A stretch of 64,000 nucleotides of DNA from Marchantia polymorpha subsp. ruderalis (Eukaryota > Streptophyta > Marchantiopsida > Marchantiales > Marchantiaceae), in NCBI GenBank assembly GCA_037833965.1, contig AP031358.1, forward strand, positions 12,780,001-12,844,000, in the 5' to 3' direction. The notes under the pieces are model-generated. The model searched no databases and was not told where the DNA came from. It saw only the letters and a list, made by a program, of their open reading frames with translations. Position 1 is the stretch's first letter, and every line of letters begins with the position of its first letter. This document shows, one piece after another, positions 1-64,000 of the stretch. Position numbers and translations under genes: made by a program.

Positions 1-3000
1 CAGGAAGAAATCTTCCTCGCAGGTTTGACTGGAATACTGTGATCACAAAAGTGCAAGTATTTAATGGTTACACTTGCACATCTGAATAATGTAGATGAGC
101 ATTAGAATGTCATCGACTTCCCGGGTCGTCCACATCGGGCTCATTGACTTCAACAGCCCTGCTTTATGGCGTCTGCTCCGTCGCTGTAGAATATCTACAC
201 ATACCACCGAATGTTGACCGAATCCTTTTCGAAAGCCAGTGCTGGAGGAGCTCGTGTGGAAGTTCCCACAAAGTTGATCCTGTCCGGACGAGTCTTTTCT
301 ATATCCGTATGCACTGCATGGTACCTGCTGCTGGGAGGTTCTCACGGGATCACCGTGTAGCCAAGTTCCAATCGCTCTCTCATAAGATCTGAACACAGAA
401 GAGATGGACGTCGGACCATGTAGAGCCTGGAGGGCATCCTTCCACATCAAGCAACAGCTCAGCTCAAAGCAAGGTAGAACTTATGAGACAGCTTGCTGAT
501 TCAATCAGATGGGATATTACCAAGTCTTGAAGCTCAGGAAAGGTTCTGCAATTGCACATAAATAAACCTCTCCTTTCCACAAACAACCAAGCAGCTGTCT
601 GCCGCCAGTAGCTTCCAGTGATGTGATCTGAGCGTCCTACATTGGGGCATGGCAGTCAGTGTGAGTCGCCATTCCAGTTGAAAATTGTGAGGTGGCCACG
701 GGATTTTTGCAGAACCTTTCCTGTGCACTCCCTATCATACAGAGCAGCTGAATTGCGATCGTGCCAGATGAGATCTGATGCTCACCAACAACGGCATCCC
801 TGACTGCCTGCTCTACCCACGGAGGCGCGAAGAGTCTGCAGTCATTGGTCCGGGGCACGGGCACGTAAACACCGAGACCTGGATCAGATTAAAGTTCTTA
901 CAGCCCATTCTGGGTCACATCGTTGCAGAGAACTGCTGCTCGTGTACGCTTATAGTGAGACTGCAAGGCCTTGAGCTCTGCTTGTCGGTGGTGGCGGTGC
1001 ACATATGCTCGATTCGCACTTTCGTGATCATGCTTCGGGCTTCTGTTTAATCAGATGTTCGGATCCGGGAGTAGAAATGAGAAAAAAATGAAGTTGTAAG
1101 AAGCTGGTGCACGGATTGAGGCAATAAAGATCTCGAAAATCGAGAACCGGTGCATGTCATGTGCGGAGAAATCGACATTAAAGTCAGAGCTATGGTGGCT
1201 GACGAGAACACGAAGGCAGCCAGCCAGCTAACAGAAGAGTGGCTTCACGAATTCCCAAATCACAGCTTCTACCGAACATCCTCTGGAGATGACCTCATCA
1301 TTCTCATAACGAGAACGGTCACACACACACGGGGTCATTCCTCCATCTCGCTGCCTTGTTGCAGTGCAGAAATGGCATGGTACAGACGAAGCTCATACGT
1401 GCGAGGTCTGAGCATCGTGTACACGTCTATGAGTATTAAAAGTCGTGAAGATCAGAGACGAGTGAGTAAGAAAGCAAGCCATACACGGCAGCCATCGGAG
1501 CTTCCAATGCGAATTGGAGCGATGTACAGATCCCCGCTGAGCTGCGACTTGAGAAGTCTGATGTGGAAACTAAGAGGCTCAGCCGATTTTGGAGGTGCTC
1601 AGATATGGAGTAGACTTTGACAGAATCCGAGCATAAAATTCATGGAGTAGACTGTGAGCGAAGGATATGGAGTAGACTTTGAGCGAATCCAGCGCCTCTC
1701 TCTGCAGCAGTCTTGCTTGGTTCTTATCCGAAGGCCCTTCACTCACTGATGACAAGCTCGATAGACCGTCTGCTGATTCCACTTTCTTACTCTCAAGGAA
1801 ATTTAGATAGTTTGCCGGTTCTCCGATCGCTTTGTTTGAGAGCAGCAGCTGTCGACGCAATCCTTCTTTTAGAGATTTGACAGAGGTGCCTTGAATACCA
1901 AGCGAGGCTGGTGAGCTCCTTAAGAAGAAGAAGAAGAAGAAGAAGAAGACGGCTAACTGACGTGAGAGCTCGAGCAGCTCAGGTGTCATACTGACATTGG
2001 TCGGAAAATATCATGATTGCTTCGGCAGCTGGTCCAAACCCCGACAACTTTACCATTCAAGCTGTCATTCGCTGTGCTGTACCTCCTGGCGAGAAGAAAA
2101 CTTGCGGAGGTTGAGCCTCAGGGTTCCTAATACGGATGTCTGGATTCTGGGAAATTCAGTCCATTCACGTCTGTACATGGCGTGAATTTGAAATACAGGT
2201 GCACGTGGTCGGTTCAGAGAGCTTTCAAATCCCCCATTTTGGACATGATATAACCAGGCACTCGGAATTTTGTTAAGTATCCAAGCCACTAGAAACAAGT
2301 TCATCGCAGAAACGTAAGATATGGATTGCTTGGACGGTACGTCAGACTTCGGACATGGCAGCTTCTATCACGGCTTCTCTGTTATCATTTGAAACCAGAT
2401 CTGCGGGCAAATGGATGAAAATGGTTCTTGTCCAGCATCACATGTCTCTTGCGCTGGGCACTTTGGCTTTGTTTCAGCAGCTTGAGAAATAACATGTAAT
2501 CCTCCCGATTTCGCCCAACTCGTTTCTGACGATGAATGCATGTGAGAGCTCGTGGTGTCCAGGACTAGCAGCCAAAACAGATGGAGTACTCTCGAGGTGG
2601 GGTGAGGCTAGCGGCGCAGTGCGGAGAGAGATGTGCACCATACACAACCTTGTTGCGTTGTAAATGGCTCAGTAAGTTAAAATACCTGATGTCAAGTACT
2701 GACGGCTGCTGATCGAAGAGTTACTTTTGCTGATAAGCAAAACTAACATTGGCGTTAATGGACACAGCTCACATCCCATAGACTATGACACTTTCCTGCC
2801 CTCCAGACCTTATTGCAAGAACCCTGGTCTTCGTAAGCAGGCCGGGCGACCTTGCCTTCCGACTTCCCGATTTGGCATCCCATTCAGCCGAAACTTCTTG
2901 TGGCTCTGAGTGGCAAGTTGTCCACTGCAAGAACTTCACAATCCAAAATGCACAAGAAATGGCGCACGATGACATCACGCCGTTCTCTCAACTTGCTGTA

Positions 3001-4661
3001 TAAGATTCGACGAGGACTCTGCAAAGTATGACAGGTAGGAATGGAAGACATTCTGTTGGGTTTGACCTTCAGAGACTTGGGTTCCTTGCCCAGGTCTCTG
3101 GAAAGTGCATGTGGAAAATTGCACGGCAGGTCTACTGAACGTCCAGCAGCAGCCTATATTGAATCGGCCGTCAACCCCACGTGAGCAATTGGGGTCGCAG
3201 AATGCAAGGCTGAGGATTCAATCCTTCAGAGTTGCAACGAATGTTTCAGAGTCGTTTAGCTGCATGGGAGGCTCCACGCTTCTCTGAAAGCTCCAGCCGA
3301 TACATGCACACAAGGCACAGAATTCATCCTTCTCATCATACTAGATGAAATTGGAGACTGGAGATCGTGACCTGGAGAGCCACGCTGACTTTGTAACCCT
3401 TATTACTTCGTGACAACCTTCAAGTCTATGAGCCAATTGGGCATGGTCTGTCAAGGTATGGCGAGTTGTAGACCTAACGTAGATCCTGAGATTTCGTGCC
3501 CGACACATCACAGTTCTTGGCGTGTATCTCAGATCAACATGGCAGGGTGATATCCTCCACTAGGGGACGACTATCAAGTCTTACTGCATGCCGTTGCTGT
3601 CGAATATCATCCTCCTGTACTCAAGCCCAGTATCTATCTCGCAGCTCTATCTCCTGCTCTTCAACCATCTGGAGAAGTCTTATGGTACATACCGTTCTCC
3701 AGGAACTTCAGCCAAGCGCAGTTCCTGATCGTTTAAGTGCCAATCAGTACAGGACTAGCTGGAGGTCAAATCATTGTGTGAAGAAAAACGGCGCAATGTT
3801 CAGAGCAATCCACGAGCGCATGAGTCTTCCTGAGAAACGTCTCATATCAATGTCAGGTCAGGCCTGGACAATTTGTCAGCTGTCCAGCCTCGGACATGCT
3901 GTTCACTCTCAATTCGTCGTATTGGAAGGGAGTTGACGTCAGCGCAGTGATCTTTATGGTATACTTTACATTCAGTGCCGACTCATTGGCAACAATTACA
4001 CTCCTCGACGTTTCAAGAGCCAGACGCAACAGGCGTAAGAATATAAGTTTGTTACACACCTTCCGACATACTAAGCTTCAAATCAAATTCATGCAGCTTA
4101 GGATCAGCATACGAACGTTAAAGCTCAATTAAGGCACATGTCATGGCTTAATTACAGGCACATGTCATGCAGACCAAAAGGGCCTTTGAAGTTGACTTGG
4201 CAATGATCAAAAAAGGATGTGCATTAAATTCAATCGTACACGAGAAGAAAATTCATCATAGCGTCAATCAGTTTGAACTACGCATACGTCAAATGATTGA
4301 GTTTCCCAAAGCTCAGGTTAGAGGATCTGCTTCACCATGTCGACTGAACTCTTAAGAAAATATTCTGATCGTATGAAGTTCTGGTTAAAGACTGCTGAAG
4401 CTTTCCGGTCTGAAGACATGCGTTCTCTATACTCAATGACATACAGTCTCCAACAACAGCGAGACAAGTGGATACTGGCCCCACTTTGAATGAAAAGAAA
4501 TTTCTCTAGATGGAGACCAAGTCTTTTACAGAATAAACGGGACCTTCTTGGTCAGACCGGATTTGACCACCAAAGAGCTTGGGTTGAGTCTTTCCTGAGC
4601 AAGCGTCCGGAGACATGTGTGTCACGAAAAATGAGACAAAACTTTCACTGAGTTGGAGAAC
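1..4661. other. Region without a recognisable gene, unit 1
   Basis: Reading frames here reach about 150 codons, but none matches a family I know, and several of the longest begin with GTG or TTG rather than ATG. A 60-codon open stretch at about 3548-3737 has protein-like composition but no ATG and no recognised motif. A short motif containing ATGGAGTAGACT occurs three times at about 1603-1690. Two copies of GGCACATGTCATG lie at about 4134-4170. The region may hold decayed gene or transposon sequence. Confidence 0.6.
1922..1948. repeat. (AAG)9 microsatellite
   Basis: Nine AAG triplets; units 2 and 3 have eight. On the minus strand it reads as a TTC tract inside an open frame, which gives an artificial phenylalanine run. 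Confidence 0.95.
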
Positions 4662-6038
4662 TTGGAAGACTCACATATCTAGCGATTTCAGTACAGGCAC
4701 TATATTTCAGATTATAGGGCCACTATTCCCCGACTAGCATGCTTCCAAGATGTTTCAATCTGAGGACCTTAAAATGACCTTAAAAGTCGTCGACACGTTT
4801 TTTAATGGGGCGCAGTAATGCGGCTGATTGTCAGCACTTCATATACGCGTATAGTCAGCAGGGAAGATTCTCCGGACACATTCCGATGATTTCACTTTGA
4901 AGAATTTCATCCCAGCCAGAAGCTTAGATTTTGTCCGAGCAGTTCACATACGAAGGACCTGTGGGATAAAAGTAGTAGCAGCTGCTCACGAATTAAGCTT
5001 TGACTTCTTCGTTCGCTGATAAGTCTGAAACGTTCTATCCTCAATATTACACGAGGCACACAACATTAGAGATGGCAGTCGCCTGTTGCCGTTCTGGTTC
5101 TGGAAGTCCAGTCATTGCGGGATGTCTACCAGATTCTTTATTCTCCATACCGGATTCGCGCGAATTCGCACCGTCAAGAGGCAGCTGTGGTCCACTTTGT
5201 GTTGGCTTATGAATGGATCAACTTAGTTCAGGAGTTATAATGTGGACTTGATTATTCAGATTGAACTGATTCAGCTTTAAGAGAACGAGTCAACTTCAAC
5301 TGCAAATGCAGTCAGGCAGTTCTTGTATGTACATTCATGGGACTATTAGATGTAAGAACATCATTCCAAGAAATGGGTGGAGGGAGCAGATATGGTTCAT
5401 GGAATCAGTGGAATGTAATGAAGTAAGATCAGGGGACCCAAAAGGTCATTTGTCCAAAAAATATAGGGACTTTGGCCGTGAAGGCGAGCTCCATGATGAG
5501 ATAATGATGAGATTGCTTGTCTCTTGATGTGCCCTCACCCAAAGGCGGGTGCAAAGGCAGCATAGTTCAATCTGAATTTTAGACTATTCACGCACGAATA
5601 ACGTAAAAAGTTTCTCAATTGAAAGTCACACAATTTTACTACGTCACCTCTCAAAGAATTGAGCTGGACTAAAATGTCGCTGCCACCTGATTCCCGATTT
5701 TTTGCATGAGTTTTCAGAATTTGCAAACCGATAACGCATTCACATGCTTTCTGTCACATAATTACGTCACACAAGAAGCAGGGACCTTGGCCGGAACGCA
5801 GTAAAACCAGATAAAAAGTACTTTGTCAAGAGATCTGATGATAAAGTTATCGAAATAATCTCTCTACACTAATCACGGACTCGTCGACTGGAGTATTTCC
5901 AGTTCACTTCAAAGACCCACATGAGACTACTGTAAGATGGCAATCTCATAATCTAGTCCGACAAGGGCACATTTATCTAATAATTGGAAAAGAACATATA
6001 TGGTCCAAACTTTGGTATACAGGCCTAGCTCAGACGCT
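4662..6038 (-). mobile_element. Truncated TIR element, left copy, unit 1
   Basis: This segment is the reverse complement of the element at 16154-17688. It begins with the shared terminal sequence TTGGAAGACTCACATATC and shows similarity up to 6038, where the far terminal repeat is missing. The outermost bases of the retained terminus also differ from the complete copy. Short open frames occur inside, but no transposase motif is visible, so it is non-autonomous. Unit 1 lacks 12 bp between 5754 and 5755. Units 2 and 3 and the inverted copy all have those bases, so unit 1 suffered a deletion. Confidence 0.75.
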
Positions 6039-6506
6039 TCAAGTTAGGCAGGCGTGTCCATGCAAGCAATATCTACCACCGCTGAGTACTGCAGAAGCCA
6101 GACTCCACGAAGAGTCCCACTTCTGGGTTCGGATTTCCGAGGCATGGAAGCCCAGATCCAGAGACAATTGATGAGACAATCCAGAGACTTTACTATTTCT
6201 CTCAAAACGTATTAGAGATAAGTATCGTTATGTGCGAGGGTCATAGTAGACTCCGCAAGGTAGAATCCACCGTTGGTCAGTCTGTTCGGATTCCTCCTTT
6301 CTAGCACCCTTTCATGATCCTGTTTCGACTTTGTAAGAATTATTCTCTCAAGGCGAGCAAGCACCGGTGGTCCACGCTGCGGTCTGTGTCATGAAAAGTG
6401 GAAAAAAGTAAATTCTGTCAGCTGTTTCTGCAGAACGATCCCGGTTGCTTCGAGGGTTAGAGTAGGAGCGTTCTCGCACGATCTAGAGAACATGAGAGTG
6501 AGCCTT

Positions 6507-6512
6507 TATAAG
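6507..6512 (+). promoter_or_regulatory. TATA box of the multicopper oxidase gene, unit 1
   Basis: TATAAG lies inside CCTTTATAAGG, about 130 bp before the ATG at 6639. A start site about 30 bp downstream would give a leader of about 100 nt, normal for a plant gene. The 6039-6506 stretch between the TIR element and this box has no other feature I can name and is the likely upstream promoter. Confidence 0.6.
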
Positions 6513-6638
6513 GACATTCGATGAGCTTCTACCTCACTCAGAGTTGTACACCCTGGAGTACGATTCACATAGACATTGTGAAATCCACGTGGTCAATTCA
6601 ATTCCAGTTCGACGTGCAGTTCCAAAATCATCACCGTC

Positions 6639-8862
6639 ATGGGGACGAATCCGAGACGAACCGAGGCTCCAGCTCTCAGATTTAGCCATGCTTCTCATCT
6701 GAAGCTTGCCTGTCTTCTCGGGGTGTTGTACTCACTATCAGTGATTCAGGCTCAGGATGTTCACTCCCGGTGCGGAAACTTGACTCCGTCACCTACTCTG
6801 ACACCATTCGTGCAGCCACTGCCTATACCTGTGGAAATCGACATCTCCACAGGGTCTCAGCTGACTTTGGGTGCTTACAAGATTTCCCAGGTACGGATTC
6901 TCAGAGTTTTAGCGTGCACTGCTTTATGCCAGAAACCCCGGGTACAAAACACTCAGCTGAAGTACAACAGTGGAAGGTCCATGCAGCTGAATGGTTCACT
7001 TGTACCGGAGGGGATTCCGATAGAGCCAGTTTTATGTTTGTCAAGTACAGTGAGGCATGCGTTCTCTCTCATCAGAGGATGCATAATCGGAGCTGATTTC
7101 CAGATGGGGACATGTTATCAGATGAATACTTTCTGCACGACTGCATGCTTGCAAAAGTCGTACAATTCTTGCAAATGAGCGCTGTTACGAAATTCTTAGA
7201 CTGGCCAATAGTAGTCTGAGATTGCAGCAGAATTCTCGAGAATCCGAGAATTGAATACCAGTCACGGGTTGCGTGGATTGAGTTTCGTAAATTGATCCGA
7301 ACAGAATTTAACCCGCGGCTGCTGTGTGCAATTACAGAGCGTCCATCCAGACCTTCCGAACACGACATTCTACGGATACGGGACGAGTCAAGACACAGCC
7401 ACATCTCCGGGCCCGACTCTGAACGCCAGGAGGAATGTGGCCTCGTTCATTCGGTTCGAGAATCACATCACCGACGCGGAGCACATTCTGACCGTGGACA
7501 AGACGCTGCACAGAGCGACGCCAGCGAACGGAGGCGTGCCGATGAGCGTGCACCTGCACGGCGCCGACGCCGAGGGCAAGTTCGACGGGCACCCGGAGGC
7601 CTGGTTCACGGCGGCCGGCGACAAGGGCCCGACCTTCATCGCCACGAACAACACGTACCCGAACGAGCAGCCGGCGAGCCTTCTCTGGTACCACGACCAC
7701 ACTCTGGGCTACACTCGGCTCAACGTGGTATCCGGGCTGGCCGGGCTGTACTTCATCCGCGGGGGATCCGGCGAGCCCGGTTCTCTGCCCGAAGGACGGT
7801 ACGAGATCCCGCTGGTCATCCAGGACAAGCAGTTCTACCCCAACGGGTCCATCAACTTCCCGGACCTCGGGTCGCCGCTGTCGCCCGCGCACCCGCAGTG
7901 GTGCCCGGATTATTTCGGCGACACGATTCTGGTGAACGGCAAAGCCTGGCCCTTCCTCGACGTGGTCGGGGCCGTGTACCGCTTCCGCATTCTGAACGCG
8001 GCCAACGCTCGAGCCTTCACTCTCTCGTTCAGCGACAGCCGCCTCCAGTTCGTGCAGATCGGCACGGACGGCGGCTACATGTGGGCTCCCCAGCTGCTGC
8101 AGAATCTGACCATGGCTCCTGCTTACAGAGTCGACGTCCTCGTGGACTTCTCAAGCGTTCCCGTCGGGACGACGGTGTATCTGAACAATACTGCTCCGGC
8201 CCCGTTTCCTGATGGGGACCCGATCAATAGTCCTCCCAGCACCAGGCACGTCATGAAATTCAATGTCGTTCAGTCCATACCCGGGTTGCCTGCGCAGAGT
8301 GTGGTCATTCCTACTTCCATCGGGTCCGCCCCCAGCACCGCCGCCTGGATAGACTCGGCGGTGTACAGAAATGTGACCTTGGATGTGGTTCTGCCGCCGG
8401 ACCTGACGTTTCTGCTGAATAAGAATCACTGGGATGATCCTGTCACCGAGACGCCGAAGCTTTACACGACCGAGATTTGGGATATCATTCACCTCATTCC
8501 GGGCGGCATTCATCCGATCCACATTCATCTCATCAACTTCCTCGTGCTGCATCAGCAGGCGTTCGATCTGACTCGGTTTAACGGTGGCCTGTGTTCGCTC
8601 CTGCTGTCATATCCGGAGTCCCTCAGCTGCTACACTGAGGCCCCGCAGCCTCCGGACGCCACTCAAGTCGGCTGGAAGGACACCGTGGTCGTCTACCCGG
8701 GCACGAGACTCAGAATTCTGATGAATTTCGCGCCCAGAGACTGGCCGCAATTACACGTTCGATCCCACCACGTTCCCCGGTTACGTATGGCACTGTCACA
8801 ACCTGGACCACGAGGACCATGACATGATGAGGCCGCTCCGAATTCTGCCTGCAGCATCTTGA
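6639..8862 (+). CDS. Secreted multicopper oxidase, LPR1/bilirubin-oxidase type, two exons, frameshifted near the 3' end
   Basis: Exon 1 is 6639-6890 (84 codons) and exon 2 begins at 7338. The 447-bp intron starts GTACGG and ends ATTACAG, phase 0. The joined product has an N-terminal hydrophobic segment (LKLACLLGVLYSLSVIQA, a likely signal peptide) and copper-ligand motifs HLHG (about 156), WYHDHT (about 201) and HPIHIH (about 476). Family members couple substrate oxidation to reduction of O2 to water; plant LPR1 acts as an apoplastic ferroxidase in phosphate/iron signalling. The frame open to 8822 misses the last motif. One extra base around 8739-8743 moves HCHNLDHEDHDMM and the natural stop at 8860-8862 into the next frame. 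Ignoring that base the protein would be about 591 residues, close to LPR1. As written it ends after about 26 aberrant residues and would lack the type 1 copper ligands. It is either a pseudogene or carries a shared consensus error. The exact substrate is unknown. Confidence 0.85.
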
Positions 8863-9361
8863 GTCCACCTTCCGCCTCCAGCATCTAGAAATCGGACCAC
8901 TTTAGACGTCCATTCTCTCGACATCTGCACATAGCTCACAACCATGTTCTGCACCGTCGACAAGTTTGATGGCCTCTAGCTTCAGCCGAATCCGGAGGAA
9001 GAATCGAAATGGATGAGAGCCAGGCGCCAAAAGCACGTAAGAACGCGCTACATTTCACTTTCCTGATCATGCAAATCGTCTTACCGGGCAATAATCGTGG
9101 ACAATCTAGTAATCGTGTGCAGAGTTCGAGGTCAAGTCGAACGCCTGAAGAGTCAGTACTTCACATGAATCGTTGAAGAGGATGGCTTGAGACTCGAAGG
9201 TTATTGAGTTGATCGAAGAGAATGACAGTTTCAGGTGCACAACTGGGACAAGTGTGGAGGAGAGAATGAAAAAAATGAGTAAAGTGTACCAGCGGCTCAA
9301 ACAGTAATTGAACGGTAACGGTAATTGAAGTTAATTATTAGAGATAGAGTTGGTTCAAATC
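8863..9361. other. 3' flank of the oxidase gene, unit 1
   Basis: About 500 bp downstream of the oxidase stop, presumably 3' UTR and spacer. A minus-strand open frame at 9106-9300 begins with TTG and is not called. An extra partial copy of the palindrome arm (AGAGTTGGTTCAAATC) lies just before 9362. Confidence 0.5.
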
Positions 9362-9423
9362 GGTCTATATGCCTGATTTGAACCAACTCTAATTAGAGTT
9401 GGTTCAAATCAGGCATATAGACC
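9362..9423. repeat. Perfect 62-bp palindrome without spacer, unit 1
   Basis: The first 31 bases, beginning GGTCTATATGCC, are the exact reverse complement of the next 31; the centre is CTAATTAG. Transcribed, it would form a long hairpin. As DNA it could extrude a cruciform. Confidence 0.97.
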
Positions 9424-9839
9424 GCGGGAATTTTATTACTTGTAAAACGTGGGAATAATTTTAAAATGGCATAACGGATTCGGTTATGACATTTCAAACT
9501 ATTCCCGGGTTTTCACTTACACCAACTCCAAATTGATAGTATAAAATGACACGCAGGTTCATCATTCGTTTCCATTCTCGCACTGGTCGATGTGACGGGA
9601 GATCAGATCAGAATTCGCGCAAGGAGAGAGAGAAGTCGTCCTTCTGGTTGTCTTCATTGTTCGTTCACACTCCCACACCGGTCGATGCGAGCCTGAAACA
9701 CTAACCTTTGGCGAAGAGGTTAGTGTTTAGGCTGACGAGCTTCAAACGAGAGAAGGAAGAGGCCGCATTGAGGAAGGAGCGCGAGGAGGAAGCGACTTGA
9801 TTCTTCCTACCTTCCCGACCCTTCTAATCAGACGTATTG

Positions 9840-10250
9840 GGGAAGGGTTAGGAGCATAAGAAACACTTTCAACACCACGAAGCTCATCCTGCCGCTGAAG
9901 TCATTCATGTGCCCTCTGACGAAGGAGCTAGTTGTGGATCCGGTCATTCTAGTAACAGCGAGCGGGCATCGATAACAGCGTGGTTCGCAGAAGGAAACAC
10001 GACCGATATGACACTGAGACATATCGCTCAGTTGCTCCTGAGTGACTGAGCGATATGACACTGAGGCCAAAAATTCCGGTCAGGCAGTCGATCGAGGAAT
10101 GGCAGGGGCGCAATTACTGGATAGGTTTTCTCAGAGCGAAGTCCATGTTCCAGTCCGAGAGCGAAGGTGAACAAAAAGCTAAGCTCGATGATTTCATCGA
10201 GTTGTGCCCGAAGAACAGATTGGATCGTCCAAGAATGCCTCCTGGTCTAT
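9840..10250 (+). pseudogene. U-box E3 ubiquitin ligase fragment, copy A, unit 1
   Basis: The frame from 9840 leads into FMCPLTKELVVDPVILVTA at about 9904. This is the start of a plant U-box, the E2-binding fold of PUB-type ubiquitin ligases, here with the C-P-L-T and D-P-V signature. An 11-bp deletion near 9957, relative to copy B at 18981, then shifts the frame. Past an inverted duplication at 10020-10057 the reading resumes with RQSIEEWQGRNY and a segment like the linker into ARM repeats (KLDDFIELC). A TATA-like box (9540-9546), a hairpin-bearing leader (9696-9728) and a short E/K-rich stretch precede it. No intact ligase can be made. The MCO to U-box order is repeated at 18392-19200. Confidence 0.75.
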
Positions 10251-10315
10251 ATCGTGAAAGCCATGCTCGGTCGCTCCTACTCTCAAAAAGGGTGGGAGCT
10301 AAGCTCAGAGAGGGG

Positions 10316-10419
10316 GAGAGGGGCCATGAAAGCCCCTCTCACCCGTTCTCCTTTGCCCCATGAGAGGGGCAAGGGAGAACGTCTCTAAGCCCCCTTCCTC
10401 CGGAAGGGGGGTTAGAGAC
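10316..10419. repeat. Three consecutive hairpins in GC-rich DNA, unit 1
   Basis: Three inverted repeats follow one another almost without gaps: 10316-10340 (9-bp arms, loop of 7), 10345-10380 (15-bp arms, one mismatch, loop of 6) and 10381-10419 (16-bp arms, one mismatch, loop of 7). The arm sequences are different in each. Confidence 0.9.
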
Positions 10420-10533
10420 GGTTCGGGGGAAGGGACGACCCCTGTCCCCTGTCCCCTCGCGCGAAAAATGCCTGTCGCCAGCCTCTGTTCAGCAGAAATT
10501 CGTGCTCCGCCGTCTTCCCAATCTTCCAATAGC

Positions 10534-10681
10534 ACCATCTCCGTGGCCGTCAGTGCCCTCTCCTCTCCCCCTTGCGTCTCGCGTTGGAAGGACATGATCC
10601 CCGATCCCTCTCCGCCTCCGCCCATTTCCGGTCACGAGATCAAAACCCCTCGCTCAGGAATCGTGTGAGATCTCGATGGCG
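10534..10681 (+). repeat. 148-bp direct repeat with leader and ATG, first copy, unit 1
   Basis: From ACCATCTCCGTGG to an ATGGCG, this matches 12021-12168 with few mismatches. In both copies the frame after the ATG soon reaches a Y-D-F tripeptide, directly (M-A-Y-D-F) here and after six extra residues in the second. It looks like a duplicated 5' leader plus start codon of an unidentified gene. Confidence 0.8.
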
Positions 10682-11714
10682 TACGATTTCCCTTGTACTG
10701 CAGGTTCTGAGCACTGCCACCCGCCGGTGGAGCCCACGCTGGCCCCCTCTCCTCTCCGGTCGATTCGCGGGATATTCTCTCGCTCGCTCCGCCGTTCGGT
10801 CTTAATCTCTCGGTCGACGTTCGAGGCACATCTTTGTCGCTTCCGTTCCTTGTTCCGTTCATCCCCCATCACGATCTCACCCCACCTCGTAGGGTAGGAG
10901 GGTGCGACCTCGTACGGGACGCGATTCGCAGTGGATGACAACATTCGGTTCCGAGGCTCGGACGCGGCTCCGTCCCTTGGCTGGGACTCGAAGCAGGGAG
11001 GCTGTAATGATTGACGTACCGATCTGAGTCTCTTGCTTGGGAACTCCAGCCGGATGTACCCAAACAGGCCAATGCCGCTCTGTCTCTACCTGAGCAGGAC
11101 CGGACAGACGCTCCGTCGGTCCCAAGGCTTGCGGTTTAGCGTGAGAACAACTCCATGAGGTGTTCCCAAGTGGTACACCGTCCCGTGGTCCGTGGTCCGT
11201 GGCCCGTGGCCCGCAGCCTCTGACTATGACCCGAGGGAGGAGTTTCGCGCACCCTGTCAATTTGGGCTCAAGATAGATCGACACCTCCCAATTTTAGCCG
11301 AGTGTTGTGCAGAGTTATCTCACGGCGAATGGACACTTGAAGATCCGGTCGACTGCTCAGAGTCCATAGACCAGGAGCTCCCTCAATTTCTGGCTACGAG
11401 CTGATTCGAGGCGTGACGAATTTTGAGGCCCACGGATCGTCGATGAGTCGGATCGAGCGGCACATGGTTCCGGGACACATGGCTGAGTTTAATAGTTCTT
11501 CTGATATCAACAACGAACCAGCAAGGCTCTATCATGACAGAATTGACAAATTGCTCCTTTTGACAATGGTCAGCGACCGTCAGTGTCAAACAGGAAAACT
11601 ATAAGAAAGGAGTCCATGCCAGTACGACCACCGGTAGTAGACTGACATGCTGGGATGTAATCTCATCCAAACGAACACTGAACTAATTCACGGAGCACAG
11701 AGTGAAGAACTTAC
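10682..11714. other. C-rich stretch without a recognised gene, unit 1
   Basis: Pyrimidine-rich DNA with several overlapping open frames under 140 codons on both strands; none shows a motif I recognise. Short GTCCGTGG/GCCCGTGG repeats lie at about 11188-11215. Confidence 0.5.
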
Positions 11715-11887
11715 CCAACTTTCAATTGCTGTTTGAATCCTGGAACTAGACTCCCTCCTTGTGCGTAGTAGCCTGCCTCTTGTAACCTCACCAACCCTGC
11801 GTGGGTATCTCTTTCGCCCAATTCTAACACCTCTTCGTGAGTACCGATCTCAATCAAGGTCCCGTTGTGCATGACCCCGATGATAGC
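11715..11887 (-). pseudogene. ABCB-type transporter exon (end of a nucleotide-binding domain), unit 1
   Basis: On the minus strand 57 codons read AIIGVMHNGTLIEIGTHEEV and on through GLVRLQEAG. This is the segment after the D-loop and H-loop of ABCB/MDR transporters, where the family has V-x-x-G-x-(I/V)-x-E-x-G-T-H-x-E-L and then a Y-x-x-L-V-x-L-Q stretch. The exon ends in a canonical donor, GG|GTAAG (intron side from 11714). Directly upstream there is an in-frame stop and no partner exon, and nothing else of the transporter is nearby, so this is an isolated remnant. ABCB proteins pump lipophilic compounds or auxin across membranes using ATP; this piece alone cannot. Confidence 0.75.
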
Positions 11888-11926
11888 CGTTCAAATCACT
11901 CTGTCAACGGATGAGATAGAATTTTT

Positions 11927-11962
11927 ACTTTGAATTTGAGTTTTGAAACTCAAATTCAAAGT
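11927..11962. repeat. Inverted repeat, 17-bp arms, unit 1
   Basis: ACTTTGAATTTGAGTTT and its exact reverse complement are separated by 2 bp, just upstream (minus strand) of the ABCB exon. Confidence 0.95.
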
Positions 11963-12020
11963 TAAAATCACATTTCATCTTTGAACTTGAATCTTTGAAA
12001 CGGCTGAAATTTCTTCAGAA

Positions 12021-12168
12021 ACCATCTCCGTGGCTGTCGGTGCCCTCTCCTCTCCCCCTTGCGTCTCGCGTTGGGGAGACATGATCCCCGATCCCTCTCC
12101 GCCTCCGCCCATTTCCGCCCACGAGATCAAAACCCCTCGCTCAGGAATCGTGCGAGATCTCGATGGCG
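12021..12168 (+). repeat. 148-bp direct repeat with leader and ATG, second copy, unit 1
   Basis: Partner of 10534-10681. The coding-like stretch after its ATG (M-A-N-E-L-S-S-N-Y-D-F) is interrupted by the fold-back at 12202-12304. Confidence 0.8.
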
Positions 12169-12201
12169 AACGAGCTCTCCTCTAATTACGATTTCTCGTC
12201 A

Positions 12202-12304
12202 ACGAATTTGCTGTCACCATTCATATGCACATACAATCAAACTCTCACAAACACATTCTCACACGAGCGAGGCCAAAGACGCCGAATGGTGACAGCAAAT
12301 TCGT
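12202..12304. repeat. Fold-back of 103 bp with perfect 21-bp arms, unit 1
   Basis: The left arm ACGAATTTGCTGTCACCATTC (12202-12222) is matched exactly by its complement at 12284-12304. I see no target-site duplication, so a MITE or a local inverted duplication are both possible. Confidence 0.9.
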
Positions 12305-12527
12305 GTAAAACTAACAACACTAGAACACCTGAATGTCCTCAAGTCTTGAAAACAGATCCCGAGGTGGAATGGTGGGGAGTAGTAAGTGGGGATTGGACTT
12401 GGCCCCGGACTACTCTCCCGCAAGAATGACGGAAAAGAAAAAAGCTTCAAAGGTTTATATAGTCTTGGCTGGGTAGTCCTTTGTAACTCACATCTCCCCG
12501 ATATTTGAAATTTGAAATGTTTTGCGC

Positions 12528-12616
12528 GGAAGTGGCCGATCCTGGATCCCTAGGTTGCTTTTAACACCACTCGATGATACGGTTGGTATTAAAAGCAACC
12601 TAGATCGGCGACTTCC
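12528..12616. repeat. Fold-back of 89 bp with nested arms, unit 1
   Basis: The inner arms are 12550-12564 and 12589-12603 (15 bp, exact). The outer arms are 12528-12541 and 12603-12616 (14 bp, one mismatch). They are separated on the left side by 8 bp only. Confidence 0.9.
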
Positions 12617-12839
12617 GGCAGCGGCTCAGAATGTAACTTTGTCTAACCGTATAGAAATGCAAATCCCATGCGGCTTGTTTCCATCGATAGGGATTGGCGC
12701 TGGACTCCGGCAGGAGCGAGTAATATAGCATTGAAGAAGATATTGAATAGGTCTAATAAATGTTGTAGAGCCAGAGTACAAAACAATGGACACATTGTTT
12801 AATATTCTCAAAAAGAGAATATAAACCTGTACAAGAATA

Positions 12840-13371
12840 GTTTAACCCTCCACCTCCTTAGTAATGTGCTTTCCATGTTTATTTTAGATAAAGAGCAATA
12901 AATGTAACTTCAAGTTGGAATTTTTAATTATTTCTTCATACTCAATTATTCACTTTTTGAAAATTTACATTTTTTTACATTTACTATCTTTAAATCAAGT
13001 TGGTTTCTTTATTTATAATTGGATCGTTAGTTTTTGTTAAAAAAAGAAGAAGAATTCATGTGTGACCGCACACATGTTAAGTCACAAGGGAGCTTGATAA
13101 GAATATTTTATACTTTAATTGAAAATATTTGTTCAAAAAATTTTTATAATAATGAACTTAAGCTACTTGATCATATACACTTAATCACATCCAAATTTAT
13201 TTCATTTTCAAATTTACATAATTTACTTGATCTTTCATAGTAGAGTATTGGAAACCATGATTATTATATGTTTAGCTAATTCATGGCAGTTAGTCTGCTT
13301 GAAAACCATTTTTTTTGGTGCAATAAAATATGGGAATCAGTTCTTAAAGTTAGCCAGGGTGACAGTGTGAA
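12840..13371. other. AT-rich island before the satellite, unit 1
   Basis: Composition changes sharply to AT-rich DNA with A and T runs, unlike the GC-balanced neighbours. Only a 68-codon low-complexity frame is present. It may belong to the same foreign segment as the adjacent satellite. Confidence 0.7.
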
Positions 13372-13965
13372 GACGAGGAAGAAAGTTATAACTCTTTAAT
13401 AACAGTATTACTAATAAATCTAATCGTTTAATGAAAGACTTTGTAAATCCATTGATATCATGGGTATGAGGTCGAGGAAGAAAGTTATAACTCCTTAATA
13501 ACAGTATTACTAATAAATCTAATCGTTTAATGAAAGACTTTGTAAATCCATTGATATCATGGGTATGAGGTCGAGGAAGAAAGTTATAACTCCTTAATAA
13601 CAGTATTACTAATAAATCTAATCGTTTAATGAAAGACTTTGTAAATCCATTGATATCATGGGTATGAGGTCGAGGAAGAAAGTTATAACTCCTTAATAAC
13701 AGTATTACTAATAAATCTAATCGTTTAATGAAAGACTTTGTAAATCCATTGATATCATGGGTATGAGGTCGAGGAAGAAAGTTATAACTCCTTAATAACA
13801 GTATTACTAATAAATCTAATCGTTTAATGAAAGACTTTGTAAATCCATTGATATCATGGGTATGAGGTCGAGGAAGAAAGTTATAACTCCTTAATAACAG
13901 TATTACTAATAAATCTAATCGTTTAATGAAAGACTTTGTAAATCCATTGATATCATGAGTATGAG
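13372..13965. repeat. 99-bp satellite, six copies, unit 1
   Basis: Six direct copies with a period of exactly 99 bp, starting at GTCGAGGAAGAAAG-type junctions (first copy GACG). Copies are almost identical; the first has CTCTTTAATAAC where the others have CTCCTTAATAAC. The repeat is AT-rich and has no spacers. Confidence 0.98.
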
Positions 13966-14083
13966 GTCGTGAGTGTTGTTGAAGAAAGATTGAAAGGAAA
14001 TATAAAATTTAATATGATCACAAACTTAATTATTAAGTTATCTTAGCTATTTGAGAAGATTGTATAAATTCTGACTCACATAG

Positions 14084-14099
14084 CCCTAAACCCTAAACC
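14084..14099. repeat. Telomere-like (CCCTAAA)2 motif, unit 1
   Basis: CCCTAAACCCTAAACC, two plant-type telomere repeats in the C-strand orientation, about 120 bp after the satellite. It could also act as a telo-box promoter element; it is too short to prove a telomeric origin. Confidence 0.7.
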
Positions 14100-14230
14100 T
14101 CCAGTTCCACAATTGATGACCCAATCTTCCGCATTTCTATATCATTATCAACCGGAGTAGCCTGTTTGATCTATTCAAGTACAAAGACACGCAAAAGATT
14201 TCAGTTTTGGATTCGTTTAGTTTTCACTAA

Positions 14231-14281
14231 CTTATTCAACGAGTAGTTTAGTGTCCAATACGAAACTACTCGTTCAATAAG
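14231..14281. repeat. Inverted repeat, 19-bp arms, unit 1
   Basis: CTTATTCAACGAGTAGTTT at 14231-14249 pairs with 14263-14281 with one mismatch, loop of 13 bp. A third partial copy of the arm (ACTCGTTCAGTAAG) follows. Confidence 0.9.
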
Positions 14282-14430
14282 ATAAATTACTCGTTCAGTA
14301 AGTTACTAAGGGGAAAATAAATTACTCAGGGGATGTAACTTCAAACACTCATTACGGTCCTCTATGTAGATTGAGGAGGAAGATGGACTCGGAGTGTGTC
14401 TAGTGCCTTCGCAATCCTTTGACTCCAGAA

Positions 14431-14585
14431 TCGATTTGTCCTCGTGAAGTGAAGTCCCGGGAGGAGTATATAAGGCCCACCACTCTGCCCACTCTCTCCA
14501 GAGCCCGAAGTCGATTTGTCCTCGTGAAGTCCCGGGAGGAGTATATAACGACCACCACTCTGCCCACTCTCTCCAGAGCCCGAAG
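14431..14585 (+). promoter_or_regulatory. Tandemly duplicated core promoter, unit 1
   Basis: Two copies (14431-14510 and 14511-14585) each carry TCGATTTGTCCTCGTGAAGT, a GGGAGGAG block, a strong TATA box (TATATAAG at 14467, TATATAAC at 14542) and a pyrimidine-rich initiator-like tract. The first has 5 extra bp (GAAGT). No plus-strand coding frame follows within several hundred bp, so any transcript would be noncoding or spliced. The spacing makes two start sites about 75 bp apart likely. Confidence 0.6.
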
Positions 14586-15081
14586 CTGCTCGTAGATCTG
14601 AATCTGCAATTCAACTTCCTCTCACCATATCAAGTACCTTGGCGTAAATACAGAAGTCGATTCCCGTCTAGTCGCTGGACTGCAGATTTCGGCATTTTTC
14701 TCTTCTGTCGAATCTATTGGAGAATATTGGTTACCTTCTGGTACGTTATCGGCCCTGCGCGACTCGGTCAAGGAGGACTTCCAAGACTTAAACATCTTGA
14801 TGTAAATTTCAGCCTGGGCTGTCATCGCTGATAGTACTCCGCTTGACTCCGGAAAGCCGTTTACACTGAATTCAGCGTGACAGAGCTGTCAGTTGTGAGT
14901 CGTGATCTATGCTTAGTCCTGACCCATTAGCATTCCGCACAGCATCAACTCATCCCTGCATTTTTATTATTTTTGATTTTGTATCTCATCCTCCCGTAGC
15001 AGTGTCAAGGTTTGGAACTCTTGCTCTTAAGTTTCGAACTTAAGAGTCTTGAATTTCGAATTTGCCGAATTTCGAATTTTT
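14586..15081. other. Spacer between promoter pair and VIT fragment, unit 1
   Basis: A 67-codon minus-strand ATG frame (14622-14825) is present but unrecognised. CTCTTAAGTT and its complement flank TCG at about 15029-15051, another short hairpin. Confidence 0.5.
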
Positions 15082-15113
15082 GTTGTGCCGCCGGTGACCT
15101 CCGGCGGCACAAC
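15082..15113. repeat. GC-rich hairpin, 13-bp arms, unit 1
   Basis: GTTGTGCCGCCGG and its exact complement flank TGACCT. It directly precedes the VIT fragment and is flanked by AATTTCGAATT-type repeats. Confidence 0.95.
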
Positions 15114-15143
15114 GACTCTGGCAAATTCAAAATTTGAACGGAG

Positions 15144-15348
15144 GTCGAAGAAGGTTGAAATTTTGTACGGCCAGCTTCAGCAGAGGACCAGCGAAGAGAA
15201 GCATTTCACGGCGGGGGAGTTCGTTCGCGATGTGGTCATCGGTATGTCAGACGGGCTGACAGTTCCCTTCGCCCTGGCTGCGGGACTCTCTGGAGCGGCC
15301 GCCCCTTCTTCGATTGTAGTCACGGCCGGTCTGGCTGAGGTAGCAGCC
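15144..15348 (+). pseudogene. VIT1: Vacuolar iron transporter (VIT/CCC1 family) N-terminal fragment, unit 1
   Basis: The frame reads EKHFTAGEFVRDVVIGMSDG, then LTVPFALAAGLSGA and SSIVVTAGLAEVAA. This is the highly conserved first transmembrane segment and start of the second in plant VIT proteins, which move Fe2+ or Mn2+ into the vacuole in exchange for protons. The family continues with G-A-I-S-M-G-L-G-G; here the frame runs into unrelated sequence (SHSFASF) after about 15348 and stops at 15442-15444. The break falls near GAG|GTAGCA, so an exon end is possible. No ATG precedes it in frame; the open frame starts with TTG at 15049. The remaining transmembrane segments and metal-binding domain are absent, so this is a remnant. 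Confidence 0.8.
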
Positions 15349-15544
15349 TCGCATTCCTTTGCTTCATTCCGGACTCGATTTCTCGTCCCAGCCTCCCGCA
15401 CCCGCCAGCAATCGACGTGGACCTTCGTCCCACTTGAGATGTGAGATCGAGCACAGTGCTCTTCATAAGCAACTCTACTTGTCCTGTAAACTGCCTGAAA
15501 GTTTCTGATGACGATGGGCCAGCAGGTGCAAGGTGGTTTAGAAT

Positions 15545-15682
15545 CTAGAAGATCAGAGTTTCGACGGGGCTAAGAGTGGTGGTGGTTGTGACTATTGCCC
15601 TCGGTTGGGCAGCCACTGGGCTCCATGCTGAGAGGACAACAGCAAATGCTGCGACCAGAAGGACGGCAGTCTTCGTCATCAT
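15545..15682 (-). CDS. Small secreted-peptide candidate, 45 residues, unit 1
   Basis: A minus-strand ATG frame of 45 codons that is short enough to be overlooked. It starts with two methionines (M-M-T-K-T) and a hydrophobic core AVLLVAAFAVVLSAW, with a plausible signal-peptidase site after P-V-A-A. A short tail with a T-T-T-T-T run follows. A TATA box (minus-strand TATAAA at 15797-15802) lies about 115 bp upstream of the ATG, the right distance for a short leader. I do not recognise a family. It may be a whole secreted peptide, or the first exon of a longer secreted protein. Whether it is translated cannot be told from sequence. Confidence 0.5.
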   Translation of the reverse strand: MMTKTAVLLVAAFAVVLSAWSPVAAQPRAIVTTTTTLSPVETLIF

Positions 15683-15796
15683 CGCTGCAGTTGCGGATAC
15701 AAGCTAGAAGACTGAGATTCTGTGTGAGCTTAAGATCTAGAAGGTAGCAAGTCTGATTTCTGTGTCTTCTGGAGGAAAGATAATGGATGTCTCTCC

Positions 15797-15802
15797 TTTA
15801 TA
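15797..15802 (-). promoter_or_regulatory. TATA box of the small secreted-peptide candidate, unit 1
   Basis: TATAAA on the minus strand (CTATAAAGG), with no other TATA motif nearer the ATG at 15682. Confidence 0.5.
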
Positions 15803-16153
15803 GTCCCTTCAGAAGTGTTTCTTCCACTGATCCAGTCTGAACCCATGATCTGCATTTCGCGCTTGCCACATTATGCGCCATGTAACACCTGCCACCGAGG
15901 TTATCAAATGTCTTCTCTATTGAACTCAATATCGAGCTAATTTTTTTTTGTGTAAATTGAATACGGTCCTGTATATTGTCTAGGTGGTTTGAAGCAACTG
16001 ATACTTGATCTAACACCGCTGTGAACACGGATATATAGAAGTTTGACACTCCGTTTCTCGTCCAACCTCCCTACGAATGCTGAATTTAATAAGATGAATT
16101 TCATTTAGATTGCATTACATTACTATGTTCTCCGATTTACACGTAAAAGGTGT

Positions 16154-17688
16154 GACTGGTTGGAAGACTCACATATCTAGCGTCTGAGCTATACCTGTAT
16201 ACCAAAGTTTGGACCATATATGTTCTTTTCCAATTATTAGAAAAATGTGCCCTTGTCGGACTAGATTATGAGATTCCCATCTTACAGTAGTCTCATGTGG
16301 GTCTTTGAAGTGAACTGGAAATACTCCAGTCTAAGAGTCCGTGATTAGTGTAGAGAGATTATTTCGATAACTTTATCATCAGATCTCTTGACAAAGTACT
16401 TTTTATCTGGTTTTACTGCGTTCCGGCCAAGGTCCCTGCTTCTTGTGTGACGTAATTATGTGTCTCCATGTACGACAGAAAGCATGTGAATGCATTATCG
16501 GTTTGCAAATTCTGAAAACTCATGCAAAAAATCGGGAATCAGGTGGCAGCGACATTTTAGTCCAGCTCAATTCTTTGAGAGCTGAGGTAGTAAAATTGTG
16601 TGACTTTCAATTGAGAAACTTTTTACGTAATTCGTGCGTGAATAGTCTAAAATTCAGATTGAACTATGCAGCCTTTGCACCCGCCTTTAGGTGAGGGCAC
16701 ATCAAGAGACAAGCAATCTCATCATTATCTCATCATCGAGCTCGCCTTCACGGCCAAAGTTCCTATATTTTTTGGACAAATGACCTTTTGGGTCCCCTGA
16801 TCTTACTTCATTACATTCCGCTGATTCTATGAACCATATCTGCTCCCTCCACCCATTTCATTGTATTCATTTGTATGTACATTCATGGGACTATTAGATG
16901 TAAGAACATCATTCCAAGAAATGGGTGTTCTTACATCTAATAGTCCCATGAATGTACAAGAACTGCCTGACTGCATTTGCAGTTGAAGTTGACTCGTTCT
17001 CTTAAAGCTGAATCAGTTCAATCTGAATAATCAAGGCCACATTATAACTCCTGAACTAAGTTGATCCATTTATAAGCCAACACAAAGTGGACCACAGCTG
17101 CCTCTTGACGGTGCGAATTCGCGCGAATCCGGTATGGAGAATAAAGAATCTGGTAGACATCCCGCAATGACTGGACTTCCAGAACCAGAACGGGTATGGA
17201 GAATAAAGAATCTGGTAGACATCCCGCAATGACTGGACTTCCAGAACCAGAACGGCAACAGGCGACTGCCATCTCTAATGTTGTGTGCCTCGTGTAATAT
17301 TGAGGATAGAACGTTTCAAACTGATCCGCGAACGAAGAAGTCAAAGCTTAATTCGTGAGCAGCTGCTACTACTTTTATCCCACAGGTCCTTCGTATGTGA
17401 ACTGCTCAGACAAAATCTCAGCTTCTGGCTGGGATGAAATTCTTCAAAGTGAAATCATCGGAATGTGTCCGGAGGATCTTCCCTGCTGACTTTACGCTTA
17501 TATGAAGTGCTGACAATCAGCCGCATTACTGCGCCCCATTAAAAAACGTGTCGACGACTTTTAAGGTCATTTTAAGGTCCTCAGATTGAAACATCTTGGA
17601 AGCATGCTAGTCGGGGAATAGTGGCCCTATAATCTGAAATATAGTGCCTGTACTGAAATCGCTAGATATGTGAGTCTTCCAACCAGTC
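16154..17688 (+). mobile_element. TIR element of about 1.5 kb, complete right copy, unit 1
   Basis: Perfect 29-bp terminal inverted repeats, beginning GACTGGTTGGAAGACTC, lie at 16154-16182 and 17660-17688. AAGGT occurs just outside both ends, but offset by one or two bases, so a target-site duplication is only possible. The interior holds short open frames (longest about 100 codons on the minus strand, 83 on the plus) without transposase motifs, so it looks non-autonomous. Compared with the inverted left copy at 4662-6038, it has gained a 62-bp tandem duplication (17132-17255) and a 32-bp-arm palindrome (16877-16957). The superfamily cannot be assigned from the ends alone. Confidence 0.8.
16877..16957. 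repeat. Inverted duplication inside the TIR element, unit 1
   Basis: Perfect 32-bp arms (16877-16908 and 16926-16957) around a 17-bp spacer. The left element copy near 5326-5370 has only one arm, so the second was added as an inverted copy. Confidence 0.95.
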
Positions 17689-17691
17689 CAA

Positions 17692-18200
17692 GGTCCAGTG
17701 CGACTGATACGGGACCGTTCAGCAAGCCGGTAATGGTGGCGACGAGACCAGTTGCGGCTGAGTTTAATTCGGGTATCAAACAGAAATCAGTTTAATTCAG
17801 GTATCAAACAGAAATCAGATATAATTATGCCTGAGTTATCACTTGTGGTGATGCTAATTGCAGCTGTCAGACAAATTTACCTCACAGAAATGGAGGTAAG
17901 AGCCCCGACCACAATGGTGGAGATGAGGTTCAGTGCGACTGATACGGTACCGTTCAGCAAGCCGGTAATGATGGCGACGAGACCAGTTGCGGCTGAGTTT
18001 AATTCGGGTATCAAACAGAAATCAGATATAATTATGCCTGAGTTATCACTTGTGGTGATGTTAATTGCAGCTGTCGACAAACCTCCCAATGAGAGCTTGA
18101 AAGATACTCACAGAAATGGAGGTAAGAGCCCCGACCACAGTGGTGAAGATGAGGTCCAGTGCGACTGATGCGGGACCGTTCAGCAAGCCGGTAATGGCTG
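17692..18200 (-). pseudogene. Triplicated membrane-peptide exon, unidentified, unit 1
   Basis: Three direct copies start at about 17693, 17928 and 18154, spaced 235 and 226 bp. On the minus strand they read ITGLLNGTVSVALNLI followed by VVGALTSIS and end at a canonical donor (CT|GTGAGTATC in one copy). The composition is that of a transmembrane hairpin. I do not recognise the family. The third copy continues on the minus strand into an inverted repeat at 18230-18273. No start or complete reading frame is present, so I treat it as exon remnants. Confidence 0.5.
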
Positions 18201-18229
18201 TGTTGACTCCGAATTCCACCAACATTGAT

Positions 18230-18273
18230 ATCCGTGTCAACTCAGCCACAGTTGTGACTGAGTTGACACGGAT
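18230..18273. repeat. Inverted repeat, 16-bp arms with longer imperfect pairing, unit 1
   Basis: ATCCGTGTCAACTCAG and its exact complement flank a 12-bp loop. Pairing continues imperfectly outward to about 18211 and 18292 (CACCAACATTG / CAATGTTGGTG). Confidence 0.95.
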
Positions 18274-18391
18274 GACAATGTTGGTGAAATTCGAAAGAGT
18301 GAGCACTTGTCCCACTTGCGATGTGACACCGAGCTCTGCCCAAGCAAGTCTACTTGGCCGTGGCGGCCTCAAAATCTTCCAGAATCTGGAA

Positions 18392-18664
18392 GATCACACT
18401 CTGGGCTACACGTGGTATCCGGGCTGGCCGGGCTGTACTTCATCCGCGGGGGATCCGGCGAGCCTGGCTCTCTGCCCGAAGGACGGTACGAGATCCCGCT
18501 GGTCATCCAGGACAAGCAGTTCTACCCCAAATGGGTCCATCAACTTCGCCGCTGTCGCCCGCGCACCCGCAGTGGTGCCCGGCTTATTTCGGCGACACAA
18601 TTCTGGTGAACGGCAAAGCCTGGGCCGTGTACCTCTTCCGCATTCTGAAAGCGGCCAATGCTCG
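18392..18664 (+). pseudogene. Multicopper oxidase fragment with internal deletions, unit 1
   Basis: Closely matches the oxidase gene at about 7695-8014, including VVSGLAGLYFIRGGSGEPGS, but has lost about 10, 13 and 26 bp at three places, so no single frame is open. It starts just after the WYH of the WYHDHT motif and stops in the second cupredoxin domain. It joins directly to the U-box copy B leader at 18665. The intact gene and copy A are 650 bp apart, so an internal deletion joined the two. Confidence 0.9.
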
Positions 18665-18980
18665 GTTTTCACTTGCACCAATTCCGAATTGACAGTATAA
18701 AATGACATGCAACTTCATCATTTTCGCACTGGTCGATGTGACGGGAGATCAGATGAGATGAGTATTCGCGTAACGAGAGAGAGGTTGTCCTTCTGGTTGT
18801 CTTCATTTTTCGTTCACATTCCCACATTGGTCGATGCGAGCCTCAAACACTAACCTCTGGCGACGAGGTTAGTGTTTGACTGACAAGTGCTGATGAGCTT
18901 CAAACGGGAGAAGGAAGAAGCCGCATTGAGGAAGGAGAGCGAGGAGGAAGCGACCTGATTCTTCCTACCTTCCCGACTCT

Positions 18981-19200
18981 TCTAATCAGACGTATTGGGG
19001 AAGGGTTAGGAGCATAAGGAACACTGTCAACACCACCAAGCTCATCCTGCCGCTGAAGTCATTCATGTGCCCTCTGACGAAGGAGCCAATGGTGGATCCG
19101 GTCAGTCTAGTAACAGGCTCATGCTTCGAGCGGGCATCGATAACAGCGTGGTTCGCAGAAGGAAACACGATCGATATGAGAACCAAACTCATATCGAAAT
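18981..19200 (+). pseudogene. U-box E3 ligase fragment, copy B, unit 1
   Basis: The U-box reads FMCPLTKEPMVDPVSLVTGS and then CFERASITAWFAEGN. This is the canonical PUB core with C-P-L-T, D-P-V, G-x-x-F-E-R and I-x-x-W-F, the surface that binds E2 enzymes. It is intact where copy A carries an 11-bp deletion. After the core the sequence meets a hairpin (19172-19196) and diverges into AT-rich DNA, so the ARM repeats are missing. A TATA box (18696-18703) and the hairpin-bearing leader (about 18847-18880) are shared with copy A. No intact protein is predicted. Confidence 0.8.
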
Positions 19201-19446
19201 GGGGTGTGGAGAAAGGTTATTTTTGGGTTGAATTTCTTTTCCAATTTCGAATTTTGAATCTCGAAGAAGAAGTGAGATTGAAAATTCAAATTCAAAATTC
19301 AAAACTTTCAAGCTCCAGTTTTCGCAGTAGATACCCATTGAGTTTCAATTCCTTGATAAAATAGTCGATTATCTGACGTGAAGAATCTCGGCTTGCTTAC
19401 ACTGGAAAGAACCTGTCTGTAAGACAATATCGGATTTTCTTGGCAG

Positions 19447-21169
19447 GCTATTGCTGGGTTGGCTGCCGACGGCAGGCAAATTGTTACTTGTGCAAGAGCA
19501 GAAGCTGGAAATTACTTGGGGTTTGTTCCTTTACTGTCTTTGTTGTTTACTGTCACAGCTAAACACTGTCTAACGCTAATTACAGTTTCTTGACCACTTG
19601 ATTGCTTTTATATAGCCGCACAAAATTCTTCCGGGTGTCGATGTAGTACGCCCGTTTCTATCTGTAGGTGTACTTGTGAATTCTGAACTTCGGTTTTTGC
19701 AGCTTTTACGGTGAAGAACTCCCCACCAAAGAGCTTTGCGACAGAGTCGCTTACTACGTGCATCTATGCACCCTTTACTGGTGGCTCCGGTCAGTATATT
19801 TGCGTTTGCTCCTAAGGAGCGCAGCTAGGAAGCACCTTTTTTGTTTCTTGCGGTTCCTGTTCGTTTCGCAAGCATGAGCAAACGCATTTTAATTTCTCTG
19901 AAATCTCAACTTTGCTCTGAGGCAATAACACCCCCGATGACGTGTTGCACGGTTCAGTTCTAAGAGTGCTTCGTTTGTTCAGGCCATATGGTTCGGCCGC
20001 CATACTAGGTGGTTATGATCGGGATGGTCCTCAGTTGTACATGATTGAGCCCTCAGGTGTTGCTTATGTGAGTCTCATACACTTGTGAATGCTGTTTCTA
20101 TAATCTTTTACGAATGTCTTATCTTTCGTGTCATCGTGAGATTTGATAAGATATTTCATTATTTGCCACAAACCGGAAATGCTCATTTGCGTTTTCTGAA
20201 CGTATCTGTTCACCCTCTCTGCATGCAGCGGTACTTTGGTGCTGCAGTAGGAAAAGGGAGTGCCAAAACGTGAGTATCTCACGTCTTCATATATGCAACT
20301 AAGTATATTTCAATTGCAAATAGAGTTGTTCTCTCGATGGTGTCTGGGTTACTTGAAAAGCTGTTTATTGTTTAGCAGACACCTCTGATGTACGATGCAT
20401 TGGAAATTTGCATATGAAGACTTAGTTTTCTATAATCCATGTTAGTGAATAATGCCTCCGTAAATATGTCCTGCAGAGAGATTGAAAAGCTAAAGTTGTC
20501 CCAAATGACATGTCGAGAGGGTGTCATTGCTGTTGCAAAGATGTAAGTACACTGCCCAAGACGTGGATTGCATTGCCTTTGCTTTAGCTTTGTACTCTCT
20601 TGGTGAGACATCAGATGTCAGTGAGTATTAATAGGGTTGTGGTTACTCGCTGTATAACCCACTCTAGAGGAGACCAATATTTGAAGAATGTTGTACTTTT
20701 TCTATCTTCGTGTCTTATGTCGGTGATTGCCACCAGGTAGTATCCAATTTCTCTGTAAAACCCTATTCACCCTTGTGCGAGGCGAGAGAAATAAAGAATA
20801 AGCTTATTTTCTTGCAGTATTTACAATGTACACGATGAAGCTAAGGACAAAGCTTTTGAGCTAGAAATGAGCTGGATCTGCGATGAATCAAAGCGTGAGC
20901 ACCAACGGGTATGTGAATCTACTCCAGTCGAACCTAGAGGATATGAGCGCAAAAAATCAGTCTGCTGATAGGACTGACTTACTAGATAGACTTGATAAAC
21001 GGAGTCCTGAATGTAACCAGACGACAGTGTTATGGATTTATAGTTTGCATGTTAAATATCCTCCTTTTATAATCGATGTTCTCTGCTGCAGGTCCCTGCT
21101 GATCTTCTTGCGGAAGCCAAATGGGGAATGTGGGTGGTGTTGAGAAGAAGGATATTTCGCGGCTCCTGA
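19447..21169 (+). pseudogene. PAG1: 20S proteasome subunit alpha-7 (PAG1/PSMA3), 5'-truncated, introns retained, unit 1
   Basis: Seven exons read through with correct phases: 19447-19520, 19703-19789, 19983-20067, 20229-20269, 20477-20542, 20818-20908 and 21092-21169. All six introns are GT-AG. The product contains AIAGLAADGRQIV, ELPTKELCDRVAYYVHLCTLYWW, GGYDRDGPQLYMIEPSGVAY, YFGAAVGKG, MTCREGVIAVAK and ELEMSWICDESKREHQ, diagnostic of the alpha-7 subunit of the 20S core. The first third of the protein, with the alpha-ring N-terminal helix, is missing; upstream lies U-box debris. After V-P-A-D-L-L-A-E-A-K the normal C terminus is replaced (W-G-M-W-V-V) with a stop at 21167. Retained introns show a DNA-level copy, not a retrocopy. 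It cannot assemble as a normal subunit. Confidence 0.88.
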
Positions 21170-23717
21170 TTCAGATCAGAGGGAAATATGGTCCTGACGA
21201 CCAGTGGCTAGCTAATTACGTCTGGGGTCTGCACTCTGATTCGAAATAAGATGGTGGCATCCAATTGTGAGTTACTCTTAGTTTGTGTGCTGACTGAATC
21301 GAATGCATAGCAAGTGGTAGGATTATGTCGACATGGTGACCCGAGCATTCCAAAGATATGACGCTTACCTTCCCATAGGTAGAAGCTGCTCTCAGAGGGT
21401 GCCGTTTCTTATGTACCATTTCGTTGACATCCTTATCCTCGGCATTTTCAGGAGTTGCCATCACTGCCCTCCTCTGTGGAGTTGTCCAACACAAGATGTA
21501 ACTGTATCAGAGGCCACGTTCTCATTATTAATGCATTTTGTATAGCAAACTAGGAATTAAATGTAAGTTTTAATCTCACCAGTACAAAGCGATTGTCCAG
21601 ATGTAGATGTAGATGTATATGTAGATGCCTGACGCAGTTGCTCAGTTCTGTTGCAATATCGAAGTTTCCTCATAGAGTGAATATGTAATTCGTAATTCTT
21701 AATATGTAATGAACTTAATTCTGGTGTTCATTTCGGGTCTGTATGATTGGGTCGTTTTTCTCCTCCCTAATTTTTCTACTTTGCCGGATACCGAGTCGAG
21801 ATAGGAGGTGCCACAGCATTACGATCTTCGGATTTATTGTAATTGGAATGGCATCAGGGACAGTGGGATAGTTCAGATATCTGAGAGATGCGTCAGGAGA
21901 TGACCCTGGCATATGTTCTACTGAGTTAACACTTGAGAGTGTGCAGTCGGCATCGTTGTGCCTGCAGTTTCAGCCGTACCTCGAGCTCAGCGTCAGATGC
22001 ACAATAAAGAAAAATTATACAAAAACGAAAGGAAGGAGTAGGTGGAGATTGGTCATTGATCACAGCCACAATCAGATCGTGTTCACGGGTGCTCATACTG
22101 TGACGTTGATCCATACGTACTGAACGACTTGTTTTCTGAAACGAGTTCCGTGTAGGGAAAATTTTACCATCCAGAGCTGATATGTGGAGCCAGTAAACGG
22201 AGCTGATGCCCTATACACTAGCTCATGTTGGGCGGACTGAGCGAGACTTAGACTCTCATCAGCCGGTGTCTTGGGGTTGTGAGGCCCACCAGGAATGCCC
22301 TCCCACCCTTGCATCTGTGAACTCACGTCGCCGGGAACCCTACCGAATCGTAGGCGCTGATGCAGCGAAAGACTGAACAAGACGTAATTTCTCATACCTT
22401 AAGATACAATCGTAGTAATTCAATTATTGGCCAGAACGATGCGGACAGTGAGGCTTCGCCCATGACGTACGCGCCAAATCCATTTACTAACCAAGAATAA
22501 GTGGTGAGTGAACTGTGGATATATTATCGAGTGCCCCGTCGTTGTCAGTAGCACGGTTGACGTCTCGATGTTTCGATTCATACACCTTAAGTTAAGCCTA
22601 GTTTTGAAGTGGATGGATGATTCATCATGTGCATGCCCTGCAAAAGATCTATTTCTTGTTCTTCGCTTCCAGAAAACCTAGTGTCTGATAGGGAGGCACT
22701 TTCAAGCTACATTGGGGAGCAACCAACACGTTCTAATTTCAGTTCAATCAAACAAACGATCGTGAATAATTGTGTCCGGTTAACGAGAGTAGGTTCGCGC
22801 TCAACAGAGTCCTGCATTGGGTTTTCAAAACTCTACACATACCCATGGATGTGTCAACTGTATCCACCTGTGGTGACTTTTCCATACCCTTATCCATCCA
22901 TGACACCTTGTCCATATATTCAACTCATAACCCCACCACCTTTTGGTTACACTTACTCCGAAGGCTAAGTGTAAGTCATATCCATCCATTATCCACCTAT
23001 ATATCGTAGCCCCACACATTTACCCATGGGTATGGGTGGGTATTGGGTACCCATTGCAGTACTCTGGTGCTCAAGTGATGGTGACAAGAACCCGTCTGGC
23101 ACACTGAGAGGTCACTATTGAATGGAAGCGCCGCAGCTTGTGAAACACCAATGGGCCTTGTCTTCTCGTGTCAGTTTGAATGTATGTGATAAACGCCACA
23201 TCACCAAATGGGATTGCATATATCTATGGTGCATACTCTTGGAGAATATAATGTGGATAGGCACAAGACCATTCGTCTGGAGAATTGAAAGGAGGACCGC
23301 CTGGGGGTGTCCTCTCAGATAATGAGGGGCACTCAGTCAAGCAGTGTTTTAATATAACGCTGTACTTGGGGCCCGATGTCTACTCCGCTTGGCATCACAA
23401 AGCTCCGAACCCAAACATGCCCACGAATCGATCCGTATGAAGGTCAAGTTCCATCGAATCCAGTACACCTAGCAGCGCAGTTTGACAGTACGAGTACTCT
23501 TGGAAGCTTACAGATTGCGCAGAATGTGGAGTTTCTAGTGAGGCTGAGATGTAGAGTCTCCCAAACCGAGTCATTACCACATCAGTCGAATCCCAGTCTG
23601 ATAGATTATGTCGAGAATCGACGCAATCAGTTGGAACATGCATATTCGAAATCTGGCATGTCGGTTCTTGGTCTCGCCCAATCCGGTCAGCCAGCAATCG
23701 GATATTGGAACCATAGG
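21170..23717. other. Region without a recognisable gene, unit 1
   Basis: Three ATG frames of 100-127 codons are present and unrecognised: 22093-22395 on the minus strand, 22627-22968 and 23376-23759 on the plus strand. The second is partly low-complexity because of TATCCATCC-type repeats at about 22840-23010. A (GATGTA)n tract lies at about 21600-21630 and GGGTA-rich sequence at about 23020-23060. Confidence 0.55.
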
Positions 23718-26700
23718 CAGGAAGAAATCTTCCTCGCAGGTTTGACTGGAATACTGTGATCACAAAAGTGCAAGTATTTAATGGTTACACTTGCACATCT
23801 GAATAATGTAGATGAGCATTAGAATGTCATCGACTTCCCGGGTCGTCCACATCGGGCTCATTGACTTCAACAGCCCTGCTTTATGGCGTCTGCTCCGTCG
23901 CTGTAGAATATCTACACATACCACCGAATGTTGACCGAATCCTTTTCGAAAGCCAGTGCTGGAGGAGCTCGTGTGGAAGTTCCCACAAAGTTGATCCTGT
24001 CCGGACGAGTCTTTTCTATATCCGTATGCACTGCATGGTACCTGCTGCTGGGAGGTTCTCACGGGATCACCGTGTAGCCAAGTTCCAATCGCTCTCTCAT
24101 AAGATCTGAACACAGAAGAGATGGACGTCGGACCATGTAGAGCCTGGAGGGCATCCTTCCACATCAAGCAACAGCTCAGCTCAAAGCAAGGTAGAACTTA
24201 TGAGACAGCTTGGTGATTCAATCAGATGGGATATTACCAAGTCTTGAAGCTCAGGAAAGGTTCTGCAATTGCACATAAATAAACCTCTCCTTTCCACAAA
24301 CAACCAAGCAGCTGTCTGCCGCCAGTAGCTTCCAGTGATGTGATCTGAGCGTCCTACATTGGGGCATGGCAGTCAGTGTGAGTCGCCATTCCAGTTGAAA
24401 ATTGTGAGGTGGCCACGGGATTTTTGCAGAACCTTTCCTGTGCACTCCCTATCATACAGAGCAGCTGAATTGCGATCGTGCCAGATGAGATCTGATGCTC
24501 ACCAACAACGGCATCCCTGACTGCCTGCTCTACCCACGGAGGCGCGAAGAGTCTGCAGTCATTGGTCCGGGGCACGGGCACGTAAACACCGAGACCTGGA
24601 TCAGATTAAAGTTCTTACAGCCCATTCTGGGTCACATCGTTGCAGAGAACTGCTGCTCGTGTACGCTTATAGTGAGACTGCAAGGCCTTGAGCTCTGCTT
24701 GTCGGTGGTGGCGGTGCACATATGCTCGATTCGCACTTTCGTGATCATGCTTCGGGCTTCTGTTTAATCAGATGTTCGGATCCGGGAGTAGAAATGAGAA
24801 AAAAATGAAGTTGTAAGAAGCTGGTGCACGGATTGAGGCAATAAAGATCTCGAAAATCGAGAACCGGTGCATGTCATGTGCGGAGAAATCGACATTAAAG
24901 TCAGAGCTATGGTGGCTGACGAGAACACGAAGGCAGCCAGCCAGCTAACAGAAGAGTGGCTTCACGAATTCCCAAATCACAGCTTCTACCGAACATCCTC
25001 TGGAGATGACCTCATCATTCTCATAACGAGAACGGTCACACACACACGGGGTCATTCCTCCATCTCGCTGCCTTGTTGCAGTGCAGAAATGGCATGGTAC
25101 AGACGAAGCTCATACGTGCGAGGTCTGAGCATCGTGTACACGTCTATGAGTATTAAAAGTCGTGAAGATCAGAGACGAGTGAGTAAGAAAGCAAGCCATA
25201 CACGGCAGCCATCGGAGCTTCCAATGCGAATTGGAGCGATGTACAGATCCCCGCTGAGCTGCGACTTGAGAAGTCTGATGTGGAAACTAAGAGGCTCAGC
25301 CGATTTTGGAGGTGCTCAGATATGGAGTAGACTTTGACAGAATCCGAGCATAAAATTCATGGAGTAGACTGTGAGCGAAGGATATGGAGTAGACTTTGAG
25401 CGAATCCAGCGCCTCTCTCTGCAGCAGTCTTGCTTGGTTCTTATCCGAAGGCCCTTCACTCACTGATGACAAGCTCGATAGACCGTCTGCTGATTCCACT
25501 TTCTTACTCTCAAGGAAATTTAGATAGTTTGCCGGTTCTCCGATCGCTTTGTTTGAGAGCAGCAGCTGTCGACGCAATCCTTCTTTTAGAGATTTGACAG
25601 AGGTGCCTTGAATACCAAGCGAGGCTGGTGAGCTCCTTAAGAAGAAGAAGAAGAAGAAGAAGACGGCTAACTGACGTGAGAGCTCGAGCAGCTCAGGTGT
25701 CATACTGACATTGGTCGGAAAATATCATGATTGCTTCGGCAGCTGGTCCAAACCCCGACAACTTTACCATTCAAGCTGTCATTCGCTGTGCTGTACCTCC
25801 TGGCGAGAAGAAAACTTGCGGAGGTTGAGCCTCAGGGTTCCTAATACGGATGTCTGGATTCTGGGAAATTCAGTCCATTCACGTCTGTACATGGCGTGAA
25901 TTTGAAATACAGGTGCACGTGGTCGGTTCAGAGAGCTTTCAAATCCCCCATTTTGGACATGATATAACCAGGCACTCGGAATTTTGTTAAGTATCCAAGC
26001 CACTAGAAACAAGTTCATCGCAGAAACGTAAGATATGGATTGCTTGGACGGTACGTCAGACTTCGGACATGGCAGCTTCTATCACGGCTTCTCTGTTATC
26101 ATTTGAAACCAGATCTGCGGGCAAATGGATGAAAATGGTTCTTGTCCAGCATCACATGTCTCTTGCGCTGGGCACTTTGGCTTTGTTTCAGCAGCTTGAG
26201 AAATAACATGTAATCCTCCCGATTTCGCCCAACTCGTTTCTGACGATGAATGCATGTGAGAGCTCGTGGTGTCCAGGACTAGCAGCCAAAACAGATGGAG
26301 TACTCTCGAGGTGGGGTGAGGCTAGCGGCGCAGTGCGGAGAGAGATGTGCACCATACACAACCTTGTTGCGTTGTAAATGGCTCAGTAAGTTAAAATACC
26401 TGATGTCAAGTACTGACGGCTGCTGATCGAAGAGTTACTTTTGCTGATAAGCAAAACTAACATTGGCGTTAATGGACACAGCTCACATCCCATAGACTAT
26501 GACACTTTCCTGCCCTCCAGACCTTATTGCAAGAACCCTGGTCTTCGTAAGCAGGCCGGGCGACCTTGCCTTCCGACTTCCCGATTTGGCATCCCATTCA
26601 GCCGAAACTTCTTGTGGCTCTGAGTGGCAAGTTGTCCACTGCAAGAACTTCACAATCCAAAATGCACAAGAAATGGCGCACGATGACATCACGCCGTTCT

Positions 26701-28375
26701 CTCAACTTGCTGTATAAGATTCGACGAGGACTCTGCAAAGTATGACAGGTAGGAATGGAAGACATTCTGTTGGGTTTGACCTTCAGAGACTTGGGTTCCT
26801 TGCCCAGGTCTCTGGAAAGTGCATGTGGAAAATTGCACGGCAGGTCTACTGAACGTCCAGCAGCAGCCTATATTGAATCGGCCGTCAACCCCACGTGAGC
26901 AATTGGGGTCGCAGAATGCAAGGCTGAGGATTCAATCCTTCAGAGTTGCAACGAATGTTTCAGAGTCGTTTAGCTGCATGGGAGGCTCCACGCTTCTCTG
27001 AAAGCTCCAGCCGATACATGCACACAAGGCACAGAATTCATCCTTCTCATCATACTAGATGAAATTGGAGACTGGAGATCGTGACCTGGAGAGCCACGCT
27101 GACTTTGTAACCCTTATTACTTCGTGACAACCTTCAAGTCTATGAGCCAATTGGGCATGGTCTGTCAAGGTATGGCGAGTTGTAGACCTAACGTAGATCC
27201 TGAGATTTCGTGCCCGACACATCACAGTTCTTGGCGTGTATCTCAGATCAACATGGCAGGGTGATATCCTCCACTAGGGGACGACTATCAAGTCTTACTG
27301 CATGCCGTTGCTGTCGAATATCATCCTCCTGTACTCAAGCCCAGTGTCTATCTCGCAGCTCTATCTCCTGCTCTTCAACCATCTGGAGAAGTCTTATGGT
27401 ACATACCGTTCTCCAGGAACTTCAGCCAAGCGCAGTTCCTGATCGTTTAAGTGCCAATCAGTACAGGACTAGCTGGAGGTCAAATCATTGTGTGAAGAAA
27501 AACGGCGCAATGTTCAGAGCAATCCACGAGCGCATGAGTCTTCCTGAGAAACGTCTCATATCAATGTCAGGTCAGGCCTGGACAATTTGTCAGCTGTCCA
27601 GCCTCGGACATGCTGTTCACTCTCAATTCGTCGTATTGGAAGGGAGTTGACGTCAGCGCAGTGATCTTTATGGTATACTTTACATTCAGTGCCGACTCAT
27701 TGGCAACAATTACACTCCTCGACGTTTCAAGAGCCAGACGCAACAGGCGTAAGAATATAAGTTTGTTACACACCTTCCGACATACTAAGCTTCAAATCAA
27801 ATTCATGCAGCTTAGGATCAGCATACGAACGTTAAAGCTCAATTAAGGCACATGTCATGGCTTAATTACAGGCACATGTCATGCAGACCAAAAGGGCCTT
27901 TGAAGTTGACTTGGCAATGATCAAAAAAGGATGTGCATTAAATTCAATCGTACACGAGAAGAAAATTCATCATAGCGTCAATCAGTTTGAACTACGCATA
28001 CGTCAAATGATTGAGTTTCCCAAAGCTCAGGTTAGAGGATCTGCTTCACCATGTCGACTGAACTCTTAAGAAAATATTCTGATCGTATGAAGTTCTGGTT
28101 AAAGACTGCTGAAGCTTTCCGGTCTGAAGACATGCGTTCTCTATACTCAATGACATACAGTCTCCAACAACAGCGAGACAAGTGGATACTGGCCCCACTT
28201 TGAATGAAAAGAAATTTCTCTAGATGGAGACCAAGTCTTTTACAGAATAAACGGGACCTTCTTGGTCAGACCGGATTTGACCACCAAAGAGCTTGGGTTG
28301 AGTCTTTCCTGAGCAAGCGTCCGGAGACATGTGTGTCACGAAAAATGAGACAAAACTTTCACTGAGTTGGAGAAC
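23718..28375. other. Region without a recognisable gene, unit 2
   Basis: Second copy of the uncharacterised 4.6-kb stretch; content as in unit 1. It differs by G at 24213 (C at 496 in unit 1), one fewer AAG and G at 27346. Confidence 0.6.
25639..25662. repeat. (AAG)8 microsatellite
   Basis: Eight triplets, one fewer than in unit 1. Confidence 0.95.
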
Positions 28376-29764
28376 TTGGAAGACTCACATATCTAGCGAT
28401 TTCAGTACAGGCACTATATTTCAGATTATAGGGCCACTATTCCCCGACTAGCATGCTTCCAAGATGTTTCAATCTGAGGACCTTAAAATGACCTTAAAAG
28501 TCGTCGACACGTTTTTTAATGGGGCGCAGTAATGCGGCTGATTGTCAGCACTTCATATACGCGTATAGTCAGCAGGGAAGATTCTCCGGACACATTCCGA
28601 TGATTTCACTTTGAAGAATTTCATCCCAGCCAGAAGCTTAGATTTTGTCCGAGCAGTTCACATACGAAGGACCTGTGGGATAAAAGTAGTAGCAGCTGCT
28701 CACGAATTAAGCTTTGACTTCTTCGTTCGCTGATAAGTCTGAAACGTTCTATCCTCAATATTACACGAGGCACACAACATTAGAGATGGCAGTCGCCTGT
28801 TGCCGTTCTGGTTCTGGAAGTCCAGTCATTGCGGGATGTCTACCAGATTCTTTATTCTCCATACCGGATTCGCGCGAATTCGCACCGTCAAGAGGCAGCT
28901 GTGGTCCACTTTGTGTTGGCTTATGAATGGATCAACTTAGTTCAGGAGTTATAATGTGGACTTGATTATTCAGATTGAACTGATTCAGCTTTAAGAGAAC
29001 GAGTCAACTTCAACTGCAAATGCAGTCAGGCAGTTCTTGTATGTACATTCATGGGACTATTAGATGTAAGAACATCATTCCAAGAAATGGGTGGAGGGAG
29101 CAGATATGGTTCATGGAATCAGTGGAATGTAATGAAGTAAGATCAGGGGACCCAAAAGGTCATTTGTCCAAAATATATAGGGACTTTGGCCGTGAAGGCG
29201 AGCTCCATGATGAGATAATGATGAGATTGCTTGTCTCTTGATGTGCCCTCACCCAAAGGCGGGTGCAAAGGCAGCATAGTTCAATCTGAATTTTAGACTA
29301 TTCACGCACGAATAACGTAAAAAGTTTCTCAATTGAAAGTCACACAATTTTACTACGTCACCTCTCAAAGAATTGAGCTGGACTAAAATGTCGCTGCCAC
29401 CTGATTCCCGATTTTTTGCATGAGTTTTCAGAATTTGCAAACCGATAACGCATTCACATGCTTTCTGTCGTACATGGAGACACATAATTACGTCACACAA
29501 GAAGCAGGGACCTTGGCCGGAACGCAGTAAAACCAGATAAAAAGTACTTTGTCAAGAGATCTGATGATAAAGTTATCGAAATAATCTCTCTACACTAATC
29601 ACGGACTCGTCGACTGGAGTATTTCCAGTTCACTTCAAAGACCCACATGAGACTACTGTAAGATGGCAATCTCATAATCTAGTCCGACAAGGGCACATTT
29701 ATCTAATAATTGGAAAAGAACATATATGGTCCAAACTTTGGTATACAGGCCTAGCTCAGACGCT
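28376..29764 (-). mobile_element. Truncated TIR element, left copy, unit 2
   Basis: As in unit 1 but with the 12 bp (GTACATGGAGAC) present near 29470, which keeps the 83-codon minus-strand frame at 29249-29500 intact. A private substitution lies in the A-run near 29174. Confidence 0.75.
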
Positions 29765-30232
29765 TCAAGTTAGGCAGGCGTGTCCATGCAAGCAATATCT
29801 ACCACCGCTGAGTACTGCAGAAGCCAGACTCCACGAAGAGTCCCACTTCTGGGTTCGGATTTCCGAGGCATGGAAGCCCAGATCCAGAGACAATTGATGA
29901 GACAATCCAGAGACTTTACTATTTCTCTCAAAACGTATTAGAGATAAGTATCGTTATGTGCGAGGGTCATAGTAGACTCCGCAAGGTAGAATCCACCGTT
30001 GGTCAGTCTGTTCGGATTCCTCCTTTCTAGCACCCTTTCATGATCCTGTTTCGACTTTGTAAGAATTATTCTCTCAAGGCGAGCAAGCACCGGTGGTCCA
30101 CGCTGCGGTCTGTGTCATGAAAAGTGGAAAAAAGTAAATTCTGTCAGCTGTTTCTGCAGAACGATCCCGGTTGCTTCGAGGGTTAGAGTAGGAGCGTTCT
30201 CGCACGATCTAGAGAACATGAGAGTGAGCCTT

Positions 30233-30238
30233 TATAAG
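30233..30238 (+). promoter_or_regulatory. TATA box of the multicopper oxidase gene, unit 2
   Basis: Identical to the unit 1 box and at the same distance from the ATG at 30365. Confidence 0.6.
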
Positions 30239-30364
30239 GACATTCGATGAGCTTCTACCTCACTCAGAGTTGTACACCCTGGAGTACGATTCACATAGAC
30301 ATTGTGAAATCCACGTGGTCAATTCAATTCCAGTTCGACGTGCAGTTCCAAAATCATCACCGTC

Positions 30365-32588
30365 ATGGGGACGAATCCGAGACGAACCGAGGCTCCAGCT
30401 CTCAGATTTAGCCATGCTTCTCATCTGAAGCTTGCCTGTCTTCTCGGGGTGTTGTACTCACTATCAGTGATTCAGGCTCAGGATGTTCACTCCCGGTGCG
30501 GAAACTTGACTCCGTCACCTACTCTGACACCATTCGTGCAGCCACTGCCTATACCTGTGGAAATCGACATCTCCACAGGGTCTCAGCTGACTTTGGGTGC
30601 TTACAAGATTTCCCAGGTACGGATTCTCAGAGTTTTAGCGTGCACTGCTTTATGCCAGAAACCCCGGGTACAAAACACTCAGCTGAAGTACAACAGTGGA
30701 AGGTCCATGCAGCTGAATGGTTCACTTGTACCGGAGGGGATTCCGATAGAGCCAGTTTTATGTTTGTCAAGTACAGTGAGGCATGCGTTCTCTCTCATCA
30801 GAGGATGCATAATCGGAGCTGATTTCCAGATGGGGACATGTTATCAGATGAATACTTTCTGCACGACTGCATGCTTGCAAAAGTCGTACAATTCTTGCAA
30901 ATGAGCGCTGTTACGAAATTCTTAGACTGGCCAATAGTAGTCTGAGATTGCAGCAGAATTCTCGAGAATCCGAGAATTGAATACCAGTCACGGGTTGCGT
31001 GGATTGAGTTTCGTAAATTGATCCGAACAGAATTTAACCCGCGGCTGCTGTGTGCAATTACAGAGCGTCCATCCAGACCTTCCGAACACGACATTCTACG
31101 GATACGGGACGAGTCAAGACACAGCCACATCTCCGGGCCCGACTCTGAACGCCAGGAGGAATGTGGCCTCGTTCATTCGGTTCGAGAATCACATCACCGA
31201 CGCGGAGCACATTCTGACCGTGGACAAGACGCTGCACAGAGCGACGCCAGCGAACGGAGGCGTGCCGATGAGCGTGCACCTGCACGGCGCCGACGCCGAG
31301 GGCAAGTTCGACGGGCACCCGGAGGCCTGGTTCACGGCGGCCGGCGACAAGGGCCCGACCTTCATCGCCACGAACAACACGTACCCGAACGAGCAGCCGG
31401 CGAGCCTTCTCTGGTACCACGACCACACTCTGGGCTACACTCGGCTCAACGTGGTATCCGGGCTGGCCGGGCTGTACTTCATCCGCGGGGGATCCGGCGA
31501 GCCCGGTTCTCTGCCCGAAGGACGGTACGAGATCCCGCTGGTCATCCAGGACAAGCAGTTCTACCCCAACGGGTCCATCAACTTCCCGGACCTCGGGTCG
31601 CCGCTGTCGCCCGCGCACCCGCAGTGGTGCCCGGATTATTTCGGCGACACGATTCTGGTGAACGGCAAAGCCTGGCCCTTCCTCGACGTGGTCGGGGCCG
31701 TGTACCGCTTCCGCATTCTGAACGCGGCCAACGCTCGAGCCTTCACTCTCTCGTTCAGCGACAGCCGCCTCCAGTTCGTGCAGATCGGCACGGACGGCGG
31801 CTACATGTGGGCTCCCCAGCTGCTGCAGAATCTGACCATGGCTCCTGCTTACAGAGTCGACGTCCTCGTGGACTTCTCAAGCGTTCCCGTCGGGACGACG
31901 GTGTATCTGAACAATACTGCTCCGGCCCCGTTTCCTGATGGGGACCCGATCAATAGTCCTCCCAGCACCAGGCACGTCATGAAATTCAATGTCGTTCAGT
32001 CCATACCCGGGTTGCCTGCGCAGAGTGTGGTCATTCCTACTTCCATCGGGTCCGCCCCCAGCACCGCCGCCTGGATAGACTCGGCGGTGTACAGAAATGT
32101 GACCTTGGATGTGGTTCTGCCGCCGGACCTGACGTTTCTGCTGAATAAGAATCACTGGGATGATCCTGTCACCGAGACGCCGAAGCTTTACACGACCGAG
32201 ATTTGGGATATCATTCACCTCATTCCGGGCGGCATTCATCCGATCCACATTCATCTCATCAACTTCCTCGTGCTGCATCAGCAGGCGTTCGATCTGACTC
32301 GGTTTAACGGTGGCCTGTGTTCGCTCCTGCTGTCATATCCGGAGTCCCTCAGCTGCTACACTGAGGCCCCGCAGCCTCCGGACGCCACTCAAGTCGGCTG
32401 GAAGGACACCGTGGTCGTCTACCCGGGCACGAGACTCAGAATTCTGATGAATTTCGCGCCCAGAGACTGGCCGCAATTACACGTTCGATCCCACCACGTT
32501 CCCCGGTTACGTATGGCACTGTCACAACCTGGACCACGAGGACCATGACATGATGAGGCCGCTCCGAATTCTGCCTGCAGCATCTTGA
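30365..32588 (+). CDS. Secreted multicopper oxidase, LPR1-like, frameshifted, unit 2
   Basis: Exons 30365-30616 and 31064-32588. The predicted protein is identical to unit 1, including the extra base (around 32465-32469) that takes the HCH...H...M copper motif out of frame, so the open frame ends at 32548. Promoter, intron boundaries and the downstream palindrome are also conserved. Confidence 0.85.
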
Positions 32589-33087
32589 GTCCACCTTCCG
32601 CCTCCAGCATCTAGAAATCGGACCACTTTAGACGTCCATTCTCTCGACATCTGCACATAGCTCACAACCATGTTCTGCACCGTCGACAAGTTTGATGGCC
32701 TCTAGCTTCAGCCGAATCCGGAGGAAGAATCGAAATGGATGAGAGCCAGGCGCCAAAAGCACGTAAGAACGCGCTACATTTCACTTTCCTGATCATGCAA
32801 ATCGTCTTACCGGGCAATAATCGTGGACAATCTAGTAATCGTGTGCAGAGTTCGAGGTCAAGTCGAACGCCTGAAGAGTCAGTACTTCACATGAATCGTT
32901 GAAGAGGATGGCTTGAGACTCGAAGGTTATTGAGTTGATCGAAGAGAATGACAGTTTCAGGTGCACAACTGGGACAAGTGTGGAGGAGAGAATGAAAAAA
33001 ATGAGTAAAGTGTACCAGCGGCTCAAACAGTAATTGAACGGTAACGGTAATTGAAGTTAATTATTAGAGATAGAGTTGGTTCAAATC
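32589..33087. other. 3' flank of the oxidase gene, unit 2
   Basis: Same content as the unit 1 flank; no gene recognised. Confidence 0.5.
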
Positions 33088-33149
33088 GGTCTATATGCCT
33101 GATTTGAACCAACTCTAATTAGAGTTGGTTCAAATCAGGCATATAGACC
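33088..33149. repeat. Perfect 62-bp palindrome, unit 2
   Basis: Identical to the unit 1 palindrome. Confidence 0.97.
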
Positions 33150-33565
33150 GCGGGAATTTTATTACTTGTAAAACGTGGGAATAATTTTAAAATGGCATAA
33201 CGGATTCGGTTATGACATTTCAAACTATTCCCGGGTTTTCACTTACACCAACTCCAAATTGATAGTATAAAATGACACGCAGGTTCATCATTCGTTTCCA
33301 TTCTCGCACTGGTCGATGTGACGGGAGATCAGATCAGAATTCGCGCAAGGAGAGAGAGAAGTCGTCCTTCTGGTTGTCTTCATTGTTCGTTCACACTCCC
33401 ACACCGGTCGATGCGAGCCTGAAACACTAACCTTTGGCGAAGAGGTTAGTGTTTAGGCTGACGAGCTTCAAACGAGAGAAGGAAGAGGCCGCATTGAGGA
33501 AGGAGCGCGAGGAGGAAGCGACTTGATTCTTCCTACCTTCCCGACCCTTCTAATCAGACGTATTG

Positions 33566-33976
33566 GGGAAGGGTTAGGAGCATAAGAAACACTTTCAACA
33601 CCACGAACCTCATCCTGCCGCTGAAGTCATTCATGTGCCCTCTGACGAAGGAGCTAGTTGTGGATCCGGTCATTCTAGTAACAGCGAGCGGGCATCGATA
33701 ACAGCGTGGTTCGCAGAAGGAAACACGACCGATATGACACTGAGACATATCGCTCAGTTGCTCCTGAGTGACTGAGCGATATGACACTGAGGCCAAAAAT
33801 TCCGGTCAGGCAGTCGATCGAGGAATGGCAGGGGCGCAATTACTGGATAGGTTTTCTCAGAGCGAAGTCCATGTTCCAGTCCGAGAGCGAAGGTGAACAA
33901 AAAGCTAAGCTCGATGATTTCATCGAGTTGTGCCCGAAGAACAGATTGGATCGTCCAAGAATGCCTCCTGGTCTAT
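33566..33976 (+). pseudogene. U-box ligase fragment, copy A, unit 2
   Basis: Same structure and same 11-bp deletion as unit 1. A G to C change at 33608 alters one codon before the U-box. Confidence 0.75.
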
Positions 33977-34041
33977 ATCGTGAAAGCCATGCTCGGTCGC
34001 TCCTACTCTCAAAAAGGGTGGGAGCTAAGCTCAGAGAGGGG

Positions 34042-34145
34042 GAGAGGGGCCATGAAAGCCCCTCTCACCCGTTCTCCTTTGCCCCATGAGAGGGGCAAGG
34101 GAGAACGTCTCTAAGCCCCCTTCCTCCGGAAGGGGGGTTAGAGAC
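34042..34145. repeat. Three consecutive hairpins, unit 2
   Basis: Copy of the unit 1 hairpin trio. Confidence 0.9.
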
Positions 34146-34259
34146 GGTTCGGGGGAAGGGACGACCCCTGTCCCCTGTCCCCTCGCGCGAAAAATGCCTG
34201 TCGCCAGCCTCTGTTCAGCAGAAATTCGTGCTCCGCCGTCTTCCCAATCTTCCAATAGC

Positions 34260-34407
34260 ACCATCTCCGTGGCCGTCAGTGCCCTCTCCTCTCCCCCTTG
34301 CGTCTCGCGTTGGAAGGACATGATCCCCGATCCCTCTCCGCCTCCGCCCATTTCCGGTCACGAGATCAAAACCCCTCGCTCAGGAATCGTGTGAGATCTC
34401 GATGGCG
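34260..34407 (+). repeat. 148-bp leader repeat, first copy, unit 2
   Basis: Copy of the unit 1 element. Confidence 0.8.
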
Positions 34408-35440
34408 TACGATTTCCCTTGTACTGCAGGTTCTGAGCACTGCCACCCGCCGGTGGAGCCCACGCTGGCCCCCTCTCCTCTCCGGTCGATTCGCGGGATA
34501 TTCTCTCGCTCGCTCCGCCGTTCGGTCTTAATCTCTCGGTCGACGTTCGAGGCACATCTTTGTCGCTTCCGTTCCTTGTTCCGTTCATCCCCCATCACGA
34601 TCTCACCCCACCTCGTAGGGTAGGAGGGTGCGACCTCGTACGGGACGCGATTCGCAGTGGATGACAACATTCGGTTCCGAGGCTCGGACGCGGCTCCGTC
34701 CCTTGGCTGGGACTCGAAGCAGGGAGGCTGTAATGATTGACGTACCGATCTGAGTCTCTTGCTTGGGAACTCCAGCCGGATGTACCCAAACAGGCCAATG
34801 CCGCTCTGTCTCTACCTGAGCAGGACCGGACAGACGCTCCGTCGGTCCCAAGGCTTGCGGTTTAGCGTGAGAACAACTCCATGAGGTGTTCCCAAGTGGT
34901 ACACCGTCCCGTGGTCCGTGGTCCGTGGCCCGTGGCCCGCAGCCTCTGACTATGACCCGAGGGAGGAGTTTCGCGCACCCTGTCAATTTGGGCTCAAGAT
35001 AGATCGACACCTCCCAATTTTAGCCGAGTGTTGTGCAGAGTTATCTCACGGCGAATGGACACTTGAAGATCCGGTCGACTGCTCAGAGTCCATAGACCAG
35101 GAGCTCCCTCAATTTCTGGCTACGAGCTGATTCGAGGCGTGACGAATTTTGAGGCCCACGGATCGTCGATGAGTCGGATCGAGCGGCACATGGTTCCGGG
35201 ACACATGGCTGAGTTTAATAGTTCTTCTGATATCAACAACGAACCAGCAAGGCTCTATCATGACAGAATTGACAAATTGCTCCTTTTGACAATGGTCAGC
35301 GACCGTCAGTGTCAAACAGGAAAACTATAAGAAAGGAGTCCATGCCAGTACGACCACCGGTAGTAGACTGACATGCTGGGATGTAATCTCATCCAAACGA
35401 ACACTGAACTAATTCACGGAGCACAGAGTGAAGAACTTAC
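34408..35440. other. C-rich stretch without a recognised gene, unit 2
   Basis: Copy of the unit 1 stretch. Confidence 0.5.
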
Positions 35441-35613
35441 CCAACTTTCAATTGCTGTTTGAATCCTGGAACTAGACTCCCTCCTTGTGCGTAGTAGCCT
35501 GCCTCTTGTAACCTCACCAACCCTGCGTGGGTATCTCTTTCGCCCAATTCTAACACCTCTTCGTGAGTACCGATCTCAATCAAGGTCCCGTTGTGCATGA
35601 CCCCGATGATAGC
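35441..35613 (-). pseudogene. ABCB-type transporter exon, unit 2
   Basis: Copy of the unit 1 exon remnant, with the same donor site and upstream stop. Confidence 0.75.
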
Positions 35614-35652
35614 CGTTCAAATCACTCTGTCAACGGATGAGATAGAATTTTT

Positions 35653-35688
35653 ACTTTGAATTTGAGTTTTGAAACTCAAATTCAAAGT
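35653..35688. repeat. Inverted repeat, 17-bp arms, unit 2
   Basis: Copy of the unit 1 inverted repeat. Confidence 0.95.
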
Positions 35689-35746
35689 TAAAATCACATT
35701 TCATCTTTGAACTTGAATCTTTGAAACGGCTGAAATTTCTTCAGAA

Positions 35747-35894
35747 ACCATCTCCGTGGCTGTCGGTGCCCTCTCCTCTCCCCCTTGCGTCTCGCGTTGG
35801 GGAGACATGATCCCCGATCCCTCTCCGCCTCCGCCCATTTCCGCCCACGAGATCAAAACCCCTCGCTCAGGAATCGTGCGAGATCTCGATGGCG
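35747..35894 (+). repeat. 148-bp leader repeat, second copy, unit 2
   Basis: Copy of the unit 1 element. Confidence 0.8.
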
Positions 35895-35927
35895 AACGAG
35901 CTCTCCTCTAATTACGATTTCTCGTCA

Positions 35928-36030
35928 ACGAATTTGCTGTCACCATTCATATGCACATACAATCAAACTCTCACAAACACATTCTCACACGAGCGAGGCC
36001 AAAGACGCCGAATGGTGACAGCAAATTCGT
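35928..36030. repeat. Fold-back of 103 bp, unit 2
   Basis: Copy of the unit 1 fold-back. Confidence 0.9.
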
Positions 36031-36253
36031 GTAAAACTAACAACACTAGAACACCTGAATGTCCTCAAGTCTTGAAAACAGATCCCGAGGTGGAATGGTG
36101 GGGAGTAGTAAGTGGGGATTGGACTTGGCCCCGGACTACTCTCCCGCAAGAATGACGGAAAAGAAAAAAGCTTCAAAGGTTTATATAGTCTTGGCTGGGT
36201 AGTCCTTTGTAACTCACATCTCCCCGATATTTGAAATTTGAAATGTTTTGCGC

Positions 36254-36342
36254 GGAAGTGGCCGATCCTGGATCCCTAGGTTGCTTTTAACACCACTCGA
36301 TGATACGGTTGGTATTAAAAGCAACCTAGATCGGCGACTTCC
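36254..36342. repeat. Fold-back of 89 bp, unit 2
   Basis: Copy of the unit 1 fold-back. Confidence 0.9.
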
Positions 36343-36565
36343 GGCAGCGGCTCAGAATGTAACTTTGTCTAACCGTATAGAAATGCAAATCCCATGCGGC
36401 TTGTTTCCATCGATAGGGATTGGCGCTGGACTCCGGCAGGAGCGAGTAATATAGCATTGAAGAAGATATTGAATAGGTCTAATAAATGTTGTAGAGCCAG
36501 AGTACAAAACAATGGACACATTGTTTAATATTCTCAAAAAGAGAATATAAACCTGTACAAGAATA

Positions 36566-37097
36566 GTTTAACCCTCCACCTCCTTAGTAATGTGCTTTCC
36601 ATGTTTATTTTAGATAAAGAGCAATAAATGTAACTTCAAGTTGGAATTTTTAATTATTTCTTCATACTCAATTATTCACTTTTTGAAAATTTACATTTTT
36701 TTACATTTACTATCTTTAAATCAAGTTGGTTTCTTTATTTATAATTGGATCGTTAGTTTTTGTTAAAAAAAGAAGAAGAATTCATGTGTGACCGCACACA
36801 TGTTAAGTCACAAGGGAGCTTGATAAGAATATTTTATACTTTAATTGAAAATATTTGTTCAAAAATTTTTTATAATAATGAACTTAAGCTACTTGATCAT
36901 ATACACTTAATCACATCCAAATTTATTTCATTTTCAAATTTACATAATTTACTTGATCTTTCATAGTAGAGTATTGGAAACCATGATTATTATATGTTTA
37001 GCTAATTCATGGCAGTTAGTCTGCTTGAAAACCATTTTTTTTGGTGCAATAAAATATGGGAATCAGTTCTTAAAGTTAGCCAGGGTGACAGTGTGAA
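36566..37097. other. AT-rich island before the satellite, unit 2
   Basis: Copy of the unit 1 island, with an A to T change at 36866. Confidence 0.7.
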
Positions 37098-37790
37098 GAC
37101 GAGGAAGAAAGTTATAACTCTTTAATAACAGTATTACTAATAAATCTAATCGTTTAATGAAAGACTTTGTAAATCCATTGATATCATGGGTATGAGGTCG
37201 AGGAAGAAAGTTATAACTCCTTAATAACAGTATTACTAATAAATCTAATCGTTTAATGAAAGACTTTGTAAATCCATTGATATCATGGGTATGAGGTCGA
37301 GGAAGAAAGTTATAACTCTTTAATAACAGTATTACTAATAAATCTAATCGTTTAATGAAAGACTTTGTAAATCCATTGATATCATGGGTATGAGGTCGAG
37401 GAAGAAAGTTATAACTCCTTAATAACAGTATTACTAATAAATCTAATCGTTTAATGAAAGACTTTGTAAATCCATTGATATCATGGGTATGAGGTCGAGG
37501 AAGAAAGTTATAACTCCTTAATAACAGTATTACTAATAAATCTAATCGTTTAATGAAAGACTTTGTAAATCCATTGATATCATGGGTATGAGGTCGAGGA
37601 AGAAAGTTATAACTCCTTAATAACAGTATTACTAATAAATCTAATCGTTTAATGAAAGACTTTGTAAATCCATTGATATCATGGGTATGAGGTCGAGGAA
37701 GAAAGTTATAACTCCTTAATAACAGTATTACTAATAAATCTAATCGTTTAATGAAAGACTTTGTAAATCCATTGATATCATGAGTATGAG
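37098..37790. repeat. 99-bp satellite, seven copies, unit 2
   Basis: One copy more than unit 1. The CTCTTT variant occurs in copies 1 and 3, which suggests the gain duplicated a two-copy block or converted one copy. Confidence 0.98.
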
Positions 37791-37908
37791 GTCGTGAGTG
37801 TTGTTGAAGAAAGATTGAAAGGAAATATAAAATTTAATATGATCACAAACTTAATTATTAAGTTATCTTAGCTATTTGAGAAGATTGTATAAATTCTGAC
37901 TCACATAG

Positions 37909-37924
37909 CCCTAAACCCTAAACC
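37909..37924. repeat. Telomere-like (CCCTAAA)2 motif, unit 2
   Basis: Copy of the unit 1 motif. Confidence 0.7.
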
Positions 37925-38055
37925 TCCAGTTCCACAATTGATGACCCAATCTTCCGCATTTCTATATCATTATCAACCGGAGTAGCCTGTTTGATCTATT
38001 CAAGTACAAAGACACGCAAAAGATTTCAGTTTTGGATTCGTTTAGTTTTCACTAA

Positions 38056-38106
38056 CTTATTCAACGAGTAGTTTAGTGTCCAATACGAAACTACTCGTTC
38101 AATAAG
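38056..38106. repeat. Inverted repeat, 19-bp arms, unit 2
   Basis: Copy of the unit 1 inverted repeat. Confidence 0.9.
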
Positions 38107-38255
38107 ATAAATTACTCGTTCAGTAAGTTACTAAGGGGAAAATAAATTACTCAGGGGATGTAACTTCAAACACTCATTACGGTCCTCTATGTAGATTGAG
38201 GAGGAAGATGGACTCGGAGTGTGTCTAGTGCCTTCGCAATCCTTTGACTCCAGAA

Positions 38256-38410
38256 TCGATTTGTCCTCGTGAAGTGAAGTCCCGGGAGGAGTATATAAGG
38301 CCCACCACTCTGCCCACTCTCTCCAGAGCCCGAAGTCGATTTGTCCTCGTGAAGTCCCGGGAGGAGTATATAACGACCACCACTCTGCCCACTCTCTCCA
38401 GAGCCCGAAG
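38256..38410 (+). promoter_or_regulatory. Tandemly duplicated core promoter, unit 2
   Basis: Copy of the unit 1 promoter pair. Confidence 0.6.
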
Positions 38411-38906
38411 CTGCTCGTAGATCTGAATCTGCAATTCAACTTCCTCTCACCATATCAAGTACCTTGGCGTAAATACAGAAGTCGATTCCCGTCTAGTCGC
38501 TGGACTGCAGATTTCGGCATTTTTCTCTTCTGTCGAATCTATTGGAGAATATTGGTTACCTTCTGGTACGTTATCGGCCCTGCGCGACTCGGTCAAGGAG
38601 GACTTCCAAGACTTAAACATCTTGATGTAAATTTCAGCCTGGGCTGTCATCGCTGATAGTACTCCGCTTGACTCCGGAAAGCCGTTTACACTGAATTCAG
38701 CGTGACAGAGCTGTCAGTTGTGAGTCGTGATCTATGCTTAGTCCTGACCCATTAGCATTCCGCACAGCATCAACTCATCCCTGCATTTTTATTATTTTTG
38801 ATTTTGTATCTCATCCTCCCGTAGCAGTGTCAAGGTTTGGAACTCTTGCTCTTAAGTTTCGAACTTAAGAGTCTTGAATTTCGAATTTGCCGAATTTCGA
38901 ATTTTT
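38411..38906. other. Spacer between promoter pair and VIT fragment, unit 2
   Basis: Copy of the unit 1 spacer. Confidence 0.5.
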
Positions 38907-38938
38907 GTTGTGCCGCCGGTGACCTCCGGCGGCACAAC
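38907..38938. repeat. GC-rich hairpin, unit 2
   Basis: Copy of the unit 1 hairpin. Confidence 0.95.
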
Positions 38939-38968
38939 GACTCTGGCAAATTCAAAATTTGAACGGAG

Positions 38969-39173
38969 GTCGAAGAAGGTTGAAATTTTGTACGGCCAGC
39001 TTCAGCAGAGGACCAGCGAAGAGAAGCATTTCACGGCGGGGGAGTTCGTTCGCGATGTGGTCATCGGTATGTCAGACGGGCTGACAGTTCCCTTCGCCCT
39101 GGCTGCGGGACTCTCTGGAGCGGCCGCCCCTTCTTCGATTGTAGTCACGGCCGGTCTGGCTGAGGTAGCAGCC
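38969..39173 (+). pseudogene. VIT1: VIT-family N-terminal fragment, unit 2
   Basis: Copy of the unit 1 fragment, with identical predicted residues. Confidence 0.8.
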
Positions 39174-39369
39174 TCGCATTCCTTTGCTTCATTCCGGACT
39201 CGATTTCTCGTCCCAGCCTCCCGCACCCGCCAGCAATCGACGTGGACCTTCGTCCCACTTGAGATGTGAGATCGAGCACAGTGCTCTTCATAAGCAACTC
39301 TACTTGTCCTGTAAACTGCCTGAAAGTTTCTGATGACGATGGGCCAGCAGGTGCAAGGTGGTTTAGAAT

Positions 39370-39507
39370 CTAGAAGATCAGAGTTTCGACGGGGCTAAGA
39401 GTGGTGGTGGTTGTGACTATTGCCCTCGGTTGGGCAGCCACTGGGCTCCATGCTGAGAGGACAACAGCAAATGCTGCGACCAGAAGGACGGCAGTCTTCG
39501 TCATCAT
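39370..39507 (-). CDS. Small secreted-peptide candidate, unit 2
   Basis: Same 45-codon frame as unit 1, with the same TATA spacing. Confidence 0.5.
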   Translation of the reverse strand: MMTKTAVLLVAAFAVVLSAWSPVAAQPRAIVTTTTTLSPVETLIF

Positions 39508-39621
39508 CGCTGCAGTTGCGGATACAAGCTAGAAGACTGAGATTCTGTGTGAGCTTAAGATCTAGAAGGTAGCAAGTCTGATTTCTGTGTCTTCTGGAGG
39601 AAAGATAATGGATGTCTCTCC

Positions 39622-39627
39622 TTTATA
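39622..39627 (-). promoter_or_regulatory. TATA box of the small secreted-peptide candidate, unit 2
   Basis: Copy of the unit 1 box. Confidence 0.5.
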
Positions 39628-39978
39628 GTCCCTTCAGAAGTGTTTCTTCCACTGATCCAGTCTGAACCCATGATCTGCATTTCGCGCTTGCCACATTATG
39701 CGCCATGTAACACCTGCCACCGAGGTTATCAAATGTCTTCTCTATTGAACTCAATATCGAGCTAATTTTTTTTTGTGTAAATTGAATACGGTCCTGTATA
39801 TTGTCTAGGTGGTTTGAAGCAACTGATACTTGATCTAACACCGCTGTGAACACGGATATATAGAAGTTTGACACTCCGTTTCTCGTCCAACCTCCCTACG
39901 AATGCTGAATTTAATAAGATGAATTTCATTTAGATTGCATTACATTACTATGTTCTCCGATTTACACGTAAAAGGTGT

Positions 39979-41513
39979 GACTGGTTGGAAGACTCACATA
40001 TCTAGCGTCTGAGCTATACCTGTATACCAAAGTTTGGACCATATATGTTCTTTTCCAATTATTAGAAAAATGTGCCCTTGTCGGACTAGATTATGAGATT
40101 CCCATCTTACAGTAGTCTCATGTGGGTCTTTGAAGTGAACTGGAAATACTCCAGTCTAAGAGTCCGTGATTAGTGTAGAGAGATTATTTCGATAACTTTA
40201 TCATCAGATCTCTTGACAAAGTACTTTTTATCTGGTTTTACTGCGTTCCGGCCAAGGTCCCTGCTTCTTGTGTGACGTAATTATGTGTCTCCATGTACGA
40301 CAGAAAGCATGTGAATGCATTATCGGTTTGCAAATTCTGAAAACTCATGCAAAAAATCGGGAATCAGGTGGCAGCGACATTTTAGTCCAGCTCAATTCTT
40401 TGAGAGCTGAGGTAGTAAAATTGTGTGACTTTCAATTGAGAAACTTTTTACGTAATTCGTGCGTGAATAGTCTAAAATTCAGATTGAACTATGCAGCCTT
40501 TGCACCCGCCTTTAGGTGAGGGCACATCAAGAGACAAGCAATCTCATCATTATCTCATCATCGAGCTCGCCTTCACGGCCAAAGTTCCTATATTTTTTGG
40601 ACAAATGACCTTTTGGGTCCCCTGATCTTACTTCATTACATTCCGCTGATTCTATGAACCATATCTGCTCCCTCCACCCATTTCATTGTATTCATTTGTA
40701 TGTACATTCATGGGACTATTAGATGTAAGAACATCATTCCAAGAAATGGGTGTTCTTACATCTAATAGTCCCATGAATGTACAAGAACTGCCTGACTGCA
40801 TTTGCAGTTGAAGTTGACTCGTTCTCTTAAAGCTGAATCAGTTCAATCTGAATAATCAAGGCCACATTATAACTCCTGAACTAAGTTGATCCATTTATAA
40901 GCCAACACAAAGTGGACCACAGCTGCCTCTTGACGGTGCGAATTCGCGCGAATCCGGTATGGAGAATAAAGAATCTGGTAGACATCCCGCAATGACTGGA
41001 CTTCCAGAACCAGAACGGGTATGGAGAATAAAGAATCTGGTAGACATCCCGCAATGACTGGACTTCCAGAACCAGAACGGCAACAGGCGACTGCCATCTC
41101 TAATGTTGTGTGCCTCGTGTAATATTGAGGATAGAACGTTTCAAACTGATCCGCGAACGAAGAAGTCAAAGCTTAATTCGTGAGCAGCTGCTACTACTTT
41201 TATCCCACAGGTCCTTCGTATGTGAACTGCTCAGACAAAATCTCAGCTTCTGGCTGGGATGAAATTCTTCAAAGTGAAATCATCGGAATGTGTCCGGAGG
41301 ATCTTCCCTGCTGACTTTACGCTTATATGAAGTGCTGACAATCAGCCGCATTACTGCGCCCCATTAAAAAACGTGTCGACGACTTTTAAGGTCATTTTAA
41401 GGTCCTCAGATTGAAACATCTTGGAAGCATGCTAGTCGGGGAATAGTGGCCCTATAATCTGAAATATAGTGCCTGTACTGAAATCGCTAGATATGTGAGT
41501 CTTCCAACCAGTC
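39979..41513 (+). mobile_element. TIR element, complete right copy, unit 2
   Basis: Copy of the unit 1 element with both terminal repeats, the internal palindrome and the 62-bp duplication. Confidence 0.8.
40702..40782. repeat. Inverted duplication inside the TIR element, unit 2
   Basis: Copy of the unit 1 inverted duplication. Confidence 0.95.
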
Positions 41514-41516
41514 CAA

Positions 41517-42025
41517 GGTCCAGTGCGACTGATACGGGACCGTTCAGCAAGCCGGTAATGGTGGCGACGAGACCAGTTGCGGCTGAGTTTAATTCGGGTA
41601 TCAAACAGAAATCAGTTTAATTCAGGTATCAAACAGAAATCAGATATAATTATGCCTGAGTTATCACTTGTGGTGATGCTAATTGCAGCTGTCAGACAAA
41701 TTTACCTCACAGAAATGGAGGTAAGAGCCCCGACCACAATGGTGGAGATGAGGTTCAGTGCGACTGATACGGTACCGTTCAGCAAGCCGGTAATGATGGC
41801 GACGAGACCAGTTGCGGCTGAGTTTAATTCGGGTATCAAACAGAAATCAGATATAATTATGCCTGAGTTATCACTTGTGGTGATGTTAATTGCAGCTGTC
41901 GACAAACCTCCCAATGAGAGCTTGAAAGATACTCACAGAAATGGAGGTAAGAGCCCCGACCACAGTGGTGAAGATGAGGTCCAGTGCGACTGATGCGGGA
42001 CCGTTCAGCAAGCCGGTAATGGCTG
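41517..42025 (-). pseudogene. Triplicated membrane-peptide exon, unit 2
   Basis: Copy of the unit 1 block. Confidence 0.5.
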
Positions 42026-42054
42026 TGTTGACTCCGAATTCCACCAACATTGAT

Positions 42055-42098
42055 ATCCGTGTCAACTCAGCCACAGTTGTGACTGAGTTGACACGGAT
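42055..42098. repeat. Inverted repeat, 16-bp arms, unit 2
   Basis: Copy of the unit 1 inverted repeat. Confidence 0.95.
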
Positions 42099-42216
42099 GA
42101 CAATGTTGGTGAAATTCGAAAGAGTGAGCACTTGTCCCACTTGCGATGTGACACCGAGCTCTGCCCAAGCAAGTCTACTTGGCCGTGGCGGCCTCAAAAT
42201 CTTCCAGAATCTGGAA

Positions 42217-42489
42217 GATCACACTCTGGGCTACACGTGGTATCCGGGCTGGCCGGGCTGTACTTCATCCGCGGGGGATCCGGCGAGCCTGGCTCTCTGC
42301 CCGAAGGACGGTACGAGATCCCGCTGGTCATCCAGGACAAGCAGTTCTACCCCAAATGGGTCCATCAACTTCGCCGCTGTCGCCCGCGCACCCGCAGTGG
42401 TGCCCGGCTTATTTCGGCGACACAATTCTGGTGAACGGCAAAGCCTGGGCCGTGTACCTCTTCCGCATTCTGAAAGCGGCCAATGCTCG
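42217..42489 (+). pseudogene. Multicopper oxidase fragment, unit 2
   Basis: Copy of the unit 1 fragment with the same deletions. Confidence 0.9.
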
Positions 42490-42805
42490 GTTTTCACTTG
42501 CACCAATTCCGAATTGACAGTATAAAATGACATGCAACTTCATCATTTTCGCACTGGTCGATGTGACGGGAGATCAGATGAGATGAGTATTCGCGTAACG
42601 AGAGAGAGGTTGTCCTTCTGGTTGTCTTCATTTTTCGTTCACATTCCCACATTGGTCGATGCGAGCCTCAAACACTAACCTCTGGCGACGAGGTTAGTGT
42701 TTGACTGACAAGTGCTGATGAGCTTCAAACGGGAGAAGGAAGAAGCCGCATTGAGGAAGGAGAGCGAGGAGGAAGCGACCTGATTCTTCCTACCTTCCCG
42801 ACTCT

Positions 42806-43025
42806 TCTAATCAGACGTATTGGGGAAGGGTTAGGAGCATAAGGAACACTGTCAACACCACCAAGCTCATCCTGCCGCTGAAGTCATTCATGTGCCCTCT
42901 GACGAAGGAGCCAATGGTGGATCCGGTCAGTCTAGTAACAGGCTCATGCTTCGAGCGGGCATCGATAACAGCGTGGTTCGCAGAAGGAAACACGATCGAT
43001 ATGAGAACCAAACTCATATCGAAAT
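42806..43025 (+). pseudogene. U-box E3 ligase fragment, copy B, unit 2
   Basis: Copy of the unit 1 fragment, identical U-box core. Confidence 0.8.
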
Positions 43026-43271
43026 GGGGTGTGGAGAAAGGTTATTTTTGGGTTGAATTTCTTTTCCAATTTCGAATTTTGAATCTCGAAGAAGAAGTGA
43101 GATTGAAAATTCAAATTCAAAATTCAAAACTTTCAAGCTCCAGTTTTCGCAGTAGATACCCATTGAGTTTCAATTCCTTGATAAAATAGTCGATTATCTG
43201 ACGTGAAGAATCTCGGCTTGCTTACACTGGAAAGAACCTGTCTGTAAGACAATATCGGATTTTCTTGGCAG

Positions 43272-44994
43272 GCTATTGCTGGGTTGGCTGCCGACGGCAG
43301 GCAAATTGTTACTTGTGCAAGAGCAGAAGCTGGAAATTACTTGGGGTTTGTTCCTTTACTGTCTTTGTTGTTTACTGTCACAGCTAAACACTGTCTAACG
43401 CTAATTACAGTTTCTTGACCACTTGATTGCTTTTATATAGCCGCACAAAATTCTTCCGGGTGTCGATGTAGTACGCCCGTTTCTATCTGTAGGTGTACTT
43501 GTGAATTCTGAACTTCGGTTTTTGCAGCTTTTACGGTGAAGAACTCCCCACCAAAGAGCTTTGCGACAGAGTCGCTTACTACGTGCATCTATGCACCCTT
43601 TACTGGTGGCTCCGGTCAGTATATTTGCGTTTGCTCCTAAGGAGCGCAGCTAGGAAGCACCTTTTTTGTTTCTTGCGGTTCCTGTTCGTTTCGCAAGCAT
43701 GAGCAAACGCATTTTAATTTCTCTGAAATCTCAACTTTGCTCTGAGGCAATAACACCCCCGATGACGTGTTGCACGGTTCAGTTCTAAGAGTGCTTCGTT
43801 TGTTCAGGCCATATGGTTCGGCCGCCATACTAGGTGGTTATGATCGGGATGGTCCTCAGTTGTACATGATTGAGCCCTCAGGTGTTGCTTATGTGAGTCT
43901 CATACACTTGTGAATGCTGTTTCTATAATCTTTTACGAATGTCTTATCTTTCGTGTCATCGTGAGATTTGATAAGATATTTCATTATTTGCCACAAACCG
44001 GAAATGCTCATTTGCGTTTTCTGAACGTATCTGTTCACCCTCTCTGCATGCAGCGGTACTTTGGTGCTGCAGTAGGAAAAGGGAGTGCCAAAACGTGAGT
44101 ATCTCACGTCTTCATATATGCAACTAAGTATATTTCAATTGCAAATAGAGTTGTTCTCTCGATGGTGTCTGGGTTACTTGAAAAGCTGTTTATTGTTTAG
44201 CAGACACCTCTGATGTACGATGCATTGGAAATTTGCATATGAAGACTTAGTTTTCTATAATCCATGTTAGTGAATAATGCCTCCGTAAATATGTCCTGCA
44301 GAGAGATTGAAAAGCTAAAGTTGTCCCAAATGACATGTCGAGAGGGTGTCATTGCTGTTGCAAAGATGTAAGTACACTGCCCAAGACGTGGATTGCATTG
44401 CCTTTGCTTTAGCTTTGTACTCTCTTGGTGAGACATCAGATGTCAGTGAGTATTAATAGGGTTGTGGTTACTCGCTGTATAACCCACTCTAGAGGAGACC
44501 AATATTTGAAGAATGTTGTACTTTTTCTATCTTCGTGTCTTATGTCGGTGATTGCCACCAGGTAGTATCCAATTTCTCTGTAAAACCCTATTCACCCTTG
44601 TGCGAGGCGAGAGAAATAAAGAATAAGCTTATTTTCTTGCAGTATTTACAATGTACACGATGAAGCTAAGGACAAAGCTTTTGAGCTAGAAATGAGCTGG
44701 ATCTGCGATGAATCAAAGCGTGAGCACCAACGGGTATGTGAATCTACTCCAGTCGAACCTAGAGGATATGAGCGCAAAAAATCAGTCTGCTGATAGGACT
44801 GACTTACTAGATAGACTTGATAAACGGAGTCCTGAATGTAACCAGACGACAGTGTTATGGATTTATAGTTTGCATGTTAAATATCCTCCTTTTATAATCG
44901 ATGTTCTCTGCTGCAGGTCCCTGCTGATCTTCTTGCGGAAGCCAAATGGGGAATGTGGGTGGTGTTGAGAAGAAGGATATTTCGCGGCTCCTGA
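43272..44994 (+). pseudogene. PAG1: 20S proteasome subunit alpha-7 (PAG1/PSMA3), 5'-truncated, unit 2
   Basis: Copy of the unit 1 fragment at a constant offset of 23,825 bp, with the same exon and intron boundaries. The equivalent in unit 3 lies outside the window. Confidence 0.88.
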
Positions 44995-47542
44995 TTCAGA
45001 TCAGAGGGAAATATGGTCCTGACGACCAGTGGCTAGCTAATTACGTCTGGGGTCTGCACTCTGATTCGAAATAAGATGGTGGCATCCAATTGTGAGTTAC
45101 TCTTAGTTTGTGTGCTGACTGAATCGAATGCATAGCAAGTGGTAGGATTATGTCGACATGGTGACCCGAGCATTCCAAAGATATGACGCTTACCTTCCCA
45201 TAGGTAGAAGCTGCTCTCAGAGGGTGCCGTTTCTTATGTACCATTTCGTTGACATCCTTATCCTCGGCATTTTCAGGAGTTGCCATCACTGCCCTCCTCT
45301 GTGGAGTTGTCCAACACAAGATGTAACTGTATCAGAGGCCACGTTCTCATTATTAATGCATTTTGTATAGCAAACTAGGAATTAAATGTAAGTTTTAATC
45401 TCACCAGTACAAAGCGATTGTCCAGATGTAGATGTAGATGTATATGTAGATGCCTGACGCAGTTGCTCAGTTCTGTTGCAATATCGAAGTTTCCTCATAG
45501 AGTGAATATGTAATTCGTAATTCTTAATATGTAATGAACTTAATTCTGGTGTTCATTTCGGGTCTGTATGATTGGGTCGTTTTTCTCCTCCCTAATTTTT
45601 CTACTTTGCCGGATACCGAGTCGAGATAGGAGGTGCCACAGCATTACGATCTTCGGATTTATTGTAATTGGAATGGCATCAGGGACAGTGGGATAGTTCA
45701 GATATCTGAGAGATGCGTCAGGAGATGACCCTGGCATATGTTCTACTGAGTTAACACTTGAGAGTGTGCAGTCGGCATCGTTGTGCCTGCAGTTTCAGCC
45801 GTACCTCGAGCTCAGCGTCAGATGCACAATAAAGAAAAATTATACAAAAACGAAAGGAAGGAGTAGGTGGAGATTGGTCATTGATCACAGCCACAATCAG
45901 ATCGTGTTCACGGGTGCTCATACTGTGACGTTGATCCATACGTACTGAACGACTTGTTTTCTGAAACGAGTTCCGTGTAGGGAAAATTTTACCATCCAGA
46001 GCTGATATGTGGAGCCAGTAAACGGAGCTGATGCCCTATACACTAGCTCATGTTGGGCGGACTGAGCGAGACTTAGACTCTCATCAGCCGGTGTCTTGGG
46101 GTTGTGAGGCCCACCAGGAATGCCCTCCCACCCTTGCATCTGTGAACTCACGTCGCCGGGAACCCTACCGAATCGTAGGCGCTGATGCAGCGAAAGACTG
46201 AACAAGACGTAATTTCTCATACCTTAAGATACAATCGTAGTAATTCAATTATTGGCCAGAACGATGCGGACAGTGAGGCTTCGCCCATGACGTACGCGCC
46301 AAATCCATTTACTAACCAAGAATAAGTGGTGAGTGAACTGTGGATATATTATCGAGTGCCCCGTCGTTGTCAGTAGCACGGTTGACGTCTCGATGTTTCG
46401 ATTCATACACCTTAAGTTAAGCCTAGTTTTGAAGTGGATGGATGATTCATCATGTGCATGCCCTGCAAAAGATCTATTTCTTGTTCTTCGCTTCCAGAAA
46501 ACCTAGTGTCTGATAGGGAGGCACTTTCAAGCTACATTGGGGAGCAACCAACACGTTCTAATTTCAGTTCAATCAAACAAACGATCGTGAATAATTGTGT
46601 CCGGTTAACGAGAGTAGGTTCGCGCTCAACAGAGTCCTGCATTGGGTTTTCAAAACTCTACACATACCCATGGATGTGTCAACTGTATCCACCTGTGGTG
46701 ACTTTTCCATACCCTTATCCATCCATGACACCTTGTCCATATATTCAACTCATAACCCCACCACCTTTTGGTTACACTTACTCCGAAGGCTAAGTGTAAG
46801 TCATATCCATCCATTATCCACCTATATATCGTAGCCCCACACATTTACCCATGGGTATGGGTGGGTATTGGGTACCCATTGCAGTACTCTGGTGCTCAAG
46901 TGATGGTGACAAGAACCCGTCTGGCACACTGAGAGGTCACTATTGAATGGAAGCGCCGCAGCTTGTGAAACACCAATGGGCCTTGTCTTCTCGTGTCAGT
47001 TTGAATGTATGTGATAAACGCCACATCACCAAATGGGATTGCATATATCTATGGTGCATACTCTTGGAGAATATAATGTGGATAGGCACAAGACCATTCG
47101 TCTGGAGAATTGAAAGGAGGACCGCCTGGGGGTGTCCTCTCAGATAATGAGGGGCACTCAGTCAAGCAGTGTTTTAATATAACGCTGTACTTGGGGCCCG
47201 ATGTCTACTCCGCTTGGCATCACAAAGCTCCGAACCCAAACATGCCCACGAATCGATCCGTATGAAGGTCAAGTTCCATCGAATCCAGTACACCTAGCAG
47301 CGCAGTTTGACAGTACGAGTACTCTTGGAAGCTTACAGATTGCGCAGAATGTGGAGTTTCTAGTGAGGCTGAGATGTAGAGTCTCCCAAACCGAGTCATT
47401 ACCACATCAGTCGAATCCCAGTCTGATAGATTATGTCGAGAATCGACGCAATCAGTTGGAACATGCATATTCGAAATCTGGCATGTCGGTTCTTGGTCTC
47501 GCCCAATCCGGTCAGCCAGCAATCGGATATTGGAACCATAGG
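44995..47542. other. Region without a recognisable gene, unit 2
   Basis: Copy of the unit 1 stretch, with the same open frames at an offset of 23,825 bp. Confidence 0.55.
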
Positions 47543-50500
47543 CAGGAAGAAATCTTCCTCGCAGGTTTGACTGGAATACTGTGATCACAAAAGTGCAAGT
47601 ATTTAATGGTTACACTTGCACATCTGAATAATGTAGATGAGCATTAGAATGTCATCGACTTCCCGGGTCGTCCACATCGGGCTCATTGACTTCAACAGCC
47701 CTGCTTTATGGCGTCTGCTCCGTCGCTGTAGAATATCTACACATACCACCGAATGTTGACCGAATCCTTTTCGAAAGCCAGTGCTGGAGGAGCTCGTGTG
47801 GAAGTTCCCACAAAGTTGATCCTGTCCGGACGAGTCTTTTCTATATCCGTATGCACTGCATGGTACCTGCTGCTGGGAGGTTCTCACGGGATCACCGTGT
47901 AGCCAAGTTCCAATCGCTCTCTCATAAGATCTGAACACAGAAGAGATGGACGTCGGACCATGTAGAGCCTGGAGGGCATCCTTCCACATCAAGCAACAGC
48001 TCAGCTCAAAGCAAGGTAGAACTTATGAGACAGCTTGGTGATTCAATCAGATGGGATATTACCAAGTCTTGAAGCTCAGGAAAGGTTCTGCAATTGCACA
48101 TAAATAAACCTCTCCTTTCCACAAACAACCAAGCAGCTGTCTGCCGCCAGTAGCTTCCAGTGATGTGATCTGAGCGTCCTACATTGGGGCATGGCAGTCA
48201 GTGTGAGTCGCCATTCCAGTTGAAAATTGTGAGGTGGCCACGGGATTTTTGCAGAACCTTTCCTGTGCACTCCCTATCATACAGAGCAGCTGAATTGCGA
48301 TCGTGCCAGATGAGATCTGATGCTCACCAACAACGGCATCCCTGACTGCCTGCTCTACCCACGGAGGCGCGAAGAGTCTGCAGTCATTGGTCCGGGGCAC
48401 GGGCACGTAAACACCGAGACCTGGATCAGATTAAAGTTCTTACAGCCCATTCTGGGTCACATCGTTGCAGAGAACTGCTGCTCGTGTACGCTTATAGTGA
48501 GACTGCAAGGCCTTGAGCTCTGCTTGTCGGTGGTGGCGGTGCACATATGCTCGATTCGCACTTTCGTGATCATGCTTCGGGCTTCTGTTTAATCAGATGT
48601 TCGGATCCGGGAGTAGAAATGAGAAAAAAATGAAGTTGTAAGAAGCTGGTGCACGGATTGAGGCAATAAAGATCTCGAAAATCGAGAACCGGTGCATGTC
48701 ATGTGCGGAGAAATCGACATTAAAGTCAGAGCTATGGTGGCTGACGAGAACACGAAGGCAGCCAGCCAGCTAACAGAAGAGTGGCTTCACGAATTCCCAA
48801 ATCACAGCTTCTACCGAACATCCTCTGGAGATGACCTCATCATTCTCATAACGAGAACGGTCACACACACACGGGGTCATTCCTCCACCAAGCTGCCTTG
48901 TTGCAGTGCAGAAATGGCATGGTACAGACGAAGCTCATACGTGCGAGGTCTGAGCATCGTGTACACGTCTATGAGTATTAAAAGTCGTGAAGATCAGAGA
49001 CGAGTGAGTAAGAAAGCAAGCCATACACGGCAGCCATCGGAGCTTCCAATGCGAATTGGAGCGATGTACAGATCCCCGCTGAGCTGCGACTTGAGAAGTC
49101 TGATGTGGAAACTAAGAGGCTCAGCCGATTTTGGAGGTGCTCAGATATGGAGTAGACTTTGACAGAATCCGAGCATAAAATTCATGGAGTAGACTGTGAG
49201 CGAAGGATATGGAGTAGACTTTGAGCGAATCCAGCGCCTCTCTCTGCAGCAGTCTTGCTTGGTTCTTATCCGAAGGCCCTTCACTCACTGATGACAAGCT
49301 CGATAGACCGTCTGCTGATTCCACTTTCTTACTCTCAAGGAAATTTAGATAGTTTGCCGGTTCTCCGATCGCTTTGTTTGAGAGCAGCAGCTGTCGACGC
49401 AATCCTTCTTTTAGAGATTTGACAGAGGTGCCTTGAATACCAAGCGAGGCTGGTGAGCTCCTTAAGAAGAAGAAGAAGAAGAAGAAGACGGCTAACTGAC
49501 GTGAGAGCTCGAGCAGCTCAGGTGTCATACTGACATTGGTCGGAAAATATCATGATTGCTTCGGCAGCTGGTCCAAACCCCGACAACTTTACCATTCAAG
49601 CTGTCATTCGCTGTGCTGTACCTCCTGGCGAGAAGAAAACTTGCGGAGGTTGAGCCTCAGGGTTCCTAATACGGATGTCTGGATTCTGGGAAATTCAGTC
49701 CATTCACGTCTGTACATGGCGTGAATTTGAAATACAGGTGCACGTGGTCGGTTCAGAGAGCTTTCAAATCCCCCATTTTGGACATGATATAACCAGGCAC
49801 TCGGAATTTTGTTAAGTATCCAAGCCACTAGAAACAAGTTCATCGCAGAAACGTAAGATATGGATTGCTTGGACGGTACGTCAGACTTCGGACATGGCAG
49901 CTTCTATCACGGCTTCTCTGTTATCATTTGAAACCAGATCTGCGGGCAAATGGATGAAAATGGTTCTTGTCCAGCATCACATGTCTCTTGCGCTGGGCAC
50001 TTTGGCTTTGTTTCAGCAGCTTGAGAAATAACATGTAATCCTCCCGATTTCGCCCAACTCGTTTCTGACGATGAATGCATGTGAGAGCTCGTGGTGTCCA
50101 GGACTAGCAGCCAAAACAGATGGAGTACTCTCGAGGTGGGGTGAGGCTAGCGGCGCAGTGCGGAGAGAGATGTGCACCATACACAACCTTGTTGCGTTGT
50201 AAATGGCTCAGTAAGTTAAAATACCTGATGTCAAGTACTGACGGCTGCTGATCGAAGAGTTACTTTTGCTGATAAGCAAAACTAACATTGGCGTTAATGG
50301 ACACAGCTCACATCCCATAGACTATGACACTTTCCTGCCCTCCAGACCTTATTGCAAGAACCCTGGTCTTCGTAAGCAGGCCGGGCGACCTTGCCTTCCG
50401 ACTTCCCGATTTGGCATCCCATTCAGCCGAAACTTCTTGTGGCTCTGAGTGGCAAGTTGTCCACTGCAAGAACTTCACAATCCAAAATGCACAAGAAATG

Positions 50501-52200
50501 GCGCACGATGACATCACGCCGTTCTCTCAACTTGCTGTATAAGATTCGACGAGGACTCTGCAAAGTATGACAGGTAGGAATGGAAGACATTCTGTTGGGT
50601 TTGACCTTCAGAGACTTGGGTTCCTTGCCCAGGTCTCTGGAAAGTGCATGTGGAAAATTGCACGGCAGGTCTACTGAACGTCCAGCAGCAGCCTATATTG
50701 AATCGGCCGTCAACCCCACGTGAGCAATTGGGGTCGCAGAATGCAAGGCTGAGGATTCAATCCTTCAGAGTTGCAACGAATGTTTCAGAGTCGTTTAGCT
50801 GCATGGGAGGCTCCACGCTTCTCTGAAAGCTCCAGCCGATACATGCACACAAGGCACAGAATTCATCCTTCTCATCATACTAGATGAAATTGGAGACTGG
50901 AGATCGTGACCTGGAGAGCCACGCTGACTTTGTAACCCTTATTACTTCGTGACAACCTTCAAGTCTATGAGCCAATTGGGCATGGTCTGTCAAGGTATGG
51001 CGAGTTGTAGACCTAACGTAGATCCTGAGATTTCGTGCCCGACACATCACAGTTCTTGGCGTGTATCTCAGATCAACATGGCAGGGTGATATCCTCCACT
51101 AGGGGACGACTATCAAGTCTTACTGCATGCCGTTGCTGTCGAATATCATCCTCCTGTACTCAAGCCCAGTGTCTATCTCGCAGCTCTATCTCCTGCTCTT
51201 CAACCATCTGGAGAAGTCTTATGGTACATACCGTTCTCCAGGAACTTCAGCCAAGCGCAGTTCCTGATCGTTTAAGTGCCAATCAGTACAGGACTAGCTG
51301 GAGGTCAAATCATTGTGTGAAGAAAAACGGCGCAATGTTCAGAGCAATCCACGAGCGCATGAGTCTTCCTGAGAAACGTCTCATATCAATGTCAGGTCAG
51401 GCCTGGACAATTTGTCAGCTGTCCAGCCTCGGACATGCTGTTCACTCTCAATTCGTCGTATTGGAAGGGAGTTGACGTCAGCGCAGTGATCTTTATGGTA
51501 TACTTTACATTCAGTGCCGACTCATTGGCAACAATTACACTCCTCGACGTTTCAAGAGCCAGACGCAACAGGCGTAAGAATATAAGTTTGTTACACACCT
51601 TCCGACATACTAAGCTTCAAATCAAATTCATGCAGCTTAGGATCAGCATACGAACGTTAAAGCTCAATTAAGGCACATGTCATGGCTTAATTACAGGCAC
51701 ATGTCATGCAGACCAAAAGGGCCTTTGAAGTTGACTTGGCAATGATCAAAAAAGGATGTGCATTAAATTCAATCGTACACGAGAAGAAAATTCATCATAG
51801 CGTCAATCAGTTTGAACTACGCATACGTCAAATGATTGAGTTTCCCAAAGCTCAGGTTAGAGGATCTGCTTCACCATGTCGACTGAACTCTTAAGAAAAT
51901 ATTCTGATCGTATGAAGTTCTGGTTAAAGACTGCTGAAGCTTTCCGGTCTGAAGACATGCGTTCTCTATACTCAATGACATACAGTCTCCAACAACAGCG
52001 AGACAAGTGGATACTGGCCCCACTTTGAATGAAAAGAAATTTCTCTAGATGGAGACCAAGTCTTTTACAGAATAAACGGGACCTTCTTGGTCAGACCGGA
52101 TTTGACCACCAAAGAGCTTGGGTTGAGTCTTTCCTGAGCAAGCGTCCGGAGACATGCGTGTCACGAAAAATGAGACAAAACTTTCACTGAGTTGGAGAAC
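47543..52200. other. Region without a recognisable gene, unit 3
   Basis: Third copy of the uncharacterised stretch. It carries the clustered changes at 48888-48891 and a T to C change near 52157 relative to the other units. Confidence 0.6.
49464..49487. repeat. (AAG)8 microsatellite
   Basis: Eight triplets, same length as in unit 2. Confidence 0.95.
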
Positions 52201-53589
52201 TTGGAAGACTCACATATCTAGCGATTTCAGTACAGGCACTATATTTCAGATTATAGGGCCACTATTCCCCGACTAGCATGCTTCCAAGATGTTTCAATCT
52301 GAGGACCTTAAAATGACCTTAAAAGTCGTCGACACGTTTTTTAATGGGGCGCAGTAATGCGGCTGATTGTCAGCACTTCATATACGCGTATAGTCAGCAG
52401 GGAAGATTCTCCGGACACATTCCGATGATTTCACTTTGAAGAATTTCATCCCAGCCAGAAGCTTAGATTTTGTCCGAGCAGTTCACATACGAAGGACCTG
52501 TGGGATAAAAGTAGTAGCAGCTGCTCACGAATTAAGCTTTGACTTCTTCGTTCGCTGATAAGTCTGAAACGTTCTATCCTCAATATTACACGAGGCACAC
52601 AACATTAGAGATGGCAGTCGCCTGTTGCCGTTCTGGTTCTGGAAGTCCAGTCATTGCGGGATGTCTACCAGATTCTTTATTCTCCATACCGGATTCGCGC
52701 GAATTCGCACCGTCAAGAGGCAGCTGTGGTCCACTTTGTGTTGGCTTATGAATGGATCAACTTAGTTCAGGAGTTATAATGTGGACTTGATTATTCAGAT
52801 TGAACTGATTCAGCTTTAAGAGAACGAGTCAACTTCAACTGCAAATGCAGTCAGGCAGTTCTTGTATGTACATTCATGGGACTATTAGATGTAAGAACAT
52901 CATTCCAAGAAATGGGTGGAGGGAGCAGATATGGTTCATGGAATCAGTGGAATGTAATGAAGTAAGATCAGGGGACCCAAAAGGTCATTTGTCCAAAAAA
53001 TATAGGGACTTTGGCCGTGAAGGCGAGCTCCATGATGAGATAATGATGAGATTGCTTGTCTCTTGATGTGCCCTCACCCAAAGGCGGGTGCAAAGGCAGC
53101 ATAGTTCAATCTGAATTTTAGACTATTCACGCACGAATAACGTAAAAAGTTTCTCAATTGAAAGTCACACAATTTTACTACGTCACCTCTCAAAGAATTG
53201 AGCTGGACTAAAATGTCGCTGCCACCTGATTCCCGATTTTTTGCATGAGTTTTCAGAATTTGCAAACCGATAACGCATTCACATGCTTTCTGTCGTACAT
53301 GGAGACACATAATTACGTCACACAAGAAGCAGGGACCTTGGCCGGAACGCAGTAAAACCAGATAAAAAGTACTTTGTCAAGAGATCTGATGATAAAGTTA
53401 TCGAAATAATCTCTCTACACTAATCACGGACTCGTCGACTGGAGTATTTCCAGTTCACTTCAAAGACCCACATGAGACTACTGTAAGATGGCAATCTCAT
53501 AATCTAGTCCGACAAGGGCACATTTATCTAATAATTGGAAAAGAACATATATGGTCCAAACTTTGGTATACAGGCCTAGCTCAGACGCT
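52201..53589 (-). mobile_element. Truncated TIR element, left copy, unit 3
   Basis: As in unit 2, with the 12-bp segment present near 53295. Confidence 0.75.
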
Positions 53590-54057
53590 TCAAGTTAGGC
53601 AGGCGTGTCCATGCAAGCAATATCTACCACCGCTGAGTACTGCAGAAGCCAGACTCCACGAAGAGTCCCACTTCTGGGTTCGGATTTCCGAGGCATGGAA
53701 GCCCAGATCCAGAGACAATTGATGAGACAATCCAGAGACTTTACTATTTCTCTCAAAACGTATTAGAGATAAGTATCGTTATGTGCGAGGGTCATAGTAG
53801 ACTCCGCAAGGTAGAATCCACCGTTGGTCAGTCTGTTCGGATTCCTCCTTTCTAGCACCCTTTCATGATCCTGTTTCGACTTTGTAAGAATTATTCTCTC
53901 AAGGCGAGCAAGCACCGGTGGTCCACGCTGCGGTCTGTGTCATGAAAAGTGGAAAAAAGTAAATTCTGTCAGCTGTTTCTGCAGAACGATCCCGGTTGCT
54001 TCGAGGGTTAGAGTAGGAGCGTTCTCGCACGATCTAGAGAACATGAGAGTGAGCCTT

Positions 54058-54063
54058 TATAAG
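54058..54063 (+). promoter_or_regulatory. TATA box of the multicopper oxidase gene, unit 3
   Basis: Identical to the unit 1 box and at the same distance from the ATG at 54190. Confidence 0.6.
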
Positions 54064-54189
54064 GACATTCGATGAGCTTCTACCTCACTCAGAGTTGTAC
54101 ACCCTGGAGTACGATTCACATAGACATTGTGAAATCCACGTGGTCAATTCAATTCCAGTTCGACGTGCAGTTCCAAAATCATCACCGTC

Positions 54190-56413
54190 ATGGGGACGAA
54201 TCCGAGACGAACCGAGGCTCCAGCTCTCAGATTTAGCCATGCTTCTCATCTGAAGCTTGCCTGTCTTCTCGGGGTGTTGTACTCACTATCAGTGATTCAG
54301 GCTCAGGATGTTCACTCCCGGTGCGGAAACTTGACTCCGTCACCTACTCTGACACCATTCGTGCAGCCACTGCCTATACCTGTGGAAATCGACATCTCCA
54401 CAGGGTCTCAGCTGACTTTGGGTGCTTACAAGATTTCCCAGGTACGGATTCTCAGAGTTTTAGCGTGCACTGCTTTATGCCAGAAACCCCGGGTACAAAA
54501 CACTCAGCTGAAGTACAACAGTGGAAGGTCCATGCAGCTGAATGGTTCACTTGTACCGGAGGGGATTCCGATAGAGCCAGTTTTATGTTTGTCAAGTACA
54601 GTGAGGCATGCGTTCTCTCTCATCAGAGGATGCATAATCGGAGCTGATTTCCAGATGGGGACATGTTATCAGATGAATACTTTCTGCACGACTGCATGCT
54701 TGCAAAAGTCGTACAATTCTTGCAAATGAGCGCTGTTACGAAATTCTTAGACTGGCCAATAGTAGTCTGAGATTGCAGCAGAATTCTCGAGAATCCGAGA
54801 ATTGAATACCAGTCACGGGTTGCGTGGATTGAGTTTCGTAAATTGATCCGAACAGAATTTAACCCGCGGCTGCTGTGTGCAATTACAGAGCGTCCATCCA
54901 GACCTTCCGAACACGACATTCTACGGATACGGGACGAGTCAAGACACAGCCACATCTCCGGGCCCGACTCTGAACGCCAGGAGGAATGTGGCCTCGTTCA
55001 TTCGGTTCGAGAATCACATCACCGACGCGGAGCACATTCTGACCGTGGACAAGACGCTGCACAGAGCGACGCCAGCGAACGGAGGCGTGCCGATGAGCGT
55101 GCACCTGCACGGCGCCGACGCCGAGGGCAAGTTCGACGGGCACCCGGAGGCCTGGTTCACGGCGGCCGGCGACAAGGGCCCGACCTTCATCGCCACGAAC
55201 AACACGTACCCGAACGAGCAGCCGGCGAGCCTTCTCTGGTACCACGACCACACTCTGGGCTACACTCGGCTCAACGTGGTATCCGGGCTGGCCGGGCTGT
55301 ACTTCATCCGCGGGGGATCCGGCGAGCCCGGTTCTCTGCCCGAAGGACGGTACGAGATCCCGCTGGTCATCCAGGACAAGCAGTTCTACCCCAACGGGTC
55401 CATCAACTTCCCGGACCTCGGGTCGCCGCTGTCGCCCGCGCACCCGCAGTGGTGCCCGGATTATTTCGGCGACACGATTCTGGTGAACGGCAAAGCCTGG
55501 CCCTTCCTCGACGTGGTCGGGGCCGTGTACCGCTTCCGCATTCTGAACGCGGCCAACGCTCGAGCCTTCACTCTCTCGTTCAGCGACAGCCGCCTCCAGT
55601 TCGTGCAGATCGGCACGGACGGCGGCTACATGTGGGCTCCCCAGCTGCTGCAGAATCTGACCATGGCTCCTGCTTACAGAGTCGACGTCCTCGTGGACTT
55701 CTCAAGCGTTCCCGTCGGGACGACGGTGTATCTGAACAATACTGCTCCGGCCCCGTTTCCTGATGGGGACCCGATCAATAGTCCTCCCAGCACCAGGCAC
55801 GTCATGAAATTCAATGTCGTTCAGTCCATACCCGGGTTGCCTGCGCAGAGTGTGGTCATTCCTACTTCCATCGGGTCCGCCCCCAGCACCGCCGCCTGGA
55901 TAGACTCGGCGGTGTACAGAAATGTGACCTTGGATGTGGTTCTGCCGCCGGACCTGACGTTTCTGCTGAATAAGAATCACTGGGATGATCCTGTCACCGA
56001 GACGCCGAAGCTTTACACGACCGAGATTTGGGATATCATTCACCTCATTCCGGGCGGCATTCATCCGATCCACATTCATCTCATCAACTTCCTCGTGCTG
56101 CATCAGCAGGCGTTCGATCTGACTCGGTTTAACGGTGGCCTGTGTTCGCTCCTGCTGTCATATCCGGAGTCCCTCAGCTGCTACACTGAGGCCCCGCAGC
56201 CTCCGGACGCCACTCAAGTCGGCTGGAAGGACACCGTGGTCGTCTACCCGGGCACGAGACTCAGAATTCTGATGAATTTCGCGCCCAGAGACTGGCCGCA
56301 ATTACACGTTCGATCCCACCACGTTCCCCGGTTACGTATGGCACTGTCACAACCTGGACCACGAGGACCATGACATGATGAGGCCGCTCCGAATTCTGCC
56401 TGCAGCATCTTGA
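54190..56413 (+). CDS. Secreted multicopper oxidase, LPR1-like, frameshifted, unit 3
   Basis: Exons 54190-54441 and 54889-56413. The predicted protein is identical to units 1 and 2, with the same frame break at about 56290-56294 and the open frame ending at 56373. Sharing of the lesion by all copies means it predates the amplification, or is a systematic error. Confidence 0.85.
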
Positions 56414-56912
56414 GTCCACCTTCCGCCTCCAGCATCTAGAAATCGGACCACTTTAGACGTCCATTCTCTCGACATCTGCACATAGCTCACAACCATGTTC
56501 TGCACCGTCGACAAGTTTGATGGCCTCTAGCTTCAGCCGAATCCGGAGGAAGAATCGAAATGGATGAGAGCCAGGCGCCAAAAGCACGTAAGAACGCGCT
56601 ACATTTCACTTTCCTGATCATGCAAATCGTCTTACCGGGCAATAATCGTGGACAATCTAGTAATCGTGTGCAGAGTTCGAGGTCAAGTCGAACGCCTGAA
56701 GAGTCAGTACTTCACATGAATCGTTGAAGAGGATGGCTTGAGACTCGAAGGTTATTGAGTTGATCGAAGAGAATGACAGTTTCAGGTGCACAACTGGGAC
56801 AAGTGTGGAGGAGAGAATGAAAAAAATGAGTAAAGTGTACCAGCGGCTCAAACAGTAATTGAACGGTAACGGTAATTGAAGTTAATTATTAGAGATAGAG
56901 TTGGTTCAAATC
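56414..56912. other. 3' flank of the oxidase gene, unit 3
   Basis: Same content as the unit 1 flank; no gene recognised. Confidence 0.5.
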
Positions 56913-56974
56913 GGTCTATATGCCTGATTTGAACCAACTCTAATTAGAGTTGGTTCAAATCAGGCATATAGACC
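56913..56974. repeat. Perfect 62-bp palindrome, unit 3
   Basis: Identical to the unit 1 palindrome. Confidence 0.97.
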
Positions 56975-57390
56975 GCGGGAATTTTATTACTTGTAAAACG
57001 TGGGAATAATTTTAAAATGGCATAACGGATTCGGTTATGACATTTCAAACTATTCCCGGGTTTTCACTTACACCAACTCCAAATTGATAGTATAAAATCA
57101 CACGCAGGTTCATCATTCGTTTCCATTCTCGCACTGGTCGATGTGACGGGAGATCAGATCAGAATTCGCGCAAGGAGAGAGAGAAGTCGTCCTTCTGGTT
57201 GTCTTCATTGTTCGTTCACACTCCCACACCGGTCGATGCGAGCCTGAAACACTAACCTTTGGCGAAGAGGTTAGTGTTTAGGCTGACGAGCTTCAAACGA
57301 GAGAAGGAAGAGGCCGCATTGAGGAAGGAGCGCGAGGAGGAAGCGACTTGATTCTTCCTACCTTCCCGACCCTTCTAATCAGACGTATTG

Positions 57391-57801
57391 GGGAAGGGTT
57401 AGGAGCATAAGAAACACTTTCAACACCACGAACCTCATCCTGCCGCTGAAGTCATTCATGTGCCCTCTGACGAAGGAGCTAGTTGTGGATCCGGTCATTC
57501 TAGTAACAGCGAGCGGGCATCGATAACAGCGTGGTTCGCAGAAGGAAACACGACCGATATGACACTGAGACATATCGCTCAGTTGCTCCTGAGTGACTGA
57601 GCGATATGACACTGAGGCCAAAAATTCCGGTCAGGCAGTCGATCGAGGAATGGCAGGGGCGCAATTACTGGATAGGTTTTCTCAGAGCGAAGTCCATGTT
57701 CCAGTCCGAGAGCGAAGGTGAACAAAAAGCTAAGCTCGATGATTTCATCGAGTTGTGCCCGAAGAACAGATTGGATCGTCCAAGAATGCCTCCTGGTCTA
57801 T
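57391..57801 (+). pseudogene. U-box ligase fragment, copy A, unit 3
   Basis: Same as unit 2. A private substitution lies just after the upstream TATA-like box, near 57100. Confidence 0.75.
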
Positions 57802-57866
57802 ATCGTGAAAGCCATGCTCGGTCGCTCCTACTCTCAAAAAGGGTGGGAGCTAAGCTCAGAGAGGGG

Positions 57867-57970
57867 GAGAGGGGCCATGAAAGCCCCTCTCACCCGTTCT
57901 CCTTTGCCCCATGAGAGGGGCAAGGGAGAACGTCTCTAAGCCCCCTTCCTCCGGAAGGGGGGTTAGAGAC
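57867..57970. repeat. Three consecutive hairpins, unit 3
   Basis: Copy of the unit 1 hairpin trio. Confidence 0.9.
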
Positions 57971-58084
57971 GGTTCGGGGGAAGGGACGACCCCTGTCCCC
58001 TGTCCCCTCGCGCGAAAAATGCCTGTCGCCAGCCTCTGTTCAGCAGAAATTCGTGCTCCGCCGTCTTCCCAATCTTCCAATAGC

Positions 58085-58232
58085 ACCATCTCCGTGGCCG
58101 TCAGTGCCCTCTCCTCTCCCCCTTGCGTCTCGCGTTGGAAGGACATGATCCCCGATCCCTCTCCGCCTCCGCCCATTTCCGGTCACGAGATCAAAACCCC
58201 TCGCTCAGGAATCGTGTGAGATCTCGATGGCG
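58085..58232 (+). repeat. 148-bp leader repeat, first copy, unit 3
   Basis: Copy of the unit 1 element. Confidence 0.8.
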
Positions 58233-59265
58233 TACGATTTCCCTTGTACTGCAGGTTCTGAGCACTGCCACCCGCCGGTGGAGCCCACGCTGGCCCCCTC
58301 TCCTCTCCGGTCGATTCGCGGGATATTCTCTCGCTCGCTCCGCCGTTCGGTCTTAATCTCTCGGTCGACGTTCGAGGCACATCTTTGTCGCTTCCGTTCC
58401 TTGTTCCGTTCATCCCCCATCACGATCTCACCCCACCTCGTAGGGTAGGAGGGTGCGACCTCGTACGGGACGCGATTCGCAGTGGATGACAACATTCGGT
58501 TCCGAGGCTCGGACGCGGCTCCGTCCCTTGGCTGGGACTCGAAGCAGGGAGGCTGTAATGATTGACGTACCGATCTGAGTCTCTTGCTTGGGAACTCCAG
58601 CCGGATGTACCCAAACAGGCCAATGCCGCTCTGTCTCTACCTGAGCAGGACCGGACAGACGCTCCGTCGGTCCCAAGGCTTGCGGTTTAGCGTGAGAACA
58701 ACTCCATGAGGTGTTCCCAAGTGGTACACCGTCCCGTGGTCCGTGGTCCGTGGCCCGTGGCCCGCAGCCTCTGACTATGACCCGAGGGAGGAGTTTCGCG
58801 CACCCTGTCAATTTGGGCTCAAGATAGATCGACACCTCCCAATTTTAGCCGAGTGTTGTGCAGAGTTATCTCACGGCGAATGGACACTTGAAGATCCGGT
58901 CGACTGCTCAGAGTCCATAGACCAGGAGCTCCCTCAATTTCTGGCTACGAGCTGATTCGAGGCGTGACGAATTTTGAGGCCCACGGATCGTCGATGAGTC
59001 GGATCGAGCGGCACATGGTTCCGGGACACATGGCTGAGTTTAATAGTTCTTCTGATATCAACAACGAACCAGCAAGGCTCTATCATGACAGAATTGACAA
59101 ATTGCTCCTTTTGACAATGGTCAGCGACCGTCAGTGTCAAACAGGAAAACTATAAGAAAGGAGTCCATGCCAGTACGACCACCGGTAGTAGACTGACATG
59201 CTGGGATGTAATCTCATCCAAACGAACACTGAACTAATTCACGGAGCACAGAGTGAAGAACTTAC
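58233..59265. other. C-rich stretch without a recognised gene, unit 3
   Basis: Copy of the unit 1 stretch. Confidence 0.5.
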
Positions 59266-59438
59266 CCAACTTTCAATTGCTGTTTGAATCCTGGAACTAG
59301 ACTCCCTCCTTGTGCGTAGTAGCCTGCCTCTTGTAACCTCACCAACCCTGCGTGGGTATCTCTTTCGCCCAATTCTAACACCTCTTCGTGAGTACCGATC
59401 TCAATCAAGGTCCCGTTGTGCATGACCCCGATGATAGC
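59266..59438 (-). pseudogene. ABCB-type transporter exon, unit 3
   Basis: Copy of the unit 1 exon remnant. Confidence 0.75.
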
Positions 59439-59477
59439 CGTTCAAATCACTCTGTCAACGGATGAGATAGAATTTTT

Positions 59478-59513
59478 ACTTTGAATTTGAGTTTTGAAAC
59501 TCAAATTCAAAGT
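59478..59513. repeat. Inverted repeat, 17-bp arms, unit 3
   Basis: Copy of the unit 1 inverted repeat. Confidence 0.95.
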
Positions 59514-59571
59514 TAAAATCACATTTCATCTTTGAACTTGAATCTTTGAAACGGCTGAAATTTCTTCAGAA

Positions 59572-59719
59572 ACCATCTCCGTGGCTGTCGGTGCCCTCTC
59601 CTCTCCCCCTTGCGTCTCGCGTTGGGGAGACATGATCCCCGATCCCTCTCCGCCTCCGCCCATTTCCGCCCACGAGATCAAAACCCCTCGCTCAGGAATC
59701 GTGCGAGATCTCGATGGCG
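59572..59719 (+). repeat. 148-bp leader repeat, second copy, unit 3
   Basis: Copy of the unit 1 element. Confidence 0.8.
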
Positions 59720-59752
59720 AACGAGCTCTCCTCTAATTACGATTTCTCGTCA

Positions 59753-59855
59753 ACGAATTTGCTGTCACCATTCATATGCACATACAATCAAACTCTCACA
59801 AACACATTCTCACACGAGCGAGGCCAAAGACGCCGAATGGTGACAGCAAATTCGT
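59753..59855. repeat. Fold-back of 103 bp, unit 3
   Basis: Copy of the unit 1 fold-back. Confidence 0.9.
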
Positions 59856-60078
59856 GTAAAACTAACAACACTAGAACACCTGAATGTCCTCAAGTCTTGA
59901 AAACAGATCCCGAGGTGGAATGGTGGGGAGTAGTAAGTGGGGATTGGACTTGGCCCCGGACTACTCTCCCGCAAGAATGACGGAAAAGAAAAAAGCTTCA
60001 AAGGTTTATATAGTCTTGGCTGGGTAGTCCTTTGTAACTCACATCTCCCCGATATTTGAAATTTGAAATGTTTTGCGC

Positions 60079-60167
60079 GGAAGTGGCCGATCCTGGATCC
60101 CTAGGTTGCTTTTAACACCACTCGATGATACGGTTGGTATTAAAAGCAACCTAGATCGGCGACTTCC
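60079..60167. repeat. Fold-back of 89 bp, unit 3
   Basis: Copy of the unit 1 fold-back. Confidence 0.9.
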
Positions 60168-60390
60168 GGCAGCGGCTCAGAATGTAACTTTGTCTAACCG
60201 TATAGAAATGCAAATCCCATGCGGCTTGTTTCCATCGATAGGGATTGGCGCTGGACTCCGGCAGGAGCGAGTAATATAGCATTGAAGAAGATATTGAATA
60301 GGTCTAATAAATGTTGTAGAGCCAGAGTACAAAACAATGGACACATTGTTTAATATTCTCAAAAAGAGAATATAAACCTGTACAAGAATA

Positions 60391-60922
60391 GTTTAACCCT
60401 CCACCTCCTTAGTAATGTGCTTTCCATGTTTATTTTAGATAAAGAGCAATAAATGTAACTTCAAGTTGGAATTTTTAATTATTTCTTCATACTCAATTAT
60501 TCACTTTTTGAAAATTTACATTTTTTTACATTTACTATCTTTAAATCAAGTTGGTTTCTTTATTTATAATTGGATCGTTAGTTTTTGTTAAAAAAAGAAG
60601 AAGAATTCATGTGTGACCGCACACATGTTAAGTCACAAGGGAGCTTGATAAGAATATTTTATACTTTAATTGAAAATATTTGTTCAAAAATTTTTTATAA
60701 TAATGAACTTAAGCTACTTGATCATATACACTTAATCACATCCAAATTTATTTCATTTTCAAATTTACATAATTTACTTGATCTTTCATAGTAGAGTATT
60801 GGAAACCATGATTATTATATGTTTAGCTAATTCATGGCAGTTAGTCTGCTTGAAAACCATTTTTTTTGGTGCAATAAAATATGGGAATCAGTTCTTAAAG
60901 TTAGCCAGGGTGACAGTGTGAA
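60391..60922. other. AT-rich island before the satellite, unit 3
   Basis: Copy of the unit 2 island. Confidence 0.7.
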
Positions 60923-61615
60923 GACGAGGAAGAAAGTTATAACTCTTTAATAACAGTATTACTAATAAATCTAATCGTTTAATGAAAGACTTTGTAAATC
61001 CATTGATATCATGGGTATGAGGTCGAGGAAGAAAGTTATAACTCCTTAATAACAGTATTACTAATAAATCTAATCGTTTAATGAAAGACTTTGTAAATCC
61101 ATTGATATCATGGGTATGAGGTCGAGGAAGAAAGTTATAACTCTTTAATAACAGTATTACTAATAAATCTAATCGTTTAATGAAAGACTTTGTAAATCCA
61201 TTGATATCATGGGTATGAGGTCGAGGAAGAAAGTTATAACTCCTTAATAACAGTATTACTAATAAATCTAATCGTTTAATGAAAGACTTTGTAAATCCAT
61301 TGATATCATGGGTATGAGGTCGAGGAAGAAAGTTATAACTCCTTAATAACAGTATTACTAATAAATCTAATCGTTTAATGAAAGACTTTGTAAATCCATT
61401 GATATCATGGGTATGAGGTCGAGGAAGAAAGTTATAACTCCTTAATAACAGTATTACTAATAAATCTAATCGTTTAATGAAAGACTTTGTAAATCCATTG
61501 ATATCATGGGTATGAGGTCGAGGAAGAAAGTTATAACTCCTTAATAACAGTATTACTAATAAATCTAATCGTTTAATGAAAGACTTTGTAAATCCATTGA
61601 TATCATGAGTATGAG
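60923..61615. repeat. 99-bp satellite, seven copies, unit 3
   Basis: Same copy number and same CTCTTT variant pattern as unit 2. Confidence 0.98.
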
Positions 61616-61733
61616 GTCGTGAGTGTTGTTGAAGAAAGATTGAAAGGAAATATAAAATTTAATATGATCACAAACTTAATTATTAAGTTATCTTAGCTAT
61701 TTGAGAAGATTGTATAAATTCTGACTCACATAG

Positions 61734-61749
61734 CCCTAAACCCTAAACC
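61734..61749. repeat. Telomere-like (CCCTAAA)2 motif, unit 3
   Basis: Copy of the unit 1 motif. Confidence 0.7.
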
Positions 61750-61880
61750 TCCAGTTCCACAATTGATGACCCAATCTTCCGCATTTCTATATCATTATCA
61801 ACCGGAGTAGCCTGTTTGATCTATTCAAGTACAAAGACACGCAAAAGATTTCAGTTTTGGATTCGTTTAGTTTTCACTAA

Positions 61881-61931
61881 CTTATTCAACGAGTAGTTTA
61901 GTGTCCAATACGAAACTACTCGTTCAATAAG
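61881..61931. repeat. Inverted repeat, 19-bp arms, unit 3
   Basis: Copy of the unit 1 inverted repeat. Confidence 0.9.
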
Positions 61932-62080
61932 ATAAATTACTCGTTCAGTAAGTTACTAAGGGGAAAATAAATTACTCAGGGGATGTAACTTCAAACACTC
62001 ATTACGGTCCTCTATGTAGATTGAGGAGGAAGATGGACTCGGAGTGTGTCTAGTGCCTTCGCAATCCTTTGACTCCAGAA

Positions 62081-62235
62081 TCGATTTGTCCTCGTGAAGT
62101 GAAGTCCCGGGAGGAGTATATAAGGCCCACCACTCTGCCCACTCTCTCCAGAGCCCGAAGTCGATTTGTCCTCGTGAAGTCCCGGGAGGAGTATATAACG
62201 ACCACCACTCTGCCCACTCTCTCCAGAGCCCGAAG
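62081..62235 (+). promoter_or_regulatory. Tandemly duplicated core promoter, unit 3
   Basis: Copy of the unit 1 promoter pair. Confidence 0.6.
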
Positions 62236-62731
62236 CTGCTCGTAGATCTGAATCTGCAATTCAACTTCCTCTCACCATATCAAGTACCTTGGCGTAAATA
62301 CAGAAGTCGATTCCCGTCTAGTCGCTGGACTGCAGATTTCGGCATTTTTCTCTTCTGTCGAATCTATTGGAGAATATTGGTTACCTTCTGGTACGTTATC
62401 GGCCCTGCGCGACTCGGTCAAGGAGGACTTCCAAGACTTAAACATCTTGATGTAAATTTCAGCCTGGGCTGTCATCGCTGATAGTACTCCGCTTGACTCC
62501 GGAAAGCCGTTTACACTGAATTCAGCGTGACAGAGCTGTCAGTTGTGAGTCGTGATATATGCTTAGTCCTGACCCATTAGCATTCCGCACAGCATCAACT
62601 CATCCCTGCATTTTTATTATTTTTGATTTTGTATCTCATCCTCCCGTAGCAGTGTCAAGGTTTGGAACTCTTGCTCTTAAGTTTCGAACTTAAGAGTCTT
62701 GAATTTCGAATTTGCCGAATTTCGAATTTTT
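62236..62731. other. Spacer between promoter pair and VIT fragment, unit 3
   Basis: Copy of the unit 1 spacer, with a private C to A change near 62557. Confidence 0.5.
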
Positions 62732-62763
62732 GTTGTGCCGCCGGTGACCTCCGGCGGCACAAC
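62732..62763. repeat. GC-rich hairpin, unit 3
   Basis: Copy of the unit 1 hairpin. Confidence 0.95.
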
Positions 62764-62793
62764 GACTCTGGCAAATTCAAAATTTGAACGGAG

Positions 62794-62998
62794 GTCGAAG
62801 AAGGTTGAAATTTTGTACGGCCAGCTTCAGCAGAGGACCAGCGAAGAGAAGCATTTCACGGCGGGGGAGTTCGTTCGCGATGTGGTCATCGGTATGTCAG
62901 ACGGGCTGACAGTTCCCTTCGCCCTGGCTGCGGGACTCTCTGGAGCGGCCGCCCCTTCTTCGATTGTAGTCACGGCCGGTCTGGCTGAGGTAGCAGCC
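62794..62998 (+). pseudogene. VIT1: VIT-family N-terminal fragment, unit 3
   Basis: Copy of the unit 1 fragment, with identical predicted residues. Confidence 0.8.
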
Positions 62999-63194
62999 TC
63001 GCATTCCTTTGCTTCATTCCGGACTCGATTTCTCGTCCCAGCCTCCCGCACCCGCCAGCAATCGACGTGGACCTTCGTCCCACTTGAGATGTGAGATCGA
63101 GCACAGTGCTCTTCATAAGCAACTCTACTTGTCCTGTAAACTGCCTGAAAGTTTCTGATGACGATGGGCCAGCAGGTGCAAGGTGGTTTAGAAT

Positions 63195-63332
63195 CTAGAA
63201 GATCAGAGTTTCGACGGGGCTAAGAGTGGTGGTGGTTGTGACTATTGCCCTCGGTTGGGCAGCCACTGGGCTCCATGCTGAGAGGACAACAGCAAATGCT
63301 GCGACCAGAAGGACGGCAGTCTTCGTCATCAT
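63195..63332 (-). CDS. Small secreted-peptide candidate, unit 3
   Basis: Same 45-codon frame as unit 1, with the same TATA spacing. Confidence 0.5.
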   Translation of the reverse strand: MMTKTAVLLVAAFAVVLSAWSPVAAQPRAIVTTTTTLSPVETLIF

Positions 63333-63446
63333 CGCTGCAGTTGCGGATACAAGCTAGAAGACTGAGATTCTGTGTGAGCTTAAGATCTAGAAGGTAGCAA
63401 GTCTGATTTCTGTGTCTTCTGGAGGAAAGATAATGGATGTCTCTCC

Positions 63447-63452
63447 TTTATA
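63447..63452 (-). promoter_or_regulatory. TATA box of the small secreted-peptide candidate, unit 3
   Basis: Copy of the unit 1 box. Confidence 0.5.
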
Positions 63453-63803
63453 GTCCCTTCAGAAGTGTTTCTTCCACTGATCCAGTCTGAACCCATGATC
63501 TGCATTTCGCGCTTGCCACATTATGCGCCATGTAACACCTGCCACCGAGGTTATCAAATGTCTTCTCTATTGAACTCAATATCGAGCTAATTTTTTTTTG
63601 TGTAAATTGAATACGGTCCTGTATATTGTCTAGGTGGTTTGAAGCAACTGATACTTGATCTAACACCGCTGTGAACACGGATATATAGAAGTTTGACACT
63701 CCGTTTCTCGTCCAACCTCCCTACGAATGCTGAATTTAATAAGATGAATTTCATTTAGATTGCATTACATTACTATGTTCTCCGATTTACACGTAAAAGG
63801 TGT

Positions 63804-64000
63804 GACTGGTTGGAAGACTCACATATCTAGCGTCTGAGCTATACCTGTATACCAAAGTTTGGACCATATATGTTCTTTTCCAATTATTAGAAAAATGTGC
63901 CCTTGTCGGACTAGATTATGAGATTCCCATCTTACAGTAGTCTCATGTGGGTCTTTGAAGTGAACTGGAAATACTCCAGTCTAAGAGTCCGTGATTAGTG
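63804..64000 (+). mobile_element. TIR element, right copy, unit 3, cut by window end
   Basis: Left terminal repeat and the first 197 bp of the element. Confidence 0.8.

Follow-up and report, generated by a model that had tools for sequence, protein, structure and literature searches.

An autosomal macro-tandem array in Marchantia polymorpha with a frameshifted multicopper oxidase in every full unit compared and an intact copy at its right edge

The window analysed here, a whole stretch of 64,000 nucleotides on contig C9, raises the question of what has been amplified at this locus and what has kept the copies alike. Dominant k-mer offsets of 23,714-23,825, and of about double that, together with unit borders at window positions 1, 23,718 and 47,543, resolve the window into head-to-tail units of 23,717 bp and 23,825 bp followed by 16,458 bp of a third (u7, u8 and u9; Table 1). 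The window belongs to the array interior and holds two units and part of a third, out of about 14.6 units of 23.4-24.5 kb; the whole array spans C9:12,632,873-12,979,932 (∼347 kb), with edges at unit positions 19,321 and 9,072. Unit-like sequence is absent from the fetched array flanks, which are unique, and a 401-bp probe was found at at least 15 places, all on C9 at 12,639,095-12,972,252 (within 333 kb). In being multi-kb, head to tail, confined to a single locus and present in several copies, the units form a gene-bearing macro-tandem array. Full-unit comparisons cover 11 units, u1-u11, plus the edge copies u0 (left) and u15 (right), with u12-u14 lying outside this set.

Table 1. Positions of units and features within the window
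Feature	Position	Strand	Details
Unit u7 (class A)	1..23717	+	23,717 bp; C9:12,780,001-12,803,717
Unit u8 (class A)	23718..47542	+	23,825 bp; 6 substitutions and 3 gap events vs u7
Unit u9 (class A), first 16,458 bp	47543..64000	+	Rest lies past window end
Inverted second copy of class-A segment	4653..6038	-	Arms 97-98% complementary to 16,179-17,691; both classes
Oxidase gene in u7	6639..8822	+	Exon 1 6,639-6,890, intron 447 bp, exon 2 7,338-8,822 (our own model)
Oxidase gene in u8	30365..32548	+	Same frameshift; position derived from unit offset
Oxidase gene in u9	54190..56373	+	Same frameshift; position derived from unit offset
Fixed class A/B substitution span	13350..22833		11 full units
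99-bp minisatellite	13374..13969; also 37,100-37,794, 60,925-61,619		2-6 counts of 21-bp anchor per unit (u1-u11)
VIT1 (vacuolar iron transporter family) fragment	15031..15444	+	44/214 profile positions; 11/11 full units
Class-A-specific segment, transposon-like	16154..17690	+	∼29-bp terminal inverted repeats; u8 copy ∼39,979-41,515 (derived)
Older multicopper-oxidase fragment and truncated U-box reading frame	18392..19364	+	Partial second copy of 7,695-8,021 and 9,508-10,011

A first-pass annotation of this DNA had described near-identical units of 23.8 kb, each with private variants. Near identity was confirmed: full-unit alignment gave 6 substitutions and 3 gap events for u7-u8, 10 and 2 for u8-u9, and 12 and 3 for u7-u9, a likeness far beyond chance. 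The private variants are present but few, with one singleton substitution in each of the three units when counted among the 11 full units outside unit positions 15.4-19.4 kb. Across the array, the 11 full units fall into two classes, A (u6-u11) and B (u1-u5). Units of the same class differ by 6-76 substitutions per ∼23.7 kb (25 pairs) and units of different classes by 789-829 (30 pairs), most of which lie in a replaced segment of ∼1.5 kb. Here class A carries the transposon-like segment, whose inverted-repeat string is present in u6-u11 and absent from u1-u5, and class B carries an unrelated ∼1.5 kb. Fixed substitutions between the classes are confined to ∼9.5 kb flanking the replaced segment, and none was found in the other ∼14 kb, from 22,834 round to 13,349, gapped columns being uncounted. 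The inverted-repeat-bounded segment lies inside the class A units, and the array edges lie elsewhere. The 99-bp minisatellite also varies in length, with 2-6 counts of its 21-bp anchor per unit over u1-u11.

The two parts of the unit have different trees. Classes A and B stand apart in the class part with a support of 1.0, and in the shared part u1 and u2 (B) group with u7-u10 (A) and u3-u5 (B) with u6 and u11 (A), the position of u2 being weakly supported (0.33). The four-gamete test was failed by 1,711 of 5,886 site pairs, with nine adjacent-site breaks, and nine variants at 112-265 are common to u1 and u7-u10 and absent from u2. Physical neighbours resemble one another (Mantel r=0.58, p=0.002), an effect that is non-significant within class A alone (p=0.15). 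At the left edge, u0 is 91% and then 96% identical, with no smooth decay, and carries nine A, 17 B and four other states at fixed class sites; this irregular decay and mixture of class sites may reflect different histories at the edges. At the right edge, u15 has two private substitutions up to unit position 8,500 and eight in its last ∼570 bp. Across u1-u11, u0 and u15, interior units are therefore more alike than the edges and bear signs of exchange, as in concerted evolution, and this exchange apparently maintains the likeness of the units. The earlier suggestion of very recent amplification or continuing homogenisation is in keeping with these signs of recent turnover and exchange. Had one unit, or one A + B pair, recently been multiplied many-fold without any further homogenisation, the few differences among u7-u10 (6-15), between u1 and u2 (13) and between u3 and u4 (15) would be expected, as would the tendency of neighbouring units to be most alike. 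However, the conflict between the trees, the four-gamete breaks, the tract common to u1 and u7-u10 and the 91% identity of the left edge indicate exchange and an earlier origin, making such an amplification on its own unlikely.

The sole substantial gene found in the unit encodes a bacterial-type (CotA/LPR1-like) multicopper oxidase. In u7 it is frameshifted near 8,742, with loss of the C-terminal HCH..HE copper motif. The same frameshift is common to all 11 full units, each of which lacks the C-terminal HCHxxxHE, and further frame breaks occur in u4 (a 16-bp deletion) and u6 (a 1-bp deletion). The copy in u15 retains a full frame of 591 residues (two-exon model), with Cu-oxidase domains and the C-terminal motif, as HCHNLDHE, of a CotA-like multicopper oxidase. 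Its exon 2 aligns almost end to end with PDB 9bd5 (E 2.4e-100), a near-complete alignment in which it resembles CotA and LPR1-type oxidases (PDB 1gsk, 9bd5; available text of PMC9168544), and its CotA alignment spans the copper motif, ahead of which the alignment of the window copy ends. As the copper motif is present in 79 of the 80 bacterial relatives examined, the intact form is taken to be ancestral. On its predicted reading frame u15 may be called the intact copy, and because the genes of u12-u14 lie outside the comparison, other intact copies may exist. Bacterial contamination was considered as a source of the gene and rejected: among the matches listed, the best segments of bacterial relatives are only 30-36% identical, the modelled gene has an intron, and the flank has a Ribophorin I match. 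Plasmid records yielded five short bacterial matches to the gene, at 67-75%.

The rest of the unit is sparse. When 30 of the 40 listed stop-to-stop frames of at least 100 aa (1-25,000) were scanned against Pfam, the oxidase and the fragments of VIT1 and U-box were the only ones to pass a curated cut-off. There was no Rfam match at the gathering threshold in window positions 1-26,000 and no tRNA in the window; an rDNA array was rejected, as rRNA genes were not found (Rfam, 1-26,000). The description of the array as gene-bearing thus holds for one substantial gene, but all 11 full units carry that gene in frameshifted form, and whatever else could be recognised is fragmentary.

Could the array be an adaptive increase in the dosage of an iron/copper oxidase, in the manner of herbicide-target amplification in kochia? 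The oxidase is the only substantial gene found in the unit, LPR1 takes part in phosphate/iron sensing (available text of PMC9168544), certain MpLPR genes respond to phosphate starvation (available text of PMC7672586), and all three exon 2 substitutions among u1-u11 are synonymous. These synonymous changes could hint at constraint, but the two in u6 are common to the edge copy and are therefore not independent. The copper motif is gone from every full unit compared, and two units carry extra frame breaks. Even the intact copy departs from the LPR1 acidic-triad motifs given in the available text of PMC9168544: it matches motif 2, has D in motif 1 where E or A is allowed, and is missing motif 3, so that it fails motifs 1 and 3. 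Motifs 1, 2 and 3 were matched in one, none and 74, respectively, of the 80 bacterial relatives. With a frameshift in all 11 full units and an intact copy at the right edge, the locus looks, from its reading frames, like a pseudogene array rather than a dosage amplification, which we consider very unlikely.

False repetition of units by the assembler is highly improbable. At 18,626 bp, the longest exact repeat within the fetched part exceeds the HiFi read mean of 14 kb (main text of PMC13078153), and the number of copies between certain neighbours may therefore be wrong. However, the linked differences among units, their division into two classes, the varying VNTR lengths and the unique flanks speak against an artefact, as do reads of up to 51 kb and about 108x Tak-2 coverage after filtering (main text of PMC13078153). 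The earlier judgement that a simple assembly duplication is unlikely agrees with these linked differences, the classes and the signs of exchange among units.

The sole match to GAGA_bind (BPC), which we take to be the sex-determination family, is on contig C1, with none on C9. The length of C1, 5,591,195 bp, is exactly that of MpTak_v7.1 (248,042,680) minus MpTak1_v7.1 (242,451,485) (PMC13078153, Table 1). This makes C1 the U chromosome of Tak-2 and the genome that of a female Marchantia polymorpha; C9, at 24.2 Mb, is an autosome, with contig order suggesting chromosome 8. A sex-linked ampliconic array, for which the first-pass annotation offered an analogy with the liverwort male chromosome, is practically untenable with the window on this 24.2-Mb autosome and chrU being C1. 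The first-pass interpretation is partly supported: a real array with signs of recent turnover and exchange stands, and the link to the male chromosome falls.

We therefore regard as probable an autosomal array homogenised by crossing-over and conversion, with a heterology barrier, across which a broken oxidase has spread and beside which an intact copy remains at the right edge. Unequal crossing-over between adjacent units, combined with short-tract gene conversion between distant ones, would homogenise the array. The ∼1.5-kb heterology, transposon-like in A and unrelated DNA in B, seems to block exchange nearby; one part of the unit would thereby keep its two classes and the other would mix. 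The CotA/LPR1-like gene of the amplified unit would have been frameshifted, and homogenisation would then have spread the broken form, whose copies presumably have no protein function. The right-edge copy would keep its full frame because homogenisation ends a few hundred bases short of the frameshift site. The older gene fragment has unit-like downstream DNA, and the right edge may therefore be a truncation rather than the founding locus.

Should conversion run from the array to the edge, the array would be a spreading pseudogene that threatens the intact copy or silences it in a copy-number-dependent way. This further step is unlikely. Over its first three quarters, ahead of position 8,333, the u15 gene is identical to those of u1 and u7-u10, and the likeness of u15 to the units ends a few hundred bases ahead of the function-keeping sequence. 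If this were true, the ∼1.5-kb heterology would show the reach of a natural recombination barrier.

In the available text of PMC13078153, M. polymorpha v7.1 has gene-bearing tandem repeats on chr3 (glutamine synthetase, Tak-1) and chr4 (peroxidase/ion-transporter, Tak-2) and a triplication on chrU. These are large gene-carrying tandem repeats in the same species and assemblies, but they involve different chromosomes and genes from the array described here, and those on chr3 and chr4 are each present in one accession and missing from the other. Kochia EPSPS (available text of PMC6808082) likewise has plant units of tens of kb, two main repeat types and unequal crossing-over; there a mobile element is proposed as the cause, whereas none was seen at the array edges here, and the gene amplified in kochia is both overexpressed and under selection, whereas the oxidase is broken in all 11 full units. 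Primate macrosatellites and multicopy gene arrays (available text of PMC4063668) share large, variable, gene-containing tandem units that are hard to assemble, but belong to a different lineage, and here the edge copy, not the 11 full units, holds the full frame. The array is not mentioned in the available MarpolBase text on v7.1 (PMC13078153), and no report of it appears among the literature matches listed. Arrays of this sort are already known; what is unusual here is the arrangement of intact and broken copies. Counted as genes, the array copies would inflate the metal-oxidase family, as every full unit examined is broken. The array itself, well sequenced and lying in a haploid, genetically tractable plant model, gives a direct view of neighbour effects, conversion tracts, the divergence of the edges and how far a recombination barrier extends.

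The macro-tandem array proposed in the first-pass annotation was confirmed and extends beyond the window, spanning 347 kb, or about 14.6 units, from position 12,632,873 of contig C9 (unit coordinate 19,321) to 12,979,932 (unit coordinate 9,072). A 401-bp probe matched at least 15 places, all on C9, of which positions 12,600,001-12,904,000 (window included) and 12,964,001-12,994,000 were examined. Eleven complete units, numbered u1 to u11 from left to right, were compared; the window (C9:12,780,001-12,844,000) covers u7 and u8 in full and the beginning of u9. Partial units comprised the first 5.2 kb of u12, the last 6.8 kb of u14 and a 3.4-kb stretch of u13 around the probe, which was left out of the analysis. 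Probe spacing puts u13 (C9 ~12,922,613-12,947,115) at about 24.5 kb, some 0.7 kb above the other units. No similarity to the unit was found in the flanks examined (32.9 kb on the left and 14.1 kb on the right). The left flank contains a Ribophorin I match. It also holds a separate 5.4-kb direct duplication (C9:12,600,129-12,613,915), whose copies are 97.7% identical, and additional partial copies of 1.9 kb. No prior report of this array appeared among the matches listed, in a scope that excludes subscription journals and supplements.

The longest exact repeat in the C9 sequence examined is 18,626 bp, and the MarpolBase paper gives a mean read length of 14 kb, a maximum of 51 kb and about 108x coverage for Tak-2 after filtering (PMC13078153). 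The array is very likely real rather than an artefact; its exact copy number is less sure.

C9 (24,208,359 bp) is an autosome, probably chromosome 8 as judged by contig order, and C1 (5,591,195 bp) is chrU of this female Tak-2 plant. The GAGA_bind family functions in sex determination in Marchantia, and its sole match in a search of the genome lies on C1. The earlier suggestion of a link to the male or sex chromosome is thus refuted for this assembly. The nine contigs total 241,466,482 bp, 17,820 bp less than the published Tak-2 total of 241,484,302 bp (PMC13078153).

The units fall into two classes, B (u1-u5) and A (u6-u11), with 6-76 substitutions per unit pair within a class versus 789-829 between classes. 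Most between-class substitutions lie at unit 15.5-19 kb, where about 1.5 kb has been replaced; the class A version of this segment, with inverted repeats at its ends, is present in u6-u11 and absent from u1-u5. With gapped columns excluded, all 38 fixed class substitutions outside this core fall within 13,350-22,833, and none occurs in the other ~14 kb of the unit. In the last part of u14, all 30 of 30 fixed class sites carry the class B state, and the left-edge copy, u0, combines 9 A sites, 17 B sites and 4 of neither class. In class A units, the two arms of an inverted pair of transposon-like sequence lie one on each side of the oxidase gene, and a transcript spanning both arms could form a hairpin.

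Features of the repeat unit other than the main oxidase gene
Feature	Window position	Detail
Transposon-like class A segment	16,154-17,690	~29-bp terminal inverted repeats
Inverted second copy of class A segment	4,653-6,038	
Short near-palindrome	18,210-18,293	two 41-bp arms, 90% complementary, 2-nt gap
VIT1 fragment		inside unit; 44/214 positions
Truncated U-box frame		inside unit
Older fragment of the same multicopper oxidase		inside unit

One substantial gene was found in the unit, encoding a CotA/LPR1-like multicopper oxidase, which we modelled as two exons with a 447-bp intron. Near window 8,742, every one of the eleven full units has a one-base frameshift that alters the last residues, with loss of the HCH..HE copper motif, and the frame is further damaged by a 16-bp deletion in u4 and a 1-bp deletion in u6. 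In the right-edge copy, u15, the frame stays open across HCHNLDHE (591 residues under the two-exon model), and its CotA alignment covers the motif, whereas that of the window copy ends upstream of it. Before 8,333, the u15 gene shows zero differences from that of u1 and u7-u10. Counting against a reading of the array copies as plain pseudogenes, each of the three exon-2 substitutions among u1-u11 is synonymous; two of the three, both in u6, also occur in u15, however.

Among the best 80 of 102 bacterial relatives, 79 contain the HCH..HE motif, and the lone exception, L097, probably reflects a reading-frame error. One relative, encoded in a record titled Bifidobacterium breve MAG, ranks amid Rhodococcus, Nocardia and Gordonia matches, and the record is possibly a mislabelled bin. 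LPR1 motifs 1, 2 and 3 match 1, 0 and 74 of these 80, respectively. The intact u15 copy matches motif 2 and neither motif 1 nor motif 3, and was therefore not classed as an LPR1 ferroxidase. Unit-like downstream sequence adjoins the older oxidase fragment, and the right edge therefore may not be the founding locus.

In the shared part of the unit, u1 and u2 group with u7-u10 (the placement of u2 being weakly supported, at 0.33), and u3-u5 group with u6 and u11; the class part splits A from B with a support of 1.0. The four-gamete test was failed by 1,711 of 5,886 informative-site pairs, and a break separates adjacent sites in nine cases. Units farther apart in the array are less alike (Mantel r=0.58, p=0.002), an effect also seen within class B (p=0.017) and not significant within class A alone (p=0.15). 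Nine variants at 112-265 are common to u1 and u7-u10 and missing from u2, the neighbor of u1, the pattern expected of a short conversion tract.

Private substitutions in u15 number two up to unit 8,500, then eight within ~570 bp; u0 contains private sequence, and its identity to the unit is 91%, then 96%, a decay that is not smooth. The private sequence of the left-edge copy includes about 650 bp at C9:12,636,737-12,637,392. A 9%-diverged edge would not be expected from a young array alone, and as few as 6 differences per 23.7 kb would not be compatible with an old array lacking exchange. In sum, the repeat unit is homogenised, and all full units read have a broken main gene.
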